Shown here in pieces: positions 1 through 43,964 of a stretch of DNA of 43,964 nt (its first letter is position 1; every line of letters begins with the position of its first letter). This DNA comes from a virus. The position numbers and the translations under genes were made by a program. The notes beneath the pieces are model-generated. The model saw only the letters and a program-made list of their open reading frames with translations. It made no database searches and was not told the DNA's origin. The stretch spans positions 1 through 43,964 of IMG/VR virus record IMGVR_UViG_3300028174_000006. One strand, written 5' to 3'.

Positions 1-1
1 G

Positions 2-3000
2 ACCGACACCGTCAAGGTGACCTACTTCTTCAACCGCACGGACACGCTGATCACGGACACGCTGACCGACCAGGTTGGCACCTCCGCTCCCCTGATCTAC
101 GGCGCGGTCGGCCAGAACTTCGTCATCACAACGGACTCGAACGACACCCTGGCGTTCACCGTTGACTCGGCTGACGCCGTCGCGGTCACGCTTTCCGAGA
201 GCCCCACGGCGGGCTGGACCGCCGCGCAGGTGGCCTCGTTCATCAACAGCGCGGCCACGGGAACGACTCTGGTCGCTTCGACGGCCACGGACAACTTCGG
301 CAACACGGTCCTCTCGCTCACCGCAGACCGCGACGTCATCGTGGGTGCGGGCACGGCGAACACCACCCTGGGCCTCACCAGCGGCACCGACACTGCACGC
401 AACAAGGTCTTCTACACGTTCCAGAAGGCAATCGTCGACGGAACCAACGGCGGCGTGACCACGACCGACCCTGCCGATGTCACTGTCAAGGTTGACGGGA
501 CCCAGGTCATCCCGACTGCGGTTGACGGTGCCAGTGGCGCAGTGACCCTGCCCTTCGCTCCCGAAGTCGGCGCGGTCGTCACTTGCCAGTACTACTTCAA
601 CTCCTGGCAGGACACCTTCGACTACCTGGCCCACCGGAATGTCACCGACATCACCCGCTGCGGCCTGACCCCGGATCGGACGGACTACACCGACGGCACT
701 GACTTCGTGCTCAAGGATGACCTGATCCTCTGGGGCACCGCAGTCCTGATCGAGTCGGGCACCCACACCACAGGGTCCACCTACTTCGACGACACGCAGA
801 TCTCCGGGACCCTGGTAGACACCCGACAGTACCTGGCCGCGTGCCCTGCCTACGTTGACTCTTCGGTGAGTCCTCCGGTCGAGGGTCGCAAGATCTTCAC
901 CCTGCCCCTCACCCCCACCACGGGCAACGGGCGCAACTCCCTCATCTCCTCGGCGACCTACCTCTCCGTGACGAACGGGCGCGTGGATCTCCCCACCAAC
1001 CGTCCCGACCTCGTTCTGGTGTACTGGGGCTTCAGCCTCAGCGACGCCGTGAACCGTGGCGCGGTTGAAGTGACCCAGGTGGACTCCGACAACAGCCGAG
1101 TCACTCTGGCCGCTGCAGTCCCGGTGGGTGCGAGCGTCTACGCGACCTTCTACTACAACACCATCCAGGATGTGGAGTACACCCTCACCTCCGTCTCGGA
1201 AGGGGCCTCGGGGGTCGGCACCTTCTCGGTTGACGACGCTGACGGCGACGCGATGTACACCGCCCTGTACTCGACCAAGAGCGCAGGCCTGGCGACCATC
1301 ACCGTGCAGTTCCCCAGCGGCTCGGAGAACACGGCCGACACTCGGTTCGAGTCCCCGTTCACCACGACCTTGTTCACGGGTCCTGTGGAGGAAGACGTCA
1401 CAGTCACCTTCTCGACCCGCAACGCAACTCTGGGCTCGTACACGGTGCCCAACCCTGGCCCCTACTACATCATCGCGGGCGCCAGCGACAACTTCGATGT
1501 CGAGATTGACGCCGCGTCTTTGACGGGCGGGTTCGTCAACCTCTCGGACCCCATGGGGTCCGGCGCGGGCTTCAGTGCCCAGCTGGTCGGCGACGAGATC
1601 GGGTACGATGCTGACTCGGGCGGCATCACCTACGAGATTGACGCTACCAACGAGTCCCTTGACTTGCAGGTGGACGGCGTTCTTCTGAATGCTCTGGCCG
1701 CTGCCGACGCCACGGCGACCGCCGCCAACTACGTCGCTGCCCTCAACCAGGAAGCTCACGGCATCTTCGGGGCAACGGCTTCGGCGGGTGCCTCCGGTAG
1801 CATCACCATCCCTGCGGCTTCCGACCCCTCCGATGTGGACGATCACTACAACGGTTGGAGTGTGGTTTGTACTTCGGGAACTGGAAACGGCGTCGTTGTT
1901 CGTACGGTCACGGACTACGTCGGCTCCACAGGCGTCCTGACTCTGGACGGTGGCGTCACCTACGACGCCACCTCGGTGTTCTCGCTCTGGAACTCCGAAA
2001 GCGCCCCCTACATGACTGGCGCCACTCGGTTCCTGTCTTCGACGACCATCACCCTGGGTGAGTACGACGCCCTGGTGTTCAGCTACACTGGGTCGGCCGG
2101 AGGTCAGGAGACCTTCTCCGCGACGGGAGCCAACGTCATCGTGGCGGGTGTCTACACCAGCGCTTCGGCTCTGGCGACAGCGGTTCAGACGGCGGTGAAC
2201 GCAGCCATCGCCGCAGGAACCCTGGCCCCCCAGGTCACCGTCGGCACCGACACCAGCGGTCGCCTTACCTTCACTCTGGAATGCGATCCGGCCGACACCG
2301 CAGGCGGCTACCTCGAGTTTGTGACTGGTGCTTCGACCGCCGTGGACTTCGCAGTCCTGGCAGGGCTGGACACCCACACCGCGCAGGGCGGACAGGCCAA
2401 GGTGGTCAACGCCCCCATCGCTCGGGTGTTCTCCTTCTCGGCTACCCCGCTGGTACACGACCGCATCATCCTCCGCAACCGGCTCATCCCGGGCAACGGT
2501 GGCTCGATGGACGGCGCGTTTATCCTGGGTCTCACCCAGCTTGAGGTCCTGGGGGGTACGGGTGCCACCCAGGCCGGTCTGACCGCCAAGGAGACTGGGC
2601 TCTCGGGCATCCGAGGCACGGTCATGGAGCCTACCCTCGCCGGCATCGTGGGCTTCGGAGACGGACAGGTCGCGGGCGGCACCTACTCCGACGCTCGGGA
2701 CAGCCAGCCGGTCGTCACATTCTACGCAGCGGGCGGCACCACCGCCCAGAACAACGTCCTCAAGTTCACCTTCGAGGGCACTCCGGTCACGGTGGAGTTC
2801 ACGGACGCAACCGGAACGGCGATCGCTTCCGGTGCCTCGGCTGATGTGCCCCTGGGCCCGGTCGCTTCGGTCAACACCATCCTCGGTCAGATCAGCGCGG
2901 CCATGACCACAGCGGGTCTCTCGGCTGTTCCGGTCCAGGAAGGCGCGGGCTGGCGTCTGCGCGGGGACCTCTCCACGACTGCAGCGAGCATCGTTGTCGG

Positions 3001-4756
3001 AACCGGGAGCGCCAACACCGCTCTGGGTCTCTCCGACGGCGACATTGCCTACCGCACCGAGCTCGATGTCAAGGTGCTGGTCTCGGCTATGATGGCCCAC
3101 GCCAACTCCACGCTGTCTCTGTCTCTGTTCACCTGGTCCGGTGCCAGCGGCTACTTCGCCTTCGCCGGTCTGGCCAAGCGGGTCACCGACTCGGCGAACG
3201 CTGCCTACATCTACCTGCAGAGCCTCGGCAACGCAGGAGCGGGCACGACCTCCAGCATCGCCATCGACGCTGCCGCCAGTGACTCCTCCACCCTCCCCGG
3301 AACCGGGCTGGGAATGGCGGACGGCGACGGAGGCACCGGCGAAGACGCCATCGATGGCTTCTACGTTACCAGCTCGGACACGGCGAACGGCTCTGGAACG
3401 GCGAACACTTCGGTGCTCAACAGCGGGACGGGCCAGGACGGCTACGTCGGCCAGACCTACCGTGACGCGATCACGGGCCTGACCTTCACGATCCTTCCTC
3501 GGTCTGGCGGGTCCAGCTACCCGGCAGCCTCCACGGTCACCCTGACATCTCGCGCCAACGTGACCACGGACTCGAACCTCCCAGTGAACACCATCCCGGG
3601 TCTGGAGCTCACTGTCTCCAACACCCTGGACATCCCGGCTGGGGACACGGGTCTGGTAACCACCTACGACAAGGGTGGCAGCCAGCCTTCGGTCGGCGAC
3701 GTGTTCTACGTCTCCTATGAGTACACCAAGTCGGACTACACCGCCGCCCTTTTCACGAAGATGACGACGATTGAGGCCGCTTACGGGAGCAACTCGACCG
3801 AGAACCCGGTCGTGCTGGCCTCGTACCTGGCCATCCTCAACGGCGCGGTGGTCGTCGCGGTTCGCCAGGTGCAGAAGGACTCCGATGCGGACGGCGATGG
3901 TGTCCTGGACACGGCAACCCTGGCTGCGTACATGGCAGCAGTCGACGATGTCGAGGGAGCCCTGCCTGGGGGCGTCTACCCGGACACCCTCACCTGCCTG
4001 AAGGGTGACAGCACCACGCTGTTCCAGTACATGGCGCAGCACTGCGACATCCAGTCCAGTATGCGCTACCGTTCGGAGCGTACTGCCATCGGCGGTCTGT
4101 CTGCAGGAACGGAGCCCAGCGACGCGGGCACCGTGGCCGAGGCTATCAAGCGGTACAGGTTCCGGATGGTCTACCCGGACCTCTACACCCTGTCTCTCAG
4201 CACTTCGGACGGGACCGTGGAGTCCTACCTGGTTGACGGCACCTACGCGGCTGCAGCCGTTGCCGGTGGCCGAGCGGCTCCCAGCATCGACGTGGCCACT
4301 CCCTGGACTGGCGGTCGCATCGTCGGTCTGGACACGGTTGCTCGGGTTCTGGACGCCGTCGAGCAGAACCAGGTCGCTGTGCGAGGCCTCACGGTCATCG
4401 ACCAGCAGCAGTCGGTCATCAAGATCCGCCAGGGTCTCACCACCGACATGACCAGCGTGCTCACGAAGCTCCCGACGGTGATCACCATCGCCGACGAGGT
4501 CCAGCGTCAGGCACGCGGGGCTCTGGAGCGGTACATCGGGTCGAAGTTCCTGGCGGGCATCACCGGCCAGATCGAGACCCAGATGAACACGACTCTGAAG
4601 CAGCTCAAGGCGGCTCAGATCATCGCGGCCTACACGGGCGTGAGTGCAAAGGTTTCCGAGGATGACCCGACGGCAGCGGAAGTCGAGGCGTACTACCAGC
4701 CCGTCTTCCCCCTGTTGTATATTATTCTCACGTTCAACCTCCGCGCAAGTTTGTAG
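2..4756 (+). CDS. Tail sheath protein, oversized (5' end outside window)
   Basis: Subunit of the contractile sheath around the tail tube. The frame is open to the left edge (codons before the GTG at 17 also read through), so the N-terminus is missing. The last ~150 residues look like a sheath C-terminal domain: a T-P-W-T-G-G-R-I-V segment, a V-R-G-L-T-V-I-D strand, then the ending P-V-F-P-L-L-Y-I-I-L-T-F-N-L-R, typical of contractile-phage sheaths. At least 1579 aa is visible, against roughly 500-700 aa for familiar sheaths. The excess is Thr/Gly/Ala-rich beta domains. Counting from codon 17, three copies of a ~100-residue unit lie near residues 33-125, 678-794 and 908-1014; two end in GxANTxLGLxxG. 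The final codons (TTG TAT ATT ATT, 4715-4726) are AT-rich, unlike the rest of the gene. Sheath identity is well supported by the C-terminus; the function of the insertions is unknown. Confidence 0.85.
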   Translation, partial: TDTVKVTYFFNRTDTLITDTLTDQVGTSAPLIYGAVGQNFVITTDSNDTLAFTVDSADAVAVTLSESPTAGWTAAQVASFINSAATGTTLVASTATDNFGNTVLSLTADRDVIVGAGTANTTLGLTSGTDTARNKVFYTFQKAIVDGTNGGVTTTDPADVTVKVDGTQVIPTAVDGASGAVTLPFAPEVGAVVTCQYYFNSWQDTFDYLAHRNVTDITRCGLTPDRTDYTDGTDFVLKDDLILWGTAVLIESGTHTTGSTYFDDTQISGTLVDTRQYLAACPAYVDSSVSPPVEGRKIFTLPLTPTTGNGRNSLISSATYLSVTNGRVDLPTNRPDLVLVYWGFSLSDAVNRGAVEVTQVDSDNSRVTLAAAVPVGASVYATFYYNTIQDVEYTLTSVSEGASGVGTFSVDDADGDAMYTALYSTKSAGLATITVQFPSGSENTADTRFESPFTTTLFTGPVEEDVTVTFSTRNATLGSYTVPNPGPYYIIAGASDNFDVEIDAASLTGGFVNLSDPMGSGAGFSAQLVGDEIGYDADSGGITYEIDATNESLDLQVDGVLLNALAAADATATAANYVAALNQEAHGIFGATASAGASGSITIPAASDPSDVDDHYNGWSVVCTSGTGNGVVVRTVTDYVGSTGVLTLDGGVTYDATSVFSLWNSESAPYMTGATRFLSSTTITLGEYDALVFSYTGSAGGQETFSATGANVIVAGVYTSASALATAVQTAVNAAIAAGTLAPQVTVGTDTSGRLTFTLECDPADTAGGYLEFVTGASTAVDFAVLAGLDTHTAQGGQAKVVNAPIARVFSFSATPLVHDRIILRNRLIPGNGGSMDGAFILGLTQLEVLGGTGATQAGLTAKETGLSGIRGTVMEPTLAGIVGFGDGQVAGGTYSDARDSQPVVTFYAAGGTTAQNNVLKFTFEGTPVTVEFTDATGTAIASGASADVPLGPVASVNTILGQISAAMTTAGLSAVPVQEGAGWRLRGDLSTTAASIVVGTGSANTALGLSDGDIAYRTELDVKVLVSAMMAHANSTLSLSLFTWSGASGYFAFAGLAKRVTDSANAAYIYLQSLGNAGAGTTSSIAIDAAASDSSTLPGTGLGMADGDGGTGEDAIDGFYVTSSDTANGSGTANTSVLNSGTGQDGYVGQTYRDAITGLTFTILPRSGGSSYPAASTVTLTSRANVTTDSNLPVNTIPGLELTVSNTLDIPAGDTGLVTTYDKGGSQPSVGDVFYVSYEYTKSDYTAALFTKMTTIEAAYGSNSTENPVVLASYLAILNGAVVVAVRQVQKDSDADGDGVLDTATLAAYMAAVDDVEGALPGGVYPDTLTCLKGDSTTLFQYMAQHCDIQSSMRYRSERTAIGGLSAGTEPSDAGTVAEAIKRYRFRMVYPDLYTLSLSTSDGTVESYLVDGTYAAAAVAGGRAAPSIDVATPWTGGRIVGLDTVARVLDAVEQNQVAVRGLTVIDQQQSVIKIRQGLTTDMTSVLTKLPTVITIADEVQRQARGALERYIGSKFLAGITGQIETQMNTTLKQLKAAQIIAAYTGVSAKVSEDDPTAAEVEAYYQPVFPLLYIILTFNLRASL

Positions 4757-4757
4757 C

Positions 4758-4784
4758 CCCGGCTTACAAAAGCCTACAGCCGGG
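4758..4784 (+). terminator. Hairpin after the sheath gene, possible terminator
   Basis: A perfect 7-bp stem (CCCGGCT at 4758-4764 with AGCCGGG at 4778-4784) begins one base after the sheath stop. An alternative inner stem GGCTT/AAGCC (4761-4765 with 4770-4774) overlaps it. No T-tract follows, so it may be a weak terminator or an RNA processing/stability element. Confidence 0.4.
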
Positions 4785-4808
4785 TAGCTAAGGCGGTTCG
4801 ACCGGGGT

Positions 4809-4832
4809 AGGGTTCTTCTACGGAGGAACCCT
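4809..4832 (+). promoter_or_regulatory. Hairpin holding the endonuclease ribosome binding site
   Basis: AGGGTTC (4809-4815) pairs perfectly with GAACCCT (4826-4832), ending directly before the ATG at 4833. The Shine-Dalgarno GGAGGA (4822-4827) is partly in the loop and partly in the stem. If the hairpin forms, it would limit initiation. RBS-masking hairpins are known for phage T4 homing endonuclease genes such as I-TevI; application here is inference. Confidence 0.45.
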
Positions 4833-6341
4833 ATGCCCGAGTGTCCTGTGTGTAACGTGAGCGTGGCGAATGCCCGAGGCATGGCCTCGCATTTCCGCCG
4901 CCAGTCGGAGACGCACCCTGACTACAAGACCTGGCAGGCGGACCAGAGGTGGGCTGGTAAGGCGGAGCCCGAGGATTATGTGTCCTGTAGGGAGTGTGGA
5001 CTCAAGGCTCCCAGCCTGACAGGCCACTTGCGGACTCACAGTTTGACTGCCGCCCAGTACCGAGAGAAGCACGGTGCGCAGGCATTGCTACGCTCGCTGA
5101 GTTCTCAGCAGGGTCAACGCAAGGCAGTCACGAAGGCTCGTCGCACTTCTCCAGCCTACGAGGGCACCAAAGAAGTCTCCTGCACAGTGTGTCCGGGGAC
5201 CTACGAGGCACACAAGCTCGCAGCTCCGGGGATGTGTCCTGCGTGCAAGGCAGCGGCAGAGGACGGACGCTGGGCTGGTAAGACGGAGCTCGAGGACTAC
5301 GTCACGTGCAGGGCATGCGGCCACCGAGCGATCAGTCTGGTGAGCCATATCCAAGCGGAGCACCCAGACTACCAGGCCCTCTATCCAGGCACGCCCCAGA
5401 TGGCCCAGGCTGTGACCCAGAAGTGGCATCTCCGAGGAGTCCCCCTGTCGGAGGAGACCCGAGCCTTGATGTCCGAGAACGCAGGCCGGTGGAACAAGGG
5501 ATTGACAAAGGAGACCCACCCCAGTCTCGCCCGGCAGGCGGAGAAGATGCTCGGGAAGCCTTGTTGGTCAGCAGGTCTCACAGCGGAGGATCACGAGGCA
5601 CTGAGGCGGACTTCAGCAAAGCTCAAGTTGTATGTGGGAGAGAACCGCCCCTGGCACAACGGCTTGAAGGTTGAGCTGACCTTGGAGGATATCCAGCCGA
5701 TCCTCGATGAGGATGGCCGACTGGACCGCCAGAAGGCACTGGACGCAGAGATCCCCTGGCAGGCTTGTCAGAGATACATGGCGACCTACGGACTCGAGAT
5801 CTCCGACGTGAACGTGAAGGCTCGGAGCGAGGCCCAGTTCATCCGACTCACGGAGGAGCAGCTCGCCCCGTATCGACTCAAGAACGGGAAGCTGGTAGCA
5901 GCCTGGGCAGCGTCCCGCCTCGGAGTGTCTTCGGGCGTGGCGGCTCGAGAGGCCGACCGGCACGGGATGCCTCGATACAAGTGGGGGCTCTCCCAGGGTC
6001 TATGCCTCGGGACCGTTTCCGAGGCTCTCGGAGGTCTCCCGTGGGAAGATGAGTGGAAGAGTCGTAGGTTCTTCAACCCTAAGACGGGGTGGAGATACAA
6101 GTTCGACGGCTACTTCCCGGATGTCTCCTTGATTGTAGAGTTCCACGGGCATCAGCACTTCGTGTTCCCGAACGCTTTCCACAAGACGGAGGAGCAGTAC
6201 CTGGCTGGGAGAGCGAGGGACCGGCACAAGAGGGAGTTGATCCAGGGAGCCTTGGACTTGAGGTATCTCGAGGTCCGATACGACCAGCCCTTCGACGACG
6301 TGATGTACCTAAAGGGTCGTCTGGATTCCCTGACACGGTAG
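4833..6341 (+). CDS. Zinc-finger homing-type endonuclease (PD-(D/E)XK/Vsr-like)
   Basis: Likely free-standing homing endonuclease, 502 aa. Four zinc-finger-like units are visible: C4-C7-H20-H28, C52-C55-H65-H69, C117-C120-C135-C138 and C159-C162-H172-H177. The second resembles the MucR/Ros finger (LTGHLRTH, then a QYREKHG tail). Units 2 and 4 are duplicates, each preceded by RWAGK (39-43, 146-150) and E-D-Y-V-[ST]-C-R. A NUMOD3-like segment (RWNKGLTKETHP, 219-230, and a second W-x-x-G-L copy near 245) follows; such segments are common in homing endonucleases. The C-terminus has FDGYFPD (424-430) then E436-F-H438-G-H-Q-H, matching the D...ExH core of Vsr-like endonucleases, then R/K-rich helix RDRHKREL. 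ATG at 4833 has GGAGGA upstream. It sits as an isolated insertion between sheath and unrelated genes. Confidence 0.75.
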   Translation: MPECPVCNVSVANARGMASHFRRQSETHPDYKTWQADQRWAGKAEPEDYVSCRECGLKAPSLTGHLRTHSLTAAQYREKHGAQALLRSLSSQQGQRKAVTKARRTSPAYEGTKEVSCTVCPGTYEAHKLAAPGMCPACKAAAEDGRWAGKTELEDYVTCRACGHRAISLVSHIQAEHPDYQALYPGTPQMAQAVTQKWHLRGVPLSEETRALMSENAGRWNKGLTKETHPSLARQAEKMLGKPCWSAGLTAEDHEALRRTSAKLKLYVGENRPWHNGLKVELTLEDIQPILDEDGRLDRQKALDAEIPWQACQRYMATYGLEISDVNVKARSEAQFIRLTEEQLAPYRLKNGKLVAAWAASRLGVSSGVAAREADRHGMPRYKWGLSQGLCLGTVSEALGGLPWEDEWKSRRFFNPKTGWRYKFDGYFPDVSLIVEFHGHQHFVFPNAFHKTEEQYLAGRARDRHKRELIQGALDLRYLEVRYDQPFDDVMYLKGRLDSLTR

Positions 6342-6369
6342 GTCTACTATCCCACGGTAGAGCTACCGT
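6336..6369 (+). promoter_or_regulatory. Repeated 18-bp upstream element, copy 1, plus palindrome
   Basis: CGGTAGGTCTACTATCCC (6336-6353) recurs exactly at 8428-8445. It is followed by ACGGTAG-AG-CTACCGT (6354-6369), a 7+2+7 inverted repeat. The element lies between the endonuclease stop and the ATG at 6388. It could be a phage promoter or an operator/RNA element; TACTAT resembles a -10 box, but I see no -35 at normal spacing. Confidence 0.45.
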
Positions 6370-6387
6370 CTACGGAGTCTCTTCGAC

Positions 6388-6861
6388 ATGCCTAAGTCTC
6401 TCACTGCCTCGGACCGCTCCGCTCTCATCAAGCTGGCCTCCTCCCTGGAGAAGGGTTCGGATGAGAGGAAGGCAATCCTGGCTGGCCTGGCGAAGACCTC
6501 AGGTGTGCGTCCCCGGGAGATGACCCAGTCAGACCTTGGTTCGGGGTTCGGCGGTTCCAGGCCTTTTGGAGACGGGGGGAACCCGTGGCTGGCCTCTGTG
6601 CGGAAGCCCAGACTAACGGCTGAAGACATCTACTACTGGCTGGAAGAAGAGGACGAACCCAGCGGGGACGTAGCATCTGCAGACGTAGTTGCCGACGCAA
6701 ATGGTATTGGGATCTACCTACAACTGGAGGACGGTGGGGATATCAACGTGTACTCTGCGGTGCGAGACACGGACTCAGCCTGGGCCGAAGAGGCAGTGGG
6801 AAACGTGGCTCGGGGCCTGGAGCGTGGTCGCCTTCCAGAGGGTCGGTGGGAGCTTCTTTAG
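6388..6861 (+). CDS. Hypothetical protein, 157 aa
   Basis: No family recognised. Residues ~8-36 form a predicted amphipathic Lys/Ala/Leu-rich helix (S-A-L-I-K-L-A-S-S-L-E-K-G-S-D-E-R-K), then a Gly-rich linker (GSGFGGSRPFGDGG, ~51-64). The C-terminal half is acidic and probably alpha/beta (YYWLEEEDEP; GIGIYLQLEDGGDINVYSAV). GGAG at 6374-6377 lies 10 nt before the ATG. It is the first gene after the endonuclease and the repeated 18-bp element, so it probably opens a transcription unit. The basic N-terminal helix plus flexible linker would fit a targeting leader, but this is speculation. Confidence 0.65.
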   Translation: MPKSLTASDRSALIKLASSLEKGSDERKAILAGLAKTSGVRPREMTQSDLGSGFGGSRPFGDGGNPWLASVRKPRLTAEDIYYWLEEEDEPSGDVASADVVADANGIGIYLQLEDGGDINVYSAVRDTDSAWAEEAVGNVARGLERGRLPEGRWELL

Positions 6862-6878
6862 GGGGCAGGTAGAAGACA

Positions 6879-6900
6879 GGGACTCGAACACCCGAGTCCC
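6879..6900 (+). terminator. Strong hairpin after the 157-aa gene
   Basis: Perfect 8-bp stem GGGACTCG/CGAGTCCC with loop AACACC, 18 nt downstream of the TAG stop at 6861. No T-run follows, so it is a candidate factor-dependent terminator or processing site. The intergenic region 6862-6964 otherwise holds only a partial tRNA-like stretch, which I did not accept as a tRNA. Confidence 0.4.
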
Positions 6901-6964
6901 CGCACTTCGCCCATAGCTCAACAGGGAAGAGGTCCCGCGAGTTTCTATCGCGGTAATCAGGGTC

Positions 6965-7489
6965 ATGAGCAACCCTGCCCACCTTGAAGGCCACCCTGAG
7001 ACTGGGTGTGTGCACACCACCAAGAGTTCGACCACGATGTGTCGGCTCCTGGGCGGTCAGACGCATAACGGTCTCGCTCTCTCAACTGGTGAGATCCGAG
7101 GTCTGGAGAAGCTGTACGGCTTCACCGACGAGTACTACGAGGACATGAAGGCGGAGCTGAAGCTGTCCTACGAGCAGTCACTGGTGCGACACACCGAGTC
7201 TATCGCTGCCTACGATGCCTGGCGGAAGAGCCCTTTTCCTCGCACCCCTCGCTATCTAACGGAGCCTGGGAAGCCCCCCAAGGAGCCCGACTACGAGGGC
7301 GCAGTGAAGTTGTCCAAGGCGGGTGCCTTCCGCAACCTGATGCGGTTCGCGGAGAAGGACGGCCTCCGGGTCATGGCAGTCCTCGCCAAGTACATGGAGG
7401 ACGAGAAGGACCCCCTCGAGTTGATTGCCCACCTTCTCGCAGAGGCAGGCTTCGACACCGCTGGACTGGAAGAGTTCTACGAGGACTGA
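6965..7489 (+). CDS. Hypothetical protein, 174 aa
   Basis: No family recognised. Start ATG 6965 is preceded by AGGG; an internal ATG at 7038 has no visible ribosome site. The protein is mainly helical: an acidic/aromatic helix (FTDEYYEDMKAELKLSYEQ), a Pro-rich loop (FPRTPRYLTEPGKPPKEP), and a C-terminal bundle ending in acidic residues. No signal peptide or membrane segment. Its end lies 4 nt before the ATG of the HD-hydrolase frame, so the two are probably co-translated. Confidence 0.65.
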   Translation: MSNPAHLEGHPETGCVHTTKSSTTMCRLLGGQTHNGLALSTGEIRGLEKLYGFTDEYYEDMKAELKLSYEQSLVRHTESIAAYDAWRKSPFPRTPRYLTEPGKPPKEPDYEGAVKLSKAGAFRNLMRFAEKDGLRVMAVLAKYMEDEKDPLELIAHLLAEAGFDTAGLEEFYED

Positions 7490-7493
7490 CCGC

Positions 7494-8069
7494 ATGAAGC
7501 CTCTTCGCACACTGCTCTCCGAGATGTCCGACCCTCGTCGGGAAGCTTTTCTCGCACTCTACGACAAGTACGAGTACCTCTTCAGATTTGCTCGGGGCAG
7601 TTCCCACAACCACCAGGCATGGGAGGGCGGCTACCTGGACCACATCGCTGATGCGGTCCGCGTGAACCTCCTCACCTGGGAGGCCCTCAACGCATACCGA
7701 GCGCTCCCGTTCACGGCGGACTCGGCCACGATCTGCCTGTTCCTCCACGACATCGAGAAGCCCTTCCGGTACGGGCCCTGAGACTCCCCGGTCTGTGTTG
7801 AGTGGAGAACCTACGTCAAGTCTTTCCGGAAGGACGTCCCAGAGCACGAGGTCTGGGAGTTTGCCAAGCAGGCGATCCTGCGAGAGCTTCTCGAGTTGTT
7901 CGACATCTGGCTCACCCCGGATGAGTGGAACGCCCTCAAGTACACGCACGGGGAAGGCTCGGACCACAAGAAAAATGAGCGGGTGGCGAGCCCTCTGGCG
8001 ACACACGTGCACCATTGCGACAACGTCTCCGCTCGCATCTACTTCGGTGACGGCAAGGGGCTGGGATGA
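7494..8069 (+). pseudogene. HD-domain phosphohydrolase frame interrupted by in-frame TGA
   Basis: The reading frame from ATG 7494 to TGA 8067-8069 encodes one continuous HD-type metal phosphohydrolase, except for a TGA at codon 96 (7779-7781). The first half supplies H50 (Y-L-D-H-I) and the H85-D86 doublet (C-L-F-L-H-D). The second half supplies the distal Asp (H-H-C-D176-N-V-S-A-R). All parts are needed for an H...HD...D site, so the short 95-aa product would be inactive. The next gene starts at 8066 with an ATGA overlap on the far stop, which argues that the whole frame was, or is, the translated unit. TGG-to-TGA mutation, sequencing error or regulated readthrough (context CCC TGA G) are all possible. 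TGA is an ordinary stop elsewhere in the window, so it is not reassigned. HD identity is moderately sure. Confidence 0.65.
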
Positions 8070-8422
8070 GCGACAGCGAGACCACCTATCTGGTCTGCTG
8101 GGAGGTCAGACGCAGCGGCGGAGGCTCTTTCGAGGTCAAGTCCCTCGACGACATTCCCAAACAGCTGGCTGAACTTTCGGAGGAACTCGAGGAGATGGGT
8201 CTCGAGACCCATGACGAGGAGGATCTCCGGTACGAGCTGGACGTGGGTCCAGTCTACAAGACCGAGCGGGTCCCGTTTGACGAGGACGCTGCCTTCGCGA
8301 AGGCGATGCCCCTGATCCATGCCCGACACACGCGGGAGCGAGAGAAGCGAGAGGCTCAGAGGGAGGCGCGAGAGAAGGAAACTCTGAGGCTTCTCCTAAA
8401 GAAGCACGGGTCGGCTGGGTGA
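8066..8422 (+). CDS. Hypothetical protein, 118 aa, highly charged
   Basis: No family recognised. The start overlaps the HD-frame stop (ATGA), indicating translational coupling. The N-terminal half looks alpha/beta (TYLVCWEVRRSGGGSFEVKS), followed by an acidic helix (EELEEMGLETHDEEDL). The C-terminus is a strongly charged, probably continuous helix rich in R/E (HTREREKREAQREAREKE). Small acidic/basic coupled proteins beside an enzyme may be accessory subunits; no direct evidence. Confidence 0.65.
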   Translation: MSDSETTYLVCWEVRRSGGGSFEVKSLDDIPKQLAELSEELEEMGLETHDEEDLRYELDVGPVYKTERVPFDEDAAFAKAMPLIHARHTREREKREAQREAREKETLRLLLKKHGSAG

Positions 8423-8427
8423 GGCTT

Positions 8428-8453
8428 CGGTAGGTCTACTATCCCGCGTAGAG
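8428..8453 (+). promoter_or_regulatory. Repeated 18-bp upstream element, copy 2
   Basis: CGGTAGGTCTACTATCCC (8428-8445) is identical to 6336-6353 and is again followed by a GTAGAG sequence (8448-8453). It begins 6 nt after the previous stop and ends 4 nt before the ATG at 8457, so here the element doubles as the leader. Confidence 0.5.
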
Positions 8454-8456
8454 GTC

Positions 8457-9590
8457 ATGGAAACGCACCTCGCAAGACTTTCTCCGTCCTCGGGGGACCT
8501 CAACCAACGTCGGGTCACCTACCTGAGTGGCCGGATGATTTTCTGGGGTCAAACCCTCAAGAAGGACGGGCTCAGCGACATCGCTGCTTCAGCCACCCGG
8601 ATTGGGATGCTGTTGAAGGAGCTTCTCGAGGAAGACTACACTGAGTCCATCTGGGCGGACATCTCAGAGGAGAGGCGCAGGCTCCGAGGCCTCATGTCGT
8701 TCTCCCGGGCAATCAGTGCACTGGGCCGCATCGTAGAGGACCTCGACGATGAGATCCTGAAGCCGCGTCGACTTCTGGCGTCTTCAGCACGGGTCGCCTC
8801 CCGGTACGCCGCTCGCTCGAAGTGGGAGGTCGAGGTCATGGTCCGCAACAAGCGGACGCGGAAGGTCGACACCAAGCTCACCACAGTGAGTGCCGACTCA
8901 GAAGAGACTGCCAAGGCCATCGCCGGAGCCAAGTACCGGTCTCAGGGCAACCTGCACGACGTGGGCTTCGCCCGCCCCAAGAAGGCTTCTGACAGTCTCT
9001 TCGAAGTGATCGGAGCGGCTGCCCGCCATATCTGGGGTCGTTCCGGTTGGTCCGTGTACAACATGAGGGACACCTACGCAATTACATTGCAAGGAGCCCC
9101 CGAGTACAGAGGCGCCAACTTCACCGATATCGACCACCTCCTCAAGATTGCGAATGAGGGCGACGTAGAGGACTTCCTCCACGCCTTGAAGGCAGGCCTT
9201 CGGAGATGGGGTCGCGCCCATTCCGAAGAGATCGACAGCGGCGACTACCAGCCCAAGAAGGTCGGGATTTCCTTCATGGATGATTCCAACCAGCGGCAAG
9301 CCTGGGCCATAGACCTTGGTAGTGCGTTCAAAAAGCTCGGGATTCGGCAGGCCGCCACCACGATAGAGATCGGCAAGAAGACGGGCATCGAGTATGACGC
9401 CCGGAAGAAGCAGTTCACCGCTGAGATGAGCATGCTCCGGGGGGGCTTCCCGGCCACGTTGGTGAACCCTTCCACGGGTGGCAAGATGACGTTCCGCAAC
9501 CCAGAAGCCACCCGGGATCGCGAATACGAGGTTCAGTACTGGACCCTCTACGGACCTCAGGCCCATACTCTCCGCGTCTACAATGACTGA
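8457..9590 (+). CDS. Two-domain accessory protein with RVASRY signature
   Basis: 377 aa, no overall family recognised. Residues 1-~105 are helical (MLLKELLEEDYTESIWADIS; charged helix to ~100). The signature S-S-A-R-V-A-S-R-Y (RVASRY = 112-117) then separates this from a C-terminal part (from ~122) that starts with a beta strand (KWEVEVMVRNKRTRKVDTK), as in small transcription/SH3-like or phage inhibitor-type folds. The rest is alpha/beta (~180-377). The placement of the signature exactly between two domains is the pattern seen in several proteins here and suggests a linker or processing site. The ribosome site is close (AGAGG only 2 nt before ATG). Its end overlaps the ATGACTGAG of the next gene. 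Confidence 0.65.
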   Translation: METHLARLSPSSGDLNQRRVTYLSGRMIFWGQTLKKDGLSDIAASATRIGMLLKELLEEDYTESIWADISEERRRLRGLMSFSRAISALGRIVEDLDDEILKPRRLLASSARVASRYAARSKWEVEVMVRNKRTRKVDTKLTTVSADSEETAKAIAGAKYRSQGNLHDVGFARPKKASDSLFEVIGAAARHIWGRSGWSVYNMRDTYAITLQGAPEYRGANFTDIDHLLKIANEGDVEDFLHALKAGLRRWGRAHSEEIDSGDYQPKKVGISFMDDSNQRQAWAIDLGSAFKKLGIRQAATTIEIGKKTGIEYDARKKQFTAEMSMLRGGFPATLVNPSTGGKMTFRNPEATRDREYEVQYWTLYGPQAHTLRVYND

Positions 9591-9597
9591 GGCTCTT

Positions 9598-10692
9598 ATG
9601 AAGAATAGCAAGGTCGCCCAGATCCTCGCAGAAGAAGGGTTGATCACTGCCTCCTATACGGGGAACCCAGACGGCCAGCCCATCTACCCGGTAGAGATCG
9701 ACCACGGCTACGACCAGCCCCTCTCCGGGGGCACCGACATCATGAAGCGTGTCGTCGACCAGTTCCGCGAGGAGCAGGGTTCCGAGCCCCGAGAGAAGAA
9801 CCCTCGGCTTGCGAGCCTAAAGATCAAGCAGAAGACCTTCTCAGACGGGGTGTACACCCACAAGGAGAAGGGCCAGTTCGAGGTCTTCGACGGCTCCAAG
9901 AAGCTCGGTGAGCTTTGGAAGGGCATGGACGGTTGGTGGCACACCAGTCTGGATGGACCCGGTGGCGTGAGGTTCCGCAAGCGGAAGGACGCAGTGGACT
10001 CCTTCCTTGAGGGAATGGGCAAGGGTCAGGGTCCTCGCGAGTTCGAGTACACCAACGAGGAGCTGGATCGCAAGAACCGACGCCGGTCTTCGGAGAAGCG
10101 AGCCCGATCTCGTGAAGTCGAAGCGGAGATGCTGGGCGAGCGTCTGATGGCTCTCACATCCCGGACGCCAAGCGAACACCTGAAGAGGGTGGACCGTTAC
10201 TACAGCGTGGTCCATGAGATCGGGATGAACCTCACCCGACTGTCGGAAACGACTTCCCCGACCTTTGATGAGGAAGAGCGCCAGCTGCTTGTGCGGGAGA
10301 TCCTCGAGGGCTTGCGCTACATCAAGCGCGACCATCCCCTTTCCGTGCTCCGGGCCACTTTGGAGGAGGCCGAGGCCGCACAGAGCTGGATCGATGGCGT
10401 GGGGGATCTCCTAAGTCAGTACAAGCCACCCAAGCGGGCGGGCTACGGGTTTTCTGAACAGGACCTGGAAGACCTGGGTTTCTCCCCCGGAGAGAGGGTC
10501 AAGCTGCGGAAGGCGGTGAACTGGGTCAACCGAGGCGGGCTTCGCAACAGGAAGGAGCTTCGCACCGCATGGATTGCTGAAGGAACCACCCTGGAAGTGG
10601 GTAGCTACGATTTCCCTCGCATCGAAGTTCTTGACGTAAAGACGGGCGAGCTGTTCACTGTTCGTGCGAGAGAGCTTGAGGCTGCTACATGA
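9598..10692 (+). CDS. Hypothetical protein, 364 aa, with capsid-targeting-like N-terminus
   Basis: No family recognised. I prefer the ATG at 9598 (TGAGG 5 nt upstream) to the ATG at 9583 overlapping the previous gene. The N-terminus M-K-N-S-K-V-A-Q-I-L-A-E-E-G resembles phage T4 capsid-targeting leaders (M-K-x-Y-x-x-F-I-x-E) and includes an L-x-x-E match to the T4 prohead protease preference. A similar peptide is encoded at 20480. Residues ~85-150 look beta-rich with aromatics (FEVFDGSKKLGELWKGMDGWW). The middle is a basic helix (KNRRRSSEKRARSREVEAE), then a helical bundle. The C-terminus is a beta domain. The downstream gene overlaps by ATGA. Confidence 0.6.
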   Translation: MKNSKVAQILAEEGLITASYTGNPDGQPIYPVEIDHGYDQPLSGGTDIMKRVVDQFREEQGSEPREKNPRLASLKIKQKTFSDGVYTHKEKGQFEVFDGSKKLGELWKGMDGWWHTSLDGPGGVRFRKRKDAVDSFLEGMGKGQGPREFEYTNEELDRKNRRRSSEKRARSREVEAEMLGERLMALTSRTPSEHLKRVDRYYSVVHEIGMNLTRLSETTSPTFDEEERQLLVREILEGLRYIKRDHPLSVLRATLEEAEAAQSWIDGVGDLLSQYKPPKRAGYGFSEQDLEDLGFSPGERVKLRKAVNWVNRGGLRNRKELRTAWIAEGTTLEVGSYDFPRIEVLDVKTGELFTVRARELEAAT

Positions 10693-11639
10693 GTTCCCGC
10701 ACTGCCCGCGCTGATGTGACCCCCGTCCGCCAGAGGACGCAATACAGCTGTATGGCAACGTCCATGATGATGTGCCTCCGAGCTCTCGGGCATGACTGCA
10801 ACGAGGACGAGGTCAACAAGGTGATGGGGGCGACCCCATCCAAGGGCGCGTGCTGGGAGCAGGCCCTCGCCACGGCCCAGCACTACGGCTGCCGGGCCAC
10901 GTTGACGTGCCCCTCAACGGTCACCCAGCTGAAGGGTTGGACCGACGCGAAGAAGCCGGTGATGATCGCCTGGAACCCCGAGGGTCGCGACTGGTCCCAC
11001 GCCTCGTGTGTGTTCGACGTCACTGAAGGTCTCCCAGAGGACATCCCGCCTGAGGCGATCGTCCAGGGCTCCGGCCCTGGTCTGTACGTGTGGGTCGCGG
11101 ACTCGAACATTCCGCACCCGGAGAAGCTCATCCGCGTTGTGCACGAGGACGAGTTCTACAAGAAGTGGTACGAGAAGTGGCCTCAGTACCTGGTGCGGCG
11201 TCCTGCCTTGATGCTGGAGCGAGAGATCTCCGCCGGGGGGCGCCAGATGATGGCCTCGTCCAGGGGCCTGGTTCCTCGGGCGTCTCCCGATAGGGTCTCC
11301 TCACGCTACGCAGCGTCCCAGGGCAGACTCGATCAGAGAACCAGGTCCATCATCAACGGGCAACTGGACCGCCGAGGCCTCGGCGGCAACGCTCGCTTTC
11401 GCCGAGCCGAAGACGGCTATGTCCTGGCTCTCGACATCCTGGGTCAGGAAGGCATCGAGCTTGACGAGGTGGTGAATTCCCACCTGTTCCGCCTGGACGC
11501 CGGGACCTTGAACATCGACCTGGCCTTCAGCAACTCGGACGATCCGTTCTCTCCCCTGAGCATCTCCAACTCGATGTTGCACCTGTCGTACACGAAGCTC
11601 GGGAACGACAAGTACGAAGTTCTGACCTACCTGACTTGA
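10689..11639 (+). CDS. C39-like cysteine peptidase fused to a second domain
   Basis: 316 aa. Residues ~10-140 look like a papain-like C39-type peptidase: R-T-Q-Y-S-C21-M-A-T-S (nucleophile Cys in the Q-x-x-x-C-x-x-x-S context), a central helix pair, S-H104-A-S-C-V-F-D (catalytic His strand) and an Asp/Asn at V-A-D-S-N (138-140). C39 peptidases cleave leader peptides or other peptides; the target here is unknown. A linker ending in P-D-R-V-S-S-R-Y (RVSSRY = 202-207) leads to a ~100-residue C-terminal alpha/beta domain without a family match. The linker signature is shared with neighbouring proteins. No transmembrane or ABC domain is present, so it is not a bacteriocin exporter. Overlaps the upstream gene (ATGA). 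Confidence 0.6.
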   Translation: MSSRTARADVTPVRQRTQYSCMATSMMMCLRALGHDCNEDEVNKVMGATPSKGACWEQALATAQHYGCRATLTCPSTVTQLKGWTDAKKPVMIAWNPEGRDWSHASCVFDVTEGLPEDIPPEAIVQGSGPGLYVWVADSNIPHPEKLIRVVHEDEFYKKWYEKWPQYLVRRPALMLEREISAGGRQMMASSRGLVPRASPDRVSSRYAASQGRLDQRTRSIINGQLDRRGLGGNARFRRAEDGYVLALDILGQEGIELDEVVNSHLFRLDAGTLNIDLAFSNSDDPFSPLSISNSMLHLSYTKLGNDKYEVLTYLT

Positions 11640-11646
11640 GGATCTG

Positions 11647-12648
11647 ATGCACAGCCGATACCAGAAGTTCTACGACGAGGTCCTGGCCTTTCTCGAGAGC
11701 GGTGAGTTTCGCAAGTTGACAGGACTGGCCGAGCGAATTGACGCTCAGGTGGGAGAGGACACGACAGTCGCTCTCGTTACCATGATCCACAACGACCGGG
11801 CCACTAGCCAGCGGGTGAAGTCTCGAGCAGAGACGGCACACCGTTTGCTCTCGTTCAAGAGGACTTCCCCTGAGCGGCTCGCCGCCCGATACGCCCAGAA
11901 GATGGCGAGTGAAGTGTACGTGGACGAGAACGGGGTGGCCCATGACGACGAGGGCAATTCCTGGCCGGTCAGAGGGTGGGGTGAGGGCACTTACGGCGGG
12001 CGCAACAAGACCCGTATCGTGATGCAGGCTCCCCAAGAGCGGAGCTACTCTCCCAGGAAGCCTCGGAACACTGTCCCTGATCTCCAGAAGCGTATCCGCA
12101 GGCTGCTCCTGGTTTTGGAGACGACCCGGGAGACCAAGTCCAAGAAGTTCCTCCGAGAGAAGTCGAATTCGACTTCCATGACTGCCGGACAGCTTCGGTG
12201 GGTTGAGAGCCTGGAGAACAAGTACAAGCGAAAGCTGGCCGACATGCCGGATGACCCGCCCCTCAAGATCACCTTCTCTGGGGTGACAGTTGACGGGAGC
12301 AAGTTGCGACCTGCCGACCAGGCCAAGATCGAAAAGCACTTCGGCCTCACCCCTGGCAGGGGCAACGACCTCGTGATTGGCCCAAGGGTTTCAGCCCCTA
12401 CGCCTGTCTCGGCACCCAAGCCCTCGCCTGCGGGGCCTGTGGATCGGTTCCAATTCGATCGCGGGGAAATCCAGAAGATGGTCCCCATCTTGGAGCGCCT
12501 CGTAGCTAAGACTCAGAACCGGATGTTCGAGAGCTTCTTGAGTGATCTGAAGGCGGGCAAGGGCCTCTCCGACAAGCAGCTGAAGGCGATCCGACACAAG
12601 CTGTACCAGACCGGGGGACGCGCCGACGCTGCCCTCTTTAAGAGGTAG
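11647..12648 (+). CDS. Helical accessory protein with RLAARY signature
   Basis: 333 aa, no family recognised. Residues 1-~72 are a helical domain; P-E-R-L-A-A-R-Y (RLAARY = 77-82) follows, then a short loop and a mostly helical, basic C-terminal region. Two helix pairs of similar pattern are visible: S-M-T-A-G-Q-L-R-W-V-E-S-L (~178-190) and G-L-S-D-K-Q-L-K-A-I (~306-315), reminiscent of the 'L-S-x-K-Q-x-x' helices at the ends of DNA-processing proteins. A Pro/Ala-rich linker (VSAPTPVSAPKPSPAGP) lies near 250-268. GAGG is properly spaced before ATG 11647. The last gene of this hypothetical block. Confidence 0.6.
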   Translation: MHSRYQKFYDEVLAFLESGEFRKLTGLAERIDAQVGEDTTVALVTMIHNDRATSQRVKSRAETAHRLLSFKRTSPERLAARYAQKMASEVYVDENGVAHDDEGNSWPVRGWGEGTYGGRNKTRIVMQAPQERSYSPRKPRNTVPDLQKRIRRLLLVLETTRETKSKKFLREKSNSTSMTAGQLRWVESLENKYKRKLADMPDDPPLKITFSGVTVDGSKLRPADQAKIEKHFGLTPGRGNDLVIGPRVSAPTPVSAPKPSPAGPVDRFQFDRGEIQKMVPILERLVAKTQNRMFESFLSDLKAGKGLSDKQLKAIRHKLYQTGGRADAALFKR

Positions 12649-12674
12649 CGGTACAGAGCCTATCCTCCCCTCCG

Positions 12675-12690
12675 GGTAGAGGATACTATG
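12675..12690 (+). promoter_or_regulatory. GGTAGAG leader element
   Basis: GGTAGAGGATACTATG lies at the start of the next gene (ATG 12688). It shares the GGTAGR...CTAT pattern with 6336, 8428, 21808 and 22446. GAGG serves as Shine-Dalgarno with 5-nt spacing. Confidence 0.35.
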
Positions 12691-13587
12691 TCCAAGAAGC
12701 TCACAGGTGCCCAGAAGCCATTCACTGTCCTGGTGGCCCACATCCGGGGGGGCAGCGACCCTTCCAAGGGGACTGCGGGGAACCCGGTGAAGGTGCGCAC
12801 GGCCATGACCATGCAGCACTTCGTGGAGGTTCCGGGTCGTGGGCCGAAGGGTGTGGACCAGGGAACGACCCCAGGCACTGCCACCCGTTTGGGGCATGTG
12901 CAGTACACTACGGACACCCTGCCCGTGAACGCAACAGGTACCATCACCGTCGGAACAGCAGCCCTTGCGGGACCCACCACGGTTCTCCTCGGAAACTATG
13001 TCCTGACATCTGGTGAGGACTTCGCAGTCGTTCAGGCAACAGCGACCGCGACTGTGGTCGCATTCCCTTCCACAGCCACTCTGACTGTCGGAGGCACTGC
13101 TCTCACCGACGCAGGCGGAGCTCGCACTCCGGGAAGCGACGACTACGACGGCACCCTGGGTTCCGCCGCGTTGATCGCTGCGGACATCGTAGCCGCCATC
13201 AACGATGCCGCGAACAGCTTTGCCGCGATCGCGACAGCCTCAGATGCCGGAGGAGGAGCAATCACTCTGACTGCGGTGAGTCTGGGGGGACCTGGCGACG
13301 CGGTGACCCTGACTACTTCGGATGCGGGGGACATCACTGTCAGTGGTGCGACGTTCGACGGCAGCGTGGACGGTACAGCCACCAACCTCGCGGCAGCCAT
13401 CAGCTTTCCCGGGTACAGCGCGACCTCAGTGGACGACGTGGTCACGGTCACCGGCCCTGTGGGTCCAGAGGGCAACTACGCCCTCTTCCGTGCGGGCGGG
13501 AGTTCCCCCTACGTGTTCACCCTCAGTCCTGACAACGGGTCTATGTCCGGAGCAGAGCCTGCTCTCGGCCCGATTGTCTCTGTGTAG
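12688..13587 (+). CDS. Beta-rich virion protein with shared insertion domain
   Basis: 299 aa, Ala/Thr/Gly-rich, with almost no Cys and the composition of a surface-exposed virion protein. Residues ~131-229 are a ~100-residue beta domain (T-L-T-V-G-G-T-A-L-T ... A-A-I-N-D-A ... G-D-A-V-T-L-T ... G-A-T-F-D-G). The same domain occurs inside the beta-helix protein at 18921 and related units occur in the sheath. Such domains are common in phage tail and head surface proteins. Placed upstream of the terminase genes. Possible head decoration or fibre protein; exact role unknown. Confidence 0.65.
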   Translation: MSKKLTGAQKPFTVLVAHIRGGSDPSKGTAGNPVKVRTAMTMQHFVEVPGRGPKGVDQGTTPGTATRLGHVQYTTDTLPVNATGTITVGTAALAGPTTVLLGNYVLTSGEDFAVVQATATATVVAFPSTATLTVGGTALTDAGGARTPGSDDYDGTLGSAALIAADIVAAINDAANSFAAIATASDAGGGAITLTAVSLGGPGDAVTLTTSDAGDITVSGATFDGSVDGTATNLAAAISFPGYSATSVDDVVTVTGPVGPEGNYALFRAGGSSPYVFTLSPDNGSMSGAEPALGPIVSV

Positions 13588-13599
13588 TAGGGAGTTCAG

Positions 13600-14298
13600 A
13601 TGCCTCCAAAGACCAAGGCCCCACAGACCCAGGAAGATCGCAAGTACATCCTGGACAACCTGCCGGAAGGAACAGTCCGGGTTTCGGTAATCAACGAGCA
13701 AGGAGCTCAGCAGTACAAGCGTCCTGACGACGTCGACGTTGTCAACGACGAGATCGCGCTTTCCCTTGAGGGGATTCCCGTAGTCATGCGGGGAAAGCCG
13801 GGACGCCGCCCCAAGAACCAGCTGCAGCCGGTGACACCCCAGATTGCTGAGGTAGCCCAGGCGCGGGAAGACCACATCGACGGCAGTCCGTTGATGCGAG
13901 ACGCCCGGAAGAACACAGGCAGCGATAGTGTTCTGGACCTCGTCCTGGTTGGTCTCTCCGAAGAAGCGAGCCACATCGAGTTCGAGCGCATGGAGGCCCA
14001 GCGTCACGGGCGCGGAGAAGACGCTGCCAACCTGGCCTCAAAGCGAGCACGAATCCTAAAGGCCCTGGCCGACACACTCATCAAGAGGAAGCAGGTCGGT
14101 GCGGGCGGCATGATTGACCTGGACGCCGGACCCTTCCAGGTCCTCTTCCAGTACCAGCTCGAGACCTTCAAGGAAGCCATGAAGCACAGTGGCTGTCGGG
14201 CTGAGCAGATCGAGCAGACCTTCACACACCTGGTGGGCAACCTCGACGACGACTGGAAGGAAGAGGCTCGAGCCCGTATGCGGGAGAAGATGAAGTGA
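13600..14298 (+). CDS. Candidate small terminase subunit
   Basis: 232 aa, directly upstream of TerL with a GTGA overlap, the usual place for TerS. The N-terminal ~75 residues are a small beta/basic region (GKPGRRPKNQ near 66-75). The C-terminal ~125 residues are predicted helical: S-K-R-A-R-I-L-K-A-L-A-D-T-L-I-K, G-M-I-D-L-D-A-G-P-F, Q-Y-Q-L-E-T-F-K-E-A. This suits an oligomerising subunit. TerS proteins are too divergent to recognise by eye, so the call rests on position and helical layout. GGGAG precedes ATG 13600. Confidence 0.5.
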   Translation: MPPKTKAPQTQEDRKYILDNLPEGTVRVSVINEQGAQQYKRPDDVDVVNDEIALSLEGIPVVMRGKPGRRPKNQLQPVTPQIAEVAQAREDHIDGSPLMRDARKNTGSDSVLDLVLVGLSEEASHIEFERMEAQRHGRGEDAANLASKRARILKALADTLIKRKQVGAGGMIDLDAGPFQVLFQYQLETFKEAMKHSGCRAEQIEQTFTHLVGNLDDDWKEEARARMREKMK

Positions 14299-16238
14299 GT
14301 CTGGCAGAGCTCGCAGCAGCCGTCGGACGCCGGTCGGCCGACGAGCAGGTGTCCGACATCGCGGACATCATCACCTTCGTAGAGTCGGACTGGGGTCTGG
14401 GTCTACGGCTGTACCCAGTGCAGCGGGTGATTCTGAAGGCTCACTACGGAATGGAGCTGGACGACAACCCGCACGGGTTCCCGCTCGATGTTCCGATCCC
14501 GAAGAGCCATCCGAACTACGACATTGAGCTCACGGACCTCGATGGGTTCTACAAGTTCCGGGTCCATACTACGGACTGGCGTAGGGAGAAGGACCAGTAC
14601 CTCACAGAGGCCGGATACCTGCGGTATCTGTACGACAACAAGCGGTGTAACATCCGCGAGGTCATCCCGGGCAAAGAACGCCGGGAGATGGTGCTGTCGG
14701 TCGGTCGACGTTCTGGCAAGACCCTCATCACCTCTTGCATCGTTGCCTACGAGACCTACAAGCTGTTGCTCAAGGGGAACGCGCAGCACTACTACGGAGT
14801 GTCGGCCTCCAACGTCATCCAGCTGATCTCTGTTGCCACCGACAGGGATCAGGCAGGGCTTCTATACCAGGAAGCCTCGGGGCACTTTCAAAAGTGCGAC
14901 TTCTACAAGGCGTACACAGCGAACGCAACCCAGAGCTTCGCGACCTTCCAGACCCCGCACGACATCGACCGATACGGGAGCTACAGGGACAACCCGAAGG
15001 CTCGCTACTCGGTCAAGGTCACGTTCAAGTCCTGTGTGGCCAAGGGGCTTCGAGGAGGCAACAACATCCTCGTCGCCCTGGATGAGGCCGCTCACTTCGG
15101 TGAGAAGGGGCAGGCGTCCGCTGACGAGGTCTACCAGGCTGTTGAGCCCTCCACCCGGACCTTCTCTCCGAAGGACCCCCGGGACAAGACCCGTGTCCTG
15201 AGAGGACCAGACGGCAAGCACATGCCGAATGAGGGGCGGATCATCCTGATCTCGTCGCCTCTCGGCAAGCAGGGGTTGTTCTACAAGCAGTACCTGCTGG
15301 GCTTCGGTGATAACCAGGCTGCGGACAATCTGCTCTGTATCCAGGCTCCTACCTGGGAGGTCAACCCTACGGTCCCGGCCGAGACCTTTGTGGGGTCTTA
15401 CCTCAAGGATCCCGCTGTCTTCTTCACGGAGTTCGGGGCCGAGTTCACGGACCGTACACGAGGCTGGCTTGAGTCTCCTGAGGACTTGCTGGCCTGTATT
15501 GATGCGAACCTCCGACCGAAGACTCGCGCAGCGCCGCGCATGCCCCACTTCATGGGTCTGGACGTCGCCCTGGTAGGGGACTACAGCGCTCTGGCGATCG
15601 GGCACAACGACACGGAAGGCCGAGTGGTTCTGGATGCGTACGAGCGCATTCGAGCCGGGGAGGGGGACTACATCGGGCTCGAGCGTCTGGAGTTCGAAGA
15701 TGTAGCCGACTGGGTTCGCGCCTGGTCCCGCCGTTTCTACATTGAAGAGGGGATCTTCGACCAGTGGGCTGGTATCCCCATGGAGCAGTCCCTAAAGCGG
15801 AAGGGTCTGGCGCAGCTTCTTTCGGTACACCACACCCGGCAGCTGTCAAGCCGGATGTTCCAGAACTTCAAGAACCTCATGATGGATCGGAAGCTGGTCC
15901 TCTACGACTGGCCTCTCCCCGCCGACCCCATAGACGGAGAACACGGAGATCTTATCGCGGAGCTCCTGGAGCTTCAGGCTGAGTACATCAGCAAGTATAT
16001 CATCAAGGTGGAAGCCCCAGACATGGCTGGGAAGCACGACGACCTCTCGGACGCAGTGGTCCGGATGGTGTGGTGCGCCACGCAGAATGGTATGAAGACC
16101 CATGCAGTCACAGGTCATAGGTCTCAGGGCGGGTCCCCTGGCTATTCCCGCTTCGGAAGGCAGCCTACTGCTCGGGGGAACGGCGGAAGCCATCCCTCTC
16201 GGCAAATCTTTCCGGGCTCGACCGGGCGCAAGAGGTAG
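14295..16238 (+). CDS. terL: Terminase large subunit (packaging ATPase/nuclease)
   Basis: 647 aa motor that docks on the portal, pumps DNA and cuts concatemers. ATPase: Walker A S-V-G-R-R-S-G-K142-T (135-143), Walker B I-L-V-A-L-D263-E264-A, and coupling motif I-L-I-S-S-P. Nuclease (RNase H fold): F-M-G-L-D423-V-A-L-V-G-D429-Y-S, and the distal acidic cluster D582-D583-L-S-D586. The GTG start at 14295 overlaps the previous stop. Length fits T4-type and related large terminases. The last ~55 residues are a low-complexity basic/Gly/Ser tail. Very confident. Confidence 0.95.
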   Translation: MSLAELAAAVGRRSADEQVSDIADIITFVESDWGLGLRLYPVQRVILKAHYGMELDDNPHGFPLDVPIPKSHPNYDIELTDLDGFYKFRVHTTDWRREKDQYLTEAGYLRYLYDNKRCNIREVIPGKERREMVLSVGRRSGKTLITSCIVAYETYKLLLKGNAQHYYGVSASNVIQLISVATDRDQAGLLYQEASGHFQKCDFYKAYTANATQSFATFQTPHDIDRYGSYRDNPKARYSVKVTFKSCVAKGLRGGNNILVALDEAAHFGEKGQASADEVYQAVEPSTRTFSPKDPRDKTRVLRGPDGKHMPNEGRIILISSPLGKQGLFYKQYLLGFGDNQAADNLLCIQAPTWEVNPTVPAETFVGSYLKDPAVFFTEFGAEFTDRTRGWLESPEDLLACIDANLRPKTRAAPRMPHFMGLDVALVGDYSALAIGHNDTEGRVVLDAYERIRAGEGDYIGLERLEFEDVADWVRAWSRRFYIEEGIFDQWAGIPMEQSLKRKGLAQLLSVHHTRQLSSRMFQNFKNLMMDRKLVLYDWPLPADPIDGEHGDLIAELLELQAEYISKYIIKVEAPDMAGKHDDLSDAVVRMVWCATQNGMKTHAVTGHRSQGGSPGYSRFGRQPTARGNGGSHPSRQIFPGSTGRKR

Positions 16239-16241
16239 TCA

Positions 16242-16811
16242 GTGGCCCACATCCAGAACTCATCGATTCAAGACGCCGGGGATGTGGAGCTCTTCTTCCC
16301 AGGCGACAGGTTCCCCGTGGTGGCTGGGGCTACCCTTCGCTCAACGGGATGGCGCGGCGGGTTGTGGGTGATGTATGCAACCGGCGACAGCGACTTCACG
16401 GTGGAAGTCAGCGACGGCAACTCCGCAGCCGGGTTTCTACTGTTTGCCTCTGAGGACTACAGCATCATTCGCCCCAACGGCACTGGGCCCGGCTCTCCAG
16501 AGAACTGGGTGTCGCACCAGTTTCTGTCTGGGGTCGGGGGCCAGAACGTCGCGACCATGGTGAACGGAGGCACCCGAGCTTTCTTCAAGGTCTACGAGAC
16601 AGTCGCTCTTTCTGGGGGTGCTCGGACAGGGGGCGCTATCACCTACACCCTGGGCGAGAGTCTCAAGGTGAGTGAAAACGGGCTCCTGTGCAACGATTCT
16701 GACGGAGAGTTGTCAACAGCTGGGGTAACTACTCCCATCGTGGTCGGTATAGTGTCAGCGATCCCTTCCTCCGGGAACGGGGATCGTCTGGCTATGGACA
16801 TGAAGTACTGA
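16242..16811 (+). CDS. Small beta-rich head or decoration-type protein
   Basis: 189 aa between TerL and portal. Starts GTG 16242, 3 nt after the TerL stop. Beta-rich throughout with a Gly/Ser-rich middle. The C-terminal third (Y-T-L-G-E-S-L-K-V-S-E-N-G-L-L, then T-P-I-V-V-G-I-V-S-A-I-P-S) follows a pattern I associate with capsid-decoration or head-stabilising proteins: a strand, 'NGLL', 'VVG-V-A-P' and a terminal strand. No enzyme motifs. Role as virion protein is inference from location and composition. Confidence 0.55.
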   Translation: MAHIQNSSIQDAGDVELFFPGDRFPVVAGATLRSTGWRGGLWVMYATGDSDFTVEVSDGNSAAGFLLFASEDYSIIRPNGTGPGSPENWVSHQFLSGVGGQNVATMVNGGTRAFFKVYETVALSGGARTGGAITYTLGESLKVSENGLLCNDSDGELSTAGVTTPIVVGIVSAIPSSGNGDRLAMDMKY

Positions 16812-16821
16812 GAGATGGTCA

Positions 16822-17169
16822 TTGAGTAGACTCCGCGCCAGCACAGCTCCCTCAGACAGCGACCGTCAGATCGCTGAGCATCTCGATCGTGCAGAGCGGG
16901 AGTTGGAGTCAGCGATCGCGGTCGCTCGCCAGGGTCGCCCTTCCTTCGGAGTGCGAGCTCGTCGGACTGAAAGGGACCTGGGCCGAGCACTGGGGTTCCT
17001 CCAGGACATCTCTACGATGGCGCCGCGCTACAGCGCCGGTGATCCGGATTCTATGTCGGAGGAAGAGCGCAACCGTCTGGCCCGTGTTGCAAGAGAAGAG
17101 AAGAGGTTGCTGGAGTACAATGCGCAGCGACAACAAGAGCGGGCTGGAGAGGTAGATATCCATGAGTGA
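16822..17169 (+). CDS. Small coiled-coil protein, 115 aa
   Basis: No family recognised. Starts with TTG at 16822 after GAGATGG; an ATG at 16815 closes after four codons. Nearly all helix: two Arg/Glu-rich amphipathic helices (Q-I-A-E-H-L-D-R-A-E-R-E-L-E; N-R-L-A-R-V-A-R-E-E-K-R-L-L). Overlaps the portal start by 8 nt (ATGAGTGA), so translation is probably coupled. May be a portal-associated or adaptor peptide. Confidence 0.55.
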   Translation: MSRLRASTAPSDSDRQIAEHLDRAERELESAIAVARQGRPSFGVRARRTERDLGRALGFLQDISTMAPRYSAGDPDSMSEEERNRLARVAREEKRLLEYNAQRQQERAGEVDIHE

Positions 17170-18871
17170 ACAGGATGCCGGCGGGACTTCTGTAGCCACG
17201 TTCAAGAACGGAGACGGCAAACAGAAGGCCAAGACGGGGAAGCCGCGTCGTGTGGTCACAGGTTCGATGCGTTCTCGCATCGCCACGGCAGGAGGTCTGG
17301 GCGGCGCGGGCACCATGCAGGGCGCGGGCGGCAACTTCTACAGCCCCGAGCTCTCAACCGACTTCCTCGAGCTCCCCCAGAGTCTTCACGAACAGTGGAA
17401 CTACTACAGGTTCTTCTATCGGAGCGAGCCCTTCGTCGGTCAGGCGATCGACCTCCACACGGAACTGCCCCTTAGCAAGGTCCGCATCGGAACACCCAAG
17501 GCGGCAAATCGAGATCTGGCCGAGGCGGCTGCAAAGTTCTGCACCAAGTGGGCACGCAAGGTCGGCCTCCTCCAGAGACTCATCTCCATCGTTCACGAGA
17601 GGAACCTCATCGGTGAGGCATTCATCTGGTGCGAGGACGACAATCCGGAGATGCCGGATGAAGTCAGGTACGAGACACGCCGCACCCTCACCGAGGACGG
17701 GCTCGCTATTGAGGAGCAGGTTGAGGTCGAAGACGCGGACGAGAAGGCTGCCAAGTGGCTGAAGAAGAACTACAAGGGCTGGACATCCATCCGGTGTCTT
17801 CCCCCTGAACAGATCCGGATGGAGAGCTTCAACTTCACCGATGAGAAGATTGTCGAGCTGATCCCGGACTCCAAGACCAAGCGCGTCATCGACCAGGCCA
17901 GACAGGGGGATGAGCAGGCCCAGCGGGTCGTCAAGTCGATGCCAGCGGATGTGGTGGCTGCTGTGATGGCCGGGGGGAACATCCCCCTCAACACAGACCC
18001 CATGGCGGGGTCGTTCGTCCACTACATGGCGAACCGGAAGTCCGACTACGAACCTCGGGGCCGCTCCATCCTGGAACGGTGCATGCGCGCCCTGGTGTAC
18101 AGGGACAAGCTGCGCCAGGCACAGACGAGTATCGCTTCCCGCCACATGACCCCGATTCGGATCGTGTACGGCGAGGACATTAGTGTCGCGGACGTGGAGG
18201 CGTTGCGGGAGCAGGTCGACCAGGCTCTGATGGATCCGGACTACTCCATCATTGCCAACTTCCAGGTCACCTGGGAAGAGATGGGAGCGGACCAGAGACT
18301 TCTGGATCTGAGCAGCGAGTACGACCTGACGGACCGCCAGCTCTACGCAGGGCTGGGTGTGACCGAGGGGCTCCTCTCCGGGGAGAGCGCATACTCGGGT
18401 GACCGAATCAACCTGGAGGTCATCAACACCCGGTACATGCTCCTCCGAGAGCAGCTACAGGACTTCGTCGAAGAACACATCTTCAAGCCGATGTGCTCCC
18501 GAATGGGCTTCGTAGAAACAGACGCTGACGGCGAAGACGTGGTCGTGGTCCCCACACTCACGTTCACCCGCCTGGCCCTGCGGGACAACCGCGACACCTT
18601 CGACGCTCTGTACAACCTGTACACGAAGGGATCCCTGGACGTGGACACAATCCTTGAGCTCCTCAACCTTGACCCGGTCGCGGTTCGGGAGAAGATCGAG
18701 AGGGACCTGTTCACGGTCAGCGACCCGACCTTCAACGAGGTCCTGCGAGGCATCTACGGCGAAGCTGGCCGCGCTCTGGCCGAAGCTACCAACGCAAACG
18801 AGAAGATTGCCGAGGCACTCGGCTTGGACTACGCCCCCAAGGTGGAAGAAGGCGACGGCAGGTTCGGGTAG
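17162..18871 (+). CDS. Portal protein
   Basis: 569 aa, the dodecameric ring at the unique head vertex through which DNA passes, and the docking site for TerL. Evidence is the position after TerL, the length, and a typical portal order. A disordered Gly-rich N-terminus leads to F-Y-S-P-E-L-S-T-D-F-L-E-L-P and the clip/wing segment with Y-Y-R-F-F-Y-R-S-E-P-F-V-G-Q-A-I-D-L (~81-98). Then come a long helical stem, P-R-G-R-S-I-L-E-R-C-M-R-A-L (portal core helix), and a C-terminal crown of helices ending acidic. G-D-R-I-N-L-E near 417 matches the loop seen in large-myovirus portals. Confident. Confidence 0.85.
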   Translation: MSEQDAGGTSVATFKNGDGKQKAKTGKPRRVVTGSMRSRIATAGGLGGAGTMQGAGGNFYSPELSTDFLELPQSLHEQWNYYRFFYRSEPFVGQAIDLHTELPLSKVRIGTPKAANRDLAEAAAKFCTKWARKVGLLQRLISIVHERNLIGEAFIWCEDDNPEMPDEVRYETRRTLTEDGLAIEEQVEVEDADEKAAKWLKKNYKGWTSIRCLPPEQIRMESFNFTDEKIVELIPDSKTKRVIDQARQGDEQAQRVVKSMPADVVAAVMAGGNIPLNTDPMAGSFVHYMANRKSDYEPRGRSILERCMRALVYRDKLRQAQTSIASRHMTPIRIVYGEDISVADVEALREQVDQALMDPDYSIIANFQVTWEEMGADQRLLDLSSEYDLTDRQLYAGLGVTEGLLSGESAYSGDRINLEVINTRYMLLREQLQDFVEEHIFKPMCSRMGFVETDADGEDVVVVPTLTFTRLALRDNRDTFDALYNLYTKGSLDVDTILELLNLDPVAVREKIERDLFTVSDPTFNEVLRGIYGEAGRALAEATNANEKIAEALGLDYAPKVEEGDGRFG

Positions 18872-18920
18872 CCCTTCACGGTACTGACGCTATCACTCCG
18901 AAGGACCAGCGGAGGACCGG

Positions 18921-20480
18921 ATGGCTCAATCACCGTTCCAGGTAGATGCACTTCAGATCGAACCAGGCTCCGGTGACACCCTCACCGTAGGCAGGGACAG
19001 TACTGCTGGCGCAATGAAGCTCGTCGATGCCGTCCTCACGGCAGGCGTGCTTCTCCCCTCCCTCGTGGGAATGCGAGCGATCACAGGGGTTTACGTCGTA
19101 GGCCGAGCAGGCGACGGCGCGGCGTACACCACCATCCAGGCTGCTCTGGACGCGATCCCGGATACTTCGAGCACGCTCTTGCCGTCAATCGTCTGGGTCC
19201 TACCGGGCGTCTACACGGAGAACGTGACCCTCCAGAAGGACGGAGTGTTCTTGTGCTCTCCCGGCGGAGCGAAGATCACCAACAGCGGCGCGGCACACAC
19301 GGTCACAATCTCTGCGTCTCTGGACACGGTGCCGCTCAAGACCGTCATTCGGGGCATGGAGATCGAGAGCACTACTGCGGCCTACGCCTGTATCAAGGTG
19401 GACGGAGCAGACACCTTTGCATCGGGAACCGTCACAGTAGTGACTGCGCCCCTGGCTGCGGGGGATACCCTCACCATCAACGGCACGGTGCTCACAGGCA
19501 TCGCCGGAACCCGAGCTGCAGGCAGCAACAACTTCTCCACGCTGGGCAGCACAATCACTGCGGTGGCAGCGGAGCTCACGGCTGCGATCAACGATGCGCT
19601 GAACGGCTTTGCAACAACGGTGAAGGCCACAGCGGCTGCGGGTGTGGTCACCATCCAGGCGATTACTGCGGGGAGCGGGGGGAATGCTATCACTCTCGCC
19701 ACCTCTACGACCCCCTCTGGCGGGATCACCTTGTCGGGTGCGACTTTGTCCGGAGGCTCGGCCTCGGGCAGTCTCGTGTTGTCTGAGGCGCTTCTGGTGG
19801 AGGACACGATCCTCATTGCTTCTGGGGCAGGCGGCTACCAGATCAACGCAAGTACGGCGAACGACATCTGGGTCCGGGGCGGAACCTGGCGCGGCTCCAG
19901 CGCGACCTCTACGACTCTGATCGCCGACTGCGCCAGCTTCCGAGTCTCTGGTCTGGAGTGGGCGAACGACTTCAACCTCTCCTACGACACAGCCAACGAT
20001 GTGCCTGCTAACACTGCGACTGCATACCAGCTCCAGGATTTGGGCAACGTCGGGGACATCATCTGCGACCTCGCCTCGGGCGGGGCTCTGGTGCTGTACA
20101 ACAACCCGGTGGTCGGGGGCCTGACCTTGTCGGGCACTCAGGCATTCACCGCCACTCGGTGCGGGCTGGGTACGATCGCTCTGGACGAGACTGTCGCAGC
20201 GACGCTGTCCCACTGCTCACGAGGAGCCCTCACTCTCACAGGAGGGACTCCGACCATCGACGAGTCGCGCCTGATCGGTTCGGCTGCGTTCTCTGCGTCG
20301 GCTTCTGAGGCTGTCGCCTTCGACATCTCGATGTCCGACGCTTCCTTCACGGTGCTTCTGGATAACCCAGGCACCACTGCCATTCTGGCCGCGACCACGA
20401 AGGCTGTGACCGGCTTCACCATTGCAGCCAGCGCCAGCTTCACGGGCACCGTGGGCTACGTCGTAGTTAGGGACATCTGA
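18921..20480 (+). CDS. Beta-helix virion protein with inserted beta domain
   Basis: 519 aa. From ~57, a pectate-lyase-like right-handed beta-helix begins (Y-T-T-I-Q-A-A-L-D, then P-S-I-V-W-V-L-P-G-V-Y-T-E-N-V-T-L). Residues ~165-285 are an inserted ~110-residue domain (T-L-T-I-N-G-T-V-L-T ... A-A-I-N-D-A-L-N-G-F ... G-N-A-I-T-L ... S-G-A-T-L-S-G-G) also present at 12688. The helix resumes after it. Such proteins are tail-spike or fibre components that may bind or cut surface glycans; I see no obvious catalytic residues. The shared Y-T-T-I-Q-A-A entry strand recurs in the 42610 protein. GGAGG precedes ATG 18921. The stop forms TGATG with the next short frame. Confidence 0.7.
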   Translation: MAQSPFQVDALQIEPGSGDTLTVGRDSTAGAMKLVDAVLTAGVLLPSLVGMRAITGVYVVGRAGDGAAYTTIQAALDAIPDTSSTLLPSIVWVLPGVYTENVTLQKDGVFLCSPGGAKITNSGAAHTVTISASLDTVPLKTVIRGMEIESTTAAYACIKVDGADTFASGTVTVVTAPLAAGDTLTINGTVLTGIAGTRAAGSNNFSTLGSTITAVAAELTAAINDALNGFATTVKATAAAGVVTIQAITAGSGGNAITLATSTTPSGGITLSGATLSGGSASGSLVLSEALLVEDTILIASGAGGYQINASTANDIWVRGGTWRGSSATSTTLIADCASFRVSGLEWANDFNLSYDTANDVPANTATAYQLQDLGNVGDIICDLASGGALVLYNNPVVGGLTLSGTQAFTATRCGLGTIALDETVAATLSHCSRGALTLTGGTPTIDESRLIGSAAFSASASEAVAFDISMSDASFTVLLDNPGTTAILAATTKAVTGFTIAASASFTGTVGYVVVRDI

Positions 20481-20536
20481 TGAAGAACCTCCGCAAGATC
20501 CTCGCGCAAGAGGCAGCCGGCACCCCTGACCCCTGA
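20480..20536 (+). CDS. 18-codon leader ORF
   Basis: ATG 20480 overlaps the previous stop (TGATG). It encodes M-K-N-L-R-K-I-L-A-Q-E-A-A-G-T-P-D-P, then TGA. It is in frame with the next gene, whose ATG is two sense codons beyond the TGA (GGA AGC ATG). The peptide resembles T4 capsid-targeting leaders and the N-terminus at 9598. Possibly a translated leader, or an N-terminus fused by readthrough; see findings. Confidence 0.4.
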   Translation: MKNLRKILAQEAAGTPDP

Positions 20537-20542
20537 GGAAGC

Positions 20543-21775
20543 ATGTACTACGTCCTCTCAGAAGCTATCAAGGAGCGGATGATCGGAGAGCTCCGGGAGT
20601 TCTGGGCTAAGGACCCGAAGTACAAGGACTCCCTGACACCGAACATCCAGGGGAAGTACTCATTCGAGGAACGGCCTCAGCAGGCCATCATCCTCAAGAG
20701 CACGTCCGCCACCCCGCAGCGGTTCTCGGCGGACAACTTCCAGGGCACCGTTGTGTCCTACTGCACTCTGTACAAGGCATACGGGAAGCTCGGGACCTCG
20801 ATTGAGTGGGTTCGAGAGGACAGTCGAGCCATCCAGAAGAACGCAGGGGTGTTCCCCACGATTCCCGGCATCTACTACATCGAGGTCCGCAAGGAAGCCC
20901 TGGCGTGGAAGGGCGTGACCCGAGACTACCTGGTGTTCTATGTGGACCCGTTGCTGTCGGTAATCGACGAGCGTCCGGTCGCGTCTGTTGATACTCGTGT
21001 CTACACGGTGAGCCAGGGGGCGTTCCACCCCGGCTCCATGGTGGTCTACGAAATGCCGGGCAACCTCCCGCTGTATGAAGGAATCAACTATTCCGCCGAC
21101 TCGGCCACTGGTATCATCACGCTGGTGCGTCCTCTGCCCTCAGGGACATCCCTCTCTGTGGACTACCGCTACGCGGGCACGAGCACCGGCCCCTTTCCGG
21201 TCGAAGAGAACGGCGCCAACAACACCGCAATCCCAGGGGTGGTCCTGGCGTTCGGTCGGCGAGCCTACGAAGGCGACGTGATGGCGGTGGGCATTTCCGA
21301 GCGCCGCGAAGAGGCAGCTCGAGAGTTCGGCGGCAAGTTCGAAATGAGCGTGGACCTCGACATTATGGCCCGCGACGTGTACGCTCAAGGTGAGATTACC
21401 GACCGCACTCTCATGTACCTCCAGGCCCAGCTGCGCGACCGGCTCTCCTTCGAGGGGATCGAGATCGATCAGGTGAACCACGGGGGCGAGGCCGAAGAGA
21501 CCTACGATGAGAACGAGGACTCCTACTTCTACACAGCGTCCCTCTCTGTGTCCCTGTTGACGGACTGGTCTATCAGGATTCCCTACGGACCCGCCTTCAC
21601 GCGCATTCTCCAGGGCACGGTCCAGGCAGACCAGATCGCCTCTGCTCTCTCGGACGACCAGCTCTCCACTATGGGGAACACATCGGGGCTTCGGGCTACG
21701 GACCAACTGGGTCTCCAGGCCGTGCAGGACCCATGGTTCCGGAACCGCACCCGGAACTACGAGCTCATCCGGTGA
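20543..21775 (+). CDS. Virion structural protein, neck- or tail-completion-like
   Basis: 410 aa. The GAGGAAG ribosome site overlaps the leader ORF stop. N-terminal helix (Y-Y-V-L-S-E-A-I-K-E-R-M-I-G-E-L), then a beta domain including G-S-M-V-V-Y-E-M-P-G-N-L-P-L and L-S-V-D-Y-R-Y-A-G, a pattern I associate with beta repeats in myovirus sheath and neck proteins. A C-terminal alpha/beta part follows, with L-T-D-W-S-I-R-I-P-Y-G-P. Located after the portal and beta-helix protein, the usual place of head-completion proteins. No enzyme motif. Function inferred from position only. Confidence 0.55.
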   Translation: MYYVLSEAIKERMIGELREFWAKDPKYKDSLTPNIQGKYSFEERPQQAIILKSTSATPQRFSADNFQGTVVSYCTLYKAYGKLGTSIEWVREDSRAIQKNAGVFPTIPGIYYIEVRKEALAWKGVTRDYLVFYVDPLLSVIDERPVASVDTRVYTVSQGAFHPGSMVVYEMPGNLPLYEGINYSADSATGIITLVRPLPSGTSLSVDYRYAGTSTGPFPVEENGANNTAIPGVVLAFGRRAYEGDVMAVGISERREEAAREFGGKFEMSVDLDIMARDVYAQGEITDRTLMYLQAQLRDRLSFEGIEIDQVNHGGEAEETYDENEDSYFYTASLSVSLLTDWSIRIPYGPAFTRILQGTVQADQIASALSDDQLSTMGNTSGLRATDQLGLQAVQDPWFRNRTRNYELIR

Positions 21776-21807
21776 TCGGCCTATGCCCCGCTCTCTGCAA
21801 ACCCTCT

Positions 21808-21822
21808 GGTAGGCTGTAGACC
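21808..21822 (+). promoter_or_regulatory. GGTAGG leader element
   Basis: GGTAGGCTGTAGACC lies immediately before ATG 21823 and shares the GGTAGR start and GTAG/CTAC content with 6336 and 8428. GGTAGG may also act as the Shine-Dalgarno. Confidence 0.3.
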
Positions 21823-22416
21823 ATGAACGGAGACTTCTGGGACCGCTTGATTGCGGGACACACCGCTACGACAGTTCCCAGTGCCGTAGACCAGCGTCTG
21901 GCAGGCAAGGGCTTCGGCGAGGCTTTTGAGGGTGTTCGCGCTCTGACAGACAAGGGGCGTGAGGCAGCTGCACTCGAGCTTCCCGTGGCGTCTGGAACCA
22001 AGGTGTCCTTCAAGGGAACCCTGGGGTCCTACCTCTCGATGGATGATCCTCCTGCCCCGGGAGTCTCCGGCGAGGTAGTGACGGTGCGTTCGGCGGGCGG
22101 GGATGTGACTTCCCACGAGGGCTTGGTCTTCGTCAAGTGGGCCGACGGCAAGTTCCGCCCGGTCCACGCGGAGTTCCTAACGGCTGTGCCCACCAGGCCT
22201 CTCACAGCGGCGGAGATGGGAAGCCTGGCCTTCTCGGCGGGCAACGTCCGTATGCATGCGGCCAGCCTGGGAGACTTGACGTCCTTCCTCAAGGTGGCCG
22301 AGGGGACCCTCATCCACAAGAGCACCAAGGACCTCTGGACGTTCAACAAGGACGCAGACGGGAACCTGCTCGTCGAGCGTTTGTTCGACGGCAACGGTGA
22401 CCCCCTGAAGGGATAG
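21823..22416 (+). CDS. Hypothetical protein, 197 aa
   Basis: No firm family. Helical N-terminus (F-W-D-R-L-I-A-G-H), then an SH3-like beta region (~65-120: G-T-K-V-S-F-K-G-T-L-G-S; G-L-V-F-V-K-W-A-D-G-K-F). The C-terminus has T-L-I-H-K-S-T-K-D-L-W-T-F and V-E-R-L-F-D-G-N-G-D-P-L-K-G. This C-terminal 'HKSTxDLW...RLFDxxGxPLKG' pattern looks like a conserved unit in large-phage proteins. No signal peptide. Function unknown. Confidence 0.6.
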   Translation: MNGDFWDRLIAGHTATTVPSAVDQRLAGKGFGEAFEGVRALTDKGREAAALELPVASGTKVSFKGTLGSYLSMDDPPAPGVSGEVVTVRSAGGDVTSHEGLVFVKWADGKFRPVHAEFLTAVPTRPLTAAEMGSLAFSAGNVRMHAASLGDLTSFLKVAEGTLIHKSTKDLWTFNKDADGNLLVERLFDGNGDPLKG

Positions 22417-22490
22417 GACAACGTCCTCCCAGGGCAAGAATGAGCGGTAGAGACCCTATGGGTGCGTCTACACCAGAGGAGCTCTGCCCC

Positions 22491-23384
22491 ATGTCTACCC
22501 CGAACCCTCAGCGTGTCGCCGTTCGCTTCGCCCGGCAGAAGCATGCAGGCCAGGTGAAGACCGCTGGCGAAGTCCGGTTCATCAAGGACCGGGGCGGCGA
22601 CAAAGGCGAGTGGGCCTGGAACACTCCGGGACCTTCGGAGCGCGAGATCCACGACAACTTCTTGTTCAATGCTCGGCACCTGAAGCCTCTTGCGCAGGTC
22701 CTTCGCTCCACCTTGATGGCCCTGGGCCACGCAACCTCGGCGCACGCCCGGTTCGTCAAGATCAAGAGCAGGAACGTGAGCCCGGACGGCAACCTCGGCG
22801 GGAAGGGGTACATTCAGAAGATCACGGACATGAGACGCCAGTTGATGAACAGCATCGAGGCCCTGTCGGCGATCGGAGACACCGTTCACGACGAGCTCAA
22901 TGCGCCTCACTGGGATCCGGCCGAGGACACCCTGGACTCCCGCGACAGGGAAGAGGTCAAGGAGATCGTGGAGGACGCCGAGGCCATCAAGGAAGACCCC
23001 GAGGGCTGGGCGGAAGACCAGGAAGACGAGTTGGACGAGGATTCCCCACAGGGAAAGACAGCCCGCGTCAAGCACCGGCCTCTCCAGCGATCCCTTCTGG
23101 ATGCCCAGACTGCGTTGAACAACCTCTCGCACCGAGTACAGAACCTTCAGGGGCGAGTGCGGTCCATGAAGATCAACGCTGAAGAAGCCGAGCAGGACTT
23201 CAGTTTCGAGGACAGCCCCCGCTTCTTCGACACCCTGGTGCAGGAAGCGGACGAGCTGGCGAGCCTGGCCTGGGACTTGCACCGGACTACAACTAAGGCA
23301 GATGTGGGCCTGTCTCGCTATCGGCTGGCTTCTGTCAGTTCCGAGCGAGTAGCCTCCCGCTATCTGGAGAAGAACCATGAGTGA
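22491..23384 (+). CDS. Helical protein carrying the RVAxR[YF] signature at both ends
   Basis: 297 aa. I prefer ATG 22491 (AGAGGAG at 22475-22481, 9 nt upstream) over ATGs at 22440 and 22458. The protein begins P-Q-R-V-A-V-R-F (8-13) and its last residues are S-E-R-V-A-S-R-Y-L-E-K-N-H-E (286-291). Between the two tags is a largely helical, acidic body (E-E-V-K-E-I-V-E-D-A-E-A-I-K) with a disordered Glu/Asp stretch. No enzyme family recognised. The end overlaps the next gene (ATGAGTGA). Tags at both termini are hard to explain by a catalytic function and favour a targeting or processing signal. Confidence 0.6.
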   Translation: MSTPNPQRVAVRFARQKHAGQVKTAGEVRFIKDRGGDKGEWAWNTPGPSEREIHDNFLFNARHLKPLAQVLRSTLMALGHATSAHARFVKIKSRNVSPDGNLGGKGYIQKITDMRRQLMNSIEALSAIGDTVHDELNAPHWDPAEDTLDSRDREEVKEIVEDAEAIKEDPEGWAEDQEDELDEDSPQGKTARVKHRPLQRSLLDAQTALNNLSHRVQNLQGRVRSMKINAEEAEQDFSFEDSPRFFDTLVQEADELASLAWDLHRTTTKADVGLSRYRLASVSSERVASRYLEKNHE

Positions 23385-25704
23385 CAAGACCTCGACCATC
23401 GACCAGCTGGGCAACTCGGAGTTTCCTTCGGACCTCTTGACGTCCACCCTGGGGTCCGGCTTCGGGGTTGGTGAGTATCCCGACATGGAGTACGGGATGG
23501 GCGTGCTTGAAGCCGTGTTCGATCCTGAGCTTCTCCCGTCGCCTGCGTTGCCCACCGGGTTGACCAGGGGGGCGGCGGAGGACATGGACCTCACGGAGAT
23601 GCTCCAGGGTGAAGAACTGGCGGACCTGAACTGGTTGAACCCTACAGTTTCCCAGGATCCTGAGCGGCTTCCCCACAGCACCAACGACACCATAATCCCA
23701 GAGCTGGTGGAAGCCTGGGGTGTGAACCGACGCACGGACGGACGCGGACACGTGTCCCGCGATCTCAACCAGGCCCGATACGAGGAGTCCCTCACTGCGG
23801 ATGCTCCGCAGACCAAGAAGGCGACAACAAGGCAGATGCGGGCTGTGGTAGCTCACGCCATGCGTCGGTCGGCCGAGGGTCAGGACATCGAGGTCGTGTG
23901 CAAGCAGGCCCTTGAGAGCATGGGTGAAGAGATGGGGCGTATCGCCCCCTTCATTCGGAGGGTGCGCGCCGAGCACGGCCTGGCAGGCAACGTCTACATC
24001 CGCGCCTCTGCCTATCCTGGGTACGGCACGGGCAAGTGGTCCACGGCTGTCAAGAAGCATGCTTCTCGGGCTCGGTACGTTCTCGTGTCCGCCAGCGAGA
24101 TGGAGCAGGCTACCTGGATCCAGAACGGTCGGTGCGGGTACACAGGCAAGCACGCGGTCACCCAGATCCCCTGGAAGGAAGCGGCCGACTTCTACTTCCC
24201 GCGCTTTGAAGCTCGGATCGCAGCACTGGTCCCGACCTGGGAAGGCTCGGATCGGGACAGGCTCCAGCGAGCCTTCCTTGAGATTCCGTCGAAGAACTCA
24301 TCCCAGACGTGGCTGCCCCAGCACTCTGAAGCTGTCCGGGAAGGCTTCCTGGCCGACAAGAAGTTGCAGATTGAGGACCCCCAGGTCCAGCACCTGGCTC
24401 GCAAGACCGCGTCGGCGCATGCTCAAATCAAGCGCTGGGCCCGCGACGGGTTCTTCTCGCAGGAGGCGTGCAACCGTATCCTGGCAGCTGAGGCCAGTCC
24501 TGAGCGTAAGGTTCAGGCCGGGGTGCGTCTCATCAAGCTCGCCCAGTCGAGGGACTTCTCCGGAGCCGTGAATCAGGGTCAGGCTGGAAGCCAGGCCCTT
24601 CTGGATGCTCGCCTTCAGGCAACTCGCTCTCGCGCTGCGAGCAGCCAGGCCGAGGTCGACCAGCGAGGGGCTCAGAAGGACGCGGCCCTGGCGGCGCGGG
24701 AGGCACGTCGCGAGTCGGAGGTCAACCGGGCTCTGGAGCAGGCATCAGAGTGGCTGCGCACTGCTGGCTTTAGCGGGGCTCCCAACCAGGGACAGGCTGG
24801 GGATATCTCTGCTCGGCGTCAGCGTCGGGAAGGTCGGCAGGCTCGGGTGGCCCGCCACGACCAGAACCTTCAGCGGGTTGCAGCCGAGCGCGCTGAAGAG
24901 CGGGTGAAGGTCGCCGTTCGCAAGGTGGCTCGGGTGATCAAGTCCGGGCTGCGAGGCAAGCGTCTGGCAGAGGAGATTCGTCGCTTGATCCCGGCGGACA
25001 TGGTTCCGTCTGCATCGAAGTACCTGGATCCGCTTCTGACCAAGACCGGAGCTCTGGAGGAGCTCGACGACAACCGTACCTACGAGGGCACGCAGTTCCA
25101 GAGGGCAGTTGCCAAGAAGGCTTCCCCTGACAGTCTCCGCAATGTTCGGGCGGGGCTGCGGTACGTCCGCCAGGCCATGTCCGAGGGCTACGCAGGCGCC
25201 AGGCTCGACGAGCTCATCGGCCAGCGGTTCTCTGACCGCGTTCAGACAGCTATGGCGGACGGTCTGCAGGAACTGAGGCAGGCCCACGAGGGCGGCGCGG
25301 GCTTCTTGTACGTGGAAGCTTCCGCCTATGCGTCGCCCACCGGAATGGCCGGTTGCGAGAAGGGAGCCCTGAAGCACCGGGCCAACGCTCTCCCCGCCGT
25401 GGCAGCAATGGATCGTTGCGCGGGGTGCAACATGGTGCGCACTCTGGAGAACGGCACCCGCAAGTGTGGGACCTACAACAAGGCAATCCTGGAAGACACC
25501 ACGGGGCCGGAGCTGCAGCAGCTCAAGACTGCGAACGTCCGAGTCGCGAACATGAGCGACGGTGAGCAGACTCAGTCGATGTTCGCTCCCGCATACGACG
25601 CCGCCGAGTTCGGCCTGCGCAACTCCAACCTGGAAGGAGTCTCCCCAGACTTCCCAGAACACGAGAAGGTGGCTGAGGTTATCTTCGGGGGCTGGGACTT
25701 TTGA
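23377..25704 (+). CDS. Large accessory protein with two copies of a Cys domain
   Basis: 775 aa, unknown family. Residues ~203-275 and ~643-710 are related: V-Y-I-R-A-S-A-Y versus L-Y-V-E-A-S-A-Y, followed by a Lys-His site and strand. The second copy has the zinc-like set C-A-G-C ... R-K-C-G-T-Y-N-K; the first has lost most Cys (R-C-G-Y-T-G-K). Between them is a long Ala/Arg/Glu helical region (~300-620) with a repeated F-S-G-A-x-N-Q-G-Q-A-G near 392 and 465. The N-terminal ~150 residues are acidic and probably disordered. Overlaps the previous gene by 8 nt. Its stop overlaps the next start (TTGA). Likely virion-associated; no catalytic motif seen. Confidence 0.6.
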   Translation: MSDKTSTIDQLGNSEFPSDLLTSTLGSGFGVGEYPDMEYGMGVLEAVFDPELLPSPALPTGLTRGAAEDMDLTEMLQGEELADLNWLNPTVSQDPERLPHSTNDTIIPELVEAWGVNRRTDGRGHVSRDLNQARYEESLTADAPQTKKATTRQMRAVVAHAMRRSAEGQDIEVVCKQALESMGEEMGRIAPFIRRVRAEHGLAGNVYIRASAYPGYGTGKWSTAVKKHASRARYVLVSASEMEQATWIQNGRCGYTGKHAVTQIPWKEAADFYFPRFEARIAALVPTWEGSDRDRLQRAFLEIPSKNSSQTWLPQHSEAVREGFLADKKLQIEDPQVQHLARKTASAHAQIKRWARDGFFSQEACNRILAAEASPERKVQAGVRLIKLAQSRDFSGAVNQGQAGSQALLDARLQATRSRAASSQAEVDQRGAQKDAALAAREARRESEVNRALEQASEWLRTAGFSGAPNQGQAGDISARRQRREGRQARVARHDQNLQRVAAERAEERVKVAVRKVARVIKSGLRGKRLAEEIRRLIPADMVPSASKYLDPLLTKTGALEELDDNRTYEGTQFQRAVAKKASPDSLRNVRAGLRYVRQAMSEGYAGARLDELIGQRFSDRVQTAMADGLQELRQAHEGGAGFLYVEASAYASPTGMAGCEKGALKHRANALPAVAAMDRCAGCNMVRTLENGTRKCGTYNKAILEDTTGPELQQLKTANVRVANMSDGEQTQSMFAPAYDAAEFGLRNSNLEGVSPDFPEHEKVAEVIFGGWDF

Positions 25705-28460
25705 TCCAGCCCTCGGCCAGCCGCGTTGCCCGAGGGCACGCGCCGTTCAGCCAGTGCATGCACGAGGGGTGTAAGAGCTCCCCGGAGCACGAGTGCATCT
25801 GGGCGGACGGCCGAGGACGTGCGTGGTTCTGCGGTAAGCACTACGGACCCTGGCAGAAGGCGGAGGGTGATCGCGAGATCGTTAAGGAGCGGAAGGCGAA
25901 GAGCGGGGTCGTGGGCAAGAAGTACGGTGAGGAGCCTAAGCAGGCGTCGCAGCCGGACAGCCGGGTGGCCGCGAAGTTCCTGCATGCCTCTCTTGCTCAC
26001 AAGAAGTCCGTCGCGCTGATGAAGTTCCTGTCGGGGTTCGCTCGGACGCTCGGACCCAAGGCGGGCAAGCACGTCTACGTGGTCGGAGGTGCTGTACGGG
26101 ACTTCGTTCTGGACCGGCCTATCAAGGATGTGGACGCGGTCGTTGACGCGGTCAACCTGGGGCATGATTCGGAATGGTTCGCGGACAAGCTGATTCGTGC
26201 GGTGCCTGCGCGGATGAACAAGAAGACCAACCAGTGGGGCGTCGTTCTTCTGAAGGTGCTTGAGCCCTGGGATCTCAACGGGCTTGACATGGAGGGCGAG
26301 GAAATCGAGATTGCAAACGCCCGGACCGAGTCCTACGAGGAGGGCGGGTACAAGCCCACGGGCGTGGCGCCGTCAACAATCCAGGACGATGTCTACCGGC
26401 GAGAGCTTACCTACAACACCCTGCTGATCCGCTTGATGGCCCTGGCGAACGGCCCAGACAAGAAGGACATCCTCGATCTGACGGGGTGCGGACTCCGGGA
26501 CCTGGCCGAGGGTCGGATGCAGTGCCCGGCGGACCCAGGCAAGACCTTCTCGGATGACCCCAGTCGAATGATCCGGGTGATCAAGTTCGCCCTCCGGTAC
26601 GGACACAAGCTCACCCCGGACACTCGCGCTGCCATCAAGCAGAACGCGCCGAAGCTCAAAAACATCCCCTCGTCTCACCTCGCCCAGCTTCTCACCCAGA
26701 TCGTTCTCACCGAGAGCACCTGGAAGAAGGCGCTGGCCATGATGGAGGACCTGGGACTGCTGGAGCCGGTACGGGAACTGATCCTAAAGGACAAGGGCTT
26801 CCGCTCCACTCTTGAGAACTACGTTCGCGACCAGCGCATGGATCTCGTGTTCGGGCTTCTGGACGTGGGTCTTCCTCTGGGTGCCAGCATCCAGTTCTTG
26901 CCCTCAAGCGAGCAGGTTCGGGTTCGCGAGATCACCCTGGGGATGGAGCGGGATGACGCCTGGGAGTTCCTGGGTATGCTCAAGAACCCAGGCAACGCAT
27001 ACAAGGACAAGAGTTTCGTTCCCGACCTGGCTCGGAAGTACGACCTCGAGCTTCGGGACATGGGCAGACTCGGGGCTCAAGTGAGGCAGATCGGCCAGAA
27101 GCTCTTGCTGGACAACCCCGACCTGGCGCAGCAGGCCTCGCGCCTGAAGCAAATGATCTCAAGGGAACTGGAAATGAACTCTGACGGCCTGAAGCAGAAG
27201 TGGGGCGCGACGATCGCCGAGGCGGTTCTGGGTGTGCCCCGCCAGGGCTCAGTCAAGATCGCTCGCAGCTACACCAAGATCGCGATGTTCGACTTTGACG
27301 GAACGCTGTTCCGTTCCTGGGAGAAGACACCGACCTGGTGGAAGGGTTCGGAGCTGGACGACGGTCCCTTCTCCTTCTTTGTGCGGGAGGAGTCCCTTGG
27401 CGAGCCTTGTGTGCCCGATCGGCCCTCGTCGAACTACTGGATCCCCACCCCCGTGCAGGAAGCCAAGAAAGCGATCCGCGAGGCAAGCACCTACACCGTC
27501 GTGGTCACGGGGCGCATCCGCAGGCACAGCAAGCGGGTGAAGGAGCTCCTGGGACAGAAGGGACTCCGGTTTGACGCGATGTACTTCAACCCCGGTATGT
27601 CAGCGGCTCGGTTCAAGGTCGTGGTGTTGCGCAACCTTCTGGCCGGTCTCAACACGGTGAGTGAGATTGACATCTGGGAGAACGAGAACATCACCACGTA
27701 CGAGTCTGACCTGAAGGCTACATCCAAGGCGCTGGGCCGTCCTCTCAAGATCCAGACGTTCCCCATCCACCAGCCTGCGCACGAGCTGATCTGCTCGCCT
27801 GAGGACTTCCACCTTCCTTCCCAGAACTCGGCGATCCCCAGAGAAGTCCGCATGGCAGCGGAGACCGGAGACGGCAGCGGTGTTGGGCTCTTCATCCCTG
27901 TTCCGAAGGAGATCTCCGCCCAGTTCCCCAGAAAGGAAGAGGACACCTCGCCCCAGCATGTCACTTTCCTGTACGTGGGGGCTGTTCCGAAGGCGAGGCA
28001 GGACGAGTTTCTTCAGGTTCTGGAGACGGCTCTGGTAGACCTGGACGCCCCGGTGCAAGCCTCCCTGGGGGAACTGGACAGGTTTGTGACTCCCACAGGC
28101 AAGGTGGTGTTCAGCACCGTCCGGTTTTCGAAGGATCTGAGCGCGGTTCGCGACCAGGTCTGGGCAAAGCTTGAGGGAGCGGGCTTCGATGTCGCCGACA
28201 AGTTCCCTCGGTACAACCCTCACTCCACGATTGCGTATCTGGACGACCCTCACTCCGACATGAAGCTGGTGGCTCCGACCGGCAGCTGGCAGTTCGGCGA
28301 GATGGAGGTCTGGGGGCTTCCCAAGAAGCACGTGATCCCCTTCGGCGAGAGGGTGTCTCTTAGGGAACCCCTGCCCGAAGCCAGCGTGCAGCGGGTGGCC
28401 CGCCTGCTTGAGATGCGCGGCAGTGTGGTTGAAGTTCGCCGCAGGCGAGGCCAACCGTGA
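25701..28460 (+). CDS. RNA-repair fusion: CCA-type nucleotidyltransferase + HAD phosphatase + 2H phosphoesterase
   Basis: 919 aa, TTG start overlapping the previous stop (TTGA). Order: (1) ~18-48, Cys/His cluster (C-M-H-E-G-C ... F-C-G-K-H). (2) Signature S-R-V-A-A-K-F (88-93). (3) Pol-beta-type nucleotidyltransferase with G-G-A-V-R-D (129-134), catalytic D143/D145 (K-D-V-D) and R-R-E-L-T-Y-N; then D-P-S-R-M-I-R-V-I-K-F-A, as in tRNA CCA-adding enzymes and poly(A) polymerases. (4) HAD phosphatase F-D531-F-D533-G-T-L-F with W-W, V-V-V-T-G-R and W-E-N-E-N, matching the HAD_SAK ('Swiss Army Knife' RNA-repair) layout. (5) 2H phosphoesterase: H753-V-T755 and H841-S-T843. Further tag-like sequence at N- and C-termini (SRVAR; QRVARLL). 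The enzyme set handles RNA ends, consistent with tRNA repair. Assignments of parts 3-5 are strong. Confidence 0.85.
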   Translation: MIQPSASRVARGHAPFSQCMHEGCKSSPEHECIWADGRGRAWFCGKHYGPWQKAEGDREIVKERKAKSGVVGKKYGEEPKQASQPDSRVAAKFLHASLAHKKSVALMKFLSGFARTLGPKAGKHVYVVGGAVRDFVLDRPIKDVDAVVDAVNLGHDSEWFADKLIRAVPARMNKKTNQWGVVLLKVLEPWDLNGLDMEGEEIEIANARTESYEEGGYKPTGVAPSTIQDDVYRRELTYNTLLIRLMALANGPDKKDILDLTGCGLRDLAEGRMQCPADPGKTFSDDPSRMIRVIKFALRYGHKLTPDTRAAIKQNAPKLKNIPSSHLAQLLTQIVLTESTWKKALAMMEDLGLLEPVRELILKDKGFRSTLENYVRDQRMDLVFGLLDVGLPLGASIQFLPSSEQVRVREITLGMERDDAWEFLGMLKNPGNAYKDKSFVPDLARKYDLELRDMGRLGAQVRQIGQKLLLDNPDLAQQASRLKQMISRELEMNSDGLKQKWGATIAEAVLGVPRQGSVKIARSYTKIAMFDFDGTLFRSWEKTPTWWKGSELDDGPFSFFVREESLGEPCVPDRPSSNYWIPTPVQEAKKAIREASTYTVVVTGRIRRHSKRVKELLGQKGLRFDAMYFNPGMSAARFKVVVLRNLLAGLNTVSEIDIWENENITTYESDLKATSKALGRPLKIQTFPIHQPAHELICSPEDFHLPSQNSAIPREVRMAAETGDGSGVGLFIPVPKEISAQFPRKEEDTSPQHVTFLYVGAVPKARQDEFLQVLETALVDLDAPVQASLGELDRFVTPTGKVVFSTVRFSKDLSAVRDQVWAKLEGAGFDVADKFPRYNPHSTIAYLDDPHSDMKLVAPTGSWQFGEMEVWGLPKKHVIPFGERVSLREPLPEASVQRVARLLEMRGSVVEVRRRRGQP

Positions 28461-31400
28461 AGCCCTCCCCCGCGAGGGTGGTGGCGATGATGCAGGGCAG
28501 AACTGCCTGCATCATTGCTGCGGGGCAATGGGGAGGCCATCGGTGTTTGCTGAAGAACCGCGACCGGAACTACGCCCCCAAGGTAAAGATCTACCACGAG
28601 ATCCGCGAGGGCGTTGAGGTTCTGTATCTCAAGGATGAGGGGACGGGCTGGGTCGAAGGCCTGAACGAGTTCGGCATCGGCGTTGTCAACTCCGCCTTGC
28701 AGGTGGCCCGCGACGAGGCCGAGAAGCGTCTCGTCAAGGAAGTGGGCAAGAAGTCGAAGGACGGAGCTCGGATCCTAAAGGTCCTGGAGCAGAAGAGCCT
28801 CGATGAGGCTCTGGCTATTGCGTGCGAGTACCAGGGCGGTGTCAAGGGGCATACCTTCCTGGTATCTCCCGACAAGACCCTGAGCATCGAGCACACGTCT
28901 AAGCACGATTGCGTGACCAAGACAGTGCGCGGGGATCAAATCCACACTCGGACCAACCACGGGTTCGCGCACGAAAATGCGGGGTACACCCACGATTCAG
29001 ACGACTACCTTTCCTCGGTGACACGTAGGAACCAGGCGCAGAAGACGCTCCGGGGTCTCAAGTCCCCCGCTGACATCGCGCCTGCTCTCTACGGGAAGCG
29101 GAAGAAGGACCGCGCCGACCCGAACAACATGGTCCGAAATACGGACAACATGATCACCTCGAGCCAGATGGTGCTTGACTCCACAGCGAAGGAGGTGTTG
29201 TTCTACATCCTGCCCGGAGACACCGAGTATCTCGGCTATGAGGCGGACCTCCCTGCGGGATACAAGCCCAAGGTGGTACTGAAGGTGTTCAAATACACCG
29301 AGCTCAGCGAAGACGGGAAGTTCGAGACGAAGCCCTTCAAGAAGGCGGCGTCGAAGCTGCCCATCATGGACCCCCTCTTCAACCTGAGGGAGGCAGCGAA
29401 GCAGCTCCTGCTGCTCGAGGACCATCTGGCGCACCCGGCGAAGTTCTGTCCAGACTGCATCCGCAAGCACCTCCTCACGGCCGAGGCATTCCTCGAGGAG
29501 GCGGTTGGCCTGGACAAGACGGGCACTCTAACAGAGAAGCTGAGGCCGCTGCCTGGGGTTGTTCGGCAGCTCTGGACCCTGTATCAGAACAAGGCTCCTT
29601 CTCAGCAGCTGGGCCAGCAGGTGCGCAAGCTCCGCAAGCAGCTTGTTATCCAGTCTTCCGCTGTTAGGGTCGCCTCTCTCTCGAGGTTCTTCACAGGCTA
29701 CCGCGCACTGTCGGCGGAGCCCGAAGACCCCCAGAAGCCTGGACACCGTTTCTGGGAGTTCCAGGATTGTAGAGTCCATACCGTGATCCAGCCCAAGCAG
29801 GGTCGCGCACACCTGGTCATGATTCAGCTGGAGGACCCCCGTGATTGTTCTGGTCGGGGAGCGGGTTCCACTGTCCTGAAGGAGATCCTCCGCCTTGCGG
29901 ATAGTACGGACACAGAGCTTTCCCTGATCCCAGCAGCGGTGGGTTCTAAGAACCTGTCCTCTGCACAATTGGCTGCATGGTACAAGCGCTCCGGATTCAC
30001 CCCGCAAGGGTCGGGAATCCGCCGTCGGTGGGTTCGGTTGCCTGGTGGGGTCGCCCCATCGAACAAGTACCAATTGCTGATCAGAGACTCCACAGGCCGA
30101 GAGGAGAGCTTCGAGTTCTTTGCGGATGACATCCAGGAGGCCCGCGACCACGCATGGTCTATGGCGCACGGTTGGGATGTGTCCACTCTCGCCCCCAAAG
30201 GTTTCAAGGAGCCCGAGATCGTCTCGTTTCGCAGCGAGGGGGGTCGTTGGAGGGACATCAACGCGTCCGCAGCTTTCAAGTCCAAGAAGAAGGTGAAGAC
30301 CCCTGATGGTGTCGAGCGGGTGGTGTACGAGTACACCGAGCAGCACCACGACAAGCAGGACAAGGAAAAGGCGAACCGGGTCGAGAAGATCCGCCAGGCC
30401 CTCCCGGATCTCCGATCTCAGTACAAGCGCGAGCTCACCTCCGACGACCCCAGAGAGCGCCTCACAGCCCTTGCAGTGGCGCTTATTGACGAGACCTACG
30501 AGCGGGTAGGCAACTCCGAATCCGCCAAGGACGGCCACTTCGGGGTCACGGGCTGGCTCAAGAAGCACGTCTCCTTCTCCGGGAACACCGCCACCATCAA
30601 GTACACGGGCAAGTCCGGGGTCGACCAGGAGAAGAAGATCTCCTCGGCAAAGGTGGTCTCAGCCTTGAAGGCAGCCCTCAAGGGCAAGAAGCCGGACGAC
30701 CAAATCCTTTGTGAGGGCGACGACTGCGTGGTCGGGGCAGAGGGCGTGAACGCATACCTGAAGGACTTCGGCGTCACAGCGAAGGACCTCCGGGGCCTGC
30801 ACGCCAACGAGGAAATGAAGGCCCGGCTGAAGCAAGTCCGCTCGAAGGGGGGCACGCTGCCCTCGGACAAGAAGGAGCGGGAGAAGATCCTCAAAGCAGA
30901 GTTCAAGGAGGCTCTCGAGGGCGCTGCGGAGGCCGTAGGTCATGCCCCTTCGATGCTGCGCTCCAGCTACCTGGTTCCCGGCCTGGAGGAGGCTTTCTTG
31001 AAGGAGGGGAAGCCCCCCCAGAAGCTGAACAAGCAGGGGTTTGTGTCCGCCCACCGAGTGGCTGAGCGATATGCTCGGGTCCAGTTCCCTAAGAATAAGT
31101 GGATTGATGTTTCCACCTCAGATCTTGAACGGGCTGAGGGAGAGACCGTCTGGGACCTCTACTCCATCTCGTACGGGCAGTTGGGCACCCACATCCCAGA
31201 CCTTGCCACTTTTCTGAGCAAGTACAAGATCCTCAAGCTGATTGACCTGGATGCCGACCAGGCTCCGGACGCTTTTATTGCGTACAAGGTCACCCCGTTC
31301 GGAAACAAGTTGGCCTTGATGGGCACGGACGGCACCCGCGCTGCGAAGTCTGCAGTGGTGCGGCAGACCATGGCTCTAATCAAGCAACGGGGCTGGTACG

Positions 31401-34400
31401 GAGAGGCTTCCCATAAGGTAGCTCGGATGTTTGAGTCTGCGGGAGCTCCCCGCATCACGGACGAGAAGGTAGTCCGCGCTGTCCTCAAGGGGAAGGACAT
31501 CAAGTGGGAGGGCGACGGCTACTATCAGCGTCAGCTCGCAAGTCTGGGCATGGTCCAGAAGGCACTGTACGGACACCCGAAGGTTCGGGGTGCTTCTGTG
31601 AAGACCGCAGCCTTCGACATCACCTCCCACTGCCCTCACTGCATGGGCATCTTGCACGACGGCGCCAAGTTCTACGACAGGTGTGGTGATTGTCCCTACG
31701 AGGTCAACCTCGGCGGTTTCTCGAAGCACTGGAACGACACTCCCTGCGAAGGGCTCCCCTGCGAGAGGATGTCCAAGGACGAGGAATGGCAGCCGATCCC
31801 CACTGAAGACCCTCGCCTGCCTATCATGGAGGAGCGAGCTGCAAAGCAGAAGGCCTGGTTCGCCCAGAGCGGCTGGGGGTCGAAGACCGCGAGCCAGCGA
31901 CTGATGTTCCCGGCGTCAGAGCTGAAGAGCGGAGTGGGGGAGTACCAGGCAGGGTGGTGGCGGGGCTTCAACCCCCGATCTCGGGAAGCTCGCGAGTGGG
32001 CGAAAACCGTGGACTTCTCGGAGCCGGTGGGGGTTCTGGTACACCGCGACGGGACGGTGGCTTTCTCCGACGGTCACCATCGAGCCATGGCGGGGAAGAT
32101 CTTGGGGCGGGATATCCCCATCAAGATCACGTACAGCAAGCTGTTCCCGGAAGTCTGGGCCTGGTATCTGGGGGAGATCCGGAAGGGGCGAACCCTCCGT
32201 CAGATTAACCCCGACGGGGGATACCTGGACTATGTCTACCAGGAGCAGCGACGTACTGCTGCCAGCAACCAAGACATCATTGAGGCCCCCCACAACCACC
32301 ACCCGGTGAAGGTGGAGCCCCCCCAGGCAAAGCGGAAGGAGTTCCCGTTCGAGGGCTACCTTGACTTCCAGGGCATCCAGATCGACGTTGAGAACAAGAA
32401 GGGTGCCACCCGCTCTGGCGAGGCACCCGACGGGACCGAGTGGTCGATCAAGATGCACGCCCACTACGGCGAGATCCGAGGGACCGAGGGCACTGACGGG
32501 GACAAGCTGGACGTGTACGTGGGGGATAACCACGACTCCTCGGTGGTCGTCGTCATCCACCAGCAGGACCCTGGGACTGGAAAGTTCGACGAGGACAAGG
32601 TCATGCTCGGGTTCGACTCACCCGAGGAGGCGATCGGTCTCTACAAGAAGCAGTACGACCGTCCCGGCTTCTTCAAGGACGGTGAGTTCCTCACTATGCC
32701 TGTGGGTCAGTTCTGGCGCTGGGTCCAGGAAGATCGGAACAAGGGCAAGAAGATGCATGCGTCTGCATTTCGGGTCGCCTTGCGCTGGGCTTCGCGAGAC
32801 CAGGGCTCAATCAACGACCCGATGTTCAATGAGTCCTTGCGGACTCTGTTCAGTACGAAGACCCGCCTTGAGAAGGAAGACGAGGCAACCGAGGACCTCA
32901 TCAAGCAGTCCCCTACCAAGAAGCCGCCTCGTACTGACCTCCAGACCCGCAAGGTGAAAGAGACGGACGAGGAACAGGACCCGGACGAGAAGCAGGACAA
33001 GAAGGACCGGTCCCAGAACTACAAGGACTCCTCGGCCCGTCGGGTCGCCTTGAGGTTTCTGGCCGAGGAGACTAAGAAGGTTCGGGTTCGGAAGAAGGAC
33101 ACAGGGCAGGTCACTGAGGTCACTGAGGACACCCTACGTGACCGAGGCAGTGAGTACGAGTCTCTCGAGGAGGGAGACGCTTCGGAAGGCGATTCTCCGA
33201 AGGACGACGGGGGCAAGGCGGAGGTTCCTCCGAAGCCAGACCCCAGCAACCTGCCCGGCTCCGACGACGACCCAGACCCGAAGAAGTTTGAGGACTTCCA
33301 GAAGTCCTTGATGGACCGCTATCTGGCTCTGGGCCTGGCTGAGGACGAAATCAAGGGTGTCACCGAGGGTCTTTCCGACAAGAGCGACGCTGAGGCAGCC
33401 GTAGAGCTTCTGGAAGAGGAAGCCGAGAAGGCTGGCGCGGCGAAGGCTGAAGCCGAGGCTGAAGCGAAGGCCGAGGCTGAAGCGAAGGCCAAGGTGAAAA
33501 GGGAGAAGGCTGAGAGCAAGGCAAAAACCGAGTTGATCGACAACGTCGTGAACGTGCTTTCCGAGACCTCCGAGAGTACGGTCTCCCGAGCCATTAATGA
33601 TCTCAAGCCTGAGCAATACGCCGTCTTCAAGGAAACCCTGGACGCAGCGCGCACGGCCCTGGCCGCCGCAGCGCCGGAAGACCTGGCGGAGTTCATCAAG
33701 GACGCAAAGCAAGCGCAAGAGGACCTGGAGGACACGGGGGATGTCGGGGAGAAGCTTCATGCTAATCCGAAGAAGATGGCCGAGTTCCTGGCTAAGGTCG
33801 AGCACTACGAGAAGGTGATCGACAACCCGGTGGTCGACGCGGACAACCCTCTCTCCGAATCTGGTGCTCCTCTCACGGAGGGCGATCTTCGAAAAGCTCA
33901 GGATGTAGCGGTGGCCCGCGCCGAAACGGCTGTGGCCAAGTACCGCCAGATGGACCAGGACGGGCGTGTCCGCCATCTGGACAAGCTGGCTCGCGAGATG
34001 GAAGACCTCAAAGAAGGTGACCCTCGACGCATCGAGATAGAGGCTATCCAGAGGGGTCTGGTCGTAGCAGGGGCCCTGGAAGACGGAAAGGATGCCCAAG
34101 GGGTGGGTTCTTCGATGGCGAGGCTCGTCGGCGCTGCGGATGCGGGCGGCAACTTGCGCAAGATCCTGAGCATCGGCACCCTGGGGGGCGACGAGAGCCT
34201 CGGTTCGGATGACCAGGCTTTCATCCGCGATGTCTACGATGACCTCACAGGATCGCAGTTCCTGGGTCTGGTTTCGGACGACCACCCGGCGTACCCCATC
34301 GCTGAGCTTCTGTCGGACCCAGAAAAGAACAAGAACATGTCGGCCGACGACCACGCCATGATGAAGGAGATGATGATCGACTTCTTGGTGATGGACACTG

Positions 34401-34849
34401 CCTTCCTTGACCCCGCGACAACCCGCAAGGTCGGCCCAGGCGCGAAGGTGGGTGAGCATGACGCCGAGGCAAAGAAGACCCGAGCGCAGGTGGGCAAGAA
34501 GCAGAAGGAGTTCCCGAAGGACGTGAAGGAACAGAAGAGCTGGGTGGACACCCTTCTCCAGGCGCTGGGCAAGCACATCAAGAAGACTCCTTCCAAGAAG
34601 ACCCCCGCAAAGCCGACTTCTGCCCCGCCCCCCGCCGAGAAGAAGCCCGCGCCGCAGCCCTCCGAGAAGGAGGTGGTTGAGGAAGAGCATGCAGCGGGCA
34701 CGGTCTGGAAGACGGACGAGGGCAAGTACGGGGCAAAGAACCCTGCGGGCGACGTGGACTACTTCGATGACAGGGCGGGAGCTGACGCGCACGCGCAGGG
34801 CCCTGCAAAGAAGGTTGCTTTGACCTGGGACTTTGCCCCCTGGGGGTAG
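28457..34849 (+). CDS. Giant multi-domain 'polyvalent' protein (2130 aa)
   Basis: GTG start in a GTGA overlap. Order: Ntn-hydrolase/C45-like (~12-250; candidate nucleophile C18 in T-A-C-I-I, N-R-D-R, T-N-H-G); Cys unit C331-P-D-C334-x-R-K-H; tag RVASLSRF (404); GNAT-like (G466-R-G-A-G); topoisomerase IB (~608-854; R683, K719, R779, H829, Y838); tag RVAERY (867); alpha/beta domain with tag KVARMF (987); zinc ribbon (C1059, C1062, C1076, C1079); ParB-like D-G-H1207-H-R; InPase-like domain (~1295-1428: G-E-I-R-G-T-E-G-T-D-G-D-K-L-D-V-Y-V); tags RVALRW (1439) and RVALRF (1529); long Ala/Glu/Lys coiled coil (~1650-1690); helical part; Lys/Pro tail. Matches the 'polyvalent protein' architecture of phages and conjugative elements. 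Domains probably act in the host after injection; this is inference. Confidence 0.85.
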   Translation: MKPSPARVVAMMQGRTACIIAAGQWGGHRCLLKNRDRNYAPKVKIYHEIREGVEVLYLKDEGTGWVEGLNEFGIGVVNSALQVARDEAEKRLVKEVGKKSKDGARILKVLEQKSLDEALAIACEYQGGVKGHTFLVSPDKTLSIEHTSKHDCVTKTVRGDQIHTRTNHGFAHENAGYTHDSDDYLSSVTRRNQAQKTLRGLKSPADIAPALYGKRKKDRADPNNMVRNTDNMITSSQMVLDSTAKEVLFYILPGDTEYLGYEADLPAGYKPKVVLKVFKYTELSEDGKFETKPFKKAASKLPIMDPLFNLREAAKQLLLLEDHLAHPAKFCPDCIRKHLLTAEAFLEEAVGLDKTGTLTEKLRPLPGVVRQLWTLYQNKAPSQQLGQQVRKLRKQLVIQSSAVRVASLSRFFTGYRALSAEPEDPQKPGHRFWEFQDCRVHTVIQPKQGRAHLVMIQLEDPRDCSGRGAGSTVLKEILRLADSTDTELSLIPAAVGSKNLSSAQLAAWYKRSGFTPQGSGIRRRWVRLPGGVAPSNKYQLLIRDSTGREESFEFFADDIQEARDHAWSMAHGWDVSTLAPKGFKEPEIVSFRSEGGRWRDINASAAFKSKKKVKTPDGVERVVYEYTEQHHDKQDKEKANRVEKIRQALPDLRSQYKRELTSDDPRERLTALAVALIDETYERVGNSESAKDGHFGVTGWLKKHVSFSGNTATIKYTGKSGVDQEKKISSAKVVSALKAALKGKKPDDQILCEGDDCVVGAEGVNAYLKDFGVTAKDLRGLHANEEMKARLKQVRSKGGTLPSDKKEREKILKAEFKEALEGAAEAVGHAPSMLRSSYLVPGLEEAFLKEGKPPQKLNKQGFVSAHRVAERYARVQFPKNKWIDVSTSDLERAEGETVWDLYSISYGQLGTHIPDLATFLSKYKILKLIDLDADQAPDAFIAYKVTPFGNKLALMGTDGTRAAKSAVVRQTMALIKQRGWYGEASHKVARMFESAGAPRITDEKVVRAVLKGKDIKWEGDGYYQRQLASLGMVQKALYGHPKVRGASVKTAAFDITSHCPHCMGILHDGAKFYDRCGDCPYEVNLGGFSKHWNDTPCEGLPCERMSKDEEWQPIPTEDPRLPIMEERAAKQKAWFAQSGWGSKTASQRLMFPASELKSGVGEYQAGWWRGFNPRSREAREWAKTVDFSEPVGVLVHRDGTVAFSDGHHRAMAGKILGRDIPIKITYSKLFPEVWAWYLGEIRKGRTLRQINPDGGYLDYVYQEQRRTAASNQDIIEAPHNHHPVKVEPPQAKRKEFPFEGYLDFQGIQIDVENKKGATRSGEAPDGTEWSIKMHAHYGEIRGTEGTDGDKLDVYVGDNHDSSVVVVIHQQDPGTGKFDEDKVMLGFDSPEEAIGLYKKQYDRPGFFKDGEFLTMPVGQFWRWVQEDRNKGKKMHASAFRVALRWASRDQGSINDPMFNESLRTLFSTKTRLEKEDEATEDLIKQSPTKKPPRTDLQTRKVKETDEEQDPDEKQDKKDRSQNYKDSSARRVALRFLAEETKKVRVRKKDTGQVTEVTEDTLRDRGSEYESLEEGDASEGDSPKDDGGKAEVPPKPDPSNLPGSDDDPDPKKFEDFQKSLMDRYLALGLAEDEIKGVTEGLSDKSDAEAAVELLEEEAEKAGAAKAEAEAEAKAEAEAKAKVKREKAESKAKTELIDNVVNVLSETSESTVSRAINDLKPEQYAVFKETLDAARTALAAAAPEDLAEFIKDAKQAQEDLEDTGDVGEKLHANPKKMAEFLAKVEHYEKVIDNPVVDADNPLSESGAPLTEGDLRKAQDVAVARAETAVAKYRQMDQDGRVRHLDKLAREMEDLKEGDPRRIEIEAIQRGLVVAGALEDGKDAQGVGSSMARLVGAADAGGNLRKILSIGTLGGDESLGSDDQAFIRDVYDDLTGSQFLGLVSDDHPAYPIAELLSDPEKNKNMSADDHAMMKEMMIDFLVMDTAFLDPATTRKVGPGAKVGEHDAEAKKTRAQVGKKQKEFPKDVKEQKSWVDTLLQALGKHIKKTPSKKTPAKPTSAPPPAEKKPAPQPSEKEVVEEEHAAGTVWKTDEGKYGAKNPAGDVDYFDDRAGADAHAQGPAKKVALTWDFAPWG

Positions 34850-34893
34850 TTTTCCCTCCGACCGCTAAAACCGATCCTCTACAAGCCAAAGCT

Positions 34894-34915
34894 CGCTTCT
34901 CTCGCAGCAGAAGCG
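34894..34915 (+). terminator. Hairpin after the giant gene, candidate terminator
   Basis: CGCTTCT/AGAAGCG, 7-bp perfect stem with 8-nt loop, followed by GGTCTTTCG, 45 nt after the stop. Weak T-tract. The gap 34850-35006 also holds a TTTATAC element (34935). Confidence 0.4.
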
Positions 34916-34927
34916 GGTCTTTCGCGG

Positions 34928-34941
34928 TAACTCCTTTATAC
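34928..34941 (+). promoter_or_regulatory. Candidate promoter before scaffold gene
   Basis: TAACTCCTTTATAC ends at 34941. It matches TACCCTCTTTATAC (39532-39545) at 11 of 14 positions. Both follow a hairpin and precede a head-gene start. No -35 box is obvious, so it may be a phage-type late promoter with only a -10-like element. AGGAG (34995-34999) precedes the ATG at 35007. Confidence 0.35.
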
Positions 34942-35006
34942 ACAACACCGATAGTGTGTCGGCCCTGCCGCCCCGCTCAAGCTTTTCCTTCTTCAGGAGT
35001 ACTTCA

Positions 35007-36194
35007 ATGCCCAGTAAGCTGACCCGTCGGGGTGCTCGCGAACTGACCGTGGCCATCGACAAGATCGCCGACACAGTCCAGCAGAACGCCGACATCCTTG
35101 GTATCGATCCGAAGATCGCTATCGACTTCGCCTATCGGAGCGACCTGATTTCCGACGCGGTCGAGAATCGGGCGGTCCTCAACTTCCCGGTCACCGCTTC
35201 CGAGGAAGTCGAGGAAGAGGAAGTCGTCGAGGAGTCTTCCAAGAAGGCAGACTTCGACCCGAACGAGATCGCCGAGCCTGAGACCGGACCGCTTGAGAGC
35301 GAGCCGGACGAGGCGGGCTACATGTCGGACCACTTCCAGCAGGCCGAGTTCCACGAGCTGGGTGATCTGCAGGAGTCCGGAGGTCTGGGCAAGTTCGCTT
35401 CCCTCCTGACCGCTGCCGAGACCTACTTCAGCGACAGCAAGTCGGCGGCCATGCCCAACGTCACTGTGCAGGGCTACGACCAGTTCACGGACCAGATCCG
35501 TCGCCTGGATGCACTCAACACTGAGGCCATGGAGCTTCAGGCTCAGATCGACGCCGCAGTGGCGCCTCTTCTCGAAGCGAAGGCGGGTCTGGACAAGGAG
35601 CTCAAGGCCGCGCACGAGGGCATCAAGAAGGAGTACAAGGACAAGCTCTCCGAGGTCGGCAACATCACCATCGAGCGCAAGACCGCTCTGGTGGAGGCTC
35701 GGGCGATGCTCAAGGTGGTTGAGCGCAAGCGCACCGCCACGCAGGTCCAGAAGGAGCTGATGAACGCTATCTCCGAGAAGTACGGTGCTGAGGTCTCCGA
35801 GTTCATCAACGAGACCACGGACGCTCTTCGCGACACCAACAAGACGATGGCGATCGCCTTCAAGGGCTTCGAGCTCGAAGATCGCGCCCTGCGCACCGCT
35901 TCCGAGAAGGTGGCCGGTCTCGCCGACCTCCTCGCTCGCTTCCAGAGCCTCCTCCTGAAGAACTGGCGCAAGATGGTGCAGGTGGTGCAGAACGCAGCCC
36001 GCATCGTCGCAGGCTCCAGCCGCTCCGTCGAGAAGGTTCACGGCGAGTTCATGGGCGTGGCCAAGGACATCATGAGCGGCAAGCTCGCTTCCTCGCAGCT
36101 TCCCCGCGAAGCCGCTGAGGAAGAGGTCGAAGAGGTCGTCGAGGAAGAAGAGTCTTCCAAGAAGGCATCCGTTCACTTCAACCTGTTCCAGTAG
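35007..36194 (+). CDS. Prohead core/scaffold-type coiled-coil protein
   Basis: 395 aa from ATG 35007 (AGGAG 8 nt upstream; upstream in-frame GTG at 34956 lacks a ribosome site). N-terminal helical domain (T-V-A-I-D-K-I-A-D-T-V), then an acidic stretch ending E-E-S-S-K-K-A (~75). A long coiled coil follows (~165-380) rich in A/E/K/L with regular heptads (I-D-A-A-V-A-P-L-L-E-A-K-A-G-L-D-K-E-L-K). The C-terminus is again acidic, E-E-E-S-S-K-K-A-S, then V-H-F-N-L-F-Q. Coiled-coil plus acidic ends suits an inner prohead core protein removed or cut by the prohead protease two genes downstream. Precise homology to T4 gp22/gp68 is not claimed. Confidence 0.6.
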   Translation: MPSKLTRRGARELTVAIDKIADTVQQNADILGIDPKIAIDFAYRSDLISDAVENRAVLNFPVTASEEVEEEEVVEESSKKADFDPNEIAEPETGPLESEPDEAGYMSDHFQQAEFHELGDLQESGGLGKFASLLTAAETYFSDSKSAAMPNVTVQGYDQFTDQIRRLDALNTEAMELQAQIDAAVAPLLEAKAGLDKELKAAHEGIKKEYKDKLSEVGNITIERKTALVEARAMLKVVERKRTATQVQKELMNAISEKYGAEVSEFINETTDALRDTNKTMAIAFKGFELEDRALRTASEKVAGLADLLARFQSLLLKNWRKMVQVVQNAARIVAGSSRSVEKVHGEFMGVAKDIMSGKLASSQLPREAAEEEVEEVVEEEESSKKASVHFNLFQ

Positions 36195-36202
36195 GGGCTC
36201 TC

Positions 36203-36757
36203 TTGAAGCGGGAAGCAGACAACTTCATCGACTACCAAGCGAAAGCTGCCGAGTTCTCCGTAGGGGGAGTGGTGGTTCCGTTCGGTATGTTCGACAGCCA
36301 GGCCGGACGTGTCACAGCAGTGTGGCCCGCCATCGGCATGGTTGATGTGGAGATGTCGACGGGCAACCGTCGCTTCCCGGTCGAGGACCTTCAGAGGATG
36401 GACAACGACGGGTCGGCGAACCCCACCCACACCAACACGGGTGCGGGTGGCGCCGAGACAGTCAGCGTCCCAGGCGGACCGGTTCCTTCTCGGGTAGCCC
36501 AGGCATTCGCTCGCAAGGCGTTGTACTGGGCCTCCCGAGACCGCAAGTACCGGATGGACAAGTCCGAGTGTGACTCGGGTCGTCCCTGTTGCCCTCGGTG
36601 TGAAGGCGCTCCCCCTCTCAAGAAGGCCATCTACAAGCGGCGTGGCGGGGCCAGCGACAAGCTCTTGGGCTGTCCTCAGTGCATGTTCCTGATCAAGGAC
36701 ACCGACGTTATCAACCCCACCTCAGCCCCCCAGGTCGAAGTGGAAGTGACGGTCTAA
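36203..36757 (+). CDS. SH3/KOW-like plus zinc-ribbon protein
   Basis: 184 aa. TTG start at 36203 with AGGGG 6 nt upstream. Residues ~20-65 resemble an SH3/KOW barrel (G-G-V-V-V-P-F-G-M-F ... A-G-R-V-T-A-V-W). A linker carries P-S-R-V-A-Q-A-F (97-102) and then W-A-S-R-D, which also follows the tag at residue 1444 of the giant protein. C-terminal zinc ribbon: C130-P-R-C133 ... C157-P-Q-C160. Lies between scaffold and protease genes, so it is probably a head-assembly partner or packaged protein. Function unknown. Confidence 0.6.
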   Translation: MKREADNFIDYQAKAAEFSVGGVVVPFGMFDSQAGRVTAVWPAIGMVDVEMSTGNRRFPVEDLQRMDNDGSANPTHTNTGAGGAETVSVPGGPVPSRVAQAFARKALYWASRDRKYRMDKSECDSGRPCCPRCEGAPPLKKAIYKRRGGASDKLLGCPQCMFLIKDTDVINPTSAPQVEVEVTV

Positions 36758-36758
36758 C

Positions 36759-38264
36759 ATGGGACACCTCAAGACAGCCAATGCCATGGTCACACACCCC
36801 CGCGTGACGGGACGCGGGTGGGACGGTGTTCGTCGGGTTGCCGCCTCAGGGGCTTCGACGCAGAACCTCTCCGACCAGGCTCGTGAGATTCTGGGTGGGT
36901 CCCTGGACCCGGACCAGTGGCTGTTCACTCATTGCACCATTGTGGCGTCAGTGGACGTCGACAAGGTCGCGGGTGCTGAGCCGGGCAAGATCAAGGTCGG
37001 CTCCGCCACGGTGGATCGCCGCTACACCGACTACCACATCAAGCCCGAAAGCTCCCAGTACGTCAACAACAACGGTGACTCCTGGTCTCGCCAGGTGCTT
37101 CTGGCCAGCTACCCGACCTTCGTCGGAGGCCACAACTTCCAGGAGCACGTGCAGGTAGAGGAGAAGTCGAAGGGTCGCATCATCGATGCGGTCGCTCGCG
37201 ATATCGGAGATTCGGTCTACGTCGATATCCTGGTCGCCACTTCCCTGAAGCACACAGGCCTGATCGCGGACATCCGCTCGAAGAAGATGGGCACGCTCTC
37301 CATGGGCTGCACCACCGACTTCACAATCTGTACGAAGTGCGGCCACTACGCCGTCGACGAGACAGACCTCTGCGATCACGTCAAGACGGCGAAGCTGAAC
37401 ACCTTCATTGACGACAACAGTCAGACCCGTGTTATTGCCGAGCTCTGCGGGCATGTGGACCACGACGAGACGGGTGGTGTGCACTTCATCGAGGCCAGCT
37501 GGGTCGCGGTCCCCGCCTTCACCGGAGCGGTGATGCGTAACATCCTGAGCACGGGCGATGTCGCAGCTCAGGAATCTGAGATCCGCAGGATCCTCTCCAC
37601 TCCCCGCCCTTCCTGGTCCGACTCTGCGATCGCAAAGGCTGCGTCTATGGGGGTGGTGGGTCAGTCCCGCAGCCGGGTCGCCTTTGAGTTCGGCGGGGAC
37701 GACGAAAAGGAAGAGGGCGGAGAAGCCCCTGCCGCAGAGACCGCAGCTCCGCCCTTCAAGGATCTCGAGGATGAGGTCTACGACCGGGTCAAGGACCGGG
37801 TTCGGAAGCGCCTGGAACAAGAGATGCGAGAGAAGGAAGTCGCGAAGGCTATTGCTCCCTCCGACGGTCCCAACGACACTCTCAACAAGGAAGCTCGGGT
37901 CTCGGTTCGCCCAGCCCCTACTCTTTCTTCGCAGGCGCATCGCAGCCAGATGAACCGGGAGGCAGGGGCTCGCTACAACAGCACCCTGAAGAACCTGGTG
38001 CGAGTCGCCTCTTCGGACGCCGCTCTCGTAGAGGGGTGCGCCGCCACCAACAAGACGTTCGGGGTTCGTGTTGACCCCCGAGTGTACCGCGCCGTGCTTG
38101 CACACGGCGGAATCAAGGGCTCCAGCTCAGAGCAGAGCTACGTGCGCAAGTGCGCTCGGGTCCTTGGTAGAGATCTTAGTCTTGCCGAACTCCGGGTTGT
38201 TGTCCGGGTCGGCACTCTGCTTTCCCTCTGGGAAGGCTACAACAACCCGACACCCCCTCTCTGA
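36759..38264 (+). CDS. Prohead (maturation) protease
   Basis: 501 aa serine protease that cleaves scaffold and head proteins during maturation. N-terminal ~250 residues hold the protease fold: V-D-R-R-Y-T-D-Y-H, N-N-N-G-D-S-W, G-G-H125-N-F-Q-E-H (catalytic His), S-K-G-R-I, and G-T-L-S181-M-G-C (catalytic Ser). A Cys/His insertion after it (C-T-K-C-G-H-Y, L-C-D-H-V) is typical of proteases of large T4-type myoviruses. A C-terminal ~230-residue extension is charged (E-E-G-G-E-A) and helical, and includes L-V-R-V-A-S-S. Located before scaffold and capsid genes, the classical order. Self-cleavage is likely. Confident. Confidence 0.85.
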   Translation: MGHLKTANAMVTHPRVTGRGWDGVRRVAASGASTQNLSDQAREILGGSLDPDQWLFTHCTIVASVDVDKVAGAEPGKIKVGSATVDRRYTDYHIKPESSQYVNNNGDSWSRQVLLASYPTFVGGHNFQEHVQVEEKSKGRIIDAVARDIGDSVYVDILVATSLKHTGLIADIRSKKMGTLSMGCTTDFTICTKCGHYAVDETDLCDHVKTAKLNTFIDDNSQTRVIAELCGHVDHDETGGVHFIEASWVAVPAFTGAVMRNILSTGDVAAQESEIRRILSTPRPSWSDSAIAKAASMGVVGQSRSRVAFEFGGDDEKEEGGEAPAAETAAPPFKDLEDEVYDRVKDRVRKRLEQEMREKEVAKAIAPSDGPNDTLNKEARVSVRPAPTLSSQAHRSQMNREAGARYNSTLKNLVRVASSDAALVEGCAATNKTFGVRVDPRVYRAVLAHGGIKGSSSEQSYVRKCARVLGRDLSLAELRVVVRVGTLLSLWEGYNNPTPPL

Positions 38265-38275
38265 AGGAGTTCGAA

Positions 38276-39394
38276 ATGTCCACCCGCCAGCGCATGACCT
38301 GGGCCGAAGAGGCCCGCAAGGCTTCTGCCCACCCCGCCACCCCCGACGAGGGCCCCGCATCTCCGGCAGGAGACGGCGTGGATCCCGGTCAGGATGACTA
38401 CAAGAACGGAGACACCTCCAGCTGGGCTGAAGATGTTCACCCCGGTCCCTACACCAACGGTGAGCACCCCGCCACCCCCGACGAGGGCCCCGCTTCCCCC
38501 GCCTACAAGGCTGCTGCGCTCGACCGCCGCGCCGCCCAGTGCATCCGCATCGCCATCTCGATGCTGGGTGATCCCGAGGGTGACGAGACCAAGGTCGCCG
38601 CAGTCGAGGACCAGGCCATGGCCCTCATGGACCTCCCCGACGCTTCCATCAAGGCCAGCCTGAAGCGCCTTGGCGAGGATGTTGAGGAAGAGGAGATGGA
38701 GGAAGAGGAGTCCAAGAAGGCTTCCCTGAACAAGGCCGCGACTGCCAAGATCGCCTCCAACGAGGCTCGCATCGCCCGCATCGAGCGCATCCTGATCCGC
38801 CTCGCCGAGGACGACGAGGACGACAAGGACGACGACTCCGAGGAAGTCGAGGAGGAGGTCGTCGAGGAAGAGGAGTCCTCCAAGAAGGCGTTCATGGACG
38901 AAGAGGCCATGCTCGAGGAGATGCTCATGGAAGAGGGCATGATGGACGACGAGGAGGCCATGCTCGAGGAGATGCTCATGGAAGAGGGCATGCACCACGA
39001 GGCTCCCGAGGAGGAGATGCTCGCGGAAGAGGGCATGGAGGCTGAGGAGGCCTGCGGCGAAGAGGCCATGGGCGACGAAGAGGCGTGTGGCGAGGAGGCC
39101 ATGGCCCTCATGGACCTCCCCGACTTCGACGTCTCGCTCGACGGCGACATGGACGACCCCATGGGCGTTCTGGCCACCGAGCTCGACGGCGACGAGCAGG
39201 CCGTTCTGGCTTCCCTGTACGGCGAGGAGACCCCCGCCGCCAAGGAAGCAGCCGTGAAGCTCCGCCCGCAGCCCAAGAAGGCGAGCGTCGGCGCGGCGAA
39301 GCTCGGCGGCCCGGTGACCAAGGAGGCTTCCTCCGAGGTCAACCAGCTCGAGCAGCTCTGGGAGTCGGCTCCGGACGTGAGCAAGCACTTCTGA
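38276..39394 (+). CDS. Acidic repeat-rich scaffold protein
   Basis: 372 aa. AAGGAG before ATG 38276. Strongly acidic with Met/Glu-rich repeats: an exact 39-nt unit at 38903-38941 and 38954-38992 (51-nt period, E-E-A-M-L-E-E-M-L-M-E-E-G-M). H-P-A-T-P-D-E-G-P-A-S-P-A occurs twice near the N-terminus, and A-M-A-L-M-D-L-P-D twice (~118 and ~278). Two blocks read E-E-E-S-K-K-A-S and E-E-E-S-S-K-K-A, as in the 35007 protein. An acidic protein between protease and capsid genes fits a scaffolding protein, probably processed by the protease. Low-complexity repeats limit any homology call. Confidence 0.65.
   Translation: MSTRQRMTWAEEARKASAHPATPDEGPASPAGDGVDPGQDDYKNGDTSSWAEDVHPGPYTNGEHPATPDEGPASPAYKAAALDRRAAQCIRIAISMLGDPEGDETKVAAVEDQAMALMDLPDASIKASLKRLGEDVEEEEMEEEESKKASLNKAATAKIASNEARIARIERILIRLAEDDEDDKDDDSEEVEEEVVEEEESSKKAFMDEEAMLEEMLMEEGMMDDEEAMLEEMLMEEGMHHEAPEEEMLAEEGMEAEEACGEEAMGDEEACGEEAMALMDLPDFDVSLDGDMDDPMGVLATELDGDEQAVLASLYGEETPAAKEAAVKLRPQPKKASVGAAKLGGPVTKEASSEVNQLEQLWESAPDVSKHF
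38903..38992 (+). repeat. 51-bp tandem repeat inside scaffold gene
   Basis: Two 39-nt identical units (38903-38941 and 38954-38992), separated by a 12-nt variable part. It is coding (17-residue period) and probably varies in copy number by recombination. Confidence 0.8.
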
Positions 39395-39414
39395 TCTTCC
39401 CAGATCGGCGAAAC

Positions 39415-39447
39415 CTGGTGCCCCGAGGAACCCCCTCGGGGCACCAG
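39415..39447 (+). terminator. Strong hairpin terminator after scaffold gene
   Basis: Perfect 14-bp stem: 39415-39428 with 39434-39447, loop AACCC, followed by CTCGTTTAG. Starts 20 nt after the TGA stop at 39394. GC-rich stem with a short T-rich tail: the most convincing intrinsic terminator in the window. It would separate scaffold from capsid transcription. Confidence 0.8.
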
Positions 39448-39640
39448 CTCGTTTAGGGCAGACCTCTTATTCGGGCCAGAGTTTCGGCTTCAGGGATTTC
39501 TTTAGCCCCTGCAAGGTCCAACTCCAAGCAATACCCTCTTTATACCGGGGAGGGAAGGTAGATCGTAAAGGTCTGGCTGGACGGCAAATCTGCCCTCAGC
39601 CCCAGTTCATCTCTCAGCTGTAAACAATGAGGAGAGCAAA
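39448..39640 (+). promoter_or_regulatory. Leader region of the capsid genes
   Basis: A 193-bp non-coding stretch between terminator and ATG 39641. It contains TACCCTCTTTATAC (39532-39545), similar to 34928-34941, as a candidate promoter, and the long-range inverted pair GGGCAGA (39456-39462)/TCTGCCC (39589-39595), which could structure a leader RNA only if transcription begins upstream. GAGGAG lies before the ATG. No gene seen. Confidence 0.35.
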
Positions 39641-40315
39641 ATGCCTCTGCTTGGACAGGCGAGTGGTGGATGGTTGGAGTCTTCGAGTGCGCTCCGGATT
39701 CTGCACGTTGGTGTGCGGAACTCGGTGGGAACTCTGTCGGCCGATGCCTTCACCCAGACCAACCCCCCCATCCGTACGACGACGACGCTCATCAGCACCA
39801 ACGTGGACACGACTGTCCTCGGCTGCCTGAGCGGCTCCGTCGCCTTCTCCCGCCCCGACTCGGGTAGCAACGACATCGGCGGTCCCGTCACTGTCGCGGC
39901 TTCCGGGATCACTGCTCTGCAGGCGATCCTGACCCGTCCCCTGGGCATGTTCATCAACACTGCAGCCGGGAACTCCTTCGAGAACCAGCCTGCCGTCGCG
40001 AGCAACAAGAGCCCCTACGTCTCCGGGCAGGGCACCTACGCCTCGCAGCTCTTCGAGACGCAGGCTCTGGTCACCGCTGCAGCCTACACCGCTGCTGACG
40101 ACCTGACCTACACCACGGGCATGCCTCTGGGTGCGTCGGACAACGGGTACTTGTACCCGATGGTCGACTCCGCAGGAGCTGACTACACGGCTGGTGGGTT
40201 CCTCGAGAACACCAACTCCGTTCCTGCTGCCGCTGGCGGCGTCACCATTCTGGGCCTGCTCAAGATGCCCTCGGACTCGACGCAGTCCGAGATCGTCTTC
40301 GACCAGCGCGTCTGA
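39641..40315 (+). CDS. Head protein, likely capsid decoration type
   Basis: 224 aa, directly before the major capsid gene. Beta-rich, Thr/Ser/Gly-rich, few charges. N-terminus P-L-L-G-Q-A-S-G-G-W-L-E; middle G-P-V-T-V-A-A-S-G-I-T; C-terminus G-G-V-T-I-L-G-L-L-K-M-P and E-I-V-F-D-Q-R-V. Good ribosome site. Gene order and composition suggest a small capsid protein (decoration or stabilising) expressed at high level with the major capsid protein. Family not identified. Confidence 0.55.
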   Translation: MPLLGQASGGWLESSSALRILHVGVRNSVGTLSADAFTQTNPPIRTTTTLISTNVDTTVLGCLSGSVAFSRPDSGSNDIGGPVTVAASGITALQAILTRPLGMFINTAAGNSFENQPAVASNKSPYVSGQGTYASQLFETQALVTAAAYTAADDLTYTTGMPLGASDNGYLYPMVDSAGADYTAGGFLENTNSVPAAAGGVTILGLLKMPSDSTQSEIVFDQRV

Positions 40316-40326
40316 GGAGAAACATC

Positions 40327-41199
40327 ATGTCCGTATCCAACGACGTGAAGGCCAAGCTCATCAGTGAGTTCATCGGCACACAGGCGGGTCGTCACAAGCT
40401 CGCCGCTTCCATGACCCAGCCGCTGCGCATGCGCCGCGACTACATGGCAGTGGGTCGCAAGACCTTCCTGGTCGAGCAGCTTCCCGATGGCGCCCTGCCC
40501 ATCTACGACAAGGACCCCGACGTCACGGCCTACGTGGTCGGCGAGGAAGGCGAGAACATCCTCGCCATCACCAAGCCGCGCCGGGTCATCTTCCCGCTGT
40601 TCGAGATCGCCTCGAACCCCGAGATCCCCCTGACCCAGATCAAGGAGCGCCGGTTCGACCTGATCGAGCGCGCCCAGGACCTGGCACGGGCTCAGATCCA
40701 GGCAGCGGAAGACGAGCGTGTCTTCGCCGTCCTCGACAGCATCGCGACCAACGGGTTCGACAGCATCGCCGGTGGCGAGAACGCCGACACCGCCGTCGTG
40801 GCCCCCATCTCGGGTGCCGTCCTCGCTGACGCCTTCTCGCTCGTGGAGCGCCACGACCTTCGGGTCGCCCGCGTCTTCATGAACGCTCGGGACTACGCTG
40901 ACCTGCGCAAGTTCGGTCGCGACATCCTGGACATCGAGACGCAGCGTGACCTGCTGAAGACCGGCCTCATGGGCACCATCTGGGGCGCGAGCATCATCGT
41001 CTCCCGTCTGGTCCCCGTGGGCACCGTGTACATCTGCTGCGAGCCCGAGATGTTCGGTCGGATTCCCGTCCGCACCGAGCTGACCGTGCTCTCCGCCGAT
41101 GACCCGAAGGCTCGCACCATCGGCTTCAGCTGCTTCGAGAACATCGGTCTGGGGGCATTCAACCCCAAGGGCCTCGCCCGTCTGACCATCGCTCGGTAG
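40327..41199 (+). CDS. Major capsid protein (HK97 fold)
   Basis: 290 aa. GAGGAG 6-11 nt before ATG 40327. Follows protease, scaffold and head protein, and precedes strong terminators. Sequence pattern fits an HK97-fold shell protein: an N-terminal helix, a G-R-K-T-F-L-V-E beta strand (E-loop region), a long helix R-R-F-D-L-I-E-R-A-Q-D-L-A-R-A-Q-I-Q, D-E-R-V-F-A-V-L-D, an A-domain strand R-V-F-M-N-A-R-D-Y, and the conserved S-R-L-V-P-V-G-T-V-Y-I-C-C-E-P-E-M-F-G segment near residues 230-247. Length is modest compared with T4 gp23 (521 aa) but normal for HK97-fold shells. I see no obvious N-terminal propeptide cut site. Confident from order and fold pattern. Confidence 0.8.
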   Translation: MSVSNDVKAKLISEFIGTQAGRHKLAASMTQPLRMRRDYMAVGRKTFLVEQLPDGALPIYDKDPDVTAYVVGEEGENILAITKPRRVIFPLFEIASNPEIPLTQIKERRFDLIERAQDLARAQIQAAEDERVFAVLDSIATNGFDSIAGGENADTAVVAPISGAVLADAFSLVERHDLRVARVFMNARDYADLRKFGRDILDIETQRDLLKTGLMGTIWGASIIVSRLVPVGTVYICCEPEMFGRIPVRTELTVLSADDPKARTIGFSCFENIGLGAFNPKGLARLTIAR

Positions 41200-41205
41200 T
41201 CAAGC

Positions 41206-41227
41206 CTCCTCAGGGCAACCTGAGGAG
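41206..41227 (+). terminator. GCAA-tetraloop hairpin after capsid gene
   Basis: CTCCTCAGG (41206-41214)-GCAA-CCTGAGGAG (41219-41227), 9-bp perfect stem with a stable GNRA loop, 6 nt after the stop. No T-tract; probably a 3'-end stabiliser or first part of a two-part terminator. Confidence 0.6.
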
Positions 41228-41238
41228 TAGACCCCGTT

Positions 41239-41280
41239 GGAACCCTGTTCGGCCTGGCCGAGCAGGGTTCCACTCGTTTT
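41239..41280 (+). terminator. Strong intrinsic terminator after capsid gene
   Basis: GGAACCCTG pairs with CAGGGTTCC, extended inward by T-G, T-A, C-G, G-C, G-C to a 14-bp stem (41239-41271) with a 5-nt loop, then ACTCGTTTT (TTTT 41277-41280). It can also fold on the minus strand and may serve the convergent gene at 41286. Confidence 0.85.
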
Positions 41281-41285
41281 CGGAT

Positions 41286-41702
41286 CTACCTGCGCCCGAT
41301 AGGCCAGGTGTCTGTGTCCTCTTCCTCCCACGGCAGCTGGGCCAAGAGCACATAGCCCTGTTCCAGTGCGAGGTTGCGGACTTCGGCCACAGCGGCGCTG
41401 TCGCTGTCGAAGGGACCTACTTCCAGATCCCCTGCGTGACTGTGTCCGAACCACCCTTCCCCGTCCGTGTAGACCTCAAAGGCTGAGTCCACCACAGCCT
41501 CCCGGGGATATTCCGCAGGTCTGGACTTTCTTAGGGATTCCCTAAAGGTAGGCCATACCCAGCCGCCTCCCTCTCTGGGGATCGGAGGCAAGAGAGGCCT
41601 GAAGCCTCCGTTCCGATCCCGGCGGAGAAGCTCGCGCTGCACGCAAGCCCTGTTTACAGGGTCGTCCAGAAGAGCAACAAGGGCCTGGTAGCGAGCTGAC
41701 AT
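41286..41702 (-). CDS. Lone minus-strand hypothetical protein, 138 aa
   Basis: Read on the reverse strand from ATG at 41702, with GGAG shortly upstream (AGCG-ATG spacing). Fills a gap with no + strand gene, so it is probably real. N-terminal helical part (M-S-A-R-Y-Q-A-L-V-A-L-L-D-D), Arg-rich middle (R-E-L-L-R-R-D-R-N-G-G-F), then an alpha/beta C-terminus (A-F-E-V-Y-T-D-G-E-G-W-F-G-H-S-H ... V-G-P-F-D-S-D-S-A-A-V-A-E-V). No family recognised. It is the only clear gene on this strand, convergent with the capsid gene and divergent from the 41774 gene, which fits an acquired cargo gene. An upstream extension to 41783 is possible but lacks support. Confidence 0.6.
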   Translation of the reverse strand: MSARYQALVALLDDPVNRACVQRELLRRDRNGGFRPLLPPIPREGGGWVWPTFRESLRKSRPAEYPREAVVDSAFEVYTDGEGWFGHSHAGDLEVGPFDSDSAAVAEVRNLALEQGYVLLAQLPWEEEDTDTWPIGRR

Positions 41703-41773
41703 CGCTCCAATGTTACCCTGCGGGGTGGGCACAGTTTCTCGCCTATCTCCGTTTCGAGGGCGGAGGTCTCCAA

Positions 41774-42562
41774 ATGGCTGCAAGCATTCGTAGTCTGCGC
41801 AACGGGATCACTCCCATTGATGACGGCAGTCGGGATGACTTGGTTGCCACGGATGTCGTGCTGGTTTCGGCCCTGGACGCGGCGACGACCTACGCCTGGA
41901 CCCTGGTGTTCGTCCCTGAGGGTTCTTCAGCGACCTTCTCCGGTTCCACCACTGCTGTCAGCCCAGGCTCCTTCACAATCGATGTGACGGGCGCGTACCT
42001 GGTCCGACTGATTGTAGACGCGGGGCTCTCAACGGAGAGTACTCAGTACGTCCGTCTCCGTGCCCTCACTACGGACCTGGGTCTCAAGCTGGTAGCTGCA
42101 GGGGAGCGTCGCGACGGAACCGGCATCATTCCGGTTGACGTAGACACCGAGGGCTGGGCGAACGAGCAGAACGCAAACCTGAAGGCGCTCGAAGCAGCCA
42201 CGACCTACCGGGTTCCGTACCACCTCAATATGGCCCCGGTCGCTGCCGGGTCAGTCTCGTACCGAGGCTGGGTGTCCGAGACTTCTACGCTTGTGGGTGT
42301 CCGAGCCTACATGACGGTCATCAACGCGGCTGGTGCGTACGACCTCACTGTTCAGAACGTGGCCACCGGGAACACAGTTCTCGTCAGTAGCCCCTTCGAC
42401 ATGAACACCCTGGTGGCGGACACAGTCACCAACCTGACGCTCTCAGCTACCGCTGCGGACCTCGCCTTTGCAGCTCTGGGGAAGTGGACTATCACCTTGA
42501 CCTCGGACAACCCTGCGTTCACGGGTTCTGGAATCTACATCGAACTCCTGTTCGAGGTTTGA
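41774..42562 (+). CDS. Surface/fibre-type virion protein, paralogue of next gene
   Basis: 262 aa. GGAGG before ATG 41774. The N-terminal ~110 residues (S-R-D-D-L, V-A-T-D-V-V-L-V, T-Y-A-W-T-L-V-F-V-P-E-G, F-S-G-S-T-T-A-V-S-P-G-S-F) form an Ig-like beta domain that is duplicated at the start of the 42610 protein. Residues ~110-130 (G-W-A-N-E-Q-N-A-N-L-K-A-L) are a linker helix shared too. The C-terminal half is another beta domain ending I-Y-I-E-L-L-F-E-V. Looks like a capsid- or baseplate-attached surface protein; no enzymatic motif. Confidence 0.6.
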   Translation: MAASIRSLRNGITPIDDGSRDDLVATDVVLVSALDAATTYAWTLVFVPEGSSATFSGSTTAVSPGSFTIDVTGAYLVRLIVDAGLSTESTQYVRLRALTTDLGLKLVAAGERRDGTGIIPVDVDTEGWANEQNANLKALEAATTYRVPYHLNMAPVAAGSVSYRGWVSETSTLVGVRAYMTVINAAGAYDLTVQNVATGNTVLVSSPFDMNTLVADTVTNLTLSATAADLAFAALGKWTITLTSDNPAFTGSGIYIELLFEV

Positions 42563-42609
42563 CCATGCTTGTGGTGACACCACTATTTCACCGATAGGGC
42601 GGGACTCGT
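42446..42609 (+). promoter_or_regulatory. End of 41774 gene and short gap before 42610
   Basis: The 47-bp gap (42563-42609) contains the small palindrome GTGGTGACACCAC and AGGGCGGGA as a weak ribosome site for 42610. Nothing else seen. Confidence 0.25.
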
Positions 42610-43964
42610 ATGGCCACCGCTTCGATTGACAGCTCCGTCACTGCACCCACACCGAAAGGTAGTGTCATCGGCGCCAGCCGTGACGACCTCGAAGTCAACG
42701 ATGTCGTCCTTCTAAACTCCGTCAACGCGGGGACCGCATACGCATGGTCCATTGCGTTTTCGCCGTCCGGAAGTGTCGCTGCCTTCTCCGGGTCTGCCGT
42801 GGCTCAGAGCCCAGGCTCCTTCACAGTAGACAAGGAAGGACCCTACCTGGTTCGGCTCTCGTACACCGACGGAACAGGCACCACCGAACAGTTCGTACGT
42901 CTGAGGGCTCTCACCGCAGTCGGCGGGGTCAAGCTTGTTCCCGCCGGAGAAGCTGTCGGCCCCGTGCCGGTTCCGGTTGACATCACCCCTGCGGGCTGGG
43001 CTGACGATCAAAATGACAACCTGCTCGCTATCCTGGGTCTTATCAAGACAACCGGGTCGACGGGTCGGTTGCTCTACGTGGATGCCGCCCAAGGAGACTA
43101 CACCACCATCCAGGCAGCCGTCGACTACGCTCAAGCGCAGAGCCCTTCGACGGCCTTGCCCTGGGTAGTCCTCGTCCGCCCAGGAACGTACACCGAAGAC
43201 CTTGTTTTCAAGCCCTACGTCCACGTGTTCGGCTGGCCTGGCGGGGAGCTGACTAAGGTCGTTCGGATCCGCAACTCCTCTGCAACACACACCGCTGTTC
43301 TGCCTCTAAGCGGCGACACCCTGGTCCTGTCCAACCTGTACTTCGCGAGGCTTGACGCCAGCGCGAACGCAGTCCTTAGCCAGACTGGAGCGGGAGCCCT
43401 CAAGGTAGTCGGCTGCTCTTTGATCGCGTCCGGGTCGGGAAGCCCCCAGGGACCTGCGATTATCACGGCTGGGACAGGAAGTCTTGAGCTCCGCAACTGC
43501 CACCTGCTCTCGAATGTAGCAGCTTCGGCGGCCAGCCTTTCCTTGCAGGTCGGGGCGGGCACCACGGCCGACATCTGGGACTCCCACTTTTCGGTCCGAG
43601 GTCTCTATGCTGTAGCAGGCTCCACTGTAAGCATCCGGGACTCAGTCTTTGAAGTGGGAGGCACCTACGGGATCTGGTCCGACGCCACGACCTTCACAAT
43701 GGACTACACCGCTGTTAGCGGAGCCTCTTCTTCCGACGTAGCGTTCAACCCCGCTGGCGCAGCAGTGACCGGGAACGTGGCGGCCACTATTCGGTGGTGT
43801 GTGCTGGACGGCCTGGTCTTCGATAAGACGGGCGTCACTGGGACGACTTCTCTCTCGCTGGGGGCGGTGGACCACGGGACATTGAGTTTCCCCGGAGGGT
43901 CCCCCACCACCTTGTCGGCAACGGTGCCCTCCAGTACCGTCTTCTTCAACAACGCCGTGACCGG
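42610..43964 (+). CDS. Beta-helix surface protein (3' end outside window)
   Basis: Open from ATG 42610 to the right edge: 451 complete codons with no stop, so the C-terminus is missing. Residues 1-~125 duplicate the Ig-like domain of the 41774 protein (S-R-D-D-L-E-V-N-D-V-V-L-L; S-P-G-S-F-T-V; R-L-R-A-L-T). From ~155 a pectate-lyase-like beta-helix starts (Y-V-D-A-A-Q-G-D-Y-T-T-I-Q-A-A-V-D, W-V-V-L-V-R-P-G-T-Y-T-E-D), closely resembling the helix start of the 18921 protein. The rest is repetitive short strands. Likely fibre, spike or head-surface appendage anchored by the N-terminal domain. Confidence 0.7.
   Translation, partial: MATASIDSSVTAPTPKGSVIGASRDDLEVNDVVLLNSVNAGTAYAWSIAFSPSGSVAAFSGSAVAQSPGSFTVDKEGPYLVRLSYTDGTGTTEQFVRLRALTAVGGVKLVPAGEAVGPVPVPVDITPAGWADDQNDNLLAILGLIKTTGSTGRLLYVDAAQGDYTTIQAAVDYAQAQSPSTALPWVVLVRPGTYTEDLVFKPYVHVFGWPGGELTKVVRIRNSSATHTAVLPLSGDTLVLSNLYFARLDASANAVLSQTGAGALKVVGCSLIASGSGSPQGPAIITAGTGSLELRNCHLLSNVAASAASLSLQVGAGTTADIWDSHFSVRGLYAVAGSTVSIRDSVFEVGGTYGIWSDATTFTMDYTAVSGASSSDVAFNPAGAAVTGNVAATIRWCVLDGLVFDKTGVTGTTSLSLGAVDHGTLSFPGGSPTTLSATVPSSTVFFNNAVT

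What the first reader, a model, noticed from the sequence alone, without database searches (positions are those of the whole stretch)
8790..36508. A recurring peptide signature R-[VL]-[AS]-x-[RK]-[YFW] tags the accessory proteins: possible capsid-targeting or protease-processing element
Seen in sequence: strict matches are RVASRY (protein 8457, residue 112), RVSSRY (10689, 202), RLAARY (11647, 77), RVAVRF and RVASRY at the two ends of the 22491 protein (8 and 286), and RVAERY, RVALRW, RVALRF in the giant 28457 protein (867, 1439, 1529). Looser ones are RVAAKF (25701, 88), RVASLSRF and KVARMF (28457, 404 and 987) and RVAQAF (36203, 97). They sit at termini or between domains, often preceded by S/P and followed by A/S. 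I see none in sheath, TerL, portal or capsid. Established: T4 and related phages package enzymes using short targeting peptides cut by the prohead protease. Inference: this is an analogous, internally usable tag that marks head cargo and lets polyproteins be cut apart. I do not recall this motif being described.
Basis: partly seen in the sequence, partly recalled or inferred. Interest (0 to 1): 0.85.

Follow-up and report, generated by a model that had tools for sequence, protein, structure and literature searches.

The report
Shared peptide tag on phage cargo
A family of giant bacterial viruses carries the same eleven-residue helical peptide at the ends or joints of dozens of otherwise unrelated proteins, several of them enzymes of the kind injected into host cells, which looks like an address label that sorts them into the virus particle, although its destination has not been shown.

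Summary
The motif occurs 9 times in 30 window proteins against 0.2 in shuffles. It is a trait of a jumbo-phage group: 18 hits in the 288-kb contig holding the window and 24 in a 297-kb relative, against about 1 in shuffles. A leave-one-genome-out profile gives 151 strong hits in 116 proteins of 82 families in eleven records, and little or no excess in Tunturi_5, phage G, Myrna and Skog. Consensus: [AP]-S-[AP]-x-[RK]-[VI]-A-x-[RK]-[YFWH]-[AL]. It sits at N-termini (29 against 7.9 expected), C-termini (31 against 11.1) or homology boundaries. Most carriers are unrecognisable; the recognisable ones are mainly effector types (ADP-ribosyltransferase, RNA repair, topoisomerase IB, pyrophosphatase, C39 peptidase). 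In the 288-kb genome TerL, portal, sheath, capsid and the identified replication enzymes lack it. Best reading: a docking tag loading early-acting proteins into the head, like T4 and P1 capsid targeting sequences but shared and position-free. Packaging was not testable here; cleavage at the motif has no specific support. A second tag (about 33 residues) marks a separate set, with no overlap.

The parts
8790..8807 (+). tag core RVASRY, residue 112 of protein 8457-9590
11292..11309 (+). tag core RVSSRY, residue 202 of C39-peptidase protein 10689-11639, in the joint between two predicted domains
   Evidence: AlphaFold2 (mean pLDDT 61.0) has 180-213 below pLDDT 50 between two better-predicted regions
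11875..11892 (+). tag core RLAARY, residue 77 of protein 11647-12648
22512..22529 (+). N-terminal tag core RVAVRF, residue 8 of protein 22491-23384
   Evidence: [RK]VA kept at this place in 8 of 8 family members
23346..23363 (+). C-terminal tag core RVASRY, residue 286 of 297 of protein 22491-23384
25962..25979 (+). tag core RVAAKF, residue 88 of the polyA polymerase / HAD_SAK / 2'-5' ligase protein 25701-28460, N-terminal of its first domain (125-)
29666..29689 (+). loose instance RVASLSRF, residue 404 of protein 28457
   Evidence: does not fit the strict pattern
31055..31072 (+). tag core RVAERY, residue 867 of protein 28457, 34 residues after the topoisomerase IB match (631-833)
31415..31432 (+). 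loose instance KVARMF, residue 987 of protein 28457
   Evidence: does not fit the strict pattern
32771..32788 (+). tag core RVALRW, residue 1439 of protein 28457, 15 residues after the InPase match (1300-1424)
33041..33058 (+). tag core RVALRF, residue 1529 of protein 28457
36491..36508 (+). degenerate tag RVAQAF (second arginine lost), residue 97 of protein 36203-36757, in the linker between two conserved halves; tag-like in 8 of 9 aligned members of the family
28457..34849 (+). 2130-aa polyvalent-type protein (topoisomerase IB, InPase, DarB-like PHROG)
10689..11639 (+). C39-type cysteine peptidase plus a variable C-terminal domain
   Evidence: Pfam; Foldseek; invariant Cys21, His104, Asp138 in 7 sequences
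36759..38264 (+). head maturation protease, the candidate processing enzyme
   Evidence: phrog_18299; homologues
40327..41199 (+). major capsid protein, no tag
   Evidence: phrog_2522
6400..6498 (+). second signature (tag B) at the N-terminus of protein 6388-6861

Best explanation
The signature is an 11-residue docking tag. A serine or proline cap is followed by a short amphipathic helix with conserved R, V/A, R and an aromatic residue (helix inferred from sequence and a low-confidence model). The phage appends it to proteins that must travel with its DNA. Shown: it is a protein-level, non-chance tag carried by many unrelated proteins, at termini or homology boundaries; its recognisable carriers are mainly effector-type enzymes, and in G001 the identified structural and replication proteins lack it. 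Inferred: one phage-encoded receptor in the prohead, such as a core protein or the inner capsid surface, binds the helix during assembly; tagged proteins are thereby caged with the genome and enter the next host with it. Several tags on one long chain would anchor it at several points. Removal by the head protease is possible but not needed.
For: Enrichment over within-protein shuffles and reversed proteins, confirmed by a leave-one-genome-out profile: G001 27 hits in 22 proteins and G006 43 in 29, with about 1 expected and 1 each on reversed proteins. Unselected flank positions are enriched. Terminal placement: 29 N-terminal against 7.9 expected and 31 C-terminal against 11.1, with R at residue 7-9 in 22. 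Internal tags lie a median 4 residues from a homology boundary against 30 for random positions, n = 67. In 9 tagged proteins with a Pfam match, 14 of 14 tags lie outside the matched domains. Carriers: ART-PolyVal 2, HAD_SAK, C39 2, TopoIB+InPase, polyA polymerase+ligase, then TopoIB 4, HAD_SAK 3, polyA polymerase 2, 2'-5' ligase 2, InPase 1 among 62 others, some of them homologues of the former. 128 untagged G001 proteins include gyrase, RecA, DNA pol III delta', thymidylate synthase and dUTPase. Varied codons argue for selection on protein. Polyvalent proteins with ART or InPase domains are argued in print to be packaged and injected (PMC5512222, passages). The first 30 residues of P1 DarB suffice for capsid entry (PMC9024508, passages).
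Against: No virion proteome or cultured tag-bearing member was found, so no tagged protein is shown to be in a particle. Most tagged proteins have no recognisable domain (14 of 20). Two PHROG profiles (phrog_4272, phrog_10089) span tags 1439 and 1529 of protein 28457, so there the tag is not clearly outside a conserved stretch. The bias to the late half of G001 is weak: 15 of 20 tagged genes lie below 150 kb, which holds 140 of 364 genes and 55% of coding residues. Among 62 further tagged proteins PhoH, PIN, AAA_30 and AAA_22 each match one, families not obviously injected. No receptor was identified.
Confidence: 0.55

Rival explanations
1. The motif is a recognition or cleavage element for a phage protease (the head maturation protease 36759 or the tagged C39 peptidase), which frees the units of fused proteins.
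For: Interdomain placement, up to four strict matches in one chain (G006_190729), and a head protease and an apparently intact C39 peptidase encoded in the same window. After N-terminal tags in the 22491 family a sharply conserved 'TAGEVRFIKD' begins. C39 enzymes are known to read helical leaders (recalled).
Against: Tags at residue 7-9 or 3-6 residues from the end would release almost nothing. No fixed residue downstream and no strongly enriched acidic position; the largest shown is E at +8, 11 cases, 1.7-fold (top seven residues per position shown). In T4-type and SPN3US-type substrates an acidic residue precedes the cut (recalled; the passages of PMC10052503 seen do not spell out P1).
Confidence: 0.15
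2. The tag sends proteins to an intracellular phage compartment, membrane or replication site rather than into the virion.
For: A short amphipathic basic/aromatic helix could bind a membrane or compartment shell; tagged genes are spread over the genomes, not only in the structural block.
Against: Replication and nucleotide enzymes, the expected clients of such a compartment, are in the untagged set of G001. Effector types dominate the recognisable tagged set.
Confidence: 0.12
3. The tag docks injected effectors on one shared host target inside the cell.
For: Carriers look like effectors.
Against: The tag is kept across phages of 38-64% GC, which probably infect different hosts (inference), and in degenerate form on a conserved protein encoded beside the head protease. 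This fits a phage-encoded partner better.
Confidence: 0.1
4. Chance or composition effect.
For: GC-rich genomes are rich in R, A and V codons; strict counts in G004, G008, G010 and LR745208 taken alone do not exceed the largest shuffle.
Against: Within-protein shuffles, reversed proteins, GC-rich control phages Myrna (strict 0) and Skog (strict 3), and Tunturi_5 (strict 0) do not show the excess of G001 and G006.
Confidence: 0.02

Closest known systems
T4 capsid targeting sequence (internal proteins IPI-III)
   Same: Short peptide of about 10 residues on otherwise unrelated cargo that is brought into the head. From passages of PMC9026906. That Alt-like ADP-ribosyltransferases are packaged and injected is from passages of PMC5512222.
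   Different: T4's is an N-terminal propeptide with processing residues. Here it is N-terminal, C-terminal or internal, with no sign of processing, and is on 20 (G001) to 27 (G006) proteins per genome at above 13 bits.
P1 DarB N-terminal packaging signal
   Same: Targets a very large defence protein to the capsid; phrog_10089 'DarB-like antirestriction' matches window protein 28457.
   Different: [quoted passage not shown] Here one consensus is shared by many proteins.
Polyvalent proteins of phages
   Same: ART-PolyVal, InPase and topoisomerase modules in phage proteins, some fused in long chains; predicted in print to be virion-packaged (PMC5512222, passages).
   Different: That work gives a metallopeptidase domain as the solution for processing; the passages read describe no shared short tag between domains, and the word 'linker' does not occur in its main text.
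SPN3US / phiKZ head propeptides
   Same: Giant-phage head and ejection proteins carry extensions removed in the prohead (PMC10052503, passages).
   Different: Those propeptides are 20-254 residues and are cut at a protease motif; this tag is 11 residues and recurrent.

Membership tests
T4-type capsid targeting sequence | same short peptide on several otherwise unrelated cargo proteins | tested here: met
   151 hits above 13 bits in 116 proteins of 82 families
T4-type capsid targeting sequence | located at the extreme N-terminus | tested here: not met
   29 of 151 N-terminal, 31 of 151 C-terminal, the rest internal
T4-type capsid targeting sequence | sufficient to bring a reporter into the head | not testable with these tools
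   needs an experiment
T4-type capsid targeting sequence | removed by the prohead protease | not testable with these tools
   no virion proteome; cleavage specificity of protease 36759 unknown
prohead-protease cleavage site (T4/SPN3US type) | fixed acidic residue before the cut | tested here: not met
   no strongly enriched acidic position from -6 to +11 around 104 core hits (largest shown: E at +8, 11 cases, 1.7-fold); the acidic requirement itself is recalled
phage polyvalent protein (for 28457) | several unrelated enzymatic domains in one chain, with polyvalent-type domains | tested here: met
   TopoIB 6.9e-24 and PF18823 InPase 1.5e-39; DarB-like phrog_10089 2.9e-20
phage polyvalent protein (for 28457) | carried in the virion and injected | not testable with these tools
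   gene lies between the portal and head protease genes
C39 peptidase (for 10689) | C39 fold with Cys-His-Asp | tested here: met
   PF13529 6.4e-7; PCAT1 and ComA peptidase domains top Foldseek hits, E about 1e-4; Cys21, His104, Asp138 invariant in 7 sequences (their role is inferred)

The most novel reading that the evidence does not exclude
These phages sort their proteins with two interchangeable peptide addresses. Tag A (the 11-mer) marks injected cargo, and tag B (a predicted helical hairpin of about 33 residues) marks a second, non-overlapping set for another destination. Any gene can join either cargo class by gaining a tag at either end or at a domain joint. This would be a phage counterpart of cellular targeting signals.
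Probability: 0.3. Interest if true: 0.87.

Novelty: new variant of a known kind. Interest (0 to 1): 0.72.

Why it matters
How phages choose which proteins to load with their DNA is known for only a few cases, such as T4 and P1, and in P1 no shared signal was found (PMC9024508, passage). A readable tag would let the injected proteome of a whole uncultured jumbo-phage group be listed from sequence. It would mark many orphan proteins as early-acting effectors and give a short, position-independent handle for loading foreign proteins into large phage heads. It also makes the packaging question directly testable.

Tried and rejected
Chance and composition: rejected for the group as a whole, with the weak single records named in the report. 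Recent DNA duplication of one segment: largely rejected, because tags use varied synonymous codons; a surplus of GTA at the valine in G006 (9 of 27 against 8% genome-wide) hints at some copying. A larger conserved domain: not supported, because column information falls from 0.6-3.5 bits inside -4..+6 to 0.2-0.6 bits outside it (-6 is raised by start methionines) and the carriers fall into 82 families. Phage-nucleus import tag: disfavoured because the identified replication enzymes of G001 are untagged; presence of a nucleus shell gene was not tested.

An equivalent tag in Tunturi_5 and phage G: for Tunturi_5, an unbiased four-residue enumeration gave nothing clearly above its shuffled copy. 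Phage G was not put through that enumeration; its profile hits were 6 forward and 4 on reversed proteins. Profile search of solved structures with tag B: no match. Short tblastn with tag B against phage records: no match. AlphaFold2 of the 22491 protein was of low confidence (mean pLDDT 51.6): both tags appear as isolated short helices below pLDDT 50, used only as weak support. A scan of viral contigs for a narrow N-terminal DNA form of the tag gave 4 stretches: one contig has this group's capsid and TerL, three have neither match, and my gene calls in three of the four stretches showed no tag-A pattern, so nothing was built on it. Literature: six searches turned up no description of the motif in their listings. 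The strings RVASRY, RVAARY, RVASRF and VASRYL occur in no paper of the held library; LIRLAS and AILAGL gave five papers with unrelated titles.

Rows dropped before counts: only G001 proteins of 170-1300 aa, outside the window stretch, without a profile hit and not split by a tile edge (128 given); 25 of 69 families were shown. 'Untagged' there means no profile hit: two of the 128 hold a bare pattern match without the flanks (RVSGRW in L106:13258-13992 and KVAVKF in L100:13345-14787). In one search, 62 of 69 tagged proteins of nine genomes (7 split by tile edges). In one search, 44 of 52 tag-B proteins. LR745208 and phage G were read for 400 kb each and Myrna for 160 of 165 kb; G002, G005 and G010 lack their last 1.3 to 6.4 kb. 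My gene caller is a simple codon-usage one. Orthologous tagged proteins recur between records, so the records are not independent. The tag is too short to be searched for in all cultured phages, and this was not done.
Full report
Check of the observation. All twelve listed instances are at the stated residues, and the strict pattern gives 9 matches in the 30 window ORFs that I took as genes, against 0.2 in shuffled proteins, with none of 2,000 shuffles reaching 9. The window is a piece of a jumbo phage: its TerL, capsid and four accessory proteins are 100% identical to a 288-kb IMG/VR contig, G001. Relatives reach 485 kb (LR745208, capsid 84%); Tunturiibacter phage Tunturi_5 and Bacillus phage G are more distant (capsid 49% and 40%).

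The motif as a family trait. Strict counts against mean shuffles are: G001 18/1.25, G006 24/1.17, G007 8/1.0, G009 6/0.70, G002 5/0.72, G005 5/0.53, G003 5/0.46, G010 4/0.69, G004 3/0.48, LR745208 5/1.37 and G008 (38% GC) 2/1.06. Tunturi_5 has 0 and phage G has 0. For G004, G008, G010 and LR745208 the strict count alone does not exceed the largest shuffle. Around the capsid gene in 41 loci of at least 9 kb, some of them from the same records, there are 33 strict hits against 2.6, and 24 of 41 loci have at least one. Among four-residue patterns in unbiased enumeration, RV..RY ranks first in G006 and third in G001, although the best pattern of one shuffled copy reaches similar ratios on smaller counts.

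The consensus. Around 104 core hits the positions that were not searched are enriched: A/P at -4 (47 cases), S at -3 (49), A/P at -2 (73), A/L at +6 (66). The tag is thus [AP]-S-[AP]-x-[RK]-[VI]-A-x-[RK]-[YFWH]-[AL]. The S/P start fits a helix cap and the rest an amphipathic helix (inference). A profile trained without the genome being scanned, at about one false hit per proteome, finds 27 hits in 22 proteins (G001), 43 in 29 (G006), 17 in 16 (G007), 15 in 13 (G009), 14 in 10 (G002), 13 in 10 (G003), 12 in 8 (LR745208), 11 in 11 (G008), 11 in 8 (G005), 9 in 8 (G010) and 6 in 5 (G004). Reversed proteins give 0 to 3 in these eleven records. Tunturi_5 has 1. Phage G has 6, with 4 on reversed proteins. 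The GC-rich control phages Myrna and Skog give 2 and 3.

Where it sits. Of 151 hits above 13 bits in 116 proteins of 82 families (eleven records), 29 are within the first 15 residues (7.9 expected) and 31 end within 20 of the C-terminus (11.1 expected). The arginine falls at residue 7, 8 or 9 in 22 cases. Internal tags lie a median 4 residues from the end of a homology stretch, against 30 for random positions; 76% against 44% lie within 25 (n = 67). Part of this may arise because alignments stop at the tag. In nine tagged proteins with a Pfam match (one, NUDIX, below cut-off), 14 of 14 tags are outside the matched domains. Against this, two long PHROG profiles span the tags at 1439 and 1529 of protein 28457. 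The C39 protein model (mean pLDDT 61.0) shows two regions (about 15-178 and 214-316, the second with its own weak stretch 259-286) joined by a stretch below pLDDT 50 (180-213) that holds the tag.

Behaviour in relatives. In the family of the 22491 protein, [RK]VA stands ahead of a variable spacer and a conserved 'GEVRFIKD' in 8 of 8 members, although the following R-aromatic pair is degraded in several. Two more relatives have RIAQRH and SIARRQ there. C-terminal tag-like segments are in the window copy, L256, G006, G002 and G003. In the C39 family the conserved peptidase half ends in 'GRQVMAS' or close to it, and the sequence after it is replaced wholesale between relatives. Tag-like segments stand at the joint, further inside or at the new C-terminus in most of them, though L260 shows none. 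Relatives lacking the peptidase half keep the tag. In the HAD_SAK family it is near the C-terminus in 3 of 3, although two read RVAFLH or RVAALH. The protein encoded just before the head protease (36203) has a degenerate tag in the linker between its conserved halves in 8 of 9 aligned members.

What carries it. In the window: TopoIB+InPase (28457), polyA polymerase+HAD_SAK+2'-5' ligase (25701) and C39 (10689). In 20 further proteins: ART-PolyVal twice, HAD_SAK, C39, SWIM, a sub-threshold NUDIX, and 14 with no match. In 62 others, which include homologues of these: TopoIB 4, HAD_SAK 3, polyA polymerase 2, 2'-5' ligase 2, and one each of InPase, C39, PhoH, PIN, PAP2, AAA_30, AAA_22, pentapeptide types and others. 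By contrast, 128 G001 proteins without a profile hit include DNA pol III delta', gyrase A and B, RecA, 5'-3' exonuclease, thymidylate synthase, dUTPase, deoxynucleoside kinase and sigma-70 region 4 (25 of 69 families shown). AAA_30 and AAA_22 appear in both lists. Tagged proteins are more often genome-specific: G006 20 of 27 against 73 of 239 overall; G001 13 of 20 against 148 of 271, a weak excess. But 5 of 20 and 4 of 27 are in families of six or more records.

Mechanism. Shown: a selected, protein-level, movable tag enriched on a functional class among the recognisable carriers. Inferred: docking in the prohead. The class matches proteins argued in print to be packaged and injected (PMC5512222, passages). 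T4 and P1 give precedent for short capsid-targeting peptides (PMC9026906 and PMC9024508, passages), and the genome encodes a head protease. Against a pure cleavage-site reading stand the extreme terminal positions and the lack of a fixed acidic residue. No receptor was found; candidates are head-block proteins with relatives in most tag-bearing records and none found in Tunturi_5 and phage G (36203, 38276, 39641, 22491), but phylogeny alone could give that pattern.

A second signature. The enumeration also exposed 'TASDRSxLIRLASxLPxGSxERKAILAGL' (tag B): 65 copies in 52 proteins of eight records, 43 of them starting within residues 1-6, others C-terminal or internal. Tag A (118 proteins, counting two in phage G) and tag B (52) never share a protein; 3.1 were expected with length weighting, P(0) = 0.03. 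Only 2 Pfam families matched among 44 tag-B proteins. A viral-contig scan gave 49 loci. One window protein (6388) carries it.

Verdict. The targeting reading is the best available and is untested; the processing reading is weak.

Noticed in passing
6388-6861 (6400-6498), and 52 proteins in G001-G006, G009, G010: Second recurring signature of about 33 residues, tag B (LIRLASxLPxGSxERKAILAGL), mostly N-terminal, never on a tag-A protein.
   Followed up: partly
10689-11639; L259-L264, L003: A C39-type cysteine peptidase is fused at the same joint ('GRQVMAS' or close to it) to quite different C-terminal regions in its relatives, as if it were a carrier of swappable cargo.
   Followed up: partly
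25701-28460: One protein joins polyA polymerase / CCA-type head, HAD_SAK and 2'-5' RNA ligase domains, an all-in-one RNA repair candidate.
   Followed up: no
4833-6341: Gene with a ROS/MUCR-like zinc finger near the start and HNH/homing-endonuclease PHROG matches further on, beside the sheath-homologue ORF.
   Followed up: no
G008 (L123-L138): The AT-rich relative is instead rich in LE.RIAR.E-type patterns (17 to 32 proteins per pattern), coiled-coil-like.
   Followed up: no
G006 tag codons: The valine of tag A is GTA in 9 of 27 cases although GTA is 8% of valine codons genome-wide, a hint of DNA copying between genes.
   Followed up: no
2-4882, minus strand: A 1627-aa open frame lies antisense to the sheath-homologue ORF; probably a by-product of GC-rich codon usage.
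   Followed up: no
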